Assembly: GCF_023278365.1 (NCBI RefSeq)
Contig: NZ_CP075338.1
Coordinates: forward strand, 62,001 to 126,000
Direction: 5' to 3'
Length of the DNA stretch: 64,000 bases
Source: Epilithonimonas zeae
Lineage (GTDB): Bacteria > Bacteroidota > Bacteroidia > Flavobacteriales > Weeksellaceae
Below, in pieces: positions 1 to 64,000 of the stretch; positions within the stretch are counted from its first letter, which is position 1, and the number at the start of each line of letters is the position of its first letter. The translations under genes and the position numbers were made by a program. The notes under the pieces are model-generated. The model saw only the letters and a list, made by a program, of their open reading frames with translations, searched no databases and was not told the origin of the DNA.

Positions 1-2
1 CG

Positions 3-1136
3 CTCAAGGATTTTAAATGGGTAAATACCGACAACGGTGCCTGGGCGCCACAGGTTGTTGAAAGAAAAGGAAAATTCTATATGTATTGTCCAATGCCCAA
101 CAATATGGGTATTGGGGTCTTGGTGGCGGACAGTCCGTATGGTCCTTTCAAAGATCCTATTGGAAAACCTTTAGTGAAAAATTCTTCCGATGATATAGAC
201 CCGACCGTTTTGATTGACGATGACGGGCAGGCTTATCTGTACTGGGGAAATCCGAATCTTTGGTATGCTAAACTCAACGAAGATATGATATCTCTTGCCG
301 GACCAATTACCAAAGACCCTTCGTTTGCGAAGGTTAAAGACCAGCCAGATCCTTTCAAATATCAGGAGGGACCTTGGGCGTGGAAAAGAAACGGAATTTA
401 CTATATGGCTTACGCTTCTAAATGTTGTCCGGAAGGGATTGGTTATGCAATGGCAAAATCGCCTACAGGTCCCTGGAATTATGGAGGCGTGATAATGGAT
501 GGCGACCAGAGATCCAGCGGAAATCATCCCGGTATCATAGATTTCAAAGGCAAATCTTATGTTTTCGGATTCAATCATATGCTTAGAATGCAGACGATGA
601 GCAAACATTACGAACGCCGGTCTGTTAGTGTCACAGAAATTACCTACAATGCAGATGGAACCATTCAGAAGCTTCCTTTCTGGACTACGGATGGTGCAAA
701 AAGAGTGGGCACTCTGGACCCTTATAAAAAAGTTGAAGCAGAAACAATGGCTTACAGCGAAGGTCTGAAAACAGAAATGGTCACAGAATGGGAACGCAAT
801 CAACCCTATAACAGAGGTAAAAAAATCACAGACCGTGTCATCGTTACCTCAATTAACAATGGTGATTATATTAAAATCCAAGGGGTAGATTTTTCCAAAG
901 GCGTAAAATCTTTGGATGTAAACGTTGCTTCTCTCTATGGAGGAAAAATAGAAGTACGTTCAGATGCTCTTAATGGACCATTGTTGGGAGTTGTTAATGT
1001 TACAGGAAAAGGTGAGGGCGACTTATATAAAACCATTAATACACCTCTGAAAAGTGTTAAAGGAATCCACGATTTATATTTTGTTTTTAAGGGAGAAAAA
1101 GACCTTTTCTATTTTGATTGGTGGAAGTTTAATTAA
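3..1136 (+). CDS. GH43 family glycosidase with CBM6-like C-terminus (5' end outside window)
   Basis: The reading frame is open from position 3 without a start codon, so the N-terminus and signal peptide lie outside the window. The visible part has the GH43 five-bladed propeller signature: a [19 protein letters not shown] block carrying the transition-state Asp, and EGPW carrying the general acid Glu. The last ~130 residues (EAETMAYSEG onward, ending FYFDWWKFN) resemble the CBM6-type module of the next two GH43 genes. It is probably an exported alpha-L-arabinofuranosidase or beta-xylosidase acting on arabinoxylan or arabinan; the linkage cannot be read from sequence. The next gene starts 17 bp downstream, so they are likely co-transcribed. 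Confidence 0.9.
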   Translation, partial: LKDFKWVNTDNGAWAPQVVERKGKFYMYCPMPNNMGIGVLVADSPYGPFKDPIGKPLVKNSSDDIDPTVLIDDDGQAYLYWGNPNLWYAKLNEDMISLAGPITKDPSFAKVKDQPDPFKYQEGPWAWKRNGIYYMAYASKCCPEGIGYAMAKSPTGPWNYGGVIMDGDQRSSGNHPGIIDFKGKSYVFGFNHMLRMQTMSKHYERRSVSVTEITYNADGTIQKLPFWTTDGAKRVGTLDPYKKVEAETMAYSEGLKTEMVTEWERNQPYNRGKKITDRVIVTSINNGDYIKIQGVDFSKGVKSLDVNVASLYGGKIEVRSDALNGPLLGVVNVTGKGEGDLYKTINTPLKSVKGIHDLYFVFKGEKDLFYFDWWKFN

Positions 1137-1153
1137 ATCCAAATTTTTAAATA

Positions 1154-3178
1154 ATGTTGAAGACGAAAATACTTTTAATTGCTGTAACATTTTTGCTGTC
1201 GGGAAATATCTCCAAGGCGCAGTCAACCGTTTGGTTAGACCAGTTGGATTTAAGCGTGGCAACACAGGGACACGGAAAACCCGGCATCAATACTTCGGTG
1301 GACGGAAAACCTATAACCATTGCTGGCGAAGTTTTCAAAAGAGGTTTTGGAACACACGCCGAAAGTTCTTTGTTGATTAAATTAAACGGTAAAGCAAAAA
1401 GCTTTTCCGCAATGGTGGGACTGGATGATGAAATAAAAGGCCACGAGCCCGCAGTGGAATTCGAGATTTATGGCGACAACAAAAAGCTTTGGTCAAGCGG
1501 AATAATGAAATTAGGCGATAAAGCAAAGCCTGTTTCTGTTTCGCTAGAAGGTGTAAAACAATTAGAATTAGTCGTAACAGATGGCGGAAACGGACCGTAT
1601 TATGACCACGCTGATTGGGCAGATGCTAAATTTGAAACTTCAGACGGTGCAAAACTGATAACATTTAATCCGATTTCATCAGTACCATATATTTTGACGC
1701 CAAAACCTGCGGCAACGCCAAAAATTAACTCAGCAGGCGTTTATGGCGTTCGTCCCGGCTCACCCTTTTTGTTCAAGGTTGCAGCAACGGGTGACAGACC
1801 AATGACTTTTACAGCAAAAAATCTTCCGAAAGGTTTAACCATAGATTCACAGACCGGAATTATCACCGGAAAAATAGATACAAAAGGAACCTATGAAGTT
1901 CTTTTATCAGCTAAAAATGCGAAAGGCTCAAATTCAAAAAAATTAAGAATCGAAAGCGGCGATAAAATAGCTTTAACGCCAACGATGGGATGGAATAGCT
2001 GGAACTGTTTTGGGCACGAAGTCTCTGCCGATAAAGTAAAACGTGCCGCCGATGCTTTGGTTAAAACGGGATTGGTAAATCACGGCTGGAATTATATTAA
2101 TATCGATGATTCGTGGCAGTTCAACAGAGACGGAAAAGACCCGTCTTTCAAAGGGAAAATGCGTGATGAAAACGGTTATATTCTGACCAATTCAAAATTT
2201 CCGGATATGAAGGAATTAACCGATTACTTTCATTCAAAAGGTCTTAAAGCAGGAATTTATTCCTCTCCCGGACCTTGGACGTGTGGCGGTTGCGCAGGAA
2301 GCTACGGCTACGAAAAACAAGATGCCGAAAGCTACGCTAAATGGGGAGTCGATTACCTGAAATACGATTGGTGCAGCTACGGAGGCGTGATTGACGGTTT
2401 GCCCGATAATGACCCAAACAAAGTTTCTTCCCTCAATTTTCAGGGTGGAGGAGATTTGGATAAAGGCGTGAAACCATTTAAACTGATGGGCGATTTATTA
2501 AAAAATCAGCCTCGTGATATTGTGTATAATCTTTGTCAATACGGAATGGGCGATGTCTGGAAATGGGGAAATGATGCCGATGCACAATCCTGGCGAACAA
2601 CCAATGACATCACCGATACCTGGGCAAGTGTTAAAAATATTGCTTTGGCTCAGGACAAAGCGGCTCCTTACGCAAAACCCGGCAACTGGAACGACCCGGA
2701 TATGTTGGTGGTAGGTGTTGTAGGTTGGGGAAATCCGCATCAAAGCCGGTTGAAACCGGACGAACAATATCTGCATATCAGTCTTTGGAGCATTTTTTCT
2801 GCGCCATTACTGATTGGTTGCGACCTTGAGAAACTGGATGATTTTACTTTAAATCTTTTAACGAATGATGAGGTCATTGCCGTAAATCAGGATGCTCTGG
2901 GAAAACAGGGCGTTTGTCTTCAAACAATTGGCGAATTGAAAATTTATGAAAAAGACCTTGAAGACGGCGGAAAAGCGGTGGCTTTTGCCAATTTCGGAAG
3001 GGAAAAAGTGAAGATGTCTTACAAAGATTTCAGGCAGCTCGGTATTTCAGGTCGTCAAACCGTAAGAGATATCTGGAGACAGAAGGACATTGCAAAAATC
3101 AATACATCAAATCAGACATTATTACTGGATATTCCGGCGCACGGGGTGGCTTATTATAAATTTATTTCATCAAAATAA
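1154..3178 (+). CDS. NPCBM-GH27 alpha-galactosidase / beta-L-arabinopyranosidase
   Basis: This 674-residue exported protein has a signal peptide ending near KAQS. An NPCBM-like beta-sandwich (~25-170) and a putative Ig-like linker (~185-270) come before a GH27 barrel starting at MGWNSWNCFG (~278). The expected GH27 nucleophile is Asp405 in KYDWC and the acid/base is Asp485 in RTTNDITDTW. GH27 members cleave alpha-D-galactosides, and some cleave beta-L-arabinopyranosides, which are stereochemically similar. The arabinan/arabinogalactan context leaves both open. It lies 6 bp upstream of a GH43 gene in the same operon. Confidence 0.92.
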   Translation: MLKTKILLIAVTFLLSGNISKAQSTVWLDQLDLSVATQGHGKPGINTSVDGKPITIAGEVFKRGFGTHAESSLLIKLNGKAKSFSAMVGLDDEIKGHEPAVEFEIYGDNKKLWSSGIMKLGDKAKPVSVSLEGVKQLELVVTDGGNGPYYDHADWADAKFETSDGAKLITFNPISSVPYILTPKPAATPKINSAGVYGVRPGSPFLFKVAATGDRPMTFTAKNLPKGLTIDSQTGIITGKIDTKGTYEVLLSAKNAKGSNSKKLRIESGDKIALTPTMGWNSWNCFGHEVSADKVKRAADALVKTGLVNHGWNYINIDDSWQFNRDGKDPSFKGKMRDENGYILTNSKFPDMKELTDYFHSKGLKAGIYSSPGPWTCGGCAGSYGYEKQDAESYAKWGVDYLKYDWCSYGGVIDGLPDNDPNKVSSLNFQGGGDLDKGVKPFKLMGDLLKNQPRDIVYNLCQYGMGDVWKWGNDADAQSWRTTNDITDTWASVKNIALAQDKAAPYAKPGNWNDPDMLVVGVVGWGNPHQSRLKPDEQYLHISLWSIFSAPLLIGCDLEKLDDFTLNLLTNDEVIAVNQDALGKQGVCLQTIGELKIYEKDLEDGGKAVAFANFGREKVKMSYKDFRQLGISGRQTVRDIWRQKDIAKINTSNQTLLLDIPAHGVAYYKFISSK

Positions 3179-3184
3179 TAAAAT

Positions 3185-4591
3185 ATGATTCAATTTAAAT
3201 CAAAATATATCGCATTATCATTTTTACTGGCAGGAATTTGTATTTCTGCCCAAAATCCCGTAATCCAGACTCATTTTACGCCAGATCCTGCACCGATGGT
3301 GTACAAAAACAAGATGTATGTCTACACCGGAGACGATATTCCCGGCTATGACTTTTATTATATGACGAAATGGAGGGTATATTCGTCGGATGATATGGCC
3401 AATTGGACTAACCACGGTTCTCCACTTTCACTGGAATCCTTTAGCTGGGCTCGTGACAGAGCTTGGGCGGCACAATGTATTGAACGTAACGGCAAATTCT
3501 ATTGGTACATCTGCGTTCAGACCGTTGATAACAATATGGCGATTGGCGTTGCGGTATCAGACGGTCCGACAGGCCCTTTTAAAGATGCACTCGGAAAACC
3601 ACTGGTGACGACGGGAACCTGGGATAATATCGACCCGACGGTTTTTGTTGATGATGACGGACAAGCCTATCTGTATTGGGGAAACAGCAAATTATTTTAT
3701 GTGAAACTCAACAAAGATATGGTTTCTTATGATGGGAAAATCACCGAAATTCCGCAGTCGGTGGAAGCTTTTGGAGGATTGAGACGTCCCGGAAGAAGCG
3801 ATGAGGTTTTGCAGAAACAGGAACAGTTTAAAGATGTTTTTGTGGAAGGTCCCTGGTTCTACAAACGCAACAAGCAATATTATATGATGTACGCCGGAAT
3901 GACCGACCGAACCGAATGTCTGTCTTATTCTGTAAGCGATTCACCGACCGGACCGTGGAAATATCAGGGAAAAATAATGACCGGTCAGCCGACTAACAGT
4001 TTTACCAACCACGGCGGAATTATCGATTTTAAAGGTAAATCCTACCTGTTCTATCACACAGGATTATTGCCCGGCGCAGGAAGTTACGGAAGGTCCACGT
4101 CTATTGAAGAATTCAAATACAATCAGGATGGAAGCATCCCGAAAATTGCAATGACTAAAGAGGGCGTAAATCCCGTTGCAACACTCAATCCCTACAAAAG
4201 AAATGAAGCAGAAACGATTGCGTGGTCAGAGAAATGCAGCACTTCCGAAAACAAAAAGACGGGAGTTTATGTTTCCGATACCAGAGTGGGAGGTTATATC
4301 AAAGTTCGTTCGGTTGATTTTGAAAAAGGCGCCTCTGAATTTTCAGCTTCAATTGCCGCAGGTGTTGACGGTGGAATTTTAGAAGTCAGATTAGATAAAT
4401 TGGACGGAAATAAAATTGCCGAGATTGAAGTTCCGAGAACCGGTGGCTGGGAAGAATTTAAAACCCTGACATCAAAAATTTCAGAATCGGTTTCCGGTGT
4501 TCACGATGTTTATTTTGTCTTTAAAGGGAAAAACATTACAGCCGGAAGAGTTCTTTTCAATTTCGACCACTGGAGTTTTCAGAAAAAATAA
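3185..4591 (+). CDS. GH43 family glycosidase with CBM6-like domain
   Basis: The 468-residue product begins with a signal peptide (cleavage near ISAQ). The GH43 propeller covers ~25-325, with DPAPMVY (catalytic base Asp), DNIDPTVFVDDDGQ (second Asp) and VEGPWFYKR (acid Glu). Residues ~335-468 form a CBM6-like module starting NEAETIAWSE. It is a paralogue of the flanking GH43 genes. Probable activity is exo-acting arabinofuranosidase or xylosidase on arabinoxylan fragments. The signal peptide implies the periplasm or cell surface; no lipobox or sorting domain is visible. Confidence 0.92.
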   Translation: MIQFKSKYIALSFLLAGICISAQNPVIQTHFTPDPAPMVYKNKMYVYTGDDIPGYDFYYMTKWRVYSSDDMANWTNHGSPLSLESFSWARDRAWAAQCIERNGKFYWYICVQTVDNNMAIGVAVSDGPTGPFKDALGKPLVTTGTWDNIDPTVFVDDDGQAYLYWGNSKLFYVKLNKDMVSYDGKITEIPQSVEAFGGLRRPGRSDEVLQKQEQFKDVFVEGPWFYKRNKQYYMMYAGMTDRTECLSYSVSDSPTGPWKYQGKIMTGQPTNSFTNHGGIIDFKGKSYLFYHTGLLPGAGSYGRSTSIEEFKYNQDGSIPKIAMTKEGVNPVATLNPYKRNEAETIAWSEKCSTSENKKTGVYVSDTRVGGYIKVRSVDFEKGASEFSASIAAGVDGGILEVRLDKLDGNKIAEIEVPRTGGWEEFKTLTSKISESVSGVHDVYFVFKGKNITAGRVLFNFDHWSFQKK

Positions 4592-4610
4592 ATTAAATTC
4601 TTTTGGTAGA

Positions 4611-4700
4611 ATTAATAGCGTAAGACTTTTATAAGCGTTAGCGGCTTTGTGAGACTAAAAAAATATTTATAAAAAAACTTTGCGCACTTAGTTGTTCAAA
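4611..4700 (+). repeat. Degenerate TTTGCG-type repeat before GH43 (4716)
   Basis: CTTTTATAAGCGTTAGCGGCTTTGTGAG and AAACTTTGCGCACTTAG occur in order, ending 16 bp before the start codon. A close copy lies at 9973-10055 before GH115. Confidence 0.6.
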
Positions 4701-4715
4701 ACCAAAAAGTTAAAT

Positions 4716-6083
4716 ATGAAAAAAACAATACTCAATCTCTGTTTAATAGCATATTCGGGAATATCATTTTCTCAGAATCCTATTATTCAAACCAATTATA
4801 CGGCAGACCCTGCGCCAATGGTGTATAACGACAGGCTTTATGTCTACACCACGCACGATGAGGACGATTCCACCTGGTTTGTAATGAACGACTGGAAGGT
4901 CTATTCCACCAACGATATGGTAAACTGGACCGACCACGGAAGCATTCTGAGCTATAAAGATTTCGACTGGGCAAAACGTGATGCCTGGGCTGCGCAATGC
5001 GTGGAAAGAAACGGCAAATTCTTTATGTACGTTCCGATGTGGTCTAAAACCAACAATAAAGGAGCGATTGGTGTTGCAGTGGGTGACAGTCCGTTTGGGC
5101 CATTTCACGACCCGCTTGGAAAACCATTAGTTCAGAGTGAATGGGGCGATATCGATCCGACGGTTTTTATTGATGACGACGGCCAGGCCTATATGTATTG
5201 GGGAAATCCGAAACTTAAAATGGTTAAGCTCAATCAGGATATGATTTCCTATTCCGGCGATATTGTGGAAGTGCCAATGACCGCAGAATCTTTCGGGAAA
5301 AGGGATGGAAAAGAAAACCCTGAAAGACCGACAAAATATGAGGAAGGACCTTGGCTGTACAAAAGAAAAAACCTGTATTATCTGTTCTGGCCGGGCGGTC
5401 CGCTTCCTGAATTCATTGGATATTCCACGAGTAAAAGTCCACAAGGTCCGTGGAAATATGGCGGAATTGTAATGCCAACTGAAGGAAAATCTTTCACCAA
5501 TCATCCCGGAATTGTCGATTTCAGAGGAAAATCCTATTTCTTTTATCACAACGGCGCTTTGCCGGGAGGAAGCGGTTTTACAAGGTCGGTAAGTGTTGAG
5601 GAACTTAATTTTAATAAAGACTGTTCTATTTCACCCATCAAAATGACAAATGGAATTACCAAAGCCATTGCAACCATTAATCCTTATGCTTTTAATCAGG
5701 CAGAAATGATTGCCTGGTCTGAAAATGTAAAATCTTATCAGAACAAAGAAGCAGGCGTCTTCATCAAAGCTAAAAAAAGCGGCGCTTATACCAGCGTGAA
5801 AAATGTGGATTTTGGCAAAAAAGGAGCATCAGTATTTTCGGCCAGAGTTGGAACGACACACAACAGCGATGTGACGATGGACGTTCATCTGGACAGTGTA
5901 AGCGGACCGGTTGTCGCTACGGTAAAAGTTCCGTTGACAGGCGGAGACGACCGTTGGGAAACTGTGAAAACTGAAGTGAAGGAAAAAATTACCGGTGTTC
6001 ACGATGTATATTTTGTATGTAATGGAAAAGCAGCAAAGGATATTATGTTTTTCGATTATTGGACTTTTCTTGAAACTCATTAA
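4716..6083 (+). CDS. GH43 family glycosidase with CBM6-like domain
   Basis: I take ATG 4716, not the upstream TTG at 4692, because it gives a clean signal peptide ([20 protein letters not shown]). The 455-residue product has the same layout as the two preceding GH43 proteins: [22 protein letters not shown] and YEEGPW carry the three acidic residues, and a CBM6-like end follows from ~325. It is preceded by a 124-bp gap holding a TTTGCG-type dispersed repeat and is followed 2 bp later by GH97. Three such paralogues in one cluster suggest duplication followed by specialisation on different arabinose linkages. Confidence 0.92.
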
Positions 6084-6085
6084 TT

Positions 6086-8026
6086 ATGATTAAACTTTTT
6101 TTTAAACTATCACTCGCCTTTAGTATTCTCATTGTGAATACTGTTTTTGCACAGGTTGCAGAAATTTCCAGTCCTGACGGAAAATTGAAACTGAACGTTT
6201 TTTCAGAGAATGGAAAAGCGCTTTATAATGTTACTTTTCAAGGAAAAACAATGCTTGATAAATCTCCATTGGGCTTGATTACCAATGAATCTGATTTCTC
6301 TAAAAATTTAAAATTCATTGACAGCAAAAAAGATAAGGTTTCCAAAAATTACACCAACGAAAAAATCAAAAAATCACAAGTCAGTTATGCGGCTAATACT
6401 CTGACAGTCAATTTTACCAATGCGGATAATTTCAATATCGGAATTGAATTTCAGGTGAGCGATAATAATGTAGCTTTCAGATATGAGATTCAGCCGATGA
6501 AAGACCGTTTGAGCGCGGTTGTACAATCGGAAATTACGGGTTACAGATTTCCGTCTCAAACCACAACTTTCCTTTCTCCGATGATGAAGCCGATGACAGG
6601 TTTTGCGAGAACCGCTCCAAGCTACGAAAGCGGTTACAAAGCTGATGCAGAATTAGGAACAAAAGCCGATTATGGTTACGTTTTTCCGGGATTATTTCAC
6701 GTGGGAAATGACGGCTGGATTTTATTGTCTGAAACAGGAGTGAACAGTTTGTACTGCGCTTCTCATTTGGATACGACTTCAGAAAAAAATCTTTACCAGG
6801 TTGCTTATCCGAATATGGCTGAAAATAACGGTTTCGGAAGTACCGGAGCTGCCATTTCACTTCCCGGAAAAACACCTTGGAGAACTATCACCATTGGAGA
6901 TTCTCTGAAACCGATTGTTGAAACGACTATTCCTTTTGATGTCGTAGAACCGATGTATGAACCCTCACAGAAATATAGTTTTGGTAAATCTACCTGGAGC
7001 TGGATTTTGTGGCAGGACAACAGTATGAATTATGAAGACCAGAGTCTCTTTATCGATTTAGCATCAAAACTGGGTTATGAATACATTTTGATTGATGCGC
7101 TTTGGGACAAAAATATCGGAAAAGAACGAATGAAAGACCTCATTCAGTATGCCAAATCCAAAAATGTCGGGGTATTGCTTTGGTACAATTCCAACGGTGC
7201 TGCGAACGACGCGCCGATGGGACCGAGAAATAAAATGAGCTCATCCATCGAACGAAAAAAAGAAATGAAATGGCTGAAAGATATCGGTGTAAAAGGTCTG
7301 AAAGTCGACTTTTTCGGAGGCGACAAGCAGGAAACGATGCGTCTTTACGAAGATATTCTTTCCGATGCTAATGATTTTGGATTAAAAATTATTTTCCACG
7401 GGGCAACTTTACCGAGAGGCTGGGAAGTAATGTACCCGAATTATGCAGGAAGCGAAGCGGTTTTAGCTTCGGAAATGCTTTATTTTTCAGAAGACGTCCG
7501 CAAACAGGAAGCTTTTTTCGCAACATTACATCCTTTCATCAGAAATACGGTCGGAAGTATGGAGTTTGGCGGAACTTTCCTCAACAAATATTTAACAAAA
7601 TCCAACAAGGATAAAAATAAAAGATATACAACAGATGGTTTCCAGTTGGCAACGGCTGTTCTGTTTCAAAATCCGGTTCAGATGTTTGGTGTAATGCCGA
7701 ATAACCTGACCGATGCTCCAAAATTCCAGCTCGATTTTATGAAAGAAGTTCCGACGCTTTGGGACGAAACGGTGTTCATCGACGGATACCCTGGGAAATA
7801 TTCCGTGATTGCCAGAAGACATCAGAATCAATGGTATGTTGCCGGTGTGAACGCTGAAAATGCTGTTCAGAAGCTTACTTTAAAACTTCCGATGCTTGCC
7901 GGAAAGTCGGTTAGATTCATCAATGATGATTCGAAAGGGGAAACTTCTGAAAAAACAATTACTGTTGGCAAAAACGGAGAACTCAAAATAGAAATTCAAT
8001 CCAAAGGCGGATTTGTCATTCATTAA
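6086..8026 (+). CDS. GH97 glycosidase (retaining-type, alpha-galactosidase/beta-L-arabinopyranosidase-like)
   Basis: This 646-residue protein has a signal peptide ending near VFAQ. An N-terminal GH97 beta-sandwich (SPDGKLKLNVF...) leads to the barrel at SWSWILWQDN (~300). Asp408 in KVDFFGGD is the likely nucleophile, as in retaining GH97 members; SusB-type inverting enzymes lack this Asp. Retaining GH97 enzymes include alpha-galactosidases and beta-L-arabinopyranosidases, which fits the neighbouring GH27. The gene is 2 bp after a GH43 gene and 33 bp before an esterase gene, so it sits inside an operon. Confidence 0.9.
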   Translation: MIKLFFKLSLAFSILIVNTVFAQVAEISSPDGKLKLNVFSENGKALYNVTFQGKTMLDKSPLGLITNESDFSKNLKFIDSKKDKVSKNYTNEKIKKSQVSYAANTLTVNFTNADNFNIGIEFQVSDNNVAFRYEIQPMKDRLSAVVQSEITGYRFPSQTTTFLSPMMKPMTGFARTAPSYESGYKADAELGTKADYGYVFPGLFHVGNDGWILLSETGVNSLYCASHLDTTSEKNLYQVAYPNMAENNGFGSTGAAISLPGKTPWRTITIGDSLKPIVETTIPFDVVEPMYEPSQKYSFGKSTWSWILWQDNSMNYEDQSLFIDLASKLGYEYILIDALWDKNIGKERMKDLIQYAKSKNVGVLLWYNSNGAANDAPMGPRNKMSSSIERKKEMKWLKDIGVKGLKVDFFGGDKQETMRLYEDILSDANDFGLKIIFHGATLPRGWEVMYPNYAGSEAVLASEMLYFSEDVRKQEAFFATLHPFIRNTVGSMEFGGTFLNKYLTKSNKDKNKRYTTDGFQLATAVLFQNPVQMFGVMPNNLTDAPKFQLDFMKEVPTLWDETVFIDGYPGKYSVIARRHQNQWYVAGVNAENAVQKLTLKLPMLAGKSVRFINDDSKGETSEKTITVGKNGELKIEIQSKGGFVIH

Positions 8027-8059
8027 TATTTCATTTTAACCCGAAAAATAAATCTCAAA

Positions 8060-9949
8060 ATGGAAATCAGAAATTTCAAATTCTCAACGGTTTTTAAAAT
8101 TCTCTTTTTGATGATGGCTCTTAGCCATCAATTGTCTTTCGGGAAAATTAAACTTCCCGATTTGGTAAGTGATAAGATGGTTTTACAACGTGATGTCGAG
8201 CTTAAAATTTGGGGTTGGGCAGATAATGGTGAAAATATTACCATTAAATTCCGAAACGAAACCTACAATACATCACCGGACAAAAACGGGAAATGGTCTG
8301 TCCAATTGAAACCACAGAAAGCAGGAGGGCCATTTGTGATGGAAATTAACGAAATTACGATTCGGGATATTCTGGTAGGAGATGTCTGGCTAGCTTCCGG
8401 GCAGTCCAATATGGAAACGCCTATTGCACGTTTAACGGAACGTTTTCCGGAGATTAATGTTTCTGATTTTAATAAAATCCGCTACTTCAAAGTTCCTACA
8501 CAGAACACTGTGGAATCTGTCCGGGAAAATATAGCATCCGGCGGAAAATGGTTCACAGGGACGGCTTCGGAAGTAATGAATTGGACGGCCTTTGCGTATT
8601 TTTATGCGGTAGAAGCGTATGAACACACCAAAATTCCGCAGGGAATGCTGGTTTCCAGTTTGGGTGGTTCGTCAATTCAGAGTTGGGTCAGTCAGGAGCA
8701 TCTCAAGAATTTTCCTGATGATATTATCGATGAACAGGCATTGTCAGCACTCAATTCTTCAAAACTGGACCAGGGAAGAAATCTTTGGAATCAAAAGGAT
8801 TTTAATGACGGGAATTGGGAAAAGGCAAAAGTTCCCGGAAAATGGAAAGATAATGGAATCCGCGCAAAAGGAACGGTCTGGTTTCGGAAAAACTTTGAAC
8901 TGCCTGCGTCAATGGATGGGAAATTTGCCCGATTATATCTGGGAGTAATGGTGGACAGTGATTCGGTTTTTGTGAATGGAAAATTCGTAGGCTCTACTTC
9001 ATACACGTATCCACCAAGGAAATATGATATTCCGGGCGGAATTTTAAAACAGGGAAAAAATACGATTGCCATTCAGCTGACTTCCAATTTCGGAAACGGT
9101 GAATTTGTAGCCGATAAACCGTATAAAATTGTAGGAGATGGCGTTACCGTTGATTTAACGGGCGAATGGAAATATAACATCGGTAGAGATACGAGCAAAG
9201 ATGAAGAATATAAATCAAAACTGAAAAACCTGAGAAGCACACCTTCCGGATTGTACAACGGAATGATTTACCCGATTCGGGATTACAAAGTCCGGGGTGC
9301 TATCTGGTATCAGGGCGAAAGCAATGCCGGTCAATCCGAAGATTATGCAGGTTTGCTGAAAAATCTTATCGAAAATTGGCGGGAAGTATTTCAATGGAAT
9401 CAGATGCCGTTTTTATTGGTTCAGCTTCCGAATTTTATGGAGAAAACAAACGACCCGAATGCGCCAAGCGGATGGGCAGGAATTCGTGAGGCTCAGTTTA
9501 AAACGTCACAAACTGTTCCGTACGCGGCAATGAGTGTCAATTATGATATTGGCGAATGGAATGACATTCACCCTCTCAATAAAAAAGATATGGCAAAACG
9601 TCTATTTCTGGCTGCCCGAAAATTGGTGTATGGTGAAAAATTGGTAAGTAGTGGTCCTGTTTTCAAATCGATGAAGGTGGAAAATTCTAATATCATCCTT
9701 TCGTTTGACAATGTTGGAAGCGGTTTGCAAAGTAAAAACGGAAATCTGAAACATTTTGCGATTGCCGGAAGCGACAAAAAATTTGTCTGGGCTGAAGCAA
9801 AAATTAAAGGCAACACAGTCATTGTGACCAGCAAGGAAATCAAAAATCCTGTTGCAGTGCGATATGCGTGGAGCAATAATCCCGAAGATGCCAACCTGCA
9901 AAATAAAGAAGGTTTGCTGGCGTCGCCATTCAGAACGGATGATTGGTAG
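8060..9949 (+). CDS. Sialate O-acetylesterase-like SGNH esterase (CE20-like)
   Basis: The 629-residue exported protein has the SGNH block GDVWLASGQSNMET with the nucleophilic Ser (~110), a second block GAIWYQGESN (~412), and a C-terminal DIHPL with the likely Asp-His pair. Between the blocks (~235-360) lies a GH2-like jelly-roll insert (WFRKNFELP...YPPRKYDIP). This architecture is annotated as sialate 9-O-acetylesterase, but in hemicellulose loci similar proteins deacetylate xylan. I infer acetyl-xylan or acetyl-oligosaccharide deacetylation here. It is a paralogue of the protein encoded at 34917-36827. Confidence 0.85.
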   Translation: MEIRNFKFSTVFKILFLMMALSHQLSFGKIKLPDLVSDKMVLQRDVELKIWGWADNGENITIKFRNETYNTSPDKNGKWSVQLKPQKAGGPFVMEINEITIRDILVGDVWLASGQSNMETPIARLTERFPEINVSDFNKIRYFKVPTQNTVESVRENIASGGKWFTGTASEVMNWTAFAYFYAVEAYEHTKIPQGMLVSSLGGSSIQSWVSQEHLKNFPDDIIDEQALSALNSSKLDQGRNLWNQKDFNDGNWEKAKVPGKWKDNGIRAKGTVWFRKNFELPASMDGKFARLYLGVMVDSDSVFVNGKFVGSTSYTYPPRKYDIPGGILKQGKNTIAIQLTSNFGNGEFVADKPYKIVGDGVTVDLTGEWKYNIGRDTSKDEEYKSKLKNLRSTPSGLYNGMIYPIRDYKVRGAIWYQGESNAGQSEDYAGLLKNLIENWREVFQWNQMPFLLVQLPNFMEKTNDPNAPSGWAGIREAQFKTSQTVPYAAMSVNYDIGEWNDIHPLNKKDMAKRLFLAARKLVYGEKLVSSGPVFKSMKVENSNIILSFDNVGSGLQSKNGNLKHFAIAGSDKKFVWAEAKIKGNTVIVTSKEIKNPVAVRYAWSNNPEDANLQNKEGLLASPFRTDDW

Positions 9950-9972
9950 TTTTTATAATTAAACTGATAGTG

Positions 9973-10055
9973 CACTTTTATAAGCGATAGCGGCTTTGTG
10001 AGCCTCAAAACAATTCTTTTTTAAAATAAAAACTTTGTGAACTCAGTGTTCAAAA
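9973..10055 (+). repeat. Degenerate TTTGCG-type repeat before GH115
   Basis: CTTTTATAAGCGATAGCGGCTTTGTGAG is nearly identical to the segment at about 4627, and AAACTTTGTGAACTCAG follows. It is in the same orientation as the downstream gene. Confidence 0.6.
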
Positions 10056-10115
10056 TTTCACAGTCTGACTAAAAATCAGTAAATATTAAAATAAAATACT
10101 CATAAAATATTGATT

Positions 10116-12647
10116 ATGAAGACGATTTTTAACTATTTTTCTCTTTTGATAACATTGGTTTTTACAACGATTGTAAAAGCCGCCGACCCTTTTATTTCTT
10201 TTACTAAAACGGAAAACTCGGTTGTGTTGAAAGAGCACAATTCAGGTTTGATGCTGTTTTCAGATAGCGATTCGGATAAAGGAATTCTTCGTGCGGTTGC
10301 GAATCTTCAATCTGATTTTCAAAAAGTAACAGGTGTTCAGCCTACTCTTATTTCCCAAAATTCCGGGGCGGGCGGAATGCTCATCATTATTGGCGAAGCT
10401 GGGAAAAGCAAAACCATTGATGCGTTGATTAAAGCTAAAAAAATTGACGGAAATTCAATCAAAGGAAAGAATGAAAAATATATCATTCAAAATATCAGCA
10501 ATCCGTTTCCCGGCGTTTCCGAAGCGATTGTAATTGCAGGAAGCGACAAACGCGGAACGATTTACGGAATTTACGAAATGTCCCAGCAAATCGGGGTTTC
10601 ACCTTGGTATTATTGGGCGGATGTTCCGGTTGAGAAAAAAGAAAATATCTATTTTAAAAAAGGAATTTACACAGACGGAGAACCTGCAGTAGAATATCGC
10701 GGAATTTTCCTGAATGATGAAGAACCTTCGCTCGGAGGATGGGCAAGAGCGACTTTTGGAGGAATCAATTCTAAATTTTACGAAAAAGTTTTTGAACTGA
10801 TTCTTCGTATGAAAGGCAACTACATCTGGCCTGCAATGTGGGGAAAAGCTTTCTACGACGATGATACTTTGAACGGGCCTCTAGCCAACGAAATGGGAAT
10901 CATTATGGGAACTTCTCACCACGAACCAATGGCTCAGGCGCAAACCGACTGGCACAGATACATCAAGAAGAATAATTTACCGAATGTCTGGGATTATTCC
11001 AAAAATGAGAAGGTTTTGCAGGAATTCTGGAAATCAGGGCTTGAAAGAAGCAAAAACTGGGAAAAATTAGTTACAGTCGGAATGCGTGGCGACGGCGACG
11101 AAGCGATGGGAGAGGGAACCAATATTTCCTTACTTGAAAAAATTGTAAAAGACCAGCGCAAAATTATTGCTGACGTAACAGGTAAAAAACCGGAAAAAAC
11201 GCCTCAGGTCTGGGCTTTGTACAAAGAAGTTCAGGATTATTACGACAAAGGAATGCGGGTTCCGGACGATGTCATTTTATTGTTTTGTGATGACAACTGG
11301 GGAAATGTGAGAAAACTTCCGGATCTTTCAAAACCTTTACATAAAGGTGGTTACGGGATGTATTACCACTTCGATTATGTGGGCGGACCGAGAAACTCAA
11401 AATGGATTAATATCAGTCCGATTCAGAGAGTTTGGGAACAGATGAATCTTTCCTACGAACATAAAGTGGATAAGGTTTGGGTTGTCAATGTCGGGGATTT
11501 GAAACCGATGGAATTCCCAATCAGCTTTTTCCTGGAAATGGCTTGGAATCCGAAACAATTCAATTCAAAAAATCTTTTGAAATACACTGAAAAATGGTCG
11601 GCACAGCAATTTGGAGAAAAGCACGCCAAAGAAATTGCAGGAATGATTAATCTTTATACCAAATACAACCGCCGTGTAACACCAGAAACATTGGACTGGA
11701 AAACTTACAGCCTTCGAAATTATAATGAATTTGAAACGGTTTTAAATGATTATCGAGCGTTGGCATTAGAAGCTTTACGTTTAAAAGAAAAAATTCCGGC
11801 AGAATATCAGGATGCTTATTTTCAGCTGGTTTTATATCCGATTGACGCTTGCAGCAATCTGTATGAAATGTACTACGCGGTGGCAAAAAACAAAGAATTG
11901 GCAGCTAAAAAAGATGTTGAAGCTAATGTCTATGCCGATAAAATCAAAGAATGTTTTGACAGAAATGCTTATCTCGACAATCAGTACAACAACGTTATTG
12001 CCGGCGGAAAATGGCAGCATATGATGGACCAGATGAGAATAGGATACAAAGCCTGGTTTGACGGAAAAGAAAATATAATGCCCGAAGTTACTCGTGTTTC
12101 TGAGTCTGAAGTTCCGAAAGAAAAAGTGTTTCAGGAGAAAAACGGTTATGTTTCCATAGAAGCTGAAAATTTTGCAAGAAATAATAATTCAAACCGAATC
12201 CATTGGGAAGTGATTCCTGATTTCGGGAAAACTAAATCCGCTGTGACGACTTTTCCGCAAAATGCTTATCCGAAAGCTGATGAAAATCTTTATCTGGAGT
12301 ACGACGTAAATTTTGAATCAAAAGGCGAATTTGATGTCCAGTTGTTATTAGCTCCGACTTTGAATTTCAATCATAATAAAGGATTGCGTTATGAGATTTC
12401 CTTTGATGGCGGAACTCCGCAGGTTGTCAATTTCAATGGTCACTACAAAGGTGAATTGGGAAGATGGCAATCCGAGCATATCATCAGGTCTTCAACGAAA
12501 CATCAGATTTCCCAACCCGGAAAACATACGTTGCGATTCCGTGTTCTGGAGCCAGGAATCGTGTTGGAAAAAATATTGATCAATACAGGAGGTTTACAGC
12601 CTTCTTATCTGGGGGCACCCGAAAGTGAGATTTCAGCAGGAAAATAA
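10116..12647 (+). CDS. GH115 alpha-glucuronidase
   Basis: ATG 10116 gives a signal peptide (MKTIFNYFSLLITLVFTTIVKAA) and an 843-residue product, the normal size for GH115. The N-terminal alpha/beta domain (~30-190) precedes the GH115 barrel with EYRGIFLNDEEPSLGGWA, MKGNYIWPAMWGKAF and GTSHHEPM. The C-terminal GH115 beta-domain starts near YVSIEAENFAR. GH115 enzymes release (4-O-methyl-)glucuronic acid from internal and terminal xylose residues of glucuronoxylan. This complements the GH67 enzyme further on, which needs a terminal residue. A dispersed repeat precedes the gene and a terminator follows it. Confidence 0.94.
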   Translation: MKTIFNYFSLLITLVFTTIVKAADPFISFTKTENSVVLKEHNSGLMLFSDSDSDKGILRAVANLQSDFQKVTGVQPTLISQNSGAGGMLIIIGEAGKSKTIDALIKAKKIDGNSIKGKNEKYIIQNISNPFPGVSEAIVIAGSDKRGTIYGIYEMSQQIGVSPWYYWADVPVEKKENIYFKKGIYTDGEPAVEYRGIFLNDEEPSLGGWARATFGGINSKFYEKVFELILRMKGNYIWPAMWGKAFYDDDTLNGPLANEMGIIMGTSHHEPMAQAQTDWHRYIKKNNLPNVWDYSKNEKVLQEFWKSGLERSKNWEKLVTVGMRGDGDEAMGEGTNISLLEKIVKDQRKIIADVTGKKPEKTPQVWALYKEVQDYYDKGMRVPDDVILLFCDDNWGNVRKLPDLSKPLHKGGYGMYYHFDYVGGPRNSKWINISPIQRVWEQMNLSYEHKVDKVWVVNVGDLKPMEFPISFFLEMAWNPKQFNSKNLLKYTEKWSAQQFGEKHAKEIAGMINLYTKYNRRVTPETLDWKTYSLRNYNEFETVLNDYRALALEALRLKEKIPAEYQDAYFQLVLYPIDACSNLYEMYYAVAKNKELAAKKDVEANVYADKIKECFDRNAYLDNQYNNVIAGGKWQHMMDQMRIGYKAWFDGKENIMPEVTRVSESEVPKEKVFQEKNGYVSIEAENFARNNNSNRIHWEVIPDFGKTKSAVTTFPQNAYPKADENLYLEYDVNFESKGEFDVQLLLAPTLNFNHNKGLRYEISFDGGTPQVVNFNGHYKGELGRWQSEHIIRSSTKHQISQPGKHTLRFRVLEPGIVLEKILINTGGLQPSYLGAPESEISAGK

Positions 12648-12682
12648 TTATTCTTCATTTTTAAAATTTAAAATCAAAAAAA

Positions 12683-12714
12683 CACTCAACGAATTGTCTT
12701 TGAGTGGTTTTTCG
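12683..12714 (+). terminator. Rho-independent terminator after GH115
   Basis: The arms CACTCAA (12683-12689) and TTGAGTG (12700-12706) are followed by a short T-rich run, 36 bp after the GH115 stop codon. It closes the first glycosidase cluster. Confidence 0.7.
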
Positions 12715-13322
12715 ATTTTATATTCGTTATGATTTTAATTTTTGAAGACTATTTCGGGGAATTTGAAATTGATTTTCGGATTAAATTTAGATTTAAATCA
12801 ATTAAAAATGATATGATTTGTATACTTTAATAATAAATATTGTTTCTTTTTTAATGTATTTATATAAATGCTTATCATAATGTGAGATTACATGGTGATT
12901 ATGCTTTAAAATTTTCATTTTTAGAATATGCTTTTAAATCTATATTTCAACGTTACATAATCATTAACATAATGATAACATAATCATAATTAATTCAAAT
13001 TTAAATTATTCTGTTAGATAATAATTTCTAAAAATATTGTGAATTATAGAAGCTCTAGTATTGTTTTATTGTGTTATTTATTATATTAGTGTTGAAATAA
13101 CACTTAATTATTTTAATTAATATATGGAAGCAAAAAATTTACTTTTCCGATAATCCGAGATAGGATTAAACAAAACTAAAAATCAGTTCGAAATTTCTTT
13201 TTAACTGTTTTACGAAAATTTTTCATTCTATACAAAGATGCTATCCAAAACGGCATCCGGTCATTCTTATGCCTTATCTGAAAAAATAAAAATTTAAAAA
13301 CTATTGTAAAAATCTTTAAGCT
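12715..13322. other. Long AT-rich control region before GH30
   Basis: This 600-bp gap has no plausible gene. It contains a cluster of CATAAT/ATTATG elements at 12872-12989, including three head-to-tail units of about 12 bp at 12955-12989, and the AraR-type palindrome at 13085-13107. No strong TAnnTTTG box is seen. TATATGGA at 13121 keeps roughly the spacing used at the other operators but is a poor match. Confidence 0.6.
13085..13107. promoter_or_regulatory. AraR-type operator upstream of GH30
   Basis: The half-sites ATTAGTGT and ACACTTAA are separated by 7 bp. The right half is identical to the perfect palindrome at 43213-43235, and the inner part AGTGTT-N5-AACACT is exactly symmetric. It lies 216 bp before the GH30 start codon. 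Confidence 0.7.
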
Positions 13323-16046
13323 ATGAAAAAAACTATTTTAAAATCACTTGGCCAACTTGCCTTTATCGCGATGGTATTCCTAAGTTTTCTGGCAAATGCT
13401 CAAACACCGAAAGTCCGAATAGACAATACGCCACGGCAAAAAATTACTGGTTATGGTGGTTTCGTATGCAGTCCGCAGTTTGCCTATGATCATATGACGC
13501 CTGCAGAAATCGAAAAAATGTGGGGAACAAATAGTGAAGCCGGATACAATATTATGCGACTTTATATTCCCACAACCAGAGAGAATTGGAACTTGGCTCT
13601 CGCCACTGCACAAAAAGCAAAATCTCTAGGTCTGATTATTTTTGCAAGTCCGTGGTCGCCACCTGCAGAATGGAAAACCAACGGAAATGATGCTGGAACA
13701 TACAATGGTGTAGAAGGTTTTCTCAAACCTGAGCATTACGGAGATTTTGCAAATTACCTGAATGACTTTGTTATTTATCTAAGAAATAATGGTGTTGAGC
13801 TGGAAGGTATCTCTCTGCAAAATGAGCCAGATTATATAGTAGAATATACAGGATGCACTTGGACAACTACTCAAATGACCAATTTTCTGAAGAATTATTC
13901 AGATATTATTAGTTGTAAGATTATTGCGCCGGAAACTGTGGGATTGTCAAACAACTTTGCTAATGCACTTCTTGCCACAGATGTATTGCCGAAGTTTGAA
14001 ATCTACGCTGGACATCAATATGGAGGAATAGGTTCTGCATATAAAGGTTTCCTTAATACAAATAAAGAAATCTGGATGACAGAGTTTCTGATCAATTGGA
14101 ATTCCAATGGCGGCACAAGGAATTTTTCTTGGAACACAGATGCATTTGACTTTGCAAAAAGCATCAATGATGTTATTGTAGGCGGTGGAAATGCCTGGAT
14201 CCATTATGCTACAAAAAGATATTACGGAATGATGGGAGATGGGCTCTACGGAACGGTAGCTGGCGAAATCACCAAGCGAGGTCATATTCTCTCTCATTAT
14301 GCAAAATATACAACGGGTTACAAAAGATTGGATGCTATCTGGAGCGACCAAGGCGCAATGCAGGGTTCTGCTTTCATCAATGATTCTGGAGATAAAGTGA
14401 CATTGATGATTTTAAACTCATCGGCTAATGCCTATACACTGAAGGTGGATTTGCCTTTCTACACGACTTCAGCACAAAAAATTATGACCAATGAAACTTC
14501 TAATATGGTTTCCTCTAATCAGACTTTTACAGAAACCTTCCGTCCTACTATTCAGGTCAATCCTTCAAGTGTTATCACTTTTGTTTTTGATAAAAGTAAT
14601 ATCAGAGAAGTTTCCAATATGACGGGTCAGGATGTTAATTACTCTAAAATTGAAAGTCAATCTGTTACCAATCCTGCGTTCGGAACAACGTATCAACTAA
14701 GTGGTAAAACGGCAACTTTGTATAATTCTACACCGCTTATCAGCTCCAATATGACAGATGCTAATGGATATATAGCTTTAGATGACCGCTACAATAAATT
14801 GGTTTTTCACGTCAATAGTTATACAACGAGCAATCTTGCAACTTCATCTAATACAACTTTATATTATGTTGACAATGCAGGCGTTGTGAAATCTTATAAT
14901 TATGGAACAGTTAACTTGCCATCGTCTGGCTCGTCCAATTTCGATTTGACGTTTGATATCTCCAGGGCAGTTCTTACAACCGGCTGCAAAGGAATTATTG
15001 GACTTAGAAATGGTAATTTCAGTTCTGTATTGACATTCAATTTTGGCGATGTCTATTTTGCAATTTCAAATGAAAAAGCAATGAAGTTTGCCGGCGTTTA
15101 TTCAGATGGAGATAGCAATCTGATGGATGTTTATGAAAATACATATTACACGTCATTGGATTTTACCAGTGTAACAGGGATCAATACTTCAGCTAACTGG
15201 AAAAGTAAAATGGCTAATGCCAATAGTATATTTTATGTTAGTAGTGGAGCTGGATTCCGCAAAGATTCTAAAGCAAACAATGCAAATGTAGTTTCAGGAA
15301 CTGTTGCTGCATCATTGGAATTATCCGATCAGGGCGGTGACTTTAATGCACCTTTCGCTTTCACTGCGACAGCCGCATCGTATACAAAAACATTGAATGG
15401 ATATGCCGTGATTGTATTACCATTTGAAGCTAATGTTCCGGTTGGTGTACAGGCTTACAATATGCTGCCTTTGTCATCAAAAGTTTTATGCACCAGTGTT
15501 CCGAATGGAAAAATTCCTGCTAATACACCAGTGTTGATTAATGGAAACGGAACGTTTACTTTCACAGGATCAGGATCTGTTTCTACACCAAAAGCGATTG
15601 TTTCTAATCAGTTCAATGCAGACTATAGCACGGTAAAAGCTTACACAGGAGGATATGTTCTCAAAACAGTTGGGGGAGTTACAGGATTCTATAAAATAAG
15701 CAGTGGAAGCGAGACTGTTCCGGCGTTTAGCGCTTATATTTCGGAAGAAAATGCTTATTCTGCTTCACTTCTGCCATTGGAGTTTGAAACACTTGCGGCT
15801 CAGGATATATCTGATTCCAAATTGCAGCTTTATCCAAATCCTGCTAAAAACGAGATTTTTGTTAATTGGAAATCGTCCGATGCAGCTTATTCGATTATTG
15901 ATGCTAAAGGAAGCCTAATCTCACATCAATCGAAACTTGTCAGTGGTAAAAATAGAATTGATATTTCTAAACTTACTTCCGGAGTATATTTTATTGAAAT
16001 ATACGAAGCAGGGAAAAGCATCAGAACGAAATTTATTAAACAATAA
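13323..16046 (+). CDS. GH30 family xylanase-like enzyme with T9SS sorting domain
   Basis: The 907-residue protein has a signal peptide ending near NAQT and a GH30 barrel plus side beta-domain at ~28-440. Glu168 in SLQNEPDY is the expected acid/base and Glu254 in WMTEFLI the nucleophile. Similarity to glucuronoxylan-type GH30 xylanases is suggested by the context. Residues ~440-825 are a long beta-rich region I cannot assign firmly; its second part (VIVLPFEANVPVGVQAY... ANTPVLI) resembles a repeat domain of Bacteroidetes surface proteins. The last ~75 residues (LQLYPNPAKNEIFV to TKFIKQ) are a type A T9SS sorting domain, so the enzyme should be secreted or surface-attached. The gene is monocistronic, between an AraR-type operator and a terminator. 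Confidence 0.88.
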   Translation: MKKTILKSLGQLAFIAMVFLSFLANAQTPKVRIDNTPRQKITGYGGFVCSPQFAYDHMTPAEIEKMWGTNSEAGYNIMRLYIPTTRENWNLALATAQKAKSLGLIIFASPWSPPAEWKTNGNDAGTYNGVEGFLKPEHYGDFANYLNDFVIYLRNNGVELEGISLQNEPDYIVEYTGCTWTTTQMTNFLKNYSDIISCKIIAPETVGLSNNFANALLATDVLPKFEIYAGHQYGGIGSAYKGFLNTNKEIWMTEFLINWNSNGGTRNFSWNTDAFDFAKSINDVIVGGGNAWIHYATKRYYGMMGDGLYGTVAGEITKRGHILSHYAKYTTGYKRLDAIWSDQGAMQGSAFINDSGDKVTLMILNSSANAYTLKVDLPFYTTSAQKIMTNETSNMVSSNQTFTETFRPTIQVNPSSVITFVFDKSNIREVSNMTGQDVNYSKIESQSVTNPAFGTTYQLSGKTATLYNSTPLISSNMTDANGYIALDDRYNKLVFHVNSYTTSNLATSSNTTLYYVDNAGVVKSYNYGTVNLPSSGSSNFDLTFDISRAVLTTGCKGIIGLRNGNFSSVLTFNFGDVYFAISNEKAMKFAGVYSDGDSNLMDVYENTYYTSLDFTSVTGINTSANWKSKMANANSIFYVSSGAGFRKDSKANNANVVSGTVAASLELSDQGGDFNAPFAFTATAASYTKTLNGYAVIVLPFEANVPVGVQAYNMLPLSSKVLCTSVPNGKIPANTPVLINGNGTFTFTGSGSVSTPKAIVSNQFNADYSTVKAYTGGYVLKTVGGVTGFYKISSGSETVPAFSAYISEENAYSASLLPLEFETLAAQDISDSKLQLYPNPAKNEIFVNWKSSDAAYSIIDAKGSLISHQSKLVSGKNRIDISKLTSGVYFIEIYEAGKSIRTKFIKQ

Positions 16047-16070
16047 TTATCATTCAAATCAAATTTTATT

Positions 16071-16102
16071 AAAAGTCACCCTTTTATTATGGTGACTTTT
16101 TT
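16071..16102 (+). terminator. Rho-independent terminator after GH30
   Basis: A perfect 10-bp stem, AAAAGTCACC (16071-16080) with GGTGACTTTT (16091-16100), runs into T residues 25 bp after the GH30 stop. Confidence 0.9.
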
Positions 16103-16181
16103 AATTAATATAAGCTAAAAACCTATTTTTTCGAATAAAAATATAGGTCAGTAGCCAAGCTGTAATTATTATTATCTTAAA

Positions 16182-16204
16182 TTAAGTGTTGTTTATACAT
16201 TTAT
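16182..16204. promoter_or_regulatory. AraR-type operator upstream of GH3-GH51
   Basis: Half-sites TTAAGTGT and ACATTTAT are separated by 7 bp. Both halves are identical to those of the site before araB (21038-21060). The operator ends 15 bp before the TATATTTG box. Confidence 0.75.
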
Positions 16205-16218
16205 TAAAAATAGAATCT

Positions 16219-16226
16219 TATATTTG
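16219..16226 (+). promoter_or_regulatory. TAnnTTTG promoter element for GH3-GH51
   Basis: TATATTTG matches the Bacteroidetes -7 consensus TAnnTTTG and lies 61 bp before the GH3 start codon. No good -33 TTG is present at normal spacing; the right half of the operator occupies that position. Confidence 0.7.
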
Positions 16227-16287
16227 TTAATAATCAAATATCGAATGTCAGTCTTTGAAATCGATCTGATATTTTAAATCAATTATA

Positions 16288-18915
16288 ATGAAAAGAATCC
16301 TGTTTTCCTTATCCATTTTCATTTGCGCAATCTCATCCGCACAGAATTTCAAATATCCGTTCCAGAACCCCAAACTTCCAGTCGAGCAGAGAATTGAAAA
16401 TCTTCTCGGATTATTAACAGTTGATGAAAAAATCGGAATGATGATGGATAATTCGAAAGCCGTTCCGAGATTGGATATTCCCGGTTACGGCTGGTGGAAC
16501 GAGGCGCTTCACGGCGTTGCAAGAGCAGGAACAGCCACGGTTTTTCCTCAAGCCATCGGAATGGCAGCAACCTGGGACGTTCCGGAACATCTCAAAACTT
16601 TTGAAATGATTTCCGATGAAGCCAGAGCAAAATACAATAGATCTTTTGATGAATCTCAAAAAACCGGACGTTACGAAGGACTTACATTCTGGACGCCGAA
16701 CATCAATATTTTCCGTGATCCTAGATGGGGAAGAGGTCAGGAAACCTATGGTGAGGATCCTTATTTGACTTCTGTTTTAGGTGTTGCAGCCGTAAAAGGT
16801 TTGCAGGGAAATGACCCGAAATATTTTAAAACGCACGCCTGCGCCAAACATTTCGCCGTTCACAGCGGTCCGGAATGGAATCGTCATTCCTACAACGCTG
16901 AAGTTTCCAAAAGAGATTTGTATGAAACCTACCTTCCGGCTTTTAAAGCATTGGTTTTGGAAGGAAATGTAAGGGAAGTGATGTGTGCTTACAATGCTTT
17001 TGACGGTCAACCGTGTTGCGCCAACAATACTTTATTGACAGAAATTCTTCGCGGAAAATGGAACTACGACGGAATGGTCGTTTCCGATTGCTGGGCTTTG
17101 GCAGATTTCTATCAGAAACAGTACCACGGAACACATCCTGACGAAAAAACTACTGCCGCAGACGCCCTGAAACATTCTACAGATTTAGAGTGTGGTGACA
17201 CGTATAATAATTTAAATAAATCTCTCGCAAGCGGATTAATTACCGAAAAAGACCTCGATATTTCGATGCGAAGAATTCTGAAAGGTTGGTTTGAATTGGG
17301 AATGCTCGATCCGAAATCTTCCGTTCACTGGAACTCCATTCCATATTCTGTTGTGGATTCTGAAGAGCATAAAAAGCAGGCTTTAAAAATGGCTCAGAAA
17401 TCTATTGTTCTGATGAAAAACGAGAAGAACGTTTTGCCTTTAAATAAAAACATCAAAAAAATTGCTGTCGTTGGTCCAAATGCGGATGACGGACTGATGC
17501 AGCTGGGAAATTATAACGGAACACCTTCTTCCATCGTAACGATTTTGGACGGTATCAAAACCAAATTTCCAAACGCAGAAATCATTTATGAAAAAGGAAC
17601 TGAAGTCGCCGATCCGTCATCCAGAACTTCGCTTTACCAAAACTTTTTAAGCCAGAAAAATGGTGAAAAAGGAATGAAAGTAGCGTTTTTCAACAATAAT
17701 GAATTCAAAGGAACTCCCGCTAATGTTTCTGTAAATAAAAGCGGAATCAATTACAACAGTTTTGGCGGAACTCAGCTCGCCCCGAATGTCGGAAGAGAAA
17801 ATACATCGGCTATTATTTCCGGCGTTTTCAAAAGCCCTTACACGGGCGATGTGATTCTTTCGCCATCAACTTCCGATGTTTACACACTTTTTGTTGACGG
17901 TAAAGAAATCGCGACCAGAAAAGGTCCAGACGCAAGACATCCTTCAGAATTTCCTGTGAAAATGGAGAAAGGAAAAGAATATCTGATAGAATTACGTCAC
18001 ACCCAAAAAGGAAAATATGTAAGCATCACATTTGACGTGTACAGAAAAGATCCTGTTAATTTCGCTGCGGTTAGGGAAAAAGTGAAAGATGCGGACGTTA
18101 TTGTCTTCGCAGGCGGACTTTCTCCAAGTCTGGAAGGCGAAGAAATGATGGTGAATGCAGAAGGTTTCAAAGATGGCGATAAAACGTCTATCGACCTTCC
18201 GAAAGTTCAGCGTGAATTGCTGGCTGAACTAAGAAAAACAGGAAAACCTGTCGTTTTTGTCCTTTGTACGGGAAGTTCATTGGGTTTAGCGCAAGATGAA
18301 AAAAATTATGATGCGTTGATTAGCGCTTGGTACGGTGGACAATCCGGCGGAACTGCCGTTGCAGACGTTTTGGCGGGAGATTACAATCCATCAGGAAGAT
18401 TACCGATTACATTCTATAAAAATCTGGAACAGCTGGACAATAATTTATCTAAAACCAGCAAACACCAGGGTTTTGAAAACTACGATATGGTCGGAAGAAC
18501 CTACCGTTATATGACGGAAAAGCCATTATACGCTTTCGGTCACGGGTTGAGTTATTCAAAATTTGTTTACGGAAATGCTAAGCTGGCCAAAAGCACCATT
18601 AATTCTAATGAAAACTTGACGATTACAGTTCCTGTTACCAATAATTCGGAAAGAGACGGTGAAGAAGTGATTGAAGTTTATGTGAAAAGAAATAATGATC
18701 CTGCGGCACCAGTAAAGACTTTGAGAGCTTTTGAAAGGGTTTTAATTAAATCTAAGGAAACAAAAAATATTCAATTAACGATTTCTAAAGATTCATTTAC
18801 ATTTTATGATGAAAAAGTAGATGATTTGGCTCCGAAAGCAGGAGATTACACGATTTTCTACGGCGGAACTTCCGATGAATCAGGTTTGAAAAGTCTTCAA
18901 TTACAGGTTAAATAA
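16288..18915 (+). CDS. GH3 beta-xylosidase-type glycosidase with PA14 insert
   Basis: The 875-residue product has a signal peptide ending near SSAQ. The GH3 N-terminal barrel (~30-345) contains the nucleophile Asp267 in MVVSDCWAL. The C-terminal alpha/beta domain starts near KSIVLMKNEKNVLPL and is interrupted at ~455-590 by a PA14-like insert. A fibronectin III-like end follows (EVIEVYVK...GDYTIFYGG). PA14-containing GH3 enzymes of this type in Bacteroidetes are usually beta-xylosidases or beta-glucosidases; the neighbouring GH51 favours xylosidase or arabinosidase activity. It is the first gene of an operon controlled by an AraR-type operator. Confidence 0.92.
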   Translation: MKRILFSLSIFICAISSAQNFKYPFQNPKLPVEQRIENLLGLLTVDEKIGMMMDNSKAVPRLDIPGYGWWNEALHGVARAGTATVFPQAIGMAATWDVPEHLKTFEMISDEARAKYNRSFDESQKTGRYEGLTFWTPNINIFRDPRWGRGQETYGEDPYLTSVLGVAAVKGLQGNDPKYFKTHACAKHFAVHSGPEWNRHSYNAEVSKRDLYETYLPAFKALVLEGNVREVMCAYNAFDGQPCCANNTLLTEILRGKWNYDGMVVSDCWALADFYQKQYHGTHPDEKTTAADALKHSTDLECGDTYNNLNKSLASGLITEKDLDISMRRILKGWFELGMLDPKSSVHWNSIPYSVVDSEEHKKQALKMAQKSIVLMKNEKNVLPLNKNIKKIAVVGPNADDGLMQLGNYNGTPSSIVTILDGIKTKFPNAEIIYEKGTEVADPSSRTSLYQNFLSQKNGEKGMKVAFFNNNEFKGTPANVSVNKSGINYNSFGGTQLAPNVGRENTSAIISGVFKSPYTGDVILSPSTSDVYTLFVDGKEIATRKGPDARHPSEFPVKMEKGKEYLIELRHTQKGKYVSITFDVYRKDPVNFAAVREKVKDADVIVFAGGLSPSLEGEEMMVNAEGFKDGDKTSIDLPKVQRELLAELRKTGKPVVFVLCTGSSLGLAQDEKNYDALISAWYGGQSGGTAVADVLAGDYNPSGRLPITFYKNLEQLDNNLSKTSKHQGFENYDMVGRTYRYMTEKPLYAFGHGLSYSKFVYGNAKLAKSTINSNENLTITVPVTNNSERDGEEVIEVYVKRNNDPAAPVKTLRAFERVLIKSKETKNIQLTISKDSFTFYDEKVDDLAPKAGDYTIFYGGTSDESGLKSLQLQVK

Positions 18916-18956
18916 TTTCTGAAACTTAATTTAATCAAAACCTTTTAAGCTTAGAA

Positions 18957-18991
18957 TAAATCTGCAAAATCAAGATAATCTGCGAGAGTCT
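18957..18991 (+). repeat. AATCTGCGAG-type dispersed element before GH51
   Basis: The segment has AAATCTGC and AATCTGCGAGA words, also found in the larger hairpin at 39947-40018. Both copies lie just before a glycosidase start codon. Confidence 0.55.
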
Positions 18992-19020
18992 AAATGTATT
19001 CGTCTACAAAATACCAATCA

Positions 19021-21003
19021 ATGAAAACAAAAACCAAAATATTCACAGCCGCTATTTCGCTAAGTGTTGCATTTTTTTCAGCCCAAAATAAAACTATCCA
19101 AACCCATTTCCTCGATTTGGACGGAACTTCTACCAACATCAAAATCCAGCCCACGATGTACGGGATTTTCTTCGAGGACATCAATTTTGCGGCAGACGGC
19201 GGATTATATGCTGAACTGATTAAAAACCGCAGCTTCGAGTTCGACGAACCTTTGACAGGCTGGAAACAACCCAATACAAAAACGCTTTCTCCAAACTTGG
19301 ATTCCGGTTTTTTGACAATTATAACCGACAAATCCAAATCCAATAAAAACTACGCAAGAATCACGGTTTGGAATGATAAAAATTATATTCTTGAGAACGA
19401 AGGTTTCAGAGGAATTGGTTTGCATCAAGGTGAGAAATATGACTTAAGTTTCAATCTGGAAAATGTGTCAGGAAATATTTCTGCCATCAATACAAGTCTG
19501 ATTGATGAAAACGGAACAGTGATTTCCTCAGTATCTACCATCATCAAAGGTGGAGGCTGGCAAAAATACAATGCTGTTTTTGTACCTTCCAGAACCGTTG
19601 AAAAAGCAAAGCTTCAAATCACTTTTACCGGAAAAGGTGTTGTGAATATGGATATGATTTCACTGTTTCCTCAAGACACCTGGAAAGGCAGAAAAGGCGG
19701 TTTAAGAAAGGATTTGGTTCAAAAGTTATATGATTTACAGCCTGGATTTTTACGTTTTCCGGGTGGCTGCATTGTCGAAGGAAGAACTTTGGCAGAGCGA
19801 TATCAATGGAAAAAAACAATTGGTAAAGTGGAAGACCGCGAAAATCTTATCAATAAATGGAACAACGGATTTGCCCACCGTCTGACACCAGATTATTGGC
19901 AGTCTTTCGGACTTGGCTTTTTTGAATATTTCCAATTGGCGGAGGATTTAGGCGCAGAACCACTTCCGATTCTCAGCTGCGGAATGGCTTGCCAATTTAA
20001 CACAGCTGAACTTGTAAAAATGGAAGATTTAGACCCTTACATTCAGGATGCTTTGGATTTGATTGAATTTGCAAACGGCGATTCCAATACAAAATGGGGA
20101 AAAATCCGTACAGAAATGGGACATCCGAAACCTTTTAATATGAAATTTATAGGTGTTGGAAACGAGCAGTGGGGAGCGGATTATATCGAACGCTACAAAG
20201 TTTTTGAAAAAGCAATTCACGCCAAATATCCCGATATCAAAATCATTTCCGGAAGCGGACCGTCTCCCGATGGCGAATTTTTCGATTACGGCTGGAAAGA
20301 GCTTAAAAAACTGAATGCTCAGATTGTGGACGAACATTACTACAATTCTCCGGAATGGTTCTTAAAAAATGCAGATCGATACGATAAATACGACCGAAGA
20401 GGACCAAAAGTTTTTGCCGGAGAATATGCCGCGCAATCGGTTGGCGTTGTAAAACCTGACAATAAAAACAATTGGCTGACCGCACTTTCAGAGGCCGCTT
20501 TTATGACCGGACTAGAACGCAACGCAGATGTCGTGACAATGACTTCCTACGCACCGCTTTTCGCCCACGCAGACGGTTGGCAATGGACGCCGGATTTAAT
20601 TTGGTTCAATAATTTAAAATCTTATGCCACTCCGAATTATTATGTTCAGAAATTATTCTCCAACAACAAAGGAACAGATTTAATTAAAATCTCAGAAAAC
20701 GGAAAACCGTTGAAAGGGGAGAATAATCTCTATGCATCGGCAGTTCGTGACCTTAAAAAAGAAGAAATCATCATTAAAATTGTTAATGCTAATCCTCAGG
20801 AAACTTCAGTTGAAATTAATCCGAAAAATAGTAAAACGGGCAATCAATTAACCAAAATTGTACTGACTTCTGCAGGACTTTCCGATGAAAATAATTTCCA
20901 ATCAGAAACCATTACACCAAAAGAGGAAACGCAGGCCATTAAAAAAGGAAAGATTTCTGTTGAAATTCCGGCAAATTCTTTAGTGATTTTGAAAATAAAA
21001 TAG
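19021..21003 (+). CDS. GH51 alpha-L-arabinofuranosidase
   Basis: I start at ATG 19021 because it begins the signal peptide (MKTKTKIFTAAISLSVAFFSAQ); the in-frame ATG at 18994 would put nine polar residues in front. The 660-residue protein has an N-terminal region including a carbohydrate-binding-like insert (~60-210), then the barrel with Glu382 in GNEQWG (acid/base) and Glu468 in FAGEYAA (nucleophile). A C-terminal beta-sandwich ends the protein. It removes terminal alpha-L-arabinofuranosyl groups from arabinoxylan or arabinan and supplies L-arabinose to the araBDA genes. The signal peptide places it outside the cytoplasm. Confidence 0.94.
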   Translation: MKTKTKIFTAAISLSVAFFSAQNKTIQTHFLDLDGTSTNIKIQPTMYGIFFEDINFAADGGLYAELIKNRSFEFDEPLTGWKQPNTKTLSPNLDSGFLTIITDKSKSNKNYARITVWNDKNYILENEGFRGIGLHQGEKYDLSFNLENVSGNISAINTSLIDENGTVISSVSTIIKGGGWQKYNAVFVPSRTVEKAKLQITFTGKGVVNMDMISLFPQDTWKGRKGGLRKDLVQKLYDLQPGFLRFPGGCIVEGRTLAERYQWKKTIGKVEDRENLINKWNNGFAHRLTPDYWQSFGLGFFEYFQLAEDLGAEPLPILSCGMACQFNTAELVKMEDLDPYIQDALDLIEFANGDSNTKWGKIRTEMGHPKPFNMKFIGVGNEQWGADYIERYKVFEKAIHAKYPDIKIISGSGPSPDGEFFDYGWKELKKLNAQIVDEHYYNSPEWFLKNADRYDKYDRRGPKVFAGEYAAQSVGVVKPDNKNNWLTALSEAAFMTGLERNADVVTMTSYAPLFAHADGWQWTPDLIWFNNLKSYATPNYYVQKLFSNNKGTDLIKISENGKPLKGENNLYASAVRDLKKEEIIIKIVNANPQETSVEINPKNSKTGNQLTKIVLTSAGLSDENNFQSETITPKEETQAIKKGKISVEIPANSLVILKIK

Positions 21004-21037
21004 CTTAAAACTACCATAAATAAAGGAGAATTTAAAA

Positions 21038-21060
21038 TTAAGTGTAAATATTACATTTAT
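21038..21060. promoter_or_regulatory. AraR-type operator upstream of araBDA
   Basis: Half-sites TTAAGTGT and ACATTTAT are separated by 7 bp, with nine of eleven arm positions pairing symmetrically. It ends 15 bp before TATATTTG, the same spacing as at 16182. It is placed to control the whole arabinose catabolic operon. Confidence 0.8.
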
Positions 21061-21074
21061 TTAAAATAGAATCT

Positions 21075-21082
21075 TATATTTG
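21075..21082 (+). promoter_or_regulatory. TAnnTTTG promoter element for araBDA
   Basis: TATATTTG is a perfect match to the Bacteroidetes -7 consensus and is preceded by the sequence AAAATAGAATCT, shared with the GH3 promoter. The predicted leader to araB is about 150 nt long and contains a fragment of a GTCATCCCGAG-type dispersed repeat. Confidence 0.7.
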
Positions 21083-21242
21083 TTTTAACTCTGATTAAAG
21101 AACTAACTCAATCTTTTATATTAAAAGGCTTCCACAGGTTCAGCCTGACAATGGTAAATATTGCGGTTATTATGAGAGCTGTCATCCCGAGCTTGGCGGA
21201 GGATTTATCAAATAATTCATAAAAAATTAATTATCCACGTTA

Positions 21243-22940
21243 ATGAAAAAGTACGTTATCGGCTTAGACTACGGAACAGACTCTGTTCGTGCCGTTTTGA
21301 TTGATACGGAAAATGGGGCAGAACTGGCAACTTCCGTAAGCTATTACCAAAGATGGAAAGAAGGAAAATTCTGCAAGCCGGAAGAAAATCAATTTCGTCA
21401 GCATCCGCTCGACCATATCGAAGGGTTGGAAAAAACCATTTCAACTGTTGTGAAAGAAAGTGGCGTTGCGCCGGAAAATATCTTCAGCATTTGTATTGAT
21501 ACGACAGGTTCGTCACCGCTTCCTGTGAATAAGGATGGAATTGCCTTGTCACTTTTGCCTGAATTTTCAGAAAATCCCAACGCAATGATGGTGTTATGGA
21601 AAGACCATACATCCATCAACGAAGCTGAAGAAATCAACCATCTGGTAAGAAACTGGGGCGGCGAAGATTATACAAAATTTGAAGGCGGAATCTATTCTTC
21701 CGAATGGTTTTGGGCAAAAATTCTTCACATCAACAGAGAAGATGAAGCCGTAAAAAACGTGGCTTATAGCTGGATGGAACATTGCGATTACCTTACCTTT
21801 TTACTTTCCGATAATCAGGATTTAGCAACATTTAAAAGAAGTCGTTGTGCAGCGGGTCACAAAGCAATGTGGCACGAATCGTGGGATGGACTTCCTTCCA
21901 AAGAATTTCTCGGTCAGCTGGATTCTTCACTGGCAGAACTTCGTGATAGGCTGTACGATAAAACCTATACTTCCGATGAAGTTGCCGGAAATCTGAATGA
22001 AGAATGGGCAACAAAATTAGGCTTGACGGCCAATACGGTAATTGCTGTCGGAACTTTCGATGCTCATTCCGGAGCGGTTGGTGCAAAAGTGGAGGAAAAT
22101 ACGCTGATCAGAATTATGGGAACGTCAACTTGCGATATTATGGTGGCTCCCAACGAAATCATTGGCGACAAAACAGTTAAAGGAATCTGCGGACAGGTCG
22201 ATGGTTCCGTGATTCCGGGATTGATGGGATTAGAAGCGGGGCAATCTGCATTTGGTGATGTTTTGGCGTGGTACAAAGATATTCTGACTTGGCCGACACA
22301 CCATATTGTGATGAATTCCAATGTCATTGACGAAAATCAAAAACAGTTGCTGAAAGAAGAAATAGAAAACAATCTTATTCGCAATCTCACTTTGGAAGCG
22401 GAAAAAATTCCACTTTCGGAGGTGGTTCCGGTTGCCTTGGATTGGATTAACGGACGAAGAACACCAGATGCCAATCAGGAACTGAAAATGGCGATCAGCA
22501 ACCTTTCCTTGGGGACAAAAGCACCGCATATTTTCAAAGCTTTGGTAAATGCGATTTGCTTTGGAGCCAAAAAAATCGTCGACCGTTTCGAAGAAGAAGG
22601 CGTAAAAATCGAAAAAGTAATCGGAATTGGTGGCGTTGCCAGAAAATCACCGTTCATAATGCAGACTTTGGCCAATGTTCTTAATATGCCGATTGTAGTG
22701 GCAGCTTCAGACCAGGCTCCGGCTTTGGGCGCAGCTATTTATGCGGCTGTTGCAGCGGGAATTTACCCGACTGTTCAGGAAGCGAGCCAGAAAATGGGTT
22801 CCGATTTCGAAGCAGAATATTTCCCACAAGCAGAAAAGGTAGAAAAATATGCAGAATTTATGAAACAATATCAGATTCTCGCAGATTTCACAGAAAATAA
22901 TATCAAATCAAAGAAAAAGTTGATAGCTGAAAGTTTATAG
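21243..22940 (+). CDS. araB: Ribulokinase
   Basis: This 565-residue FGGY-family kinase matches the typical length of AraB. The N-terminal phosphate motif is GLDYGTDSVRAVLID; the C-terminal half has GIGGVARKSPFIMQ and ADQAPALGAAIYAA. It phosphorylates L-ribulose to L-ribulose-5-phosphate in the cytoplasm. It is the first gene of the araB-araD-araA-galM-SSS transporter cluster, with an AraR-type operator about 180 bp upstream. The D-ribulokinase FGGY group is an alternative, but adjacent araD and araA make AraB clear. Confidence 0.96.
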   Translation: MKKYVIGLDYGTDSVRAVLIDTENGAELATSVSYYQRWKEGKFCKPEENQFRQHPLDHIEGLEKTISTVVKESGVAPENIFSICIDTTGSSPLPVNKDGIALSLLPEFSENPNAMMVLWKDHTSINEAEEINHLVRNWGGEDYTKFEGGIYSSEWFWAKILHINREDEAVKNVAYSWMEHCDYLTFLLSDNQDLATFKRSRCAAGHKAMWHESWDGLPSKEFLGQLDSSLAELRDRLYDKTYTSDEVAGNLNEEWATKLGLTANTVIAVGTFDAHSGAVGAKVEENTLIRIMGTSTCDIMVAPNEIIGDKTVKGICGQVDGSVIPGLMGLEAGQSAFGDVLAWYKDILTWPTHHIVMNSNVIDENQKQLLKEEIENNLIRNLTLEAEKIPLSEVVPVALDWINGRRTPDANQELKMAISNLSLGTKAPHIFKALVNAICFGAKKIVDRFEEEGVKIEKVIGIGGVARKSPFIMQTLANVLNMPIVVAASDQAPALGAAIYAAVAAGIYPTVQEASQKMGSDFEAEYFPQAEKVEKYAEFMKQYQILADFTENNIKSKKKLIAESL

Positions 22941-23103
22941 TTGATAGAAGTTAAAGCAGAAAAGCTCCGTAGGAGTGCCCTGTTAATAGCAAATATGTAA
23001 ATATTATCATCACAAAAAGAGCCTCGTACAAGCGACCTGTAAATATTTACATTAGTGAAAAACCAACAACCATCAACAAAAAACCATCAACTAAAATTAT
23101 TAT

Positions 23104-23191
23104 GGCAGCTTAATCCGTCTTCCGCTCCCAATCTTTTTTTGCCAGAGCTTTTTCAACGCAAAAAAAGGATTTCCGCTCAAGCCGGGCTGCG
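23104..23191 (+). repeat. Palindromic element family A, copy 1
   Basis: An 88-bp element with conserved ends GGCAGCTTAATCCGTCTTCC and CTCAAGCCGGGCTGCG. The middle can fold as AATC-T-rich paired with A-rich-GGATT. Related copies are at 38510, 44775 and 56396. Confidence 0.8.
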
Positions 23192-23234
23192 TGCAATTCG
23201 ACGTTCAAAACTTGAATAAGATTATTCAATAGAG

Positions 23235-23347
23235 GCGGGCTTTAGCCCGTCTACAAAAGAACGAAAACAAATTCGGCTTTAGCCGAAACGTAAATTTTGG
23301 CTAAAGCCAAATGAAAATCAAAAATAAGACATCGGGCTAAAGCCCGA
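23235..23347. repeat. Cluster of GGCTTTAGCC / GGCTAAAGCC palindromes
   Basis: Four perfect short palindromes occur in a row: GCGGGCTTTAGCCCGT (23235), TTCGGCTTTAGCCGAA (23272), TTTGGCTAAAGCCAAA (23297) and TCGGGCTAAAGCCCGA (23332). The two orientations of the core alternate, so larger hairpins are possible. A related pair is at 41036-41086. Confidence 0.8.
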
Positions 23348-23412
23348 CGCAATTGAAAAATAAATATTTGATTCTTAAATCAATTAATATTTCAATCATT
23401 AATAAAATAAAA

Positions 23413-24111
23413 ATGAGCATCTATAAAGAATTAAAACGAGAATGTTACGAAGCCAATATGCAACTCGATGCATTAAAGCTGGTCGTTTACACATTCGGAA
23501 ACGTAAGCGCTGTCGACCGTGACAAAGGAATCTTTGCCATCAAGCCGAGCGGTGTTCCTTACGAATTATTGAAACCGGAAGACATCGTAATTTTAGATTA
23601 CGATGCCAATGTGGTGGAAGGAAATTTAAGACCATCTTCCGACACCAAAACCCACGCTTATCTTTATAAAAACTGGGAAAACATCGGTGGGATTTCACAC
23701 ACGCACGCTATCTATTCCGTAGCTTGGGCACAGTCGCAACTGGACATCCCGATTTTCGGAACGACCCACGCAGACCATCTGACAACAGATATTCCTTGTG
23801 CACCGCCGATGCACGATGATTTAATCGAGGGCAATTACGAATACAACACCGGAATCCAGATTCTGGATTGCTTTAAAGAAAAGAACTTGTCTTACGAAGA
23901 AGTAGAAATGGTGCTCATCGGAAATCACGGACCGTTCACTTGGGGAAAAAATGCAGACAAAGCGGTTTACAACAGCAAAGTCCTCGAAACCATCGCCGAG
24001 ATGGCTTATCTCACAAGACAAATCAATCCTAATGTTCCCCGTTTGAAAGATTCATTAATCAAAAAACATTACGAAAGAAAACACGGCAAAAATGCCTATT
24101 ACGGACAATAA
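23413..24111 (+). CDS. araD: L-ribulose-5-phosphate 4-epimerase
   Basis: I choose ATG 23413, which gives 232 residues, matching the usual AraD length; an upstream start at 23353 would add 20 AT-rich residues derived from intergenic sequence. It is a class II aldolase/adducin-fold protein with zinc ligand motifs THAIYS and TTHADHL and a GNHGPFTWG block. It converts L-ribulose-5-phosphate to D-xylulose-5-phosphate, linking arabinose catabolism to the pentose phosphate pathway. UlaF/SgbE epimerases are close relatives, but neighbours araB and araA settle the assignment. Confidence 0.95.
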   Translation: MSIYKELKRECYEANMQLDALKLVVYTFGNVSAVDRDKGIFAIKPSGVPYELLKPEDIVILDYDANVVEGNLRPSSDTKTHAYLYKNWENIGGISHTHAIYSVAWAQSQLDIPIFGTTHADHLTTDIPCAPPMHDDLIEGNYEYNTGIQILDCFKEKNLSYEEVEMVLIGNHGPFTWGKNADKAVYNSKVLETIAEMAYLTRQINPNVPRLKDSLIKKHYERKHGKNAYYGQ

Positions 24112-24126
24112 TACAATTAAATAAAG

Positions 24127-24202
24127 GCTGTCATTCTGAACGAAACGTAGTGTAGTGAAGAATCTCAATTATCAACAGAGATTCCTCGTTCCTCGGAATG
24201 AC
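24127..24202. repeat. GTCATTC...GAATGAC dispersed palindrome
   Basis: Inverted ends GTCATTC (24130-24136) and GAATGAC (24196-24202) flank AGAATCTC and GAGATTC inner arms. Related elements are at 56518-56576 and 57510-57569. Confidence 0.7.
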
Positions 24203-24224
24203 AAAACAAAATAATAAACACTAT

Positions 24225-24263
24225 CAACAATCAACCAACAACAATCAACCAACAACAATCAAC
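24225..24263 (+). repeat. Tandem 14-bp CAACAACAATCAAC repeat in the araA leader
   Basis: One partial (11 bp) and two full units of CAACAACAATCAAC are head to tail, ending 7 bp before the araA start codon. The repeat contributes an unstructured, A/C-rich ribosome-entry region in place of a Shine-Dalgarno sequence. Confidence 0.8.
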
Positions 24264-24270
24264 TAAAAAT

Positions 24271-25767
24271 ATGTTAACACCTCTCAATACGAAAGAAATC
24301 TGGTTCATCACCGGAAGCCAGCATTTATACGGTCCTGAAACATTAGCGCAGGTTGCGGAACATTCAGCGAAAATCGTAGAAGCGTTCAATGCTTCGTCTC
24401 AAATTCCTGTTAAAGTGGTTTTGAAGCCAACCGTAAAAACAACAGAAGAAATTTTTGAAACACTTACCGCTGCCAACTTTGCAAAAGACTGCATCGGAAT
24501 CGTAACCTGGATGCACACGTTTTCACCCGCAAAAATGTGGATTCGTGGACTGACCGCTTTACAAAAGCCAATGTTGCATCTTCACACGCAGTTCAACCAG
24601 GATATTCCTTGGTCTACAATGGATATGGACTTTATGAACCTGAATCAGGCTGCGCACGGCGACCGTGAATTCGGATTTATGGTAAGCCGTCTTCGCAAAA
24701 ACAGAAAAGTAGTTGTAGGACATTGGGCTGAAGAAAGAGTTCAGAAACAGATTGGAGAATGGAGTAGAGTTGCCGCAGGTTGGGATGATTGGCAAGGTGC
24801 GAAGTTCGCCCGTTTTGGTGATAATATGAGATTTGTAGCGGTTACGGATGGTGATAAAGTGGAAGCGGAAACCAAATTTGGATTTTCAGTAAACACTTGG
24901 GGAATCGGAGATTTGGTGAGCGTTGTCAATTCAATTGGTGATGGTGAAATCAAAACCTTAATTGAAGAATATGAAGCTTCATACAAAATGGCAGAATCTC
25001 TTCTTTCCGGAGGTTCAAACAGAAAATCTCTGGAAGTTGCCGCAAGAATCGAATTAGGTTTGGAAAAATTCCTGAAAGATGGAAATTTCAAAGGTTTTTC
25101 CGATACTTTCGAAGACCTTCACGGCTTGGAACAATTACCTGGAATTGCCGTTCAGAGATTGATGGAAAAAGGTTATGGATTTGCCGGAGAAGGCGACTGG
25201 AAAACTGCCGCTTTGGTTCGTGCGATGAAAACAATGGGACAAGGTCTTGAAGGTGGAAATGCCTTTATGGAAGATTATACTTATCATTTAAATCCTTCAA
25301 ATCCTTCAATTCTAGGTTCACATATGTTGGAAGTTGACCCTGTTTTGGCGATTGACAAACCTTCTTGTGAAATTCATCCATTGGGAATTGGCGGAAAAGC
25401 TGACCCGGTTCGTCTGGTTTTCAATTCGAGAGGAAATATCGATTCTTTAAATGCCGCTTTGATGGATTTCGGAAATCATTTCAGACTGTTAATCAACAAA
25501 ACAAAAGCGTTGGAAATTACCGAAGAATTGCCAAAACTTCCGGTTGCGAGAGTCCTTTGGAAGCCGCTTCCTGACCTGTACACGGCAGCTGAAGCGTGGA
25601 TTTTGGCAGGTGGAGCGCATCACACGTGTTACAGTGAGAACATCAGCGTAGAACAATTGGAAGATTTTGCAGAGATTGCAGGTATCGAATCGCTTGTTAT
25701 TGATGAAGATACGAAAATCCGTGATTTTAAGAACACACTTCGCTGGAATGAAATATATTATCGTTAA
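24271..25767 (+). CDS. araA: L-arabinose isomerase
   Basis: The 498-residue product has the length and motifs of AraA. Likely metal ligands are the Glu residues in FAGEGDWKT and FMEDYTYHL and the His residues in [10 protein letters not shown] and [13 protein letters not shown]. It interconverts L-arabinose and L-ribulose in the cytoplasm with a divalent metal. It is the third gene of the arabinose operon; galM follows after 20 bp. Confidence 0.97.
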
Positions 25768-25787
25768 ACTTGCAAAACTTCTAAAAA

Positions 25788-26948
25788 ATGAGAAAAACAA
25801 GTATCAACCTGATAATTCTTTTTGCCGTTTTATGTATTTTCGGGTGCAATAAAAAAGAAAATCAATCAAAAACTCAACCGGAAACAATGGAAAACATACA
25901 GGTTTCAGATTACGGAGTCACGTCAAAAGGCGATTCCATCAAAAAATATACTTTAACCAACAAAAACGGGATGAAGCTGGAAGTCATTAACTTCGGCGGA
26001 ATTATCACTTCACTTACCGCTCCCGACAAGAACGGAAAATACGAAGATGTCGTTTTAGGATTTACCAAGCCTGAAGATTATTTCAACGGAAATCCATATT
26101 ATTTCGGGGCATTGATTGGCCGTTACGGAAACAGAATTGCCAATGCCAAATTTACTTTGGAAGGCAAATCATATGACATCGACAAAAACGACGGGCCAAA
26201 CAGTCTTCACGGCGGAAAAGAAGGATTCCACACCAAATTCTGGAATATTGAACCAGTGAAAGATGCAAAATTCCCGACTTTGAAACTGACTTACACCAGC
26301 GCTGACGGTGAAGAAGGTTATCCGGGAAAATTAACGACAACCGTTCTGTATACTTTGACAGATGATAATGCTTTGGAAATTTCTTACGAAGCGGAAACCG
26401 ATAAACCGACTGTGGTGAATTTGACTCAGCATTCGTATTTCAATCTTTCAGGGAATTTCTCAAAAACCATTCTTGACCACGAATTGCAGATTAATGCGGA
26501 TAAATTTACACCAGTTAATGAAACTCTAATTCCTACAGGTGAGCAAAAAGCGGTGAAGGGAAGTGTATTCGATTTCACAGCTTCAAAAGCAATTGGAAAA
26601 GATATCAATGCAGATGACGACCAACTGAAAAAAGGAAAAGGCTACGACCACAACTGGATTCTGAACGGAAGCGGATTGAGAAGCATTGCCAAAGTTTATC
26701 ATCCTGAATCAGGAAGAGTAATGGAAGTTTTGACCGATGAACCGGGCGTTCAGTTCTATTCCGGAAACTTTTTGGATGGAAAATTTGATACAAAGACTGG
26801 CGGAAAAAATGAATTCAGAACAGGCTTTTGTTTAGAAACACAACATTTTCCGGATTCTCCAAACCAGGCTTCTTTCCCTTCTACAGAACTGAAGCCGGGA
26901 CAAAAATACCAGTCGAAAACAATTTACAAATTCTCAGTTAAAAAATAA
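25788..26948 (+). CDS. galM: Aldose 1-epimerase (mutarotase), lipoprotein
   Basis: The 386-residue protein starts with a lipoprotein signal (lipobox IFGC, Cys at ~20), so it should be anchored in the periplasm or outer membrane. The GalM fold shows its catalytic residues: the His in NSLHGGKEG, the His in LTQHSYFNL, and the C-terminal Glu in FCLETQHFPD. It speeds interconversion of alpha and beta anomers of sugars released outside the cytoplasm, such as L-arabinose or galactose, before uptake. The sodium/sugar symporter gene begins 3 bp later, matching a role just before transport. Confidence 0.93.
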   Translation: MRKTSINLIILFAVLCIFGCNKKENQSKTQPETMENIQVSDYGVTSKGDSIKKYTLTNKNGMKLEVINFGGIITSLTAPDKNGKYEDVVLGFTKPEDYFNGNPYYFGALIGRYGNRIANAKFTLEGKSYDIDKNDGPNSLHGGKEGFHTKFWNIEPVKDAKFPTLKLTYTSADGEEGYPGKLTTTVLYTLTDDNALEISYEAETDKPTVVNLTQHSYFNLSGNFSKTILDHELQINADKFTPVNETLIPTGEQKAVKGSVFDFTASKAIGKDINADDDQLKKGKGYDHNWILNGSGLRSIAKVYHPESGRVMEVLTDEPGVQFYSGNFLDGKFDTKTGGKNEFRTGFCLETQHFPDSPNQASFPSTELKPGQKYQSKTIYKFSVKK

Positions 26949-26951
26949 AGT

Positions 26952-28679
26952 ATGGGAAATTTAGCAACTATTGATATCATCATATTTCTGATTTATTTTG
27001 TGGTGGTAGCCGGTTACGGAATCTGGATTTATAACAAAAAAAAATCTGCAGCAACAGGCAGTAAAGATTATTTCCTTGCGGAAGGTTCACTCACTTGGTG
27101 GGCGATTGGAGCGAGTTTAATTGCTTCCAATATTTCAGCGGAACAGTTCATCGGGATGTCCGGCGAAGGATTTTTCGTGGGTGTAGCGGTGGCAGCTTAT
27201 GAATGGATTGCTGCATTGGCGCTCATCATTATTGCCATTTGGTTCATTCCGATTTATCTTAAAAACAAAATCTACACGATGCCGCAATTCCTGGAAACCC
27301 GTTACAACAAATCGGTTTCCCTGATTATGGCGGTATTCTGGCTGTTTTTATATGTGATTGTCAACCTGACTTCCATTCTTTATTTGGGAGCTTTGGCGAT
27401 TGATACATTACTTGGAGGCGACAACCTTCATATCATTATGATTGGACTGCTTCTAATGGCTTTGCTAATCGGTCTTGGCGGAATGAAAGTAATCGGCTAC
27501 ACCGACGTAATTCAGGTGGCGGTTTTGATTATCGGAGGTTTTGCTACCGTTTATATGGCGTTGCAAATTGTTGACCAGAGAATCAACGGAGCGGCTGTAG
27601 GAAATGCTTTGACAGGATTTCAGACATTGATGAATGAAGCGCCGCAACATTTCAAATTAATGCTGGAAAAACCGGTTAAAACAACAACGACTTTAGCAAT
27701 GCCTGAAAATCTGGATGTTCAGAAATATGTTGTTCTTCCGGGCTTGGCGATGTATTTTGCAGGACAGTGGATTGTTAATTTAAATTATTGGGGTTGTAAC
27801 CAGTACATCACGCAAAGAGCTCTGGGAGCTGATTTGAAAACAGCGAGAACGGGGATTTTATTCGCAGGGTTCCTTAAATTATTTATGCCGATTATTGTAA
27901 TGCTTCCTGGAATTGCTGCCTATGTACTTTATCAAAAAGGACATTTGCCAGGATTTAATGGTGTGAAAGACGGCGCCTATTCTGCAATATTAGGATTTTT
28001 GCCGGTTGGTCTGAAGGGTCTTGCAGTAGCGGCTTTGACGGCAGCAATCGTAGCTTCACTGGCAGGGAAAGTAAACAGTATCTCAACGATTTTCACATTA
28101 GACATTTATAAAAAATATTTAAAGTCTGATGCAACGGAAATCCAGATGGTGAGAACCGGAAGATGGGCGATTATTATTGCGATGTTTGTTGCTTTGGCGT
28201 TTACTTGGACGGATGTTTTGGGAATCGGTGGTGAAGGTGGTTTTACTTTCATTCAGAAATATACAGGATTTATCAGTCCGGGCGTTTTTGCGATGTTCCT
28301 TTTAGGAATGTTCTGGAAAAGAACAACCGGAACTGCAGCTTTGGTAGGCGTAATTTTAGGATTCGTTCTGGCAATTTTCTTCAACAGTTTTGCTGTGGAT
28401 ATTTTCGGGAAAGAAACCTGGTTGTATACGGCTTTCACTTATGAAAAACTGGAAAATGGCGTAGTTCACACGATTACCGAAATTCCATTTTTGATTAATA
28501 TGGGCTGGTCATTCTTCTTCACGGTTCTGACGATGGTTGGGATAAGTCTTGCAGGACCGAAAGTGAACCCGAAAGCATTTGCAATCGATGCATCAATGTT
28601 CAAAGTGGACAACAGAACATTGGTTTTAATTGTTGTAACGTTACTTTTACTGACTGCGCTTTATGTGAGATTCTGGTAA
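26952..28679 (+). CDS. SSS-family sodium/sugar symporter
   Basis: This 575-residue integral membrane protein has about 14 hydrophobic segments and the sodium:solute symporter pattern, with ASNISAEQFIGMSGEG in the first helices and a central WNLNYWGCNQYITQRALGA-like block. It resembles SGLT-type sugar transporters. As last gene of the araB-D-A-galM operon it is most likely an L-arabinose (or galactose) importer. A terminator lies just downstream. Confidence 0.92.
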   Translation: MGNLATIDIIIFLIYFVVVAGYGIWIYNKKKSAATGSKDYFLAEGSLTWWAIGASLIASNISAEQFIGMSGEGFFVGVAVAAYEWIAALALIIIAIWFIPIYLKNKIYTMPQFLETRYNKSVSLIMAVFWLFLYVIVNLTSILYLGALAIDTLLGGDNLHIIMIGLLLMALLIGLGGMKVIGYTDVIQVAVLIIGGFATVYMALQIVDQRINGAAVGNALTGFQTLMNEAPQHFKLMLEKPVKTTTTLAMPENLDVQKYVVLPGLAMYFAGQWIVNLNYWGCNQYITQRALGADLKTARTGILFAGFLKLFMPIIVMLPGIAAYVLYQKGHLPGFNGVKDGAYSAILGFLPVGLKGLAVAALTAAIVASLAGKVNSISTIFTLDIYKKYLKSDATEIQMVRTGRWAIIIAMFVALAFTWTDVLGIGGEGGFTFIQKYTGFISPGVFAMFLLGMFWKRTTGTAALVGVILGFVLAIFFNSFAVDIFGKETWLYTAFTYEKLENGVVHTITEIPFLINMGWSFFFTVLTMVGISLAGPKVNPKAFAIDASMFKVDNRTLVLIVVTLLLLTALYVRFW

Positions 28680-28696
28680 ATTTTAAAATATTATAG

Positions 28697-28730
28697 AAAG
28701 GATGTCCCTTGAGGCATCCTTTTTATTTTT
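28697..28730 (+). terminator. Rho-independent terminator after the arabinose operon
   Basis: AAAGGATG (28697-28704) pairs with CATCCTTT (28715-28722) across a 10-nt loop, followed by a T-rich run, 17 bp after the symporter stop codon. Confidence 0.9.
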
Positions 28731-28748
28731 TATAATTTTGATTGTATT

Positions 28749-29393
28749 TTGAAAACCTATTTTCTTTTCATCGATACCGAAACTACAGGAATCCCGAAAC
28801 GATGGAGTCTGCCTTATTCTGAGAAAGATAATTGGCCTTCCGCAGTTCAGGTGGCCTGGGTTATTTATGACGAAAATGCCCAGGAAATTAAACGTGAAAA
28901 TTTTTATATTTTTAATGAGGATTTGAAAATCAGCTTGAAGTCATTGAAAATCCACGGTATTACCAAAGAATTCTTAAGTAAAAACGGACAGGAAAGAACA
29001 TTGGTTTTAGAAAAGCTTTCAACGGATATAAAAGAATTTCAACCATTGATTACGGGACATTTTACAGAGTTTGATATTCACACACTGAGCGCCGATTTTT
29101 ACAGGGCAAACCTGGAAAATCCTTTTCTGCAGAGTCATTTCTACTGCACAATGCTTAAAAGTAAAGAGTATGTTGTTAATCCGGAAGCTGACTATTTTAA
29201 ACTGCCTCAGCTTTACGAGTTTCTTTTTAATGAAAAAATGGAACATCTCCACAATGCGATGATCGATGCAGAAATGACTGCAAAATGTTTTTTTGAAATC
29301 CGGAAACGCGGAGAGGTTTCAGAAACCGACTTTCAGAATATTCATCAGAAAATCGAATCCGGTTTAAAGTTTTTAACCCATAAAATGAAATAA
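28749..29393 (+). CDS. DnaQ-like 3'-5' exonuclease
   Basis: The 214-residue product uses a TTG start at 28749; no ATG lies before the first motif. The DEDD exonuclease motifs are visible: FIDTETTG near the N-terminus (Exo I), TGHFTEFDIHTL (Exo II) and HNAMIDAEMTAKCF (Exo III with the His of the DEDDh type). It could be a polymerase III epsilon-like proofreader or a separate RNA/DNA trimming enzyme. It is 2 bp upstream of the cNMP/CBS/DUF294 gene, a pairing also common in proteobacteria next to acetate-uptake genes. Confidence 0.88.
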   Translation: MKTYFLFIDTETTGIPKRWSLPYSEKDNWPSAVQVAWVIYDENAQEIKRENFYIFNEDLKISLKSLKIHGITKEFLSKNGQERTLVLEKLSTDIKEFQPLITGHFTEFDIHTLSADFYRANLENPFLQSHFYCTMLKSKEYVVNPEADYFKLPQLYEFLFNEKMEHLHNAMIDAEMTAKCFFEIRKRGEVSETDFQNIHQKIESGLKFLTHKMK

Positions 29394-29395
29394 CT

Positions 29396-31306
29396 ATGAT
29401 GCAGGAAAAAATTATTTCACTTTTAAAAATAACAGAACCTTTTCATCTTTTACCCGAAACTGTTCTTGCAGAAATCTCAGAAACGTTCACAAGAACCGAG
29501 TTTTCCAAAGATACATTGGTCTATCGCCAGGAAGTGACGGAAATGAGAGGAGTAGACATTATTGAATCCGGAGAATACGAAACATTTTTTTTCGATGCAG
29601 CGGAAAATAAAAGATGTATTTCGATACACCATTCGCCTTATTGTTTTGGGGGAATATCTGTGGTTCTGAACAGAGTACGTGCATTGAAATCGGCGATTGC
29701 CAAAAAGGGGACAGTTGTTTATACATTACCGAAAAAGGAATTCTACGAGCTGTGTAACGCGTACGAAGACTTTTTCCATTATTTTACATCAGATTTTGGC
29801 AAAAAAATGCTGGATGAGGAATTTTCTCATTTCGTGAAAACGCCTGCAACGTTTGAAGAAAGTTATTTTGCCGCCGACCAGCTTTATTCCAGAAAAATAA
29901 AAGGAATTACCTACAAAAGTATTGTTTCCTGTGAAGAAAATACTCCTGTTTTTGAGGTGGCTCAAATGATGGCTACTCATAAAGTAAGCTGCATCTTTGT
30001 GAAAAAATCAGCAAGTGAGGAAATTATCGGCTATGCGACAGATATTACCTTGCGAGATAATGTTATCGCCCGCTGCCTGGATTCCAGAATTGCAATTTCT
30101 GAGGTGATGGATAATCCTATCGTAAGTATTTCCAGCGATGCCTATCTTTATGAAGCGGTTCTGATGATGTTTAAAACCAAATCAAGATATCTTCTCGTAA
30201 AAGATAATGGCGAATATGTAGGTTTTCTGAGCAGAAACCGTCTGTTGAGCGAGCAAGGGCAGAGTCCGCTTGTTTTTATACAATCGGTAAAACAGGCTGA
30301 AAGTGTAGAAGAACTTAAGAAAAAATGGAAGCAGGTTCCGGATATTATTACTCAATTGTTGGGAAGGGGAGTGCACGGTGAAATTGCCAGTCAGGTCATT
30401 ACAACAATTGCTGATACAATAACAGGAAAAGTAATAGAAAAAGTTATCAGGCAGATAGGAAAACCACCTGCAAAATTTGCCTTCATCGTCACAGGAAGCG
30501 AGGGGAGAAAAGAACAAACGCTGAGTACTGACCAGGACAACGGCATTATCTATGAAGATAAAGCCAATGAACACCGTGAAATGGTAAGAGAATATTTTCT
30601 GGATTTTGCCAAAAAAGTTTCGGATGATCTCAATACCATTGGGTTTGAATACTGCAAAGGAAATTTTATGGCAAGCAATCCCAAATGGACCCATTCTCTT
30701 TCTCACTGGAAAAGAAATTACAACCAATGGATCGAAGAATCGGTGCCGGAAACCGCAATGAAGCTTTCCACTTTTTTCGATTTCCGTTTTATTTATGGTG
30801 AAGAAAGTATTGTGAAAGATTTGAAGAACTATATTAAGGAAAAATTAGCTTCGCCCAATCAGCTGTTTTTTGCTCATATTGCCAAAAATGCTCTACAGTA
30901 CGAACCGCCTTTGACTTTTCTGAAAAGAATTAAAACCCAGACCATAGGGAAATCAGAGGTTTTCGATATCAAAACTGCGATGTCGCCAATTGTAGATTTG
31001 CTTCGGGTGTATGCGTTGAAAAACCAGTTGGAAATAGAGAATACCGGCGAACGAATGAAAAAGCTGACGGAAATAGGAGTTTTCACGCAACAGCAATACA
31101 ATGAAATGCATCAGTCTTACTATTATCTGATGGCACTTCGGCTAAAAAATCAGGCGGACCAGATTAATATTGATAAAAAGCATCCTGATAATTATATCGA
31201 AATCAGTAAACTTACCAAAATAGAGCGTGTCACTTTAATCGAAATCTTTAAAACCATTGCCAATTTCCAGTTGGGAATCAAAGTGAAATTTACAGGAAGT
31301 TTTTAA
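29396..31306 (+). CDS. cNMP-binding / CBS / DUF294 nucleotidyltransferase-like protein
   Basis: The 636-residue cytoplasmic protein has a cyclic-nucleotide-binding-like domain (~15-130), two CBS motifs (~165-285), a DUF294 nucleotidyltransferase-like core (~345-440) and a helical C-terminal DUF294 domain (~475-620). The core has GSEGRKEQTLSTDQDNG, the Gly-Ser...Asp-x-Asp pattern of GlnD-type nucleotidyltransferases. Function is unknown; signal-responsive nucleotidyl transfer is a reasonable guess. It is translationally coupled to the exonuclease and converges on araR, with only 2 bp between stop codons and no terminator visible. Confidence 0.88.
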   Translation: MMQEKIISLLKITEPFHLLPETVLAEISETFTRTEFSKDTLVYRQEVTEMRGVDIIESGEYETFFFDAAENKRCISIHHSPYCFGGISVVLNRVRALKSAIAKKGTVVYTLPKKEFYELCNAYEDFFHYFTSDFGKKMLDEEFSHFVKTPATFEESYFAADQLYSRKIKGITYKSIVSCEENTPVFEVAQMMATHKVSCIFVKKSASEEIIGYATDITLRDNVIARCLDSRIAISEVMDNPIVSISSDAYLYEAVLMMFKTKSRYLLVKDNGEYVGFLSRNRLLSEQGQSPLVFIQSVKQAESVEELKKKWKQVPDIITQLLGRGVHGEIASQVITTIADTITGKVIEKVIRQIGKPPAKFAFIVTGSEGRKEQTLSTDQDNGIIYEDKANEHREMVREYFLDFAKKVSDDLNTIGFEYCKGNFMASNPKWTHSLSHWKRNYNQWIEESVPETAMKLSTFFDFRFIYGEESIVKDLKNYIKEKLASPNQLFFAHIAKNALQYEPPLTFLKRIKTQTIGKSEVFDIKTAMSPIVDLLRVYALKNQLEIENTGERMKKLTEIGVFTQQQYNEMHQSYYYLMALRLKNQADQINIDKKHPDNYIEISKLTKIERVTLIEIFKTIANFQLGIKVKFTGSF

Positions 31307-31308
31307 GT

Positions 31309-31995
31309 TTAAATCTTAAACATAAACCCTTCCGCAATTTTCTTATTGTATTTTTCTTCATCGAAAGTGTAAAGAAAAGACCCTTTTTTAGACGAGCTCA
31401 TATCTTTTCCTTCCGTTTTCACAAGAATATCCAGCGCATTGATTTTGCTGATGAAATTCCGCTTGTCATACTGTTCGTTGAAGATGGCTTCGTATAAAGT
31501 CTGCAGATCTTTCATCGTGAATTTTTCCGGCAGAAGCTCAAAACCGATAGGTCGTGTGGAAGCTCTTCTTCTCAGCCTCAGAACGGCATCTTTCACCATT
31601 TCATTATGGTCGAAAATTAAGGTCGGAAAATCCTGTAGGTCAAACCATTTTGCGCTATATTTTTCATTGATCTGAATATTTTTTTCAATATTAATCAGTG
31701 CATAATACGAAATCGACATAATTCTCGCCGTCGGTTCGCGGTCGATTTGAGTATAGGAATTGAGCTGTTCAAGATAAATATTTTCCAGTCCGGTAAGTGT
31801 GTTCAGGACACGCTGTGCCGCTTCATCAGAGGTTTCCTCGTCCCCGATAAAACCACCCATTAATGACCATTCTCCCATTTTCGGTTCAAAATTCCTTTGT
31901 ACCAGAAGGATCTTGAGATTTTCACCATCGAACCCGAAAATAATGCAGTCAACAGCTACCAGATGTCGTGGAAAATGAGAATAGTCTTGTGTCAT
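31309..31995 (-). CDS. araR: AraR-type (NrtR/Nudix family) arabinose transcriptional regulator
   Basis: The 228-residue protein has an N-terminal Nudix domain (~8-145) and a C-terminal winged helix (~150-228, LPEKFTMKDLQTLYEAIF...). The Nudix box region GGFIGDEETSDEAAQRVLNTL keeps the glycines, but the catalytic REUXEE is replaced by RVLNTL. It should therefore bind a ligand without hydrolysing it. This is the layout of Bacteroidetes AraR, a regulator derived from the NrtR family that senses L-arabinose. It lies between the arabinose operon and the GH127 cluster, and an operator-like palindrome (32056-32078) lies 60 bp upstream, suggesting autoregulation. An NAD-related NrtR is the alternative. 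Confidence 0.9.
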   Translation of the reverse strand: MTQDYSHFPRHLVAVDCIIFGFDGENLKILLVQRNFEPKMGEWSLMGGFIGDEETSDEAAQRVLNTLTGLENIYLEQLNSYTQIDREPTARIMSISYYALINIEKNIQINEKYSAKWFDLQDFPTLIFDHNEMVKDAVLRLRRRASTRPIGFELLPEKFTMKDLQTLYEAIFNEQYDKRNFISKINALDILVKTEGKDMSSSKKGSFLYTFDEEKYNKKIAEGFMFKI

Positions 31996-32012
31996 CGATT
32001 ATAATTTTTATG

Positions 32013-32020
32013 CAAAGTTA
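32013..32020 (-). promoter_or_regulatory. TAnnTTTG promoter element for araR
   Basis: On the minus strand this reads TAACTTTG, a match to TAnnTTTG, 18 bp before the araR start codon. The implied leader is very short. Confidence 0.5.
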
Positions 32021-32055
32021 ATGCTTTTAGGCTTTGATTTTACAGTTGAAACCAT

Positions 32056-32078
32056 ATAAATGTATTTTATACACTTTA
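32056..32078. promoter_or_regulatory. AraR-type operator upstream of araR
   Basis: Half-sites ATAAATGT and ACACTTTA are spaced by 7 bp. Eight of eleven arm pairs are symmetric: the inner TGT/ACA, the adjoining AT pairs and the AA/TT step. It is the weakest of the five sites, but its position next to the regulator gene is what autoregulation predicts. Confidence 0.55.
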
Positions 32079-32538
32079 TTTTGCTTTTTATTTTTAAAAA
32101 ATCCAAATTTCATCATTTACCTTAATATTTTGGGAGCAATTAATAGCTCTGAAGCTTACATTTTATTCATCAAAAACATTAAAAACAGATGAACTCAATG
32201 TTAAAAATATGTTAAAATTAAGTTTCCTTTCATTTTAAATTTACTTGAAAACAAATGCCAAGGCTTAGTCTTAAAAATACGATAAGTTATTTATATAAAT
32301 TACCAACATCTATATTGGATATTCCGTATTCATTTTTTATACAAGCAATTTCTTTGTATGGTTCTGATTATCGTGATTTTTCATAATCTTAATTTTTATG
32401 ATAAGTCCTTGCTGTTTTCAGCTTTTTTCCAAGACTTTAAAATAGACTTTTTTTTGATTCCATCGGCTTATTCTGCAAAATTCTTTGTCATATTGATTCT
32501 TTCTTTTATTTTTAGAAATGTTGAATAGACATTTATTA

Positions 32539-34908
32539 ATGAATAAAAAATCGCTGATAGTATTTTTAGGTTTAGGCACGCTTGCTTTTGGGCAGCTGAG
32601 CAAAACGGTCAGTTATTTTCCGCTGAATAAGGTTGCTTTGTCTGAAAGTGTTTTCAGCAGGGCGATGCAGACGGATAAGAACTACATTATGTCGATGGAT
32701 GCCGACCGTTTACTGGCGCCCTATCTGAAAGAAGCAGGACTTAATCCTAAAAAAACAAATTATCCCAACTGGGAAAACACAGGATTGGATGGTCACATCG
32801 GCGGCCATTATATTTCAGCTTTGGCGTTGATGTACGCTTCTACAGGCGATGCCAAAGTAAAACAGCGCCTCGATTATATGATCGATGAGCTGGAGCGTTG
32901 CCAGAATCTTTCAGGAAACGGCTATATTTCCGGCATTCCGAATGGCAAAAAAATCTGGAAAGAAATCTCTGATGGCAATATCCGCGCATCGGCTTTCGGA
33001 TTGAATGACCGTTGGGTTCCTTTATATAATATTCACAAAATATATTCAGGTTTACGAGATGCCTATTGGTATGCAGACAGCGAAAAGGCAAAGAAAATGC
33101 TCATCAAGCTTACCGATTGGATGGCTGATGAAGTTTCCGGACTTTCCGATGAGCAGATTCAGGAGATGCTGAGAAGCGAACACGGAGGACTGAACGAGGT
33201 TTTTGCCGATGTTTACGACATTACCAAAAATAAAAAGTATCTCAAGTTGGCGCATCGTTTTTCGCATCTGGCCATTTTAAATCCATTACTGATTCACGAA
33301 GATAAGCTGACAGGAATTCACGCCAATACCCAGATCCCGAAAGTAATTGGTTTCAAAAGAATTGCCGATTTGGAACATAATAAGGAGTGGAACAGTGCGG
33401 CAGATTTTTTCTGGGCTAATGTTACTCAAAAGCGTTCAGCAATTATCGGTGGAAACAGCGTCAGCGAACATTTCAATCCAACTACTGATTTCAGCGGAAT
33501 GATTAAAAGCATTGAAGGTCCCGAAACCTGCAATACTTACAATATGCTGAAGCTGACCAAAGAACTTTTTGCCACAAACCAGAAGTCGTCTTATCTGGAT
33601 TATTACGAAAGGGCTTTATACAATCATATTCTTTCCACTCAAAATCCTGAAAAAGGTGGTTTTGTGTATTTCACACCGATGCGTCCCGGTCATTACAGGG
33701 TGTATTCTCAGCCGGAAACCAGTTTCTGGTGTTGCGTTGGTTCGGGGATGGAAAATCACGCGAAGTATGGCGAAATGATTTATGCGCATTCGGATAATGA
33801 TTTGTATGTCAATTTGTTTATTCCGTCTGTCTTAAAATGGTCTGAAAAGAAATTGGTGCTGAGACAGGAAAATAATTTTCCTCAGACCCCTTCCACAAAA
33901 TTAATTTTTGATCTTACCCCAAAGTCCGAAATCAATTTAAAATTAAGAGTTCCGGAATGGACAAATGCTTCACAGATAAGCGTTTCCATCAATTCAAAAA
34001 ATACCAATATTCCTGTCGATTCCGAAGGTTATATCAATATCAGCAGAAAATGGAAAAAAGGCGATGTCATCGAAATGAAAATGCCGATGCATCTTTCTGC
34101 GGAACAGCTTCCTGACAATTCAGATTATTATGCATTCAGATATGGACCCATCGTTTTGGCAGCCAAATATGGCAAAGAAAATCAGCAGGGATTGTTTGCC
34201 GATGACAGCCGTGGCGGACATATTGCACACGGACCACAGATTCCTCTGAATGATATTCCGACGATTTTAGGATCTTCGACAACTGTTTTGGATCATTTAA
34301 AGCCTGTTAGTGAAAAAGATTTAACATTTAAAATTAGCGGTCTTTATCCTCAGAATAAATTCAGCAACGGGTTGGAACTTGTTCCGTTTTATCAGGTTCA
34401 GGAAGAGCGTTACATCATCTATTTTCCTCAGGCAACTCAGGATAAAATCGAAATCATTCAGCAGAAAAAAGCTCAGGAAGAAGAAGCTGTCCGAAAACTA
34501 GACAATATCACAACAGACAAAATTCAGTTAGGCGAGCAACAGCCGGAGTCCGACCACTTTTTTGACAGCAAAGATGCTTACGATGGCTATATGGAAGACC
34601 GTCATTTCCGCGATGCTAAAGGCTGGTTCAGTTATCAAATGAGAAACAAGGATAAAAATGCAAAATATCTTTACCTTCTGTATTTCGATGCCAATAACAA
34701 TCGTACATTGAATGCCGAAATCAACGGAATCAAAGTATTTTCAAAAGATTTTGAAGGAAAAATGGGAAGTTCACCACAAATATTGTTAATCCCAGTTCCC
34801 GAGTCGGAAAAGAATAAAGAAACGCTCACTGTAAAATTTATTTCAGGCGAAAAATCTCTGACTCCAAAAATTATTGAAGTGAGATTACTGAACGAATTAC
34901 CAAAATAA
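32539..34908 (+). CDS. GH127/GH146-type beta-L-arabinofuranosidase (DUF1680)
   Basis: I start at ATG 32539, which begins the signal peptide MNKKSLIVFLGLGTLAFGQ; ATG 32518 would add seven residues. The 789-residue protein has the (alpha/alpha)6 fold of DUF1680. Its putative metal/nucleophile residues match the GH127 pattern: Glu329 and Cys331 in ETCNTYN, and Cys398-Cys399 in FWCCVGSG. An extra beta-domain covers ~640-789. These zinc- and cysteine-dependent enzymes release beta-L-arabinofuranose from plant glycans. The esterase gene follows 8 bp later. Confidence 0.9.
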   Translation: MNKKSLIVFLGLGTLAFGQLSKTVSYFPLNKVALSESVFSRAMQTDKNYIMSMDADRLLAPYLKEAGLNPKKTNYPNWENTGLDGHIGGHYISALALMYASTGDAKVKQRLDYMIDELERCQNLSGNGYISGIPNGKKIWKEISDGNIRASAFGLNDRWVPLYNIHKIYSGLRDAYWYADSEKAKKMLIKLTDWMADEVSGLSDEQIQEMLRSEHGGLNEVFADVYDITKNKKYLKLAHRFSHLAILNPLLIHEDKLTGIHANTQIPKVIGFKRIADLEHNKEWNSAADFFWANVTQKRSAIIGGNSVSEHFNPTTDFSGMIKSIEGPETCNTYNMLKLTKELFATNQKSSYLDYYERALYNHILSTQNPEKGGFVYFTPMRPGHYRVYSQPETSFWCCVGSGMENHAKYGEMIYAHSDNDLYVNLFIPSVLKWSEKKLVLRQENNFPQTPSTKLIFDLTPKSEINLKLRVPEWTNASQISVSINSKNTNIPVDSEGYINISRKWKKGDVIEMKMPMHLSAEQLPDNSDYYAFRYGPIVLAAKYGKENQQGLFADDSRGGHIAHGPQIPLNDIPTILGSSTTVLDHLKPVSEKDLTFKISGLYPQNKFSNGLELVPFYQVQEERYIIYFPQATQDKIEIIQQKKAQEEEAVRKLDNITTDKIQLGEQQPESDHFFDSKDAYDGYMEDRHFRDAKGWFSYQMRNKDKNAKYLYLLYFDANNNRTLNAEINGIKVFSKDFEGKMGSSPQILLIPVPESEKNKETLTVKFISGEKSLTPKIIEVRLLNELPK

Positions 34909-34916
34909 AAACTAAT

Positions 34917-36827
34917 ATGTCAAATAATATTTTCACTAAAGTTTTAAGCTTATTGCTATGCTTTTTTCTCCTTTTTTCTGAGGCTAAAATCATACTTCCC
35001 GCATTGGTTTCAGACGGAATGGTTTTACAGCGCAACCAGAAATTGAACATTTGGGGAAAAGCCGATGCCAATGAAAAAGTAGAAGTGAAATTCCTCAACA
35101 AAAGCTACAAAACCACTGCAGACCAAAACGGTAACTGGAAAATCGTGCTTCCGGAGCAAAAAGCAGGCGGTCCATACACAATGACCATCAACGAAATTAC
35201 TCTTAAAGATATTTTGATTGGCGACGTTTGGCTGGCTTCTGGACAGTCGAATATGGAATTGCCTATGCAAAGACTGACGCCATTGTATGCTAATGAAATT
35301 AAAAACGCAAATAATCAGAATATCAGGTTTTTTACGGTTCCTCAGAAATATAATTTCAAATCGGCACAAACTGAATTGGATGGTGGAAAATGGGAAGCGA
35401 CAAATCCTCAAACCATTCTGAATTTCTCTGGTGTTGCCTATTTTTTTGCTAAAGATATCAGTGAAAAAAATAAAGTTCCGGTAGGAATTATTCATTCCAG
35501 TTTGGGAGGTTCTCCGATTCAGGCTTGGATGGATGAAAATTCTTTGAAAAAATATCCTGAATATCTGCAAGAAGCCAAAAAATGGCAGAACGATGATTTG
35601 ATAAAATCCACAGAATCTTCAGAACAGGCGCTTAGCAAGGCTTGGTATGCGGAATTAGACCAAAGCGATATTGGGCTCAATCAACATTGGGAAAAATTTG
35701 ATTTAAATGATTCTGATTGGAAAACGATGCAAATTCCTGGTTCTTGGGAAGACAAAGAAGGTTCTTTCGATGGTTCTGTTTGGTTTAGAAAAGAAATTAT
35801 TTTAACAAAAAATCAGGCAGGAAAAGCAGCATTTTTGAATCTTGGAAGAATCAAAGACGCTGATGTAACCTACATCAACGGGACAAAAGTCGGAAACGTG
35901 ACTTATGAATATCCTCCACGTTGGTACGACGTTCCAGCAGGAATTTTGAAGGAAGGTAAAAACGTCATTGCTGTGAGAGTTTCCAACGGAAGCGGAAAAG
36001 GACAGTTCATTGCCGATAAACCGTATTACCTTGAAATCGACGGACAAAAAATAGATTTAAAATCCGAATGGAAATATAAAATCGGGGCAAAGGTCGACAG
36101 AATGGCTCCCGGACAAACCTTTATACGTTGGAAACCGACGGGATTGTACAACGCGATGATTAATCCTTTAATTAATTATAATATAACGGGGGCAATCTGG
36201 TATCAAGGCGAAAGCAACACCGGAAAACCTAAAGAATATGGCGATTTATTAACCACGATGATTACAGACTGGAGAAACAAATTCAATAACAAGGAAATGC
36301 CATTCGTCACCGTTCAATTGGCTAATTTTATGGAGTCAAAAGCACAGCCGATAGAAAGTAACTGGGCGGAACTCAGAGATCAGCAGCGTAAAGTGTCATT
36401 ACAAGTTCCGAATGCCGGACTTGCAGTAATCATCGACATCGGCGAGTGGAATGACATTCATCCGCTCGATAAAAAAACGGTGGGAGACAGGCTGGCTTTG
36501 CAGGCGATGAAATTGGCTTACGGAAAAAACATCATCGCGGACGGACCGGTTTATCAATCAATGAAAGTTGACGGAAATAAAATCGTTCTTACTTTCAAAA
36601 AAGGAACCGATGATTTTGCGCCAGTTTCAGAATTGAAAGGTTTTGCCATCAAAAATGCCGATGGAAACTGGTCTTGGGCAAAAGCAAAAATCGAAGGTAA
36701 AACAATTGTGGCTTGGAATGACTCGGTAACAAATCCTGTTGCAGTCCGTTACGACTGGGCAGACAATCCCGATGGAAACCTGAAAACCAAAACGGGACTT
36801 CCTGCATCGCCTTTTACAACGGAATAA
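34917..36827 (+). CDS. Sialate O-acetylesterase-like SGNH esterase (CE20-like), paralogue
   Basis: This 636-residue exported protein shares the architecture of the protein at 8060-9949: GDVWLASGQSNMEL (nucleophilic Ser), GAIWYQGESN, a GH2-like jelly-roll insert at ~245-370 (VWFRKEI...YPPRWYDVP), and the C-terminal DIHPLDK. A role removing acetyl groups from xylan or its fragments is inferred from neighbours; true sialic acid activity is unlikely because no sialidase or sialate genes are near. It is coupled to GH127 with an 8-bp gap. Confidence 0.85.
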   Translation: MSNNIFTKVLSLLLCFFLLFSEAKIILPALVSDGMVLQRNQKLNIWGKADANEKVEVKFLNKSYKTTADQNGNWKIVLPEQKAGGPYTMTINEITLKDILIGDVWLASGQSNMELPMQRLTPLYANEIKNANNQNIRFFTVPQKYNFKSAQTELDGGKWEATNPQTILNFSGVAYFFAKDISEKNKVPVGIIHSSLGGSPIQAWMDENSLKKYPEYLQEAKKWQNDDLIKSTESSEQALSKAWYAELDQSDIGLNQHWEKFDLNDSDWKTMQIPGSWEDKEGSFDGSVWFRKEIILTKNQAGKAAFLNLGRIKDADVTYINGTKVGNVTYEYPPRWYDVPAGILKEGKNVIAVRVSNGSGKGQFIADKPYYLEIDGQKIDLKSEWKYKIGAKVDRMAPGQTFIRWKPTGLYNAMINPLINYNITGAIWYQGESNTGKPKEYGDLLTTMITDWRNKFNNKEMPFVTVQLANFMESKAQPIESNWAELRDQQRKVSLQVPNAGLAVIIDIGEWNDIHPLDKKTVGDRLALQAMKLAYGKNIIADGPVYQSMKVDGNKIVLTFKKGTDDFAPVSELKGFAIKNADGNWSWAKAKIEGKTIVAWNDSVTNPVAVRYDWADNPDGNLKTKTGLPASPFTTE

Positions 36828-36877
36828 CTCAAGGCTTAAATTCCTTAATTTAAATAAACTTGTTTATTTCTAATTTA

Positions 36878-36977
36878 TTTAAACATTAAGGATTTAATAA
36901 TAAGTAAAAATTTTAAGAAATAACAAGTCAATTTTATTCAAGAAAACTTAAGCCTCTTAAATTCTTAATGTTTAAAA
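36878..36977. repeat. Inverted repeat before the GPH symporter gene
   Basis: The 20-bp arms at 36878-36897 (TTTAAACATTAAGGATTTAA) and 36958-36977 are inverted copies with one mismatch, separated by 60 bp. The unit resembles other AT-rich dispersed repeats. Confidence 0.65.
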
Positions 36978-37036
36978 AATCTTTCATCTATCAGTCTATT
37001 ATCTATTTATCTCAATAAAAAACAACCATAAACTAT

Positions 37037-38491
37037 ATGAACAATCCATCTCAGAAAATATCTGTCGTTGAAAAAATCGGCTACAGTTTGGGAGATTTAG
37101 CGGCCAATCTGGTTTTCCAGACTTTGGTGACTTACTTAGCTTATTTTTACACCGATATCTACGGATTAAAACCGGAAGACGCCTCCATCATTACTTTGAT
37201 TGTCGGGCTCATTGCCGGTTTCGGGTTCAATCCGCTGGTCGGCGCTTTGGCAGACAGAACACGAACCAAATGGGGGAAATTCCGTCCGTGGATTTTATTT
37301 TCTGCTGTTCCGCTCGGTGCAGCAGCACTTTTTGCATTCAGTACACCCAATTTTTCGTATCAGGGAAAAATGGTTTATGCAGCAGTAACTTACACAATTT
37401 TATTACTCCTGTACGCAGCTAATAATTTACCTTACGCAGCACTGAGCGGAGTTATTACAGGCGATATGGGCGAACGAAACAGCATTTCCTCTTATCGTTT
37501 TGTAGCGGTGATGTTTGCCCAGTTTTTCGTACAGGTCTTTATGTTGCCAATAATTTTATCGGCAGGGAAAGGCGACAAAGCAGCCGGAATCGAAATTGTG
37601 ATGACCTGGTTAGCAATTATCGGAACGATTATGTTGCTCATCACATTTTTCACCACCAAAGAAAGGGTCATTCCAAAACCGGAGCAGGAATCCTCTTTGG
37701 GAGCCGATTTAAAGGATTTGAAGAAAAATAAGCCGTGGATAATAATGTTGGTAGTTACAGCCTTGATTTTCATTACTTTGGCAATGAAAGGCGGTTCATA
37801 CGTTTATTATTTCAACAACTACGTTGATGAAACTTCTTTGAAAAATTTCATTTCGCCGATTACCGCTTTTTTCAGTTCCATCGGAATGAATTTCTTCGGA
37901 GAAGACCCTCGTTCAGCTGGTTTCGGGCTGTTCAATGCCGGCGGAATCATTATGATGATTGTTGGGATTACCTTCTCAAAAAGATTTGCCGATAAATACG
38001 GGAAAAGAGATGCGTTCATCGCTTCCCTGTTTATTTCAACTTTATTTATCGTTGCATTCATCTTTTATCCGCCAAAATCAGTAGGATTGATGTTCCTTTC
38101 CCAGATTCTGCACGGCTTTTTCTACGGAATCAGCACACCGTTGCTTTGGGCAATGATTGCCGATGTAGCCGACTATTCCGAGTGGAAAAACAACAGACGT
38201 GCCACAGCAATTATTTTCTCTGCAATGATGGTTGGACTAAAAGTAGGGTTGAGCATCGGAAGTTCATTGGTTTCTTCCATTATCGGACATTACGGCTATA
38301 TTTCATCCGAAGGTACAGAAAACGTTGTCCAGCCGGAATCCGTTGCAAACGGTGCTCAGATGCTGGTCAGTATTTTTCCTGCCATTCCGTTCTTTGCGGC
38401 GTGTGGATTATTAATGTTCTACGAAATCAACAAAAAAATGGAAACCCAAATCGAACAGGAACTCAAAGAAAGAAGGAAAAAAGAAGATTAA
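37037..38491 (+). CDS. GPH-family glycoside-pentoside symporter (XynT/XylP-like)
   Basis: This 484-residue membrane protein has about 12 transmembrane segments and the GPH/MelB pattern, including EKIGYSLGDLAANL at the N-terminus and GALADRTRTKWGKFRPW in the first cytoplasmic loop. GPH members import oligosaccharides such as xylosides with H+ or Na+. Its neighbours (GH10 xylanase, cytoplasmic GH43, GH67) suggest uptake of short xylo-oligosaccharides. The C-terminal tail is charged (ELKERRKKED). Confidence 0.9.
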   Translation: MNNPSQKISVVEKIGYSLGDLAANLVFQTLVTYLAYFYTDIYGLKPEDASIITLIVGLIAGFGFNPLVGALADRTRTKWGKFRPWILFSAVPLGAAALFAFSTPNFSYQGKMVYAAVTYTILLLLYAANNLPYAALSGVITGDMGERNSISSYRFVAVMFAQFFVQVFMLPIILSAGKGDKAAGIEIVMTWLAIIGTIMLLITFFTTKERVIPKPEQESSLGADLKDLKKNKPWIIMLVVTALIFITLAMKGGSYVYYFNNYVDETSLKNFISPITAFFSSIGMNFFGEDPRSAGFGLFNAGGIIMMIVGITFSKRFADKYGKRDAFIASLFISTLFIVAFIFYPPKSVGLMFLSQILHGFFYGISTPLLWAMIADVADYSEWKNNRRATAIIFSAMMVGLKVGLSIGSSLVSSIIGHYGYISSEGTENVVQPESVANGAQMLVSIFPAIPFFAACGLLMFYEINKKMETQIEQELKERRKKED

Positions 38492-38509
38492 CTTTGGTTT
38501 TGATTGTTT

Positions 38510-38590
38510 GGGCAGCTTAATCCGTCTTCCACTCCCGCTTTTTTGTTCCGCTTTGCTCCACAAAAAGAGCTCCGTTCAAGCCGGGCTGCG
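38510..38590 (+). repeat. Palindromic element family A, copy 2
   Basis: This 81-bp copy keeps GGGCAGCTTAATCCGTCTTC at one end and CAAGCCGGGCTGCG at the other, with a TTTTTTGT...ACAAAAA inner stem. It starts 19 bp after the symporter stop and may act as an mRNA 3' hairpin. Confidence 0.8.
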
Positions 38591-38680
38591 AGATTCAGCA
38601 TAAAAACAAATTTTACCATTAAAGACAATATGGGTTATTCTTTAGATTTAGAATTTTAATAAAGAAAATAAAAATAGCAA

Positions 38681-38755
38681 AAGCTCCGTAGAAGCGAACT
38701 GTTAATAGCCAATATATAAGATAAGCCATCAAGCCTCGTAGAGGCGACCTGTTAA
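38681..38755 (+). repeat. CTCCGTAGAAG...CGACCTGT dispersed repeat, copy 2
   Basis: AGCTCCGTAGAAGCGAACTG and GCCTCGTAGAGGCGACCTGT form two related units in tandem. The same pair is found at 22963-23050, and both copies lie beside a family A element. Confidence 0.7.
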
Positions 38756-38786
38756 AGTTTCAGGATAATTAATAAAAAAATTAACA

Positions 38787-39908
38787 ATGAAAAAAATAGC
38801 CGCATTATTAGGAATTTTAGCCTTGACCGTTTCCTGCAAAACAGCAAGTTCGGCATCCTCAAAAGATTCCCTGAAAGATGCCTACAAAAATAAATTCTAC
38901 ATCGGAACCGCAATGAGCCTTCCGCAAATTGACGGGACTGATGTAAAATCGGATGAAATCATCAAAAAACAATTCAGTTCCATTGTTGCGGAAAACTGTA
39001 TGAAATCGATGTTCATTCAGCCTCAGGAAGGAAAATTTTTCTTCGATGATGCAGATAAATTCGTAGAATTTGGGGAGAAAAATAAAATGTTCATCATCGG
39101 TCACACGCTGATTTGGCATTCACAATTACCAAAATGGTTTTTCGTAGACAAGGACGGAAAAGATGTTTCTCCCGAAGTTCTGAAACAGAGAATGAAAAGC
39201 CATATTTCAACGTTGGTCGGCAGATACAAAGGTCGTGTAAAAGGTTGGGATGTGGTGAACGAAGCCATTATGGAAGACGGAACGTATCGCAAAAGCAAAT
39301 TTTACGAAATTCTCGGCGAAGAATTTATTCCGCTTGCTTTCCAATATGCGCAGGAAGCTGACCCGAATGCCGAGCTCTATTACAACGACTACAACGAATG
39401 GTTTCCGGAAAAAGTAAAAACCGTTACCAAAATTGTTAAAAATCTAAAATCCAGAGGAATCCGCATCGATGGCGTTGGAATGCAGACCCACGTTGGATTG
39501 GACAATCCGAAACTTGAAGAATACGAAAAAGCAATCGTTGATTATGCTGCAGCAGGCGTAAAAATCAATGTTACCGAAATGGAAATCAGCGCACTGCCTT
39601 CACCGTGGGGAACTTCAGCCAACGTTTCCGACAAAGTAGAGTATGAAACCAAAATGAATCCTTACACCAAAGGATTACCTGAAAATGTGACAAAAGAATG
39701 GGAAAACCGTTATCTGGATTTCTTCAGACTGTTCCTGAAACATCAGGATAAAATCAGACGAGTGACATTGTGGGGAGTTACCGACAATCAATCCTGGAAA
39801 AACGATTTCCCTGTAAAAGGCAGAACCGATTATCCGCTTCCATTCAACAGAAATTATCAGGCAAAACCTGTCGTTGAGAAAATCATTGAATTAACAAAAG
39901 AAAAATAA
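38787..39908 (+). CDS. GH10 endo-1,4-beta-xylanase, lipoprotein
   Basis: The 373-residue protein begins with a lipoprotein signal (LALTVSC lipobox, Cys ~17). A single GH10 barrel fills ~30-370. The acid/base is Glu159 in WDVVNEAIM and the nucleophile Glu264 in NVTEMEIS, with [10 protein letters not shown] as an additional family motif. It cuts the xylan backbone, and the lipid anchor suggests the periplasm or outer membrane. It is about the usual size for a catalytic-domain-only enzyme, with no binding module. Confidence 0.95.
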
Positions 39909-39946
39909 AATCAGCTTTTAAGATTTCAAAAATAAAAATAAATATT

Positions 39947-40018
39947 TTTCTCGCAGATTTAGCGAATTAAGCAGATTTTATTTAAATAATCTGCGAAATC
40001 TGGAAAATCTGCGAGAAA
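39947..40018. repeat. Hairpin repeat TTTCTCGCAGATTT...AAATCTGCGAGAAA
   Basis: Perfect 14-bp inverted arms (39947-39960 and 40005-40018) enclose further AATCTGCG-like words. It occupies most of the gap between GH10 and the cytoplasmic GH43. A shorter relative precedes GH51 at 18957. Confidence 0.75.
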
Positions 40019-40058
40019 TTTAATTCAAAATCTAGTATCTAAAAATCTAAACTATAAA

Positions 40059-41033
40059 ATGAACAAAGCAAAATACCTTTTCCCAAGCGATTATATGGCA
40101 GACCCTTCCGTACACGTTTTTGAAGGAAAACTTTACATTTATCCATCACACGACCGTGAAAGCGGCATCGAAGAAAACGACAACGGCGACCATTTCGATA
40201 TGAATGATTACCACGTTTTCTCCCTTGATGATGTGGAAAACGGAGAAGTTACAGACCACGGTGTTGTCCTTTCGGTGAAGGATATTCCTTGGTCGGGAAG
40301 ACAGTTATGGGATTGCGATGTGGCTTTCAGAAATGACAAATATTATATGTATTTTCCTTTGAAGGACAAAAACGACATTTTCAGAATTGGCGTTGCAGTA
40401 AGCGATAAACCTTACGGACCATTCATTCCTGAGAAACATCCGATGATGGGAAGCTACAGCATCGACCCTTGTCTTTTTGAAGATAACGGAAAACATTATA
40501 TGTATTTCGGAGGAATCTGGGGCGGACAATTGCAACGTTACAGAAATAACAAGGCTTTAGAATCTGCCATTCTTCCTAACGATAATGAACCTGCCATTTC
40601 ATCAAAAGTAGTGATGTTAAGCGATGATATGCTGGAATTTGGAGAAGAGCCGAGAGATGTCGTGATTTTGGACGAAAACGGAAATCCTCTACTTCACGGC
40701 GATAAGCATCGTTTTTTTGAAGCATCCTGGATGCATAAATACAATGGAAAATATTACTTTTCTTATTCCACTGGAGACACGCATTTGATTTGCTACGCAA
40801 CAGGCGATAATCCTTATGGTCCGTTCACTTTCCAGGGTGAAATTTTGACGCCTGTTGTGGGTTGGACTACGCATCACAGCATTGTGGAATTTAAAGGAAA
40901 ATGGTATCTGTTCTTCCACGATTCTGTTCCAAGCGGCGGAAGAACGTGGCTGAGAAGTATGAAGGCTATTGAAATTGAATACGATAACGACGGTAAAATT
41001 AAAACGATTGAAGGACTGGAAGACAATCAATAG
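40059..41033 (+). CDS. Cytoplasmic GH43 glycosidase (beta-xylosidase/arabinofuranosidase)
   Basis: The 324-residue protein has no signal peptide and no CBM, unlike the other GH43 proteins here, so it should act in the cytoplasm. The propeller shows MADPSVHVFEGKLYIYPSHD (base Asp), SYSIDPCLF (second Asp) and a later FFEASW block that probably carries the acid Glu. It most likely splits imported xylobiose or arabinoxylo-oligosaccharides to monomers after uptake by the GPH symporter. Subfamily assignment would need alignment. Confidence 0.9.
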   Translation: MNKAKYLFPSDYMADPSVHVFEGKLYIYPSHDRESGIEENDNGDHFDMNDYHVFSLDDVENGEVTDHGVVLSVKDIPWSGRQLWDCDVAFRNDKYYMYFPLKDKNDIFRIGVAVSDKPYGPFIPEKHPMMGSYSIDPCLFEDNGKHYMYFGGIWGGQLQRYRNNKALESAILPNDNEPAISSKVVMLSDDMLEFGEEPRDVVILDENGNPLLHGDKHRFFEASWMHKYNGKYYFSYSTGDTHLICYATGDNPYGPFTFQGEILTPVVGWTTHHSIVEFKGKWYLFFHDSVPSGGRTWLRSMKAIEIEYDNDGKIKTIEGLEDNQ

Positions 41034-41035
41034 GA

Positions 41036-41086
41036 ACGGGCTTTAGCCCGTTTAAAAAAAGTGATAACCATTTGGCTTTAGCCAAA
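41036..41086. repeat. GGGCTTTAGCCC / TTTGGCTTTAGCCAAA palindromes
   Basis: ACGGGCTTTAGCCCGT (41036-41051) and TTTGGCTTTAGCCAAA (41071-41086) follow directly after the GH43 stop codon. They belong to the family at 23235-23347. Confidence 0.8.
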
Positions 41087-41112
41087 ACTTAAATAATTTT
41101 AAAAATTTAAGA

Positions 41113-43143
41113 ATGCAACATTTCCGACATTACATATTACTGTTTCTAATCCTTCCGTTAATAGCTTTTGCTGAAGACGGAAGTCAGTTATGGCTGAGAT
41201 ATCCGGTCAATCCAAAGCCAAGAAATATTGTGAATTCAAACAGTAAAAGTCCGACTATTGAAATTGCCAAAAAAGAACTGAACCAACATTGGGCAGGACA
41301 AGCTATTGATTTAAAGATTGACAGATTTCCGGAAAATTTTAAAGACGGATACAAAATCGTTTCTACTCCGAAAAAAATCAGCGTTTTAGCAAAAACAGAC
41401 TTAGGATTACTGTACGGAAGCTATCATTTGTTGAATTTACAACAGCAGAAAACCAATTTTTCTAATCTAAAACTTGAAGAAAAACCTTCCTACGATGTAC
41501 GCATTCTCAACCATTGGGACAATCTCGACGGAACCATTGAACGCGGTTACGCAGGGCATTCGCTTTGGAAATGGGAAGACTTGCCGAACACCATTTCGCC
41601 GAGATACGAAGAATATGCAAGAGCGAATGCATCCATCGGAATCAATGCAACAGTTCTTAATAATGTGAATGCTTCACCAAATATGCTTCGTGAAGACTAT
41701 CTTAAAAAAGTCAAAGTTTTAGCCGATATTTTCAGACCTTACGGAATCAAAGTTTACCTGTCTGTCAATTTTTCTTCGCCAAAAGTTTTGGGCGGATTAC
41801 AGAATTCAGACCCATTGAATCAGGATGTTCAGAAATGGTGGAAAGATAAAGCGGCGGAAATTTATAAATTAATTCCTGATTTCGGAGGATTTTTGGTAAA
41901 AGCCAATTCCGAAGGACAGCCCGGACCGCAGGATTACGGAAGAACCCACGCAGACGGAGCTAATATGATGGCAGATGTTTTGAAACCTTATGGCGGAATC
42001 GTGATGTGGAGAGCATTTGTATACAGTCCGAGCAAAGAAGACCGTGCAAAACAAGCTCACCTGGAATTTGTTCCGTTAGACGGAAAATTTAGAGATAATG
42101 TCATTATTCAGATTAAAAACGGACCCATAGATTTTCAGCCGAGAGAAGCATTCAATCCACTATTCGGGGCATTGAGAAAAACTTCAGAAATGGTCGAATT
42201 TCAAATTACCCAAGAATATTTGGGACAAGCCAATCATCTGGTTTATCTTGCGCCGCTATTCAAAGAAACTTTGGATAGTGATACTTTTTCGGATGGAAAA
42301 GGTTCTACGATTGCTAAAATTACAGACGGAACATTACGACCTGCAAAACTGACGGCCATTTCAGCAGTTGCCAATATCGGGGAAGATAAAAACTGGACGG
42401 GACATCACTTTGCACAGGCCAATTGGTACGCTTTCGGACGTCTGGCCTGGAATCACAATTTGTCATCAGAACAGATTGCAGATGAATGGATTGAAATGAC
42501 TTTTACGGATAATAAAAACTTCGTAAATCCGGTCAAAGAAATGATGCTTACTTCACGCGAAACTGCCGTAGATTATATGATGCCGCTTGGTCTTCACCAC
42601 ATTTTTGCCGGCGGGCACCATTATGGTCCGGAACCGTGGGGCGATTACAAAGGCGGAAGACCCGATTGGTCACCGGTTTATTATCATCAGGCCAATGCAG
42701 AAGGAATCGGATTTGACAGAACAAAAACGGGAAGCAATGCCGTTTCGCAATATTTTCCACCGCTTAACGAAATCTATGGAAACATCAAGACAACTCCAGA
42801 AAACCTGATTCTATGGTTCCATCACGTTCCGTGGGATTATAAAATGAAAGATGGAAAAACACTTTGGGATGAGCTGTGCTATAAATATGATTTGGGTGTT
42901 CACGAAGTGAGAGATTATCAGAAAACCTGGGACAAAATGCAGCCTTATATTGATCAGCAAAGATTCTCTGAGGTTCAGGATAAACTGAAAACTCAGGCAA
43001 AGGATGCCGTTTGGTGGAAAGATGCGTGTCTGTTGTATTTTCAGACATTTTCCAAAAGACCCATTCCGTCTGATATTGAAAAACCTGTTCACCAGCTTGA
43101 AGATCTAAAGAAAATCAAGCTCAATATGGGACATCACAATTAA
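41113..43143 (+). CDS. GH67 alpha-glucuronidase
   Basis: The 676-residue protein has a signal peptide ending near AFAED and the full GH67 layout. The N-terminal beta-domain is at ~25-130, then the barrel with RILNHWDNLDGTIERGYAGHSLW and a GGFLVKANSEGQPGPQDYGRTH-type block containing conserved acidic residues, then a helical C-terminus. GH67 releases (methyl-)glucuronic acid from the non-reducing terminal xylose of oligosaccharides, after GH10 or GH30 cleavage. The signal peptide is noteworthy because many GH67 enzymes are cytoplasmic. Confidence 0.94.
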   Translation: MQHFRHYILLFLILPLIAFAEDGSQLWLRYPVNPKPRNIVNSNSKSPTIEIAKKELNQHWAGQAIDLKIDRFPENFKDGYKIVSTPKKISVLAKTDLGLLYGSYHLLNLQQQKTNFSNLKLEEKPSYDVRILNHWDNLDGTIERGYAGHSLWKWEDLPNTISPRYEEYARANASIGINATVLNNVNASPNMLREDYLKKVKVLADIFRPYGIKVYLSVNFSSPKVLGGLQNSDPLNQDVQKWWKDKAAEIYKLIPDFGGFLVKANSEGQPGPQDYGRTHADGANMMADVLKPYGGIVMWRAFVYSPSKEDRAKQAHLEFVPLDGKFRDNVIIQIKNGPIDFQPREAFNPLFGALRKTSEMVEFQITQEYLGQANHLVYLAPLFKETLDSDTFSDGKGSTIAKITDGTLRPAKLTAISAVANIGEDKNWTGHHFAQANWYAFGRLAWNHNLSSEQIADEWIEMTFTDNKNFVNPVKEMMLTSRETAVDYMMPLGLHHIFAGGHHYGPEPWGDYKGGRPDWSPVYYHQANAEGIGFDRTKTGSNAVSQYFPPLNEIYGNIKTTPENLILWFHHVPWDYKMKDGKTLWDELCYKYDLGVHEVRDYQKTWDKMQPYIDQQRFSEVQDKLKTQAKDAVWWKDACLLYFQTFSKRPIPSDIEKPVHQLEDLKKIKLNMGHHN

Positions 43144-43196
43144 TCAACTTGTTTAAATTTAAACAAATAACTTTCTAAATCTTTTGAGAGAGGAAG

Positions 43197-43227
43197 TTGT
43201 TTGTTTTACAAATTAAGTGTAAATTTA
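43197..43227 (+). promoter_or_regulatory. Putative promoter overlapping the AraR operator before tal
   Basis: TTG (43197-43199) is followed after 20 bp by TAAATTTA (43220-43227), one base from TAnnTTTG. The -7 box lies in the spacer of the perfect palindrome, so a bound regulator would block it. Confidence 0.45.
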
Positions 43228-43235
43228 ACACTTAA
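43213..43235. promoter_or_regulatory. Perfect AraR-type operator upstream of transaldolase-transketolase
   Basis: TTAAGTGT (43213-43220) and ACACTTAA (43228-43235) are perfect inverted repeats with a 7-bp spacer. It lies 21 bp before the transaldolase start codon. As the best copy it defines the consensus used for the other four sites. Confidence 0.85.
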
Positions 43236-43256
43236 ATAAAATTAACAATATAATCT

Positions 43257-43910
43257 ATGAAATTTTTTATTGACACTGCCAATCTTGATCAGATAAGAGA
43301 AGCTCAGGATCTGGGAATTCTCGATGGCGTTACCACCAATCCATCTCTGATGGCAAAAGAAGGCATCAGCGGAAAAGAAGCTATTTTGCAGCATTACAAA
43401 GATATTTGCGAAATTGTAGACGGCGATATTTCGGCAGAAGTTCTCTCCACGACTTACGAAGAAATGATCAAAGAAGGCGAGGAACTGGCAGCCATTCATC
43501 CCAATATTGTAGTAAAAGTTCCCATCATCAAAGACGGAATCAAGGCGATCAAATATTTTTCCCAAAAAGGAATCCGTACCAATTGTACATTAATTTTCTC
43601 GGCAGGACAGGCACTTTTAGCGGCAAAAGCAGGAGCAACTTATGTTTCTCCATTCTTAGGAAGACTGGATGATGTTTCCACAGATGGTCTTCATTTAACC
43701 CAGGAAATCAGAACTATTTTCGATAATTATGGATATGAAACTGAGATTTTGGCAGCATCTGTTCGTCACTCGATGCACATCATCAATTGTGCAAAAATCG
43801 GTGCCGATGTCGTAACTTGTCCTTTGCCTCCGATTTTGTCACTGCTGAAGCATCCTTTAACGGATTCCGGCTTGGAGCAGTTCATCAAAGATTCACAAAA
43901 AATGCAATAA
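43257..43910 (+). CDS. tal: Transaldolase (small TalC/FSA-type)
   Basis: The 217-residue protein belongs to the short transaldolase/fructose-6-phosphate aldolase group. The N-terminus [13 protein letters not shown] and [13 protein letters not shown] are the family signature, and the Schiff-base Lys is in NIVVKVPI. It transfers dihydroxyacetone units in the non-oxidative pentose phosphate pathway. It is 4 bp upstream of the transketolase N-terminal subunit gene, and an AraR-type operator precedes it. This indicates that pentose disposal is co-regulated with arabinose use. Confidence 0.93.
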
Positions 43911-43914
43911 AATT

Positions 43915-44760
43915 ATGCACGATATTCAAAAATTAAAAAATATTGCTTCGCAGGTGCGCAGAGATATTGTAAGAATGGTTCACGCCTGTCAGTCGGGACA
44001 TCCGGGAGGTTCATTAGGATGTACAGATTTTCTCGTGGCTCTTTATTTTGATGCGATGAAAAGAAAAGAGGGATTTGATATGACAGGAAAAGGCGAAGAT
44101 GTCTTTTATCTTTCCAACGGTCATATTTCTCCTGTTTTTTACAGTGTTTTGGCGCACGCAGGCTATTTCGACAAATCTGAGCTGGCAACTTTCAGAAAAC
44201 TGAACTCCAGGTTACAAGGGCATCCGACGACGCACGAGCATCTTCCCGGAGTTCGCATTGCATCTGGTTCGCTTGGACAGGGATTGTCTGTGGCAGTCGG
44301 TCACGCAGTCGGAAAAAAATTAGATAAAGACCCGAATCTTGTTTTCAGCCTTCACGGCGATGGCGAATTGCAGGAAGGACAGAACTGGGAAGCGATTATG
44401 TATGCTTCTCACAACAGAGTTGACAATCTTATTGCAACGGTAGATTATAACGGGCAGCAGATTGACGGCCCAACATCCAAAGTCCTTTCTCTGGGAAATC
44501 TTAAAACTAAATTTGAAGCCTTTGACTGGAAAGTACTTGAGGTAGAAAACGGAAACGATATGGAAGAAATTCTGAAAGTTCTGGACGAAGCCAAATCTTT
44601 AACAAGGAAAGGTCAGCCGATTTGTATTCTCCTGAAAACGGAAATGGGTTACGGTGTCGATTATATGATGGGAACTCACGCGTGGCACGGGAAAGCACCG
44701 AATGACGAGCAATTACAAAAAGCTTTAGATCAACTCGAGGAAACTTTAGGTGATTATTAA
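43915..44760 (+). CDS. Transketolase, N-terminal subunit
   Basis: The 281-residue product is the thiamine-diphosphate pyrophosphate-binding half of transketolase: SGHPGGSLGCTDFLVALYF, GSLGQGLSVAVGHA, and the cofactor motif from GDGELQEGQNWEA to NNG-like DYNGQQIDG. Split transketolases made of two chains are well known in Bacteroidetes and Firmicutes, so this is not a truncated gene. The partner gene begins 269 bp downstream, after a dispersed element. Confidence 0.94.
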   Translation: MHDIQKLKNIASQVRRDIVRMVHACQSGHPGGSLGCTDFLVALYFDAMKRKEGFDMTGKGEDVFYLSNGHISPVFYSVLAHAGYFDKSELATFRKLNSRLQGHPTTHEHLPGVRIASGSLGQGLSVAVGHAVGKKLDKDPNLVFSLHGDGELQEGQNWEAIMYASHNRVDNLIATVDYNGQQIDGPTSKVLSLGNLKTKFEAFDWKVLEVENGNDMEEILKVLDEAKSLTRKGQPICILLKTEMGYGVDYMMGTHAWHGKAPNDEQLQKALDQLEETLGDY

Positions 44761-44774
44761 TTTGAGAATTATTT

Positions 44775-44870
44775 GGGCAGCTTAATCCGTCTTCCGTTCC
44801 CGCTTTTTTGTGTCATTGCGAACGAAGTGAAGCAATGACACAAAAAGAGCTCCACTCAAGCAGGGCTGCG
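44775..44870 (+). repeat. Palindromic element family A, copy 3, between the two transketolase genes
   Basis: The ends GGGCAGCTTAATCCGTCTTCC and CAAGCAGGGCTGCG match the other copies. The middle contains a strong hairpin in which TTTTTGTGTCATTGC pairs with GCAATGACACAAAAA, itself a GTCATTGCGAACGAAG-type repeat. It starts 14 bp after the first transketolase gene and could attenuate transcription of the second. Confidence 0.8.
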
Positions 44871-44923
44871 AGAGATTCGCCGTTCCCAAAAAAAATAAAT
44901 TATCGATAAAGTCAGAAGATTAA

Positions 44924-45004
44924 ATTTCTTAGCTGAGCGAAGCGCCTTTGCGAACGAAAAAATATCCTCAATAAGATAAAAAAATCTTTGCGCTCTTTGC
45001 GTTT
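44924..45004 (+). repeat. TTTGCG dispersed repeat (family E) before transketolase C-subunit
   Basis: Contains GCCTTTGCGAAC and ATCTTTGCGCTCTTTGCGTTT, ending 25 bp before the start codon. Related copies in the same orientation precede the genes at 4716, 10116, 56746 and 57673. Confidence 0.7.
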
Positions 45005-45029
45005 AAAACAAAATCAACAGATTAATCAA

Positions 45030-45995
45030 ATGAAAAAATATACCTACACAGAAAAAAAAGACACCCGAAGCGGCTTCGGAGCCGGAATGGCAGAATTGAC
45101 CGATAAAAATCCCGATGTTGTCGGACTTTGCGCTGACCTGATTGGCTCATTAAAATTTGAAAAATTCATCGAAAAAGCACCGGAACGTTTTTTCCAGATC
45201 GGAATTGCAGAAGCCAATATGATTGGAATGGCAGCAGGTCTGGCAACGGAAGGCAAAATTCCGTTCACGGGAACTTTCGCCAACTTTTCTACGGGAAGAG
45301 TGTACGATCAGATTCGTCAGTCGGTGGCTTACTCAGGGAAGAATGTGAAAATTTGTGCTTCTCACGCTGGCTTAACTTTAGGTGAAGATGGTGCAACACA
45401 TCAAATTCTTGAAGATATTGGATTGATGAAAATGCTTCCCGGAATGACTGTCATCAACACCTGTGATTACAACCAGACGAAAGCGGCAACCATTGCCATT
45501 GCAGATTACGAAGGTCCGGTTTATCTACGTTTTGGACGTCCCGTAATTCCTGTTTTTACTGATGAAAATCAAACATTCGAAATCGGAAAAGCGTGGATGG
45601 TAAATGAAGGAAAAGATGTTACGATTGTTGCAACAGGGCATTTGGTTTGGGAAGCCATTAAAGCCGGAGAAATTCTGAAAGAGCAGGGCATCGATGCGGA
45701 AATTATTAATATTCATACTATTAAACCTTTGGATTCGGAGGCCATTCTTAGTTCCGTTAAAAAAACAGGTTGTGTAGTAACTGCGGAAGAACATAACAGA
45801 TTAGGCGGATTGGGCGACAGCGTTGCACAGCTTCTGATTACAGAATATCTTGCACCACAGGAATATGTTGCCGTAAACGACAGTTTCGGAGAAAGTGGAA
45901 CACCCGACCAGCTGATGGAAAAATATGGTTTAACTGCAAATGACATCGTGGCAGCGGTTAAAAAAGTGATGAGCAGAAAATCAGAAAGCCTGTAA
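45030..45995 (+). CDS. Transketolase, C-terminal subunit
   Basis: ATG 45030 gives 321 residues starting MKKYTYTEKKDTRSGFG; the longer frame from 44988 is made of repeat sequence. The pyrimidine-binding domain (FFQIGIAEANMIGMAAGLA, DQIRQSVAYSG) is followed by the C-terminal domain (GHLVWEAIKAGEIL...HTIKPLD...TAEEHN). With the N-terminal subunit it forms the working enzyme that joins xylulose-5-phosphate to the central pathways. Confidence 0.95.
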   Translation: MKKYTYTEKKDTRSGFGAGMAELTDKNPDVVGLCADLIGSLKFEKFIEKAPERFFQIGIAEANMIGMAAGLATEGKIPFTGTFANFSTGRVYDQIRQSVAYSGKNVKICASHAGLTLGEDGATHQILEDIGLMKMLPGMTVINTCDYNQTKAATIAIADYEGPVYLRFGRPVIPVFTDENQTFEIGKAWMVNEGKDVTIVATGHLVWEAIKAGEILKEQGIDAEIINIHTIKPLDSEAILSSVKKTGCVVTAEEHNRLGGLGDSVAQLLITEYLAPQEYVAVNDSFGESGTPDQLMEKYGLTANDIVAAVKKVMSRKSESL

Positions 45996-46025
45996 TATTG
46001 CATTGTTAGAAAATGTGTTTATTAC

Positions 46026-46076
46026 CACAAGGAACACAAAGTTCGCACGAAGGTCACAAGTTTTGTGCTCCTTGTG
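46026..46076. repeat. CACAAGGAACACAAA inverted repeat before galK
   Basis: Arms at 46026-46040 and 46062-46076 are inverted with one mismatch, followed by CTTTGTGCTCTTAGTGG, a TTTGTG-type repeat common in flavobacterial intergenic DNA. The rest of the 284-bp gap shows no gene. Confidence 0.65.
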
Positions 46077-46279
46077 AATCTCTTTGTGCTCTTAGTGGTT
46101 AAAAAGAAGGTCATCGAAACAGAAAAAGAAGAAGGTCTCTGTTATCAATATGAAATCCGTCAAGTCACCAACTGTCTTCTCCGATTGAGCAGGACAGTCA
46201 CCTAAGCAGAAAACCGTAACTTTAGTCATTAATTTAAATTTAAACTTAAACTTTCCATTCAATATAATTTGCAGATTTT

Positions 46280-47464
46280 ATGCAGGAGAATTTAATAAAT
46301 TACACAAATGAGGCCTTTCGGTCAGCTTTTGAATCGGAGCCGGAACGAATTTTTCTTGCCCCGGGAAGAATCAATATCATTGGAGAACACGTAGATTACA
46401 GCGACGGTTTTGTGCTTCCGGCTGCCATTGATAAGCACATTTGCTTTGCCGTAAAAAAAACGGATGATTCTACAATTTCTTTTTTTGCGAAAGATTTCAA
46501 TGATTCTTTCAGTTTTGATGTTAATGAAAAACAGTTTCCGGTCTCGCAGACGTGGGTCAATTATTTGTTGGGCGTTTTTAATGTCATTCAGGAATCGGGA
46601 AAAGAAGTCGGAGGTTTGCAGATTGCTTTCAGTAGTACGATTCCGATGGGTTCAGGTCTGTCATCATCGGCAGCTTTGGAATGTGGTTTTGCTTATATTC
46701 TCAACGAAATTTTCGATTTACATTTGAATAAAAAAGAAATAGCAGTCATTGGTCAGAAATCCGAACATACTTTTGTAGGCGTAAAATGCGGAATTATGGA
46801 CCAGTTTTCTTCAGTCTTCGGAAAAGAGCATAAAGTGATTATGCTCGATTGCAATTCTTTGGAGCATCAGTATTTTGAAGCTAATATTGACGGTTACAGC
46901 TTGGTTCTTTTTGACAGTTGCGTAAAACATACCCATCTCACTTCCGGTTACAACGACCGAAGAAGAGATGTTGACAACGGTAAAAAAATATTATGGGAAA
47001 AGTTTCCTGAGATAAAGAAATTCAGGGATTTCAGTTTTGAAATGCTGGATGAAGTAAGAGGAGAAATGGGCGAGACGTCATACAAAAGATGTTTTTACCT
47101 TTTGAAAGAAATAAAAAGGGTAGAGCGGGCCGCAAAAGCTTTATCAGGAGGTGATGTAGAATATCTTGGTCAACTTTTGAATGAAACCCATTCCGGACTT
47201 TCGACAGAATTTGAAGTAAGCTGTGATGAGCTCGACTTTATAGTTGAGGAAACTTTAAAGGAGGAAGGCGTTTTAGGAGCAAGAATTATGGGTGGCGGTT
47301 TTGGCGGCTGCAGTATTAACCTTATTAAAGATGAAAATGTTGATGAAGTTATTGACCATATCAGTGCTCAATATAAACAGGCTTACAACATCGAAATGAA
47401 AGTCTACAGAGTAAAAATATCGGACGGAATTAATGAATACAAAGAAAATGAATTCGTCATTTAA
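46280..47464 (+). CDS. galK: Galactokinase
   Basis: The 394-residue GHMP kinase has the galactokinase signature GRINIIGEHVDYSDGFVLP, the ATP-binding GSGLSSSAALE, the CGIMDQF catalytic Asp region and the C-terminal GARIMGGGFGGC. It makes galactose-1-phosphate, using galactose released by the GH27 or GH97 enzymes or from arabinogalactan side chains. It overlaps galT by 32 bp, so translation is coupled. Confidence 0.96.
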   Translation: MQENLINYTNEAFRSAFESEPERIFLAPGRINIIGEHVDYSDGFVLPAAIDKHICFAVKKTDDSTISFFAKDFNDSFSFDVNEKQFPVSQTWVNYLLGVFNVIQESGKEVGGLQIAFSSTIPMGSGLSSSAALECGFAYILNEIFDLHLNKKEIAVIGQKSEHTFVGVKCGIMDQFSSVFGKEHKVIMLDCNSLEHQYFEANIDGYSLVLFDSCVKHTHLTSGYNDRRRDVDNGKKILWEKFPEIKKFRDFSFEMLDEVRGEMGETSYKRCFYLLKEIKRVERAAKALSGGDVEYLGQLLNETHSGLSTEFEVSCDELDFIVEETLKEEGVLGARIMGGGFGGCSINLIKDENVDEVIDHISAQYKQAYNIEMKVYRVKISDGINEYKENEFVI

Positions 47465-48497
47465 TCAAAAAAATCATCCTCACAGAAGATACAATCCGCT
47501 TTTGGACGAGTGGATTCTTGTTTCTCCACAAAGAGCAAAACGACCTTGGCAGGGGCAAACAGAAAAAACATCAGAAGAACAGCTTCCCGCTCACGACCCG
47601 AATTGTTATTTGTGCTCAGGAAATATCCGTGTTAACGGCGAGAAAAACCCTGACTATAAAGGTGTTTACGTTTTTGATAATGATTTCGGTTCGCTGATGA
47701 AAGACGATGTTGAATTTTCTGAGGAGACTTCAGATTTCTTTTTATTAAAGCCTGAACGAGGGATCAATCGTGTTATTTGCTTTTCAGAAAATCACAGTCT
47801 TACGTTGCCAGAAATGGAAGTTGGTGATATTAATAAAGTTGTTGACGTTTGGCAAAATCAATATAAAGAACTGGGAAATCTGGATTACATCAACCACGTT
47901 CAGATTTTCGAGAATAAAGGTCAGGTGATGGGTTGCAGCAATCCGCATCCACACGGACAGATCTGGGCGCAGTCTTCGATTCCTTCGATTGTTTCAAAAA
48001 CACAGGAAAATCTTAAAAAATATTTTGACGAAAAAGGAACTTCTCTTTTGGAAGATTATGTGAAAAAAGAGGTGGAAATTAATGAAAGAATAATTCTTGA
48101 AAATGAGGATTTTGTCGCATTAGTTCCTTTCTGGGCAGTCTGGCCTTACGAAACGGTGATCGTGAGCAAAATAAAAATTGAAAATCTGGCTGAGTTCTCC
48201 GAAAAAGAAAAATTATCTTTAGCATCAATTATAAAAGATTTAACCACGAAATACGATAATCTTTTTGAGATTTCATTTCCTTATTCGGCAGGAATCCATC
48301 AATCACCAACCGACGGAAAACCGCACCCTGAATGGCATTTTCATATGCACTTTTATCCACCATTGCTAAGAAGTGCTGAAGTGAAAAAATTTATGGTCGG
48401 CTACGAAATGTTGGCAGAAGCTCAGCGTGATATTACGCCGGAGCAGAGTGCTGAAATCTTAATTAATCTTTCAACTATTCACTATAAAAGTAAGTAA
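47433..48497 (+). CDS. galT: Galactose-1-phosphate uridylyltransferase
   Basis: The 354-residue protein has CYLCSGN (metal-binding) and GCSNPHPHGQIWAQS, whose HPH motif carries the uridylylated His. It exchanges UMP between UDP-glucose and galactose-1-phosphate in the Leloir pathway. The start at 47433 lies inside the end of galK; ATG 47448 is a nearby alternative. No galE is in the window. Confidence 0.96.
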   Translation: MNTKKMNSSFNQKNHPHRRYNPLLDEWILVSPQRAKRPWQGQTEKTSEEQLPAHDPNCYLCSGNIRVNGEKNPDYKGVYVFDNDFGSLMKDDVEFSEETSDFFLLKPERGINRVICFSENHSLTLPEMEVGDINKVVDVWQNQYKELGNLDYINHVQIFENKGQVMGCSNPHPHGQIWAQSSIPSIVSKTQENLKKYFDEKGTSLLEDYVKKEVEINERIILENEDFVALVPFWAVWPYETVIVSKIKIENLAEFSEKEKLSLASIIKDLTTKYDNLFEISFPYSAGIHQSPTDGKPHPEWHFHMHFYPPLLRSAEVKKFMVGYEMLAEAQRDITPEQSAEILINLSTIHYKSK

Positions 48498-48569
48498 AAA
48501 GATAGTTTTATCTTTGCGGAGCTTTTGTTAATCATAGGAAATCAGAAGATTTTCTATAAAATTAAATTT

Positions 48570-49388
48570 ATGAACGACATTAAACTGATTGTCACCGATA
48601 TGGACGGGACTTTTCTTAATTCTCAATATGAAGTGAGTCCAGATTTCCCACAAATTTACCTAGAATTGAAAAAAAGAAATATCCTTTTCGTGCCTGCAAG
48701 TGGAAGACAAATGCCTGGAATTACTCAGTATTTTACAGAAATTGAAGATGAAATCGGTTTTATTGCGGAAAACGGCGGTTATGTGGTTTATAAAAATGAA
48801 GAATTGTTTGCGGACAAATTAGAACATCAATTCGTTATCGATATCATTAAAGCAGTTCGGGAAATTCCTGGCGCAAGAGCGGTTCTTTCTGCAAAGAAAA
48901 AAGCGTATTACGAAAGTGATGATGAGACATTTGTTAATTATTTTACCAGATATTACACAGAAAATCAGAAGGTTGATGATTTGACTTTGGAAGTTGATGA
49001 TGATGCTTTTAAAATTGCCATCTATCATCCGGAAGGTGCTGAGAAAAATATTTATCCTTATTTAAAACATTTCGAAGACGAAAATCTGGAGGTTGTAGTT
49101 TCGGGGCAATATTGGGTTGATATAATGAATAGAGATATTAACAAAGGAAAAGCTTTAGAAATAATACAAAAAAAACTGAATATCCTTCCGTCTCAAACAA
49201 TGGCTTTTGGTGATTATATGAACGATATTCAGATGCTTAAAAATTCAAAATATTCTTACGCGATGCAAAATGCGCATCCTTCTGTGAAAGAAGCAGCCAA
49301 TTATGAGGCTGGAAATAATGATAGTTTTGGGGTTTTGGAAGCTATTAGTGCGTATTTAAATCTTGATTATAAAAGAGTAATCGTATAA
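48570..49388 (+). CDS. HAD-superfamily Cof-type sugar phosphatase
   Basis: I use ATG 48570 (272 residues), whose product starts MNDIKLIVTDMDGTFLN with the DxD nucleophile motif. Motif IV is FGDYMNDIQML and the Lys motif is NKGKALEII. The cap is of the Cof/IIB type. Members dephosphorylate sugar phosphates and similar small molecules. The gene lies 72 bp after galT in the same direction and may remove excess sugar phosphates from the galactose route. Confidence 0.88.
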   Translation: MNDIKLIVTDMDGTFLNSQYEVSPDFPQIYLELKKRNILFVPASGRQMPGITQYFTEIEDEIGFIAENGGYVVYKNEELFADKLEHQFVIDIIKAVREIPGARAVLSAKKKAYYESDDETFVNYFTRYYTENQKVDDLTLEVDDDAFKIAIYHPEGAEKNIYPYLKHFEDENLEVVVSGQYWVDIMNRDINKGKALEIIQKKLNILPSQTMAFGDYMNDIQMLKNSKYSYAMQNAHPSVKEAANYEAGNNDSFGVLEAISAYLNLDYKRVIV

Positions 49389-49536
49389 AAGTCTGAATTA
49401 AATTTATTTTATTTAAAAATGTAAACACAGCGACAGAAGCTGTATTAAAGTTAAAAATAAAAAGGAATTTAGAATAGGGTTAATTGAAAATTTTGATAAC
49501 TATTTAATTACTTTTCCTATTACCCTAAAAATGAAA

Positions 49537-49571
49537 AACCTCTTAAAATCAAAGATTTAAGAGGTTTTTTT
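49537..49571. terminator. Bidirectional rho-independent terminator
   Basis: AACCTCTTAAA (49537-49547) pairs with TTTAAGAGGTT (49556-49566) across an 8-nt loop, with T-run on the plus strand and A-run upstream. It can end the galKT-HAD transcript and also the minus-strand tRNA transcript. Confidence 0.85.
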
Positions 49572-49572
49572 G

Positions 49573-49654
49573 TACCCAGTGCCGGAATCGAACCGGCACA
49601 TCTTTCGATACTAGAGTTTGAGTCTAGCGCGTCTACCAATTCCGCCAACTGGGC
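49573..49654 (-). tRNA. tRNA-Leu (anticodon CAA)
   Basis: The minus strand folds as an 82-nt class II tRNA. The acceptor arms are GCCCAGT and ACTGGGT (with a G-T closing pair) plus discriminator A. The D-loop contains GGTAGACGC, the anticodon stem is CTAGA/TCTAG with loop CTCAAAC (anticodon CAA, reads UUG), and the T-arm is GCCGG-TTCGATT-CCGGC. The variable arm has the length expected for leucine. CCA is not encoded. Confidence 0.97.
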
Positions 49655-49772
49655 TGATGTTTGTTTTAAATTGGTGTGCAAATATAGGATTATTTTCTAA
49701 CCGATGAAAATGAATTTGAATTATTTTTTCTCATTAATTCGTAACATTGTGTTAATCAGAAAAATATTTTTC

Positions 49773-50540
49773 CTAAAATTCTATTTCCAAACCATCATAA
49801 GCTAAATGAATATCGTCTGGAATCTCATTTTCGACTTCTTCGTGGAAGCCAAGATGATGACTAATATGAATTAAGTATGTTTTTTTTGGTTGAAGTTCCT
49901 TTACTAATTCCAAAACCTGAGGCAAAATAAAATGCGAATGATGAGGTTCTGTTTTTCTAAGACAATTAATAATAAAAAAATCTAAGTCCTTCAGTTTCTC
50001 TTTTTCCTTATCATCAATTTTACTCGCATCAGTGATATAAGCCAGATTTTTAAATTTAAAACCAAGAATGTTAATCTCAGAATGGATAATATCAATTGGC
50101 TGAACTTTCACTTCATCAAAAAGTGTAAACTGCTTGTCAATTTCAAATAAATCGAAACTTGGTGCTCCTGGATATTTATGGTCTTGAAAAGCGTAAGGAA
50201 AACGGTCTTTGATTTCTTTAGCAACACGGGAATTACAATAAATTGGCATTGAAGCTTTGTTTTTGAAAATCAAAGGTCGCAAGTCATCAAGACCAATTAT
50301 ATGGTCATTATGTTCGTGCGTAATCAGCACCGCATCGATTTGCTCCTCCTGATTCGTCAACATTTGCTGACGAAAATCGGGACCACAATCAATTAATATT
50401 TTCTTTCCAGAGTCGGATGTTATTAGTGCAGAAGTGCGTAAACGCTTATCTTTTTGGTCGTTGGAAAGACAGACAGGATGATGGCTACCAATAACAGGAA
50501 TGCCTTGTGAAGTACCAGTTCCTAAAAATTTTAAAAGCAT
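49773..50540 (-). CDS. MBL-fold metallohydrolase (PhnP-like)
   Basis: The 255-residue cytoplasmic protein has the metallo-beta-lactamase metal motif THEHNDHIIGLDD, LIDCGPDF before it, DIIHSEINILG, and a C-terminal HISHHLG with a further metal His. It resembles PhnP/RNase Z-like phosphodiesterases encoded throughout Bacteroidetes. The substrate is unknown, and no phn genes are near. Confidence 0.88.
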   Translation of the reverse strand: MLLKFLGTGTSQGIPVIGSHHPVCLSNDQKDKRLRTSALITSDSGKKILIDCGPDFRQQMLTNQEEQIDAVLITHEHNDHIIGLDDLRPLIFKNKASMPIYCNSRVAKEIKDRFPYAFQDHKYPGAPSFDLFEIDKQFTLFDEVKVQPIDIIHSEINILGFKFKNLAYITDASKIDDKEKEKLKDLDFFIINCLRKTEPHHSHFILPQVLELVKELQPKKTYLIHISHHLGFHEEVENEIPDDIHLAYDGLEIEF

Positions 50541-50591
50541 TTTTGTTTTTGCTGTTATTTTGGTAAATTTACAAAATAAATCTAATTCTTT

Positions 50592-52019
50592 GTGATAAAG
50601 CCAAAACTTACCCCAAAACAGAAAGCTTTAGCTATTAATCTCGATTCTTCAATTTACGGAACTTTTGCGGAGATAGGCGCGGGACAGGAAACTGTTCGTC
50701 ATTTCTTCCGAGCTGGTGGCGCTTCTCAAACTATTGCAAAGGCGATGTCTGCTTACGATAAGGATTTTTCCGATGCCATCTACGGTAAGGAAGCTAAAAA
50801 CCGATACGTAACTCAGAACAGACTCAGAAAAATGTTGCGTTATGAGGTGGCTCTTATCGAGGAAAGAATCCCAAGAGAGAATAATCCGGGTAAAAAATTC
50901 TTTTCTTACGCCAATACCGTTACAACCATCAATTTTGATAAAACGACTAAGGGTCACGGTTGGGTAGGAGTAAGGTTTCAAAATTCTGAAAATGAGGAGT
51001 ATAATGAAATAATCATTCACGTAAAATTCAAAGAAACGAATCCGACTTTGCAACAGGAAACTTTGGGAAGTTTGGGTGTTAATTTGATCTATGGTGCTTA
51101 TTTTTATACAGATAATCCGAGAATTCTTGTAGAATCTTTGTACGACGACCTTTCTTTGGATAGATTGGAAATTGATATGATAGATTTCAGCGGACCGGCT
51201 TTCAAATATGTAGACAATCGTTTGATGAGTCTTCAGTTGGTTAAATTGGGGATGACAGATGCTGTGATTTTCAATTCTCAGGGAAACAATATGTTACCGG
51301 CTGATATTCTTTACAAGAAAAATATTTTTGCGGTAAGAGGTAGTTTCCGACCTGTAACAAGGGTGAATATTGATATGTTTGAGCACGGTTTGGAAATGTT
51401 CAATCAGGATAATTCCTGCGACCACGAGAATACACAGATTCTTTTTGAAATTACGATTTCTAATCTAAGAGCTGCTGGAGATATTGACGAAAGAGATTTC
51501 CTGGATAGAGTTGATATTTTGGGAACTTTGGGCTACACGGTAATGATTTCCAATTTCTCAGAATATTACCGAATGGTAGATTATTTCTCTACATTTACAA
51601 ATCAGCATATTGGTGTTGCAATGGGAGTTAATAACCTTTTAGATGTTTTCGATGAGGAATATTACAAAAATCTTCCGGGAGGAATTTTGGAGGCGTTTGG
51701 TAAGTTCTTCAAAAAGGATATGCGCGTTTATCTTTATCCTTACAAAAACCCTGAAGATGGCGAGTTGCTGACTTCTGAAAATCTGAAAGTTCAGGATAAT
51801 CTGAAAGAATTATATAAATATTTCAAACTCAATAAGAGAATTGTAGACATTCATAATTACAATCCGAAATTCTTGGAAATCTATTCCAGAGAGATTCTTA
51901 AAAAAATCGTTACGCACGAATTGGGTTGGGAAGAAGAATTGCCGAAAAGTGTGGCAGAAATGATAAAAGAACGCGGAATGTTCGGTTACAAAGAATTAAC
52001 TTTTGAAGGATTAAATTAA
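50592..52019 (+). CDS. Conserved protein of unknown function (~475 aa)
   Basis: The frame starts at GTG 50592 and encodes 475 residues. I do not recognise a biochemically known family. Distinct blocks are IYGTFAEIGAGQETVRHFF, GGASQTIAKAMSAYDK, NRLRKMLRYEV, TTKGHGWVGVRF, VDNRLMSLQLVKLGMTDAVIF and RGSFRPVTRVN. No signal peptide or membrane span is present. Homologues are sometimes labelled nicotinate-nucleotide adenylyltransferase, but the required HxGH motif is absent. It is followed 5 bp later by a GAF protein gene. Confidence 0.8.
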   Translation: MIKPKLTPKQKALAINLDSSIYGTFAEIGAGQETVRHFFRAGGASQTIAKAMSAYDKDFSDAIYGKEAKNRYVTQNRLRKMLRYEVALIEERIPRENNPGKKFFSYANTVTTINFDKTTKGHGWVGVRFQNSENEEYNEIIIHVKFKETNPTLQQETLGSLGVNLIYGAYFYTDNPRILVESLYDDLSLDRLEIDMIDFSGPAFKYVDNRLMSLQLVKLGMTDAVIFNSQGNNMLPADILYKKNIFAVRGSFRPVTRVNIDMFEHGLEMFNQDNSCDHENTQILFEITISNLRAAGDIDERDFLDRVDILGTLGYTVMISNFSEYYRMVDYFSTFTNQHIGVAMGVNNLLDVFDEEYYKNLPGGILEAFGKFFKKDMRVYLYPYKNPEDGELLTSENLKVQDNLKELYKYFKLNKRIVDIHNYNPKFLEIYSREILKKIVTHELGWEEELPKSVAEMIKERGMFGYKELTFEGLN

Positions 52020-52024
52020 CAACA

Positions 52025-52471
52025 ATGGTAGAACTTAAAAAAAGACTTTCAATCATCTTGGAAAGTCCACAAGATACAAACGTAAAACTTCTGAAAATCT
52101 GTCAGCTTTTGGATAAAGAAATTGATTATTACAACTGGACAGGTTTCTATTTCAAAAACGGCGACAAAGACGAGTTAGCTCTTGGACCTTATGTGGGCGC
52201 AGTTACAGACCACGTGATTATTCCTTTTGGAAAAGGGATTTGCGGACAGGTGGCCGTTTCTGGAGAGACTTTCGTAGTTCCAGATGTTCATTCTCAGGAT
52301 AATTATTTGTCTTGCTCCATTGATACAAAAGCAGAAATTGTAGTTCCAATCTTCAAAAACGGAGAAAATATTGGACAAATCGATATCGATTCTCATACCA
52401 TTGACCCATTCACAAAAGAAGATGAAGAAATGCTGAAATGGCTTTGTGACGAGGTTGCAAAGATTTTATAA
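52025..52471 (+). CDS. GAF-domain protein, free methionine-R-sulfoxide reductase-like
   Basis: The single GAF domain fills 148 residues, the fRMsr size. Two of the three family cysteines are kept, in KGICGQ and YLSCSID, 24 residues apart as in known enzymes. The third position, ten residues before GIC, is His. The SEIVVP-like KAEIVVPIF and PDVHSQDNY also match. It may reduce free methionine-R-sulfoxide. It is co-oriented with the unknown gene 5 bp upstream. Confidence 0.82.
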   Translation: MVELKKRLSIILESPQDTNVKLLKICQLLDKEIDYYNWTGFYFKNGDKDELALGPYVGAVTDHVIIPFGKGICGQVAVSGETFVVPDVHSQDNYLSCSIDTKAEIVVPIFKNGENIGQIDIDSHTIDPFTKEDEEMLKWLCDEVAKIL

Positions 52472-52492
52472 TTAAATTTTCTATAAAATATT

Positions 52493-52518
52493 AAAGTCGC
52501 ATCTACTGCGACTTTTTT
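52493..52518. terminator. Terminator between convergent genes
   Basis: AAAGTCGCA (52493-52501) pairs with TGCGACTTT (52507-52515) around TCTAC, followed by T residues. It lies between the GAF gene (plus) and the BtuF-like gene (minus) and can serve both. Confidence 0.9.
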
Positions 52519-53246
52519 TATTGATTGATTTTTGTCAAAAGGTCTCGATAATATTCCCCACACTTCGCCAGATGTGTCCCATACCAAGAAAAAGCTTCGC
52601 CGTCAACAATCTTAATTTTTTGACTTTGACAAACTTCTTGGATTTCCTCAATATGTTTTTCTTTGAAGGGAAAAGGCTCTGACGAAAGAAAAATCAAATC
52701 TGCCTCTTTCAAATCTTCCAACTGGATTTCCGGATATCGTTTCTCATTTTTAAATAGATTTTCGAATCCCAATTCTTCCAAAATCCTTGAAATAAAAGTG
52801 TCGCCACCAACTGTCATATAAGGATTTTTCCAAATCAGATAAGCGACTTTCAAACGTTTTTCAGATTTCTGAATATCAAAAGCTTCGTAAGTTTTCAGAT
52901 TGAAAAACTGTGCTTTTTCTTCTTTACCGAATAGATGCCCCAGTTGTTTCAATAAATAATAATTGTCTTCCAGAGTTTCAACATTCGTTACCAAAACTTT
53001 GAAATCTTTCATCAATTCCTCAACTTGTTCTTTGATATTTTCCTCTTTGTTGGCAATGATGAAGTCTGGTTTTAGTGATTTGATTTTATCTAGGTTAAGG
53101 TTTTTCGTTCCGCCAATCATTTCAACTTTATCAACCCGATCTTTTGGATGGATGCAGAATTTTGTCCGACCAACAATTTCGTCAGTCGTCAAACCCAAAT
53201 CAAACAAAGCTTCCGTAATCGAAGGAACTAATGAAATAATTCTCAT
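52518..53246 (-). CDS. BtuF-like cobalamin/metallophore-binding protein without signal peptide
   Basis: The 242-residue protein has the helical-backbone metal-receptor fold: RIISLVPSITEALFDLGL at the N-terminus and VGRTKFCIHP, then a long helix and DLIFLSSEPFPFKEKH. Related proteins bind vitamin B12 or siderophores in the periplasm for an ABC importer. Here there is no export signal and no permease or ATPase gene beside it, so the function is uncertain; cytoplasmic versions are frequent in Bacteroidetes. Confidence 0.82.
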   Translation of the reverse strand: MRIISLVPSITEALFDLGLTTDEIVGRTKFCIHPKDRVDKVEMIGGTKNLNLDKIKSLKPDFIIANKEENIKEQVEELMKDFKVLVTNVETLEDNYYLLKQLGHLFGKEEKAQFFNLKTYEAFDIQKSEKRLKVAYLIWKNPYMTVGGDTFISRILEELGFENLFKNEKRYPEIQLEDLKEADLIFLSSEPFPFKEKHIEEIQEVCQSQKIKIVDGEAFSWYGTHLAKCGEYYRDLLTKINQ

Positions 53247-53298
53247 AAATAAAACGCTTTGATTTCGCTCAGTGTGACAATAATTAATTTCTTGAGAT

Positions 53299-53315
53299 TG
53301 AGGCTCTCGAAGACC
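53299..53315. repeat. TGAGGCTCTCGAAGNCC repeat fragment
   Basis: TTGAGGCTCTCGAAGACC nearly matches 55813-55831 (GGCTGAGGCTCTCGAAGCC), where the repeat forms the end of the sigma factor gene. Confidence 0.55.
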
Positions 53316-53324
53316 TTAAATATA

Positions 53325-53363
53325 AAAAAACTCTCTCAAAAACAAGAATTTCTGAGAGAGTTT
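53325..53363 (-). terminator. Terminator downstream of the DUF5606 gene
   Basis: AAACTCTCTCA (53328-53338) and TGAGAGAGTTT (53353-53363) form an 11-bp stem. On the minus strand it is followed by a run of T. Confidence 0.88.
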
Positions 53364-53429
53364 AATATTGTAAAAATAATAATGAAAATGAATTGTGAAA
53401 TTTTCACATCAACTCATCATCATATCAAA

Positions 53430-54014
53430 TTAATCTTCTTTTTTAGTCGCTTTTTTAGCAGCAGGCTTTTTAGCTGGAGCTTTTTCCTCTTTAGCTTCTT
53501 CTGTTTTTTCAGCAGTCTTTTTTGCAGGAGCTTTTTTAGCAGCAGGTTTTTTCTCTGTTTTTTCAGCTTTCTCTTCAGATTTTGGCTCTTCAGCAACTTC
53601 TACAGCAGGAGTTTCTGGTTTTACAAAACTTTCAGGCGTGATGTAACCCGCTTTTTGAAGCAAGTTGTACCATTGAGCCAATTTTTTAATATCAGACTCA
53701 TAAACTCTTTCCACATCATAGTTAGGAAGAGATTCGGTCATAAAAGCTCTTAGTTCTTCGCTGGAAGATTTGTGGTTAATCGTTGGTTTGTAGTCGTATT
53801 TTTTTGCAATATTTTCAAAAACTTCGAACAAAGGAACTTCTTTATCAAATGTGAACATTGCGATGTTATCCAAAAGACTTACCTGGCTGGAGTTTGAGAT
53901 ACTCGCTTTTTTCTTAGTCGTAATGTCCTCAACGATAAAACCGTTTTTAAGTTGAGAAACCAATTTGAAAAGTCCCGGTTTTCCGGAGATTGAAATAATT
54001 TTTTCTAACTGCAT
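53430..54014 (-). CDS. DUF5606 protein with histone H1-like Ala/Lys/Pro tail
   Basis: Residues 1-~125 match the DUF5606 family (MQLEKIISISGKPGLFKLVSQ...), whose function is unknown. The last ~60 residues are low complexity, made of Ala, Lys, Pro and Glu with several PAAKKA/APAKK units, like histone H1-type bacterial tails. The tail could bind nucleic acid or simply be a charged linker. It is upstream of nothing on its strand; peptide deformylase lies 83 bp before it. Confidence 0.88.
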   Translation of the reverse strand: MQLEKIISISGKPGLFKLVSQLKNGFIVEDITTKKKASISNSSQVSLLDNIAMFTFDKEVPLFEVFENIAKKYDYKPTINHKSSSEELRAFMTESLPNYDVERVYESDIKKLAQWYNLLQKAGYITPESFVKPETPAVEVAEEPKSEEKAEKTEKKPAAKKAPAKKTAEKTEEAKEEKAPAKKPAAKKATKKED

Positions 54015-54097
54015 TTTAATATTTTTCTTTAGTAAATTTTATATTTTAAATTGTCTGATGTTTTCAAAGTTGTAAACTTCCAGCATCCATCTTCCAG

Positions 54098-54670
54098 CTA
54101 CTTAGGAAATCTCATTTTATAACTCACAGCTACTTCGCCATTAGCAATTTTCTGAAGTTTCCCTTTCACGATTTTTTTCTTCAACGCACTTAAGTGGTCT
54201 GTAAAAAGAATTCCCTCGATGTGATCATATTCGTGTTGAATAACTCTTGCTCTGATGTCGGAAAATGTATCGGTATGTTTAACGAAATTTTCGTCGTAAT
54301 ATTCTATTTTGATGGTTGATTTACGCTTTACATCTTCACGAACTTCCGGGATGCTCAAACAGCCTTCGTTGAATTTCCATTCCTCGCCGGATTCTTCCAG
54401 AATTTTAGCATTGATGAAAACCTTTTTGAAGTCTTTCAGCTCATCAGCAATATCTTCGTAATCTTCGTCATCTGAAAGTGGGGAAACATCCACAATGAAA
54501 AGTCTAATGTCCAAACCAACTTGAGGCGCAGCCAAACCAATTCCGTTCGCTCCGTTCATCGTTTCAAACATATTATCGATTAGGGTTTGCAACTCAGGAT
54601 AATCTTTTTCGATTTCGTGAGCTTTTTTTCTCAAAACGTTGTCGCCAAAGGCTCTAATTGGTAGAATCAT
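54098..54670 (-). CDS. def: Peptide deformylase
   Basis: The 190-residue enzyme has all three motifs: GIGLAAPQVG, EGCLSIPE with the metal Cys, and QHEYDHIEG with two metal His and the catalytic Glu. It removes the formyl group from nascent proteins. The start codon overlaps the ruvX stop by 4 bp, so the two are translationally coupled. Confidence 0.98.
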   Translation of the reverse strand: MILPIRAFGDNVLRKKAHEIEKDYPELQTLIDNMFETMNGANGIGLAAPQVGLDIRLFIVDVSPLSDDEDYEDIADELKDFKKVFINAKILEESGEEWKFNEGCLSIPEVREDVKRKSTIKIEYYDENFVKHTDTFSDIRARVIQHEYDHIEGILFTDHLSALKKKIVKGKLQKIANGEVAVSYKMRFPK

Positions 54671-55080
54671 CTTTTCTGGTCTAAAAAATTTTGCAACAAT
54701 ATCGTCGCACTTACTTTGTCAATCAATCCTTTTTCTTGTCTTTGTTTTTTGTTTTTTCCACTTTGGCTAATATAAAAAGAAGCCATTTTGGAAGTAAAAC
54801 GCTCATCCAGACGATTGATTTTTTTCTCAGGAAAATCCTTTTCAAATACCGAAATAAATTTCTGAATCTCAGTTTCGATTTCGGACATATTTCCTTTCAA
54901 ATCTGTGGGAAGTCCTATGACAACTTCGTCTACACTGTTTTCAGAAAAATACTTTTTCAGAAAATCGACAAGCTTCGGAGTCTCAACTGTCGTCAGTCCG
55001 CTTGCAATAATTTGTAAGTCGTCTGTTGCAGCAATTCCTGTTCTTGCTTTTCCGTAGTCTATTGCTAGGATTTGTCCCAT
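54667..55080 (-). CDS. ruvX: Holliday junction resolvase-like / pre-16S rRNA nuclease RuvX (YqgF)
   Basis: The 137-residue protein has the RNase H-like YqgF fold: ILAIDYGKARTGIAATDD at the N-terminus, VVIGLPTDLKGN, DERFTSKMA and a C-terminal DKVSATILLQNFL. The acidic active site residues (Asp of IDYG, Glu/Asp of DERFT, Asp of DKVSA) are present. The family processes the 5' end of 16S rRNA and was earlier proposed as a resolvase. It forms an operon with def. Confidence 0.95.
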   Translation of the reverse strand: MGQILAIDYGKARTGIAATDDLQIIASGLTTVETPKLVDFLKKYFSENSVDEVVIGLPTDLKGNMSEIETEIQKFISVFEKDFPEKKINRLDERFTSKMASFYISQSGKNKKQRQEKGLIDKVSATILLQNFLDQKR

Positions 55081-55120
55081 AAGTCTGCAAATTTACAAAA
55101 ATTTTCAGCTTATGAAAATT

Positions 55121-55161
55121 AAAAAAGCCCTGCAAAGTTGATGGGCTTTGCAGGGCTTTTT
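55121..55161 (-). terminator. Terminator downstream of the sigma factor/membrane protein operon
   Basis: A 15-bp perfect stem (AAAAGCCCTGCAAAG with CTTTGCAGGGCTTTT, 55123-55160) has T residues next on the minus strand. It separates this operon from ruvX-def. Confidence 0.92.
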
Positions 55162-55177
55162 GCTAGATGGATTCGAG

Positions 55178-55774
55178 TTAATTTTGTTTCATTTCCTCAA
55201 CCAATAATTTAATTTTATCGATGTATTTTCCATAAAAATGTCTGAACCACCAGTTTCCGATAAAGTATAATAAAGATAATCCGAAAAGAACTGACCCTAT
55301 AAAAACCAATGTTAAATAACCGTTGGTGTAATGATGTGTGTGTGGAATAGACTCTATCACGATGATCATTTCACAGACAAAAAAAGGGACAAAGCTTAAG
55401 TAAAAAGACAAATAATACTGTTTGTTCAGTTCAAATTGATGCAACAAATCTTTTAACGAGTCGTAAGTTCCCAAAGTCGGATTACTTATTTCCTTATAAA
55501 GCTTAAAGAATTTACTAAAGAAAAATACAGTTACCAAAACCATAGAAACAACCAAAATTTCTATGTATAAAGTGAATCTAAAAGGCAGCTGGAAAAACCA
55601 GATAACAATCAAAATAAAAGGCATCAAAACAACAGTTGACCAAAACTCATAACGCATATTTTTCCTGATCCTTTCCAAAGGATGGTGTATCTGTCTCTGT
55701 TTCTCCGGCGAAATCTCCGGTGTCTCGGAAACGTCTTCTTTATTCCAAAGTGATTTAAGATTATCTAAGTCCAT
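55178..55774 (-). CDS. Membrane protein, putative anti-sigma partner
   Basis: The 198-residue protein has a soluble N-terminus (MDLDNLKSLWNKED...), then about four or five transmembrane segments between ~45 and ~180, and a short charged end. I do not recognise a named family. It lies 35 bp after an ECF sigma gene on the same strand, so an anti-sigma role is likely from position, although the HxxxCxxC zinc motif is absent. Its leader contains a tandem heptamer. Confidence 0.75.
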   Translation of the reverse strand: MDLDNLKSLWNKEDVSETPEISPEKQRQIHHPLERIRKNMRYEFWSTVVLMPFILIVIWFFQLPFRFTLYIEILVVSMVLVTVFFFSKFFKLYKEISNPTLGTYDSLKDLLHQFELNKQYYLSFYLSFVPFFVCEMIIVIESIPHTHHYTNGYLTLVFIGSVLFGLSLLYFIGNWWFRHFYGKYIDKIKLLVEEMKQN

Positions 55775-55780
55775 ATCTTT

Positions 55781-55808
55781 GATAGTTGATAGTTGATAGT
55801 TGATAGTT
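55781..55808 (-). repeat. Tandem heptamer (AACTATC)x4 in the leader of the membrane protein gene
   Basis: GATAGTT is repeated four times without interruption on the plus strand. It ends 7 bp from the start codon and lies between the sigma factor stop and this gene. Change in copy number would alter spacing but not the reading frame. Confidence 0.85.
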
Positions 55809-55809
55809 G

Positions 55810-56322
55810 TTAGGCTGAGGCTCTCGAAGCCTGTTTATTAATTAATTCCTTTAACTTTTCTTTCGCACGGTTTAGTTTTACTCTTGCATTACCTTCCGAT
55901 ATTCCCATTTGTTCTGCCATTTCTTTTCCCGAAAAATCTTCCAGGTAATAGAAGATCAGAGCTTTGTCAATAGGATTCAGCTTTTGGATGGATTCATACA
56001 TCAGCTTCAGGTTTTGTTCGTCTTCGTGGTTGTATTCGTCTTCTTTTATTTTGTAGAGCGAGACATCATCATTTTGGATGAAGTTCCGTTTTTTCTCAGA
56101 TTTCAGAAAGATAATTGCTGTGTTCAGCGCAATTCTGTAAAGCCAGGTTGAGAATTCACTTTTACCTTCGAATGTTGAAAAAGACTTCCAAACCTGATAG
56201 ATAATCTCCTGAAAAAGGTCATTCTGATCATCACGATTATCCATATACATTTTGGAAATCTTGAAGATGATTCCTTTATGTTTATCGATTTTCTCTAAAA
56301 ATTCTTTCTCAGATGAACCCAT
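55810..56322 (-). CDS. ECF-type RNA polymerase sigma factor
   Basis: The 170-residue protein has sigma region 2 (QNDLFQEIIYQVWKSFSTFEGKSEFSTWLYRIALNTA) and region 4 (LNPIDKALIFYYLEDFSGKEMAEQMGISEGNARVKLNRAKEKLKEL). It directs polymerase to a regulon that cannot be told from sequence. The C-terminal QASRASA and the stop codon are encoded by a dispersed GGCTTCGAGAGCC repeat. Confidence 0.94.
   Translation of the reverse strand: MGSSEKEFLEKIDKHKGIIFKISKMYMDNRDDQNDLFQEIIYQVWKSFSTFEGKSEFSTWLYRIALNTAIIFLKSEKKRNFIQNDDVSLYKIKEDEYNHEDEQNLKLMYESIQKLNPIDKALIFYYLEDFSGKEMAEQMGISEGNARVKLNRAKEKLKELINKQASRASA
55813..55831 (-). repeat. GGCTTCGAGAGCCTCAGCC repeat forming the C-terminus of the sigma factor
   Basis: On the minus strand the repeat encodes the last residues and sits directly before the TAA stop. 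A second partial copy is at 53299-53315. Confidence 0.65.
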
Positions 56323-56745
56323 TTTTGTTTTAACTCTGTTCGGTTAGTAATGATATCAAAAATTTGTTACAAAAAATAATTTATGATTTTTATTTGGGCA
56401 GCTTAATCCGCCTTCCGCTCCCAATCTTTTCACTCCACTACGTTGCGTAAAAAGGATTTCCGCTCAAGTCGGGCTGCGAATTCAATATAAAGTAACATTG
56501 CTATAAAATAGAATTTTGTCATTCCGTAGGAGTCAAACCATTATATTTAAAAGTGTTGAGATTTCTACGGAATGATAAAGTTTACGTTCAACTCTTATTT
56601 GAGTAAAGCGTCTTTGCGACTCTTAAAAATATTTTCAATAATGTATAAAAATCTTTGCGCTCTTTGCGTTTAAAAAGATGCAGTAATTTTCATATTTTTG
56701 TAAAGATTAAGAATCATTCATAATTCATCACTTATAAATAACCCG
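56323..56745. repeat. Repeat-rich gap before the ABC ATPase gene
   Basis: The 420-bp gap holds family A copy 4 (56396-56478, ends GGGCAGC and GGGCTGCG), a GTCATTCCGTAG...CTACGGAATGA palindrome (56518-56576) and a TTTGCG-type repeat (56594-56673). No coding region is apparent. The last two are repeated in the same order at 57510-57660. Confidence 0.8.
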
Positions 56746-57441
56746 ATGTCTTTAAAAATTTCAGGACTGACTAAAAAATTCGGAGAGCAGATTGCGCTAA
56801 ACGATATCAATATAACAATCGCTAACAACGAAATAATCGGATTGCTCGGCCCCAACGGAGCCGGAAAATCCACGCTGATGAAATCCATAACAGGCGTTCT
56901 GAAAATCGACGAAGGGGAAATTCTTTTGGACGAAAAAAACATCTCAGAAAACGAAATCGAATCCAAAAAGAAAATCGGTTTCCTTCCGGAAAATAATCCA
57001 CTTTACAACGAGATGTTTGTGAAAGAATATCTGCAATTCGTTGCGAATCTTCACAATATCAAAAAAGAAAGTGTAGAGCAGGTCATCGATTTGGTTGGCA
57101 TTACGCCGGAAAAATTAAAGAAAATCAGCCAGCTTTCCAAAGGTTACAAACAAAGAGTTGGGTTAGCGCAAGCCATTTTGCACGAACCGGATTTATTGAT
57201 TCTCGATGAACCAACCAATGGATTAGACCCCAATCAAATTGTCGAAATCCGAAATGTCATAAAAGAAATTGGGAAAGAAAAAACCGTGATTCTTTCTACA
57301 CACATTATGCAGGAAGTTGAAGCGCTTTGTTCGCGTGTGATTCTGATTCATCAAGGTAATATCATTCAAGATTCTCCGATTTCAGAATTCAAAGGGAAGT
57401 TTGGAAGTTTGGAGGAGGCTTTCCAAAGTTATACGGTTTAA
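56746..57441 (+). CDS. ABC transporter ATP-binding protein (GldA-like)
   Basis: The 231-residue ATPase has Walker A GPNGAGKST, the signature LSKGYKQRVG, Walker B LLILDEPTNGLDP and the switch His in STHIM. It belongs to the ABC-2 drug/lipid exporter group that includes gliding protein GldA, but it is shorter than GldA (~300 residues) and has no permease gene beside it. The substrate is unknown. It is bracketed by two direct repeats of about 150 bp. Confidence 0.88.
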   Translation: MSLKISGLTKKFGEQIALNDINITIANNEIIGLLGPNGAGKSTLMKSITGVLKIDEGEILLDEKNISENEIESKKKIGFLPENNPLYNEMFVKEYLQFVANLHNIKKESVEQVIDLVGITPEKLKKISQLSKGYKQRVGLAQAILHEPDLLILDEPTNGLDPNQIVEIRNVIKEIGKEKTVILSTHIMQEVEALCSRVILIHQGNIIQDSPISEFKGKFGSLEEAFQSYTV

Positions 57442-57509
57442 TTATAAATGATATTTATGAAGCTTAGTAAAATCGGTTTCAGAAAATCAATTAAATAAAC
57501 ACAAGATTT

Positions 57510-57660
57510 GTCATTCTGTAGGAAATCTAATCATTATATTAAAACGTGTTGAGATTCCTACGGAATGACAAAATAGAGTTTTTAGCTAAGCAAACCGTCT
57601 TTGCGACTCTTAAAAATATTTTCAATAAATAATAAAAAATCTTTGCGCACTTTGCGTTAA
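57510..57660 (+). repeat. Composite repeat (GTCATTC palindrome plus TTTGCG element), second copy
   Basis: GTCATTCTGTAGGA...TCCTACGGAATGAC (57510-57569) is followed by GTCTTTGCGACTCTTAAAAATATTTTCAATAA and TCTTTGCGCACTTTGCG (to ~57660). The same order and most of the bases occur at 56518-56673. It ends 13 bp before priA. Confidence 0.8.
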
Positions 57661-57672
57661 AAATATTACAAT

Positions 57673-60120
57673 TTGAACTTCGCTCAAATCATTCTTCCGC
57701 TCAATCTCAAAGGAACTTTCACATACAAAGTTCCAGCGGATTTTTTGGATAAAATTGAAATCGGAATGCGGGTTCTTGTTCCGTTTCGTGGGAAGAAAAT
57801 CTACACAGGAATTGTTGCAGAATTATTCTATGATTTCGAAGAAACTTTTGTTCCGAAAGAAATCATCAACTTATTAGACAATCAACCGATTGTTCCAAAA
57901 CAACAGTTGGGTTTTTGGAATTGGTTGAGCTCATATTATCTCTGTAATTTGGGTGAAATTTACCGTTTGGCGTTTCCGTCTTCTCTCAAGCTGGAAAGTG
58001 AAACTTACGTCAGATTGTTGTCAGAAAGAACAATTGACTGGCAAAATCTGGACGCGAACGAAACTTATCTTCTTCAAGCTTTAGAGGTTCGTCAAATGCT
58101 GAATTTGCAGGAAATCGAAGCCTTCATTCCCAAAAAAGAAATCATCAAAACCATCAATGCGCTGATTGATGAGCGATATATTTCTGTGGATGAAAAAATC
58201 ACTGAAAAATATAAAGCGAAAGAAATTGCTTATCTGAAAATCAATGAGGAAGCTTTGGTTTCAGAGAATTTGGCAATGATTCTTTTGAAACTCGATAAAG
58301 CGAAAAAACAAAAAGACCTTTTCCTCAGTATCCTTTCCAAACAAATTGACAATCCGGAAAATCCAATTCGGAAATCTTTGGTTTTTGATGAAGGCAATTT
58401 CGTCAATCAACAACTCAAATCTTTGATAGAAAAAGGTTGGGTCACAGAATATTTTCTGGAAAAAGACAGGATCGATTCTTACGAAGGTGAAATCGAAGAA
58501 ATTGAAGAACTTACGGGAAATCAGAAAAAATCCATTTTGGAAATCAATCAGGCTTTTGAAGAAGATAAAAATGTGCTGCTTCACGGTGTGACTTCATCGG
58601 GAAAAACGCACATTTATCTTGAGAAGATTGAAGACTGCGTCAACTCCGGAAAAAATGTTCTTTTGCTTTTGCCAGAGATTGCTTTGACCAAACAAATCAC
58701 AATCCGTCTGGAAAAAAAATACGGCAAAAAACTAGGTTTTTATCATAATAAACTGACTGATTTTGAAAGAGTAGAAGTTTGGCGAAAAATCAAAAAAAAT
58801 GAGCTTCAAATTCTGATTGGAACGCGTAATTCTTTGTTTTTACCTTATGAAAATCTAGGGTTAATCATTGTTGACGAAGAACACGATTCGGCTTACAGAC
58901 AAAGAGACCAGCACTTCTTTTTCAATGCGAAAGATTCTGCGATGATGTTGGCAGAATTTTATCAGTCAAGAGTTATTCTCGGTTCGGCAACGCCTTCTTT
59001 GGAAAGCTACGATCTGGCGATGAAAGACAAGTTGCGTTATGTTTCTATTAATGAAAGATTTGGGGAAGTGGATTTGCCAATATTTGAAATCATCGATATC
59101 AAAGAAGCGCAAAATCAGAAGAAGATTGTTGGGAATTTCAGTCAAAAAATGGTTGACGAAATTAATCTTCAATTAGACCATAAAAAACAAACCATTATTC
59201 TTCATAATCGCCGTGGTTATGCCAATGTCATCGAATGTGAAACTTGCGGCCACGTCACTTATTGTAGTAATTGTGATGTGGTAATGACCTATCACAAAGC
59301 TTCCAACGAACTCAAATGCCATTATTGTGGCCATCGTTCCGGAAAGCCAACAATTTGCCCAAGCTGTCACGGTGAAAACCTGAATACAAGAGGTGTTGGC
59401 GTTGAACAAATCGAAGAAGAAACCAAAAATATCTTCTCTGATTCGGAAGTGGACAGGATGGATGTGGACTCGATGCGAAAGAAATTTGCTTACGAGAAAC
59501 TCTATGAAAAACTGGAAAACGGTGAGACCGATATTTTGGTCGGTACGCAAATGATTTCTAAAGGTTTAGATTTTGATAATATCGAATTGGTCGCCATTCC
59601 AAAAGCAGATTCTCTGATTCACGTTCAGGATTTCCGTGCGGAAGAAAGAGCTTATCAATTGATTACTCAAGTTGCAGGACGAGCAGGACGAACCTCGGGG
59701 AATGGAAAAATTCTGATTCAGACTTACAATCCGTCGCATTCGGTTTTTGAATTGATTAAAAATCAGGATGTTAAAGAGATTTATAATTACTTCTTAGATG
59801 AAAGGAAAAAGTTTCTTTACCCACCATTTGTGAAATTAATAATGATTGAACTGAAACACAGGAAAGAAGACAAAATAAACAGAGCTTCTCAGTTTTTGGG
59901 CTCGATTCTCAGAAAATATATTCCGGAAGAATGCATTCTTGGTCCGGAGAAATCACCTATAGCAAGGCTTAATAACCTTTATCAGTATCAGATTCTTCTC
60001 AAATTCCCCAAAAACAAAAACTACAGAATCTACAAAGAATTGCTTCTGAAATCTTTTGATGAATTTGACGAAATCACAGCTTACAAATCTGTGAAAAAAG
60101 ATTTATTTGTTGATTTTTAA
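57673..60120 (+). CDS. priA: Primosomal protein N' (replication restart helicase)
   Basis: The 815-residue protein uses a TTG start. It has the N-terminal 3'-DNA-binding domain, Walker A GVTSSGKTHIY (~305), the DEEH box (~400), four zinc-binding CxxC pairs (CETCGH, CSNC, CHYC, CPSC at ~520-570) and helicase motifs ILVGTQMISKGLDFDN and QVAGRAGR. It reloads the replisome at stalled forks. Confidence 0.97.
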   Translation: MNFAQIILPLNLKGTFTYKVPADFLDKIEIGMRVLVPFRGKKIYTGIVAELFYDFEETFVPKEIINLLDNQPIVPKQQLGFWNWLSSYYLCNLGEIYRLAFPSSLKLESETYVRLLSERTIDWQNLDANETYLLQALEVRQMLNLQEIEAFIPKKEIIKTINALIDERYISVDEKITEKYKAKEIAYLKINEEALVSENLAMILLKLDKAKKQKDLFLSILSKQIDNPENPIRKSLVFDEGNFVNQQLKSLIEKGWVTEYFLEKDRIDSYEGEIEEIEELTGNQKKSILEINQAFEEDKNVLLHGVTSSGKTHIYLEKIEDCVNSGKNVLLLLPEIALTKQITIRLEKKYGKKLGFYHNKLTDFERVEVWRKIKKNELQILIGTRNSLFLPYENLGLIIVDEEHDSAYRQRDQHFFFNAKDSAMMLAEFYQSRVILGSATPSLESYDLAMKDKLRYVSINERFGEVDLPIFEIIDIKEAQNQKKIVGNFSQKMVDEINLQLDHKKQTIILHNRRGYANVIECETCGHVTYCSNCDVVMTYHKASNELKCHYCGHRSGKPTICPSCHGENLNTRGVGVEQIEEETKNIFSDSEVDRMDVDSMRKKFAYEKLYEKLENGETDILVGTQMISKGLDFDNIELVAIPKADSLIHVQDFRAEERAYQLITQVAGRAGRTSGNGKILIQTYNPSHSVFELIKNQDVKEIYNYFLDERKKFLYPPFVKLIMIELKHRKEDKINRASQFLGSILRKYIPEECILGPEKSPIARLNNLYQYQILLKFPKNKNYRIYKELLLKSFDEFDEITAYKSVKKDLFVDF

Positions 60121-60149
60121 CAATTTTTAACGGCTTTTCAGATTTTTTA

Positions 60150-60166
60150 TTACGGTTAAACCGTAA
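60150..60166. repeat. TTACGGTT-A-AACCGTAA palindrome upstream of the DD-peptidase gene
   Basis: A perfect 8-bp inverted repeat around one base lies 30 bp after priA and about 105 bp before the peptidase start. There is no T-run after it, so it looks more like a protein-binding site than a terminator. Confidence 0.5.
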
Positions 60167-60270
60167 ATCGACGGCAATATTCTCTAACTTTACTTAGTTA
60201 TGATAATAAGATTAGACAATCTTAAACCTTAATTAATAAAAATTCAATAAAAATTGTAATTGTTTTGAGA

Positions 60271-61728
60271 ATGAATAAAATCAAAAATTATTTTTCAATC
60301 ATCGCAATTGGTTTTTCCTCGTTTGTATTTTCGCAAGGAAGCGTCGCAGTTTCTACATTTCCACAAGTTGCTGATCAGCAAAGTCTTGTAAAGGATATTA
60401 CCGCAGAAAAGGCGCTGTTGTCTCCGAAAGAGCAAATCGAGTTCAATATCAATAAGATGTTTACAGACCCGGTTCTGAGAAATGCTAATTGGGGATTTGT
60501 GGTTTACGACCCCAAAACAGAAAAAATTGTAACAGCTTACAACGAAACAGCACCATTAATTCCAGCTTCTACAACCAAATTATTAACAACAGAAACGGCA
60601 TTTTCTTTATTAGGAACGCAGTACAGATGGAACACTCAGTTAGAATATTCTGGCAGTATTGATGTTGAAGGCGTGTTGACAGGAAATCTCTATATCGTCG
60701 GAAGTGGCGACCCTTCTTTAGGTGGAAATAGAGGCGGCGCAGCAAGTTATACGCAGATTGTTAATCAGTATCTAGATGCTATTAGAGAAAAAGGAATCAG
60801 GAAGATCACAGGAGATATTATCATCCAGACGGCGATTTTCAAGGAGAATAAAAAGCAGGAACTTCCGCAAAATATTGTTTGGTTAGAGCAAGCTAATTAT
60901 TTTCTACCAGTTGGAACAACCAAAGATATTGATCCAAAAAATGAAAAGTTGCTTATTAGTCAATCTAATAATCCATTTAATCAAGCAAAAAAGTATTTTT
61001 ATATTTCGCCTTATACCAACAAGGCTGTCTATGCCGATAAATTCGAAGGCGCTTGGGTAACGACAAAAGTGGCTGAACCACCTGCTTTTTTGGCTAATAA
61101 GTTGAGAGAAGGTCTGGTTAAAAATAAAATCACCGTTTCTGGAAAAGTAACTCCCAAAATTGTTGACAGAGAACCGGAACCAAGAGAAATTTTGACGATT
61201 TACAAATCGCCGACTTTAGCTGAAATTGTCAATTATACCAACCAAAGAAGTGATAATGGTTATGCAGAAGCTTTGTTGAAGTCTAACGGTTTCCAGAAAT
61301 TAGGCGACCAAACGGTAGAATCCGGAAGATTGGCTGTAACTGACCATTTACAATCTATCGGTTTCGATTTGAATGGACTGAATTATATGGACGGTAGCGG
61401 ATTATCAAAAGCACATACTGTGACACCTATTTCTCAGGTTAAATTTTTGGCCAAGATGATGAAGTCGCCCTATTATAAAGAATATTTCGAATCTTTGCCT
61501 ATCGCAGGACAATCTGGAACTTTGAAACATATGTTTATGGTGAATTCCAACGGACAAATTTTTGCTAAAACAGGAACTTTGAATGGTGTGAAATGTCTGG
61601 CTGGCTACATCAAAACAAGAAGTAACAAAACGCTGGCTTTTTCTTTATTGATTAACAAATTTTCAGGTTCTGTTGCTCAAGTAAAAGACAGAATGGAACA
61701 GTTGCTGGATCCGACTTTAGATTTGTAA
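60271..61728 (+). CDS. dacB: D-alanyl-D-alanine carboxypeptidase/endopeptidase (PBP4, DacB type)
   Basis: I use ATG 60271 (485 residues), giving a signal peptide ending near FVFSQG. The S13 family motifs are STTK (PASTTKLLT), SDN (RSDNGYAE) and KTG (AKTGTLNG). It trims or cleaves peptidoglycan peptides in the periplasm. A terminator lies directly downstream. Confidence 0.96.
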   Translation: MNKIKNYFSIIAIGFSSFVFSQGSVAVSTFPQVADQQSLVKDITAEKALLSPKEQIEFNINKMFTDPVLRNANWGFVVYDPKTEKIVTAYNETAPLIPASTTKLLTTETAFSLLGTQYRWNTQLEYSGSIDVEGVLTGNLYIVGSGDPSLGGNRGGAASYTQIVNQYLDAIREKGIRKITGDIIIQTAIFKENKKQELPQNIVWLEQANYFLPVGTTKDIDPKNEKLLISQSNNPFNQAKKYFYISPYTNKAVYADKFEGAWVTTKVAEPPAFLANKLREGLVKNKITVSGKVTPKIVDREPEPREILTIYKSPTLAEIVNYTNQRSDNGYAEALLKSNGFQKLGDQTVESGRLAVTDHLQSIGFDLNGLNYMDGSGLSKAHTVTPISQVKFLAKMMKSPYYKEYFESLPIAGQSGTLKHMFMVNSNGQIFAKTGTLNGVKCLAGYIKTRSNKTLAFSLLINKFSGSVAQVKDRMEQLLDPTLDL

Positions 61729-61750
61729 TAATCAATATTTTATAAATTAA

Positions 61751-61780
61751 AAACTCATCTCGTCAGGATGAGTTTTTTTT
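61751..61780 (+). terminator. Terminator after dacB
   Basis: AAACTCATC (61751-61759) pairs with GATGAGTTT (61767-61775), followed by five T residues. Confidence 0.92.
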
Positions 61781-61809
61781 GTAGCTTTGAGGTAAAATTT
61801 TTAAATAAA

Positions 61810-63750
61810 ATGAAACAATTTTACACATTAATAATTACTTGTTTAACGATTAATATTATTTTTGGCCAAATTCATAATATCGATCGAAAAGGGTTGATAG
61901 AATCTGAAAAAAGATCTGCTTCCCGTTCGATTCTGGATGTAAATGTGAATCCGAATACATTAAATTACGATTTGCAGTATGTTAGAATGGAATTAGATCT
62001 TGATCCTACACAGCAGTTCGTTTCCGGAACCATGACTTCTCATTTTAAGATGCTGGCAAATTCCTCTACTATTTATTTTGATTTGGCAAAGATTCTGACA
62101 GTTTCTACGGTAAAATATCACGGTCAGAATTTAACCTTTCAGCAATTGAGTTCAGATGAAATTAAAATTAATTTTCCAGTAGCTTTGACAGCTCAGACTA
62201 CGGATTCTTTATCAATAACTTATAATGGAGTTCCTATTAATACCGGTGCCTTTGCCAGTTTTGAAGCAGGAACTACACCTGCCGGAGATCCGGTCTTGGC
62301 AACATTGTCTGAGCCTTATGGGGCAAAAGGTTGGTGGCCAACCAAACAAAGTATGAATGATAAAATAGAGAAGATGGATATCAAAGTGACCACTCCTGCT
62401 CAATATACAGTAGGTTCAAATGGAAAACTGATGTCCGAAACTATCTTAGGAAACGGAAAAAAGTTGACCTATTGGCAAACCAATTATCCAATTCCTGCTT
62501 ATCTTTTTGCATTAGGAATTTCCAATTATACAAAAATGAATTCCACTATCACAACTACAGGAAGCTCGTTTCCTTTCCTGAATTATGTTTATCCAGCTTA
62601 TGCGAATGCAAATACCCAGGCAAGTCTAGACTGGACAACAACTTGTATGCAGAATTTTGAAGACAACTTTGGATTATATCCGTATAGAGACGAAAAATAT
62701 GGACATATGCAATTCAATTGGGGTGGTGGCATGGAGCATGCGACAATGACTTCAATGGTTAGTTTTGGTCAAGGCTTGATTTGCCATGAGTTAGCACATC
62801 AATGGTTTGGAGATAAGCTAACTTGTGGGACATGGAATGACATCTGGCTGAATGAAGGTTTTGCAACATTTGGTGAGCATTTAACTTATGAAAAATTATT
62901 AATGAGTCCTTCTCAGTTTCAAAATTATCTTGCAAATGAGATAAGTGATATCACAAGTATCCCGGACGGAAGTGTGTACGTTCCTGATTCTGGATTGAGT
63001 GATATCGGCAGAGTTTTCGACGGAAGATTAACTTATGCTAAAGGAGGTTTTGTTTTAAGGATGATAAAATGGATACTTGGTGATAGCCAGTTCTATACAA
63101 TGCTGAAAGCTTATCAGAACAATCCTGCTTTTGCTTACAATTATGTAAAGACTAATGATTTCAGAGATTTTTTAAGTTCTTTTACAGGAAAAGATTTCAC
63201 AGAATTTTTTAATGACTGGATCTATGGTGAAGGTTATCCGAGCTATCAGATCAGGTGGACTCAGAATGCCACAAGCAAAAAACTGACTTTTCGTGTTGGA
63301 CAGACAAGAAGCAGTTCTACTGTCAGCTTTTTTGAGATGCCGCTTCCAATCAAAGTGACAGGATCTGGAGGACAAACCGCTTATTTTGTTTTGGATCATA
63401 CTTCTAACAATCAATATTTCACACAAGATGTGACTTTTGATGTGACCAGTGTTGAATTTAATTATGAAAAACAAATCATTACAAAAGGTTCTACGGTGAC
63501 AAAAGATAATAATCTGGCTGTTAATGATATCAATCAAAAAAATATTAGTGTCTATCCAAATCCGGCAAAATCTTTCATCAAAATTTCTGGTTTACATCAA
63601 TCTGTGGATTATGAAATTCTTTCAATCGATGGAAAATTAATCAAAAAAGGAACTTCAAATCCAGATTCAGAAATCAATATTTCCACATTAATGAGAGGAA
63701 CTTACATTTTGAAATTCAATAATCAATCAGTTAAGATTATTAAAGAATAA
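61810..63750 (+). CDS. M1-family aminopeptidase with T9SS sorting domain
   Basis: ATG 61810 gives 646 residues with a signal peptide ending near IIFGQ. The N-terminal beta-domain precedes the gluzincin core: GGMEHATMTS in place of the usual GAMEN, His326 of HELAHQWFGD, and NEGFATF supplying the distal zinc Glu. The last ~75 residues (ISVYPNPAKSFIKI to QSVKIIKE) are a type A T9SS sorting domain, so it should be secreted to the surface or medium. It would release N-terminal residues from external peptides. Confidence 0.94.
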   Translation: MKQFYTLIITCLTINIIFGQIHNIDRKGLIESEKRSASRSILDVNVNPNTLNYDLQYVRMELDLDPTQQFVSGTMTSHFKMLANSSTIYFDLAKILTVSTVKYHGQNLTFQQLSSDEIKINFPVALTAQTTDSLSITYNGVPINTGAFASFEAGTTPAGDPVLATLSEPYGAKGWWPTKQSMNDKIEKMDIKVTTPAQYTVGSNGKLMSETILGNGKKLTYWQTNYPIPAYLFALGISNYTKMNSTITTTGSSFPFLNYVYPAYANANTQASLDWTTTCMQNFEDNFGLYPYRDEKYGHMQFNWGGGMEHATMTSMVSFGQGLICHELAHQWFGDKLTCGTWNDIWLNEGFATFGEHLTYEKLLMSPSQFQNYLANEISDITSIPDGSVYVPDSGLSDIGRVFDGRLTYAKGGFVLRMIKWILGDSQFYTMLKAYQNNPAFAYNYVKTNDFRDFLSSFTGKDFTEFFNDWIYGEGYPSYQIRWTQNATSKKLTFRVGQTRSSSTVSFFEMPLPIKVTGSGGQTAYFVLDHTSNNQYFTQDVTFDVTSVEFNYEKQIITKGSTVTKDNNLAVNDINQKNISVYPNPAKSFIKISGLHQSVDYEILSIDGKLIKKGTSNPDSEINISTLMRGTYILKFNNQSVKIIKE

Positions 63751-63770
63751 CTCAAAAGTTAATTTATCAC

Positions 63771-63800
63771 AAAAAAGCGCTTTATTAAAGCGCTTTTTTT
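63771..63800 (+). terminator. Terminator after the M1 aminopeptidase gene
   Basis: A 13-bp stem AAAAAAGCGCTTT with AAAGCGCTTTTTT around an ATT loop is followed by T residues, 20 bp after the stop codon. Confidence 0.93.
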
Positions 63801-63829
63801 ATTTTTGTTAAAATCGAAAATCAATAAAA

Positions 63830-64000
63830 ATGATATCACAAAAATTCCTTGAGAACATCACAAACGAATTGACAAACATAGAAAACGACGGGCTTTTCAA
63901 AAGAGAAAGAATCATCACATCACAGCAAAGTGCCGAGATAGAAGTTGCTGGGAAAAAACTTTTGAACTTTTGTGCCAACAATTATTTGGGATTATCCAAT
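63830..64000 (+). CDS. kbl: Glycine C-acetyltransferase-like (Kbl), 3' end outside window
   Basis: The frame opens at ATG 63830 and is open to the window end, giving 57 residues (MISQKFLENITNELTNIEN... ending ANNYLGLSN). The CANNYLGLS block is the N-terminal hallmark of the alpha-oxoamine synthases, and the QQSAEIEVAGKKLLNF context fits 2-amino-3-ketobutyrate CoA ligase. BioF-like or other alpha-oxoamine synthases cannot be excluded from so short a piece. Confidence 0.8.
   Translation, partial: MISQKFLENITNELTNIENDGLFKRERIITSQQSAEIEVAGKKLLNFCANNYLGLSN

Follow-up and report, generated by a model that had tools for sequence, protein, structure and literature searches.

The arabinose regulator AraR of Bacteroides thetaiotaomicron (BtAraR, BT0354) combines a Nudix domain with a winged helix, and its regulon is described in PMC4666351 and PMC3878776. 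The DNAs used in its co-crystal and gel-shift experiments carry GTGT-N7-ACAC cores, that of BT0365 reading AAAGTGT-N7-ACACTTA, and the DNA contacts K184 and R205 are termed absolutely conserved (PMC4666351). The description of the regulon in that paper names no pentose phosphate genes, and the word transketolase occurs 0 times in its main text. A second NrtR-family regulator of Bacteroides, the xylose regulator BtXylR (BT0791), belongs to a xylRBAE operon (PMC3878776, PMC4666351), and in Clostridium acetobutylicum the arabinose repressor AraR is described as acting also on araK-araE2-araA2-tal-tkt1-epi, which includes transaldolase and transketolase genes (PMC3507653).

We analysed a window of 64,000 nucleotides from Epilithonimonas zeae, in which araR (31309..31995, minus strand) encodes an NrtR-family regulator with Nudix and winged-helix domains, as in BtAraR. 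The other genes of the cluster lie on the plus strand. They encode a GH30-like xylanase with a T9SS sorting tail (13323..16046), a GH3 glycoside hydrolase (16288..18915), a GH51-type alpha-L-arabinofuranosidase (18994..21003), the ribulokinase AraB (21243..22940), an AraD-type class II aldolase/epimerase (23353..24111), the L-arabinose isomerase AraA (24271..25767), a GalM-type aldose 1-epimerase (25788..26948), a sodium:solute symporter (SSS) that is probably an arabinose transporter (26952..28679) and a GH127 beta-L-arabinofuranosidase (32539..34908; the ORF was listed from 32518, the start at 32539 being preferred). Further downstream are tal2 (43257..43910), a small transaldolase of the fructose-6-phosphate aldolase family and the second copy of the genome, and the N-terminal (43915..44760) and C-terminal (44988..45995) halves of a transketolase. 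The GH30 assignment made earlier holds as GH30-like, the Pfam GH30 models scoring just under their cut-offs and XynC, the best name from NCBIfam, falling far short of its own.

The presence of a Nudix-derived AraR-type regulator gene, as proposed in the original prediction, was confirmed by Pfam, the scores for NUDIX (47.7 bits), NrtR_WHD (78.0 bits) and AraR_C (42.2 bits) all exceeding the cut-off, and by comparison with solved proteins, the best of which was BtAraR (5bs6) with 232 bits, the runner-up reaching 85. In pairwise comparison, window AraR is 49.5% identical to BtAraR, while the four other NrtR_WHD proteins of the genome show 34.6-40.6%. The part of the Nudix catalytic signature corresponding to REUXEEXGU (as given in PMC4666351) reads RVLNTLTGL by eye, with three glutamates replaced, and is thus impaired. 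We also compared 80 named araR loci of Bacteroidota, the best 80 of at least 574 confirmed relatives. The residues R34, R86 and H131, which form hydrogen bonds with arabinose, are present in window AraR and in 80/80 of these loci, and the recognition-helix DNA contacts K179, R180 and N181 are likewise kept in 80/80. Window AraR has S at the position of K184 and K at that of R205; among the same best 80 of at least 574 relatives, the former position is S in 46, N in 30 and K in 4, and the latter K in 79 and R in 1. The conservation of K184 and R205 is taken here as a described trait and not as a definition of AraR. Judged from its sequence, the window regulator is an NrtR-family AraR orthologue of the Bacteroidota branch.

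Five palindromes had been predicted in the window, and all five were found exactly where claimed and, according to the ORF list, between genes. These predicted AraR-type operators, to which no strand is assigned, are located at 13085..13107 (5' of the GH30-like xylanase gene), 16182..16204 (5' of GH3-GH51), 21038..21060 (5' of araB-araD-araA-galM-SSS), 32056..32078 (60 bp 5' of araR) and 43213..43235 (5' of the second, pentose, transaldolase copy). The consensus first proposed, TTAAGTGT-N7-ACACTTAA, is perfect at 43213 but has 2, 2, 2 and 3 mismatches at 13085, 16182, 21038 and 32056, respectively, and WWAARTGT-N7-ACAYTTWW fits the set better. Allowing up to 3 mismatches, the earlier consensus gave 7 matches in the window, compared with a shuffle mean of 0.39, and 0/100 shuffles reached 7. 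With WWAARTGT-N7-ACAYTTWW and at most 1 mismatch, the whole window contains exactly six sites, the five above and a sixth predicted operator at 32514..32536, adjoining the probable GH127 start codon (32539), and 0 matches at spacings 3-6 and 8-12. The five sites are therefore real, but the proposed set was too small, the regulon appearing wider. The attribution of the 32056 site to both araR and GH127 stands for araR, for which it is probably a site of autoregulation, but GH127 lies about 440-460 bp away and has its own site at 32514. Similarly, "just upstream" describes well the 43213 site, which ends 21 bp 5' of the transaldolase ORF, but less well the 13085 site, about 215 bp 5' of the GH30-like gene. 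Two window matches to the earlier consensus, at 31303 and 56604, failed WWAARTGT-N7-ACAYTTWW at 1 mismatch or fewer, and matches at 31303 (end of a DUF294 ORF), 35474 (inside xylR) and 36350 (inside xylB) were taken as chance matches.

The genus set comprised 23 genomes, 12 with AraR (at least 73% identity) and 11 without, and araA occurs in the same 12. Exact matches to WAARTGT-N7-ACAYTTW averaged 5.3 (range 3-8) in the AraR-bearing genomes and 1.4 (0-4) in the 11 others (Mann-Whitney p = 4.5e-5; this and all p-values below overstate independence, the genomes being related and kinship ignored), while the reversed-motif control gave 1.25 and 1.0, respectively (p = 0.52). Tight matches thus follow the presence of AraR. 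The sites recur before araB, GH3, araR, GH127 and tal2 in the AraR-bearing relatives; the 32514 site is at the same place before GH127 in several of them, and no box was seen between araR and GH127 in G021. Concerning equally good matches at unrelated genes, all 5 exact matches to WWAARTGT-N7-ACAYTTWW in the own genome fall inside the pentose region C1:34909-105235.

Loose matches behaved differently. The own genome gave 29 matches with up to 3 mismatches to the earlier consensus against 57 for the reversed control; with up to 2 mismatches, 41 were counted against 55 reversed in the 12 AraR-bearing genomes and 7 against 49 reversed in the 11 others; and WWAARTGT-N7-ACAYTTWW with up to 1 mismatch gave 20 against 14 reversed in the own genome. 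Since matches with 2-3 mismatches do not exceed the reversed control, the earlier consensus alone would not reveal the regulon genome-wide. The two own-genome matches outside the pentose region with up to 2 mismatches to the earlier consensus, C1:1715358 and C1:2313050, lie within the ORFs of a TonB receptor and of an RloB-like protein and were discounted. The AraR-less genome G010 has 4 exact matches to WAARTGT-N7-ACAYTTW.

The spacing is fixed beyond the genus as well. In the best 80 of at least 574 relatives, AARTGT-N7-ACAYTT occurs 166 times in 76/80 named araR loci, compared with 0-2 occurrences for each other spacing from 3 to 12; in 4/80 the exact motif was not found. Four of the named loci (L143, L152, L153 and L159) are the same records as the genus genomes G005, G007 and G003.

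Taken together, these data make it highly likely that the AraR encoded at 31309-31995 uses the window palindromes as operators and acts as an L-arabinose-released repressor of these targets, and the original prediction that AraR binds these sites is very probably right. From BtAraR we infer the binding itself, its repressive sign, the identity of the effector and the allostery. In this mechanism, an AraR dimer with Nudix-like sensors and winged helices would, without L-arabinose, occupy AARTGT-N7-ACAYTT sites overlapping or adjoining the promoters and keep off GH3-GH51, araBDA-galM-SSS, araR, GH127 and the second transaldolase with the split transketolase, as well as GH30 in this lineage. Upon binding of L-arabinose in the Nudix pocket, the winged helices would rotate and the DNA be released, so that the hydrolases would increase together with uptake and catabolism and with the non-oxidative step of the pentose phosphate pathway.

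The position of the sites relative to promoter-like boxes bears on the sign. At the 16182 site, the distance from the first base of the AGTGT core to that of a -7-like box, TATATTTG, is 34 bp, and the same distance to TATATTTG is found at 21038; the operator boxes of GH3 and araB sit at the expected position of the -33 element. Boxes of the form TAnnTTTG are concentrated at distances of 12, 34-35 and 44-48 from the start of the site; each peak offset has 2-20 of them where about 0.2 would be expected by chance, a pattern in keeping with a promoter-blocking repressor. For neither tal2 nor GH127 was a clear -7 box found, and the araR site lies 5' of its promoter-like box, not on top of it. The latter arrangement, together with other TAnnTTTG boxes that start 44-57 bp past the site start and so place the site 5' of the promoter, would suit a scheme in which AraR binds but activates some promoters, or has as its effector a different pentose or a phosphorylated intermediate. 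V92 of the pocket, replaced by I or T in every one of the 80 loci (the best 80 of at least 574 relatives), and the partial disturbance of BtAraR binding by D-xylose at 0.5 mM or more (PMC4666351) point in the same direction. Nevertheless, we consider such a scheme unlikely in view of the retention of R34, R86 and H131 throughout those 80 loci and of the -33 position of the araB and GH3 boxes.

For L-arabinose-released repression by AraR, tal2 would be the target leading into central metabolism. Its box was found in 11/12 AraR-bearing genomes, the exception being G019, and in 0/2 AraR-less genomes retaining tal2 (Fisher p = 0.033). No box was found before the housekeeping transaldolase in the 16 loci read, of 22 copies listed. 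The spare transaldolase gene tal2 seems to be kept for pentose growth.

How far the regulon extends beyond araB, GH3-GH51, araR, GH127 and tal2 is less certain. AraR-type boxes also precede the xylR-xylB-xylA operon, headed by the gene of an XylR-like protein (C1:35254-35943), and a feruloyl-esterase-like gene. It is possible, if rather doubtful, that AraR controls only the core set and that the GH30, xylR and esterase boxes are decaying, due to chance or used otherwise. In agreement with this, the GH30 site was seen in 4/7 genomes with a visible GH30 upstream region (the window, G001, G005 and G022) and not 5' of GH30 in G003, G007 and G014; in all 9 orthologues the second half-site of the esterase box is weak, reading ACAAA or ACAAT; and the distance from the xylR box to its gene is about 320-350 bp, the link of this box with AraR depending on few AraR-less genomes, of which 0/2 with close orthologues (G011 and G016) have the box (p = 0.038). 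Against it, the esterase box occupies the same place in 9/9 orthologues, where the surrounding sequence is similar too, and the xylR box is kept in 10/11 AraR-bearing genomes with xylR, being absent in G021. When G017 is counted as AraR-less, the comparison of 10/11 AraR-bearing with 0/2 AraR-less genomes becomes 10/11 versus 1/3 (p = 0.093). This genome has the xylR box and no AraR was found in it, but its assembly is 88% complete and may lack the arabinose cluster because the contig ends about 10 kb past xylR. Including G008 as AraR-less gives 10/11 versus 0/3 (p = 0.011). The XylR-type protein of G008 may, however, belong to a separate subtype together with G014b, the second copy in G014: these two are 90% alike, with 75-83% identity to all other copies, for which reason G008 drops out of the comparison. 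A box before the PEP carboxylase gene (own genome C1:376627) was rejected as not AraR-linked, since similar boxes occur in the AraR-less G006 and G020; among the AraR-bearing members of the 23 genus genomes, it is present only in G000 and its near twin G022 (the G005 locus being incomplete).

The genome encodes five NrtR_WHD proteins, and the boxes might be bound by a paralogue of AraR, above all by the XylR-like protein, whose gene has an AraR-type box 5' of it, also in G017. The recognition helix of the 3068k paralogue, DRRNFRKK, is similar as well. However, judged by scores and extents, the 747k type is listed in 21/23 genomes and the 3068k type in 3, neither matching the distribution of the motif; the XylR type is also found in the AraR-less G008, G011, G016 and G017, with motif counts of 2, 0, 2 and 2, and its recognition helix is without K179 and R180. 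In addition, a separate candidate palindrome, GATAAGCTTATC, occurs about 155-165 bp 5' of 12/16 copies of the XylR type, including those of G011, G016 and G017, and G000 and G022 carry a variant differing from it by one base. The window gave no match to this palindrome; six matches with up to 3 mismatches were obtained in the own genome, the best being that at xylR (2 mismatches), and none in the reversed control. Binding by a paralogue is very improbable.

With AraR as the regulator of these boxes, we tentatively suggest, at somewhat less than even confidence, that Epilithonimonas AraR may stand at the top of the control of all pentose use, repressing, besides the arabinose genes, the xylose operon xylR-xylB-xylA-SusCD and a duplicated transaldolase-transketolase set reserved for pentoses, with the housekeeping transaldolase outside the switch and the same operator read without two of the BtAraR contacts. 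If true, arabinose would permit the use of xylose and increase the capacity of the pentose phosphate pathway, which yields a simple prediction as to which of the two sugars is consumed first on arabinoxylan. In the open-licence literature, RegPrecise and supplementary tables apart, no description of an AraR regulon in Flavobacteriia was found; the present data would extend the Bacteroides/Prevotella AraR regulon to this class, with a testable operator.

In comparison with the BtAraR system as described in PMC4666351 and PMC3878776, the window has in common the operator core AGTGT-N7-ACACT with its spacing, the arabinose-contacting residues, the linked araA/B/D, mutarotase and arabinosidase genes and a site before the ara operon. 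Unlike in that regulon, the window araR is transcribed apart from araBDA, with its own site, and the predicted targets include the second transaldolase, the split transketolase, GH127, GH3 and GH30, with a box before xylR. Also unlike BtAraR, K184 and R205 are replaced, and a conserved operator with changed protein contacts is a case that a structure could explain. The xylR-xylB-xylA operon of the own genome resembles Bacteroides xylRBAE; its XylR-like protein, named from gene context, is about a third identical to window AraR. AraR of C. acetobutylicum, of the Bacillus/Clostridium type, belongs to another regulator family, of the GntR/LacI type. The gene set that it has in common with window AraR would then be convergent, and in Epilithonimonas it would be a dedicated gene copy that takes the AraR regulon into central carbon metabolism.

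The five palindromes of the original prediction were found by a motif search of the window, upstream of GH30 (13085), GH3-GH51 (16182), the araB operon (21038), araR (32056) and the second transaldolase copy, tal2 (43213). TTAAGTGT-N7-ACACTTAA with up to 3 mismatches gave 7 window matches, where shuffled sequences averaged 0.39. Allowing at most 1 mismatch, WWAARTGT-N7-ACAYTTWW gave exactly six sites, these five and one at 32514-32536, and the same halves gave none in the window at any of the nine alternative spacings between 3 and 12. The sixth site is located directly 5' of position 32539, where the GH127 ORF has its second in-frame ATG. This ATG is the likelier start, since the stretch after it, judged by eye, resembles a signal peptide; the araR-GH127 gap thus has one site close to each gene. 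At the same threshold, no further sites were found in the window near the GH115 gene, upstream, or the SASA, MFS, GH10, GH43 and GH67 genes between GH127 and tal2.

The Nudix-derived AraR-type gene proposed for the window lies at 31309-31995 on the minus strand and encodes NUDIX, NrtR_WHD and AraR_C domains. Its best solved relative is AraR of Bacteroides thetaiotaomicron (BtAraR, 5bs6; 232 bits, next 85 bits), with 49.5% identity compared to 35-41% for the genome's four other NrtR-type proteins. Three catalytic glutamates are lost and the arabinose-holding residues R34, R86 and H131 (BtAraR numbering) are all retained. Another NrtR-type paralogue of this genome (C1:3068768-3069424), of a type present in 3/23 genus genomes as judged by search scores, has an AraR-like recognition helix, DRRNFRKK.

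Pfam confirmed most of the predicted pathway, namely GH3, GH51, araB, araD-type, araA, aldose epimerase, sodium symporter, GH127, transaldolase family and transketolase, the latter as two adjacent ORFs (43915-45995), but the "GH30" protein, which carries a T9SS tail, falls slightly under the Pfam GH30 cut-offs. Since tal2 belongs, above cut-off, to the NCBIfam fructose-6-phosphate aldolase/TalC family, it may act as a transaldolase or as a fructose-6-phosphate aldolase. Between symporter and araR (28749-31306) are an exonuclease-like gene and a DUF294/CBS nucleotidyltransferase gene, not seen by tblastn at the same place in G009, G018 and G019.

Among 23 Epilithonimonas genomes (G000-G022), AraR is present in 12 (73-100% identity; next best full-length matches at most 42%), the same 12 that carry araA. 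In the proposed scan of related genomes, tight matches follow AraR: exact WAARTGT-N7-ACAYTTW occurs 3-8 times per AraR-bearing genome (mean 5.3, n=12) versus 0-4 (mean 1.4, n=11) in the others (p = 4.5e-5), with no difference for the reversed motif. The sites precede the same genes in AraR-bearing relatives, although GH30 is relocated. Looser matching conceals this signal: the originally predicted consensus with up to 2 mismatches gave 41 matches against 55 for the reversed control in the 12 AraR genomes and 7 against 49 in the other 11, and with up to 3 mismatches 29 against 57 in the E. zeae genome.

In a wider comparison, we used 80 named Bacteroidota araR loci (18 Chryseobacterium/Epilithonimonas and 62 others, mostly Flavobacteriia by name), the best 80 of at least 574 confirmed relatives. 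AARTGT-N7-ACAYTT is present in 76/80, with 166 occurrences, only one flagged as within an ORF, near a GH127 start; other spacings gave 0-2 matches. Recurrent neighbours are araR, araB, GH127 and sodium symporters. A transketolase ORF lies within 255 bp of a site in six of these best 80 loci and a transaldolase ORF within 149 bp in three. The site-linked transketolase-transaldolase pair of Flavobacterium pectinovorum was confirmed by Pfam at one locus; its transketolase is a single full-length ORF, in contrast to the two of the E. zeae window.

The E. zeae genome has two transaldolase copies, 84% identical, tal2 with a perfect AraR-type site and C1:410811 with none. The tal2 site is found in 11/12 AraR-bearing genus genomes (all except G019), and in G005 it accompanies the interrupted tal2 as well as the intact one. 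The GH67-tal2 neighbourhood is retained without the site in the AraR-less G011 and G016 (upstream sequence judged by eye). In the 16 housekeeping transaldolase loci read, out of 22 listed, no site was found even when up to 3 mismatches were allowed. G005 carries two araR loci (G005:C35 and G005:C3), the larger with tal2 as two overlapping frames. In the compact locus tal2 is uninterrupted, araR is more distant (73%) and the symporter is a different one.

A XylR-type paralogue is encoded 58 kb upstream of araR, as the first gene of an operon with xylulokinase (under its NCBIfam cut-off), xylose isomerase, SusC and SusD. An AraR-type box occurs approximately 320-350 bp upstream of xylR in 10/11 AraR-bearing genomes with xylR (G021 is the exception), and in neither of the two genomes, G011 and G016, that lack AraR but have a close xylR orthologue. 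G008, which carries a divergent XylR subtype, has no box; G017 has the box though no AraR was found, perhaps because of an assembly gap. With p = 0.038, or 0.093 if G017 counts as AraR-less, a link between box and AraR is suggestive only. A better candidate for the operator of XylR itself is another palindrome, GATAAGCTTATC, which lies about 155-165 bp 5' of xylR in 12/16 genus copies, with or without AraR; G000 and G022 have a one-base variant. The E. zeae candidate, at C1:35094-35111, is such a variant. The divergent XylR of G008 and the second copy of G014 are 90% alike mutually and 75-83% to other genus copies, and their upstream sequence differs. A semi-conserved box precedes the feruloyl-esterase-like gene C1:57021 (best NCBIfam name under its cut-off) in 9/9 orthologues, all in AraR-bearing genomes.

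Bacteroidota promoters have a -33/-7 consensus, from which the expected positions were taken. The araB and GH3 sites start at equal distance from a TATATTTG box and cover the expected -33 region. In the 80 named loci (best 80 of at least 574), TAnnTTTG boxes are concentrated at offsets of 12, 34-35 and 44-48 from the site start, which places many of the sites over the -7 or -33 element. The araR site is further upstream than these, and no clear promoter box was found upstream of tal2 and GH127. The overlap fits a repressor released by arabinose, as reported for BtAraR (PMC4666351): AraR bound over -7/-33 would repress, and arabinose would free the promoters.

The DNAs used with BtAraR in gel shifts and crystals share GTGT-N7-ACAC cores, GTGT being defined by the protein contacts (PMC4666351); the window motif is identical in core and spacing and adds AT-rich flanks. 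K179, R180 and N181 are invariant in the 80 named loci, again the best 80 of at least 574. K184 is retained in 4 of them and replaced by S in 46 and by N in 30, K takes the place of R205 in 79, and position 185 is K in all 80. The 2015 BtAraR paper states that K184 and R205 are absolutely conserved (PMC4666351); the present loci do not bear this out, since both residues are replaced in most of them though the core operator is kept. Compensation may come from K185 or from backbone contacts.

Regulator, operator and mechanism have already been described in Bacteroides, and we found no description of such an AraR regulon in Flavobacteriia in the open-licence literature. Arabinose control of tal-tkt is already reported for Clostridium AraR (PMC3507653), and both regulons have transaldolase/transketolase among their predicted or known targets. 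Given these precedents, the E. zeae regulon is a known type of system with a wider predicted target set.
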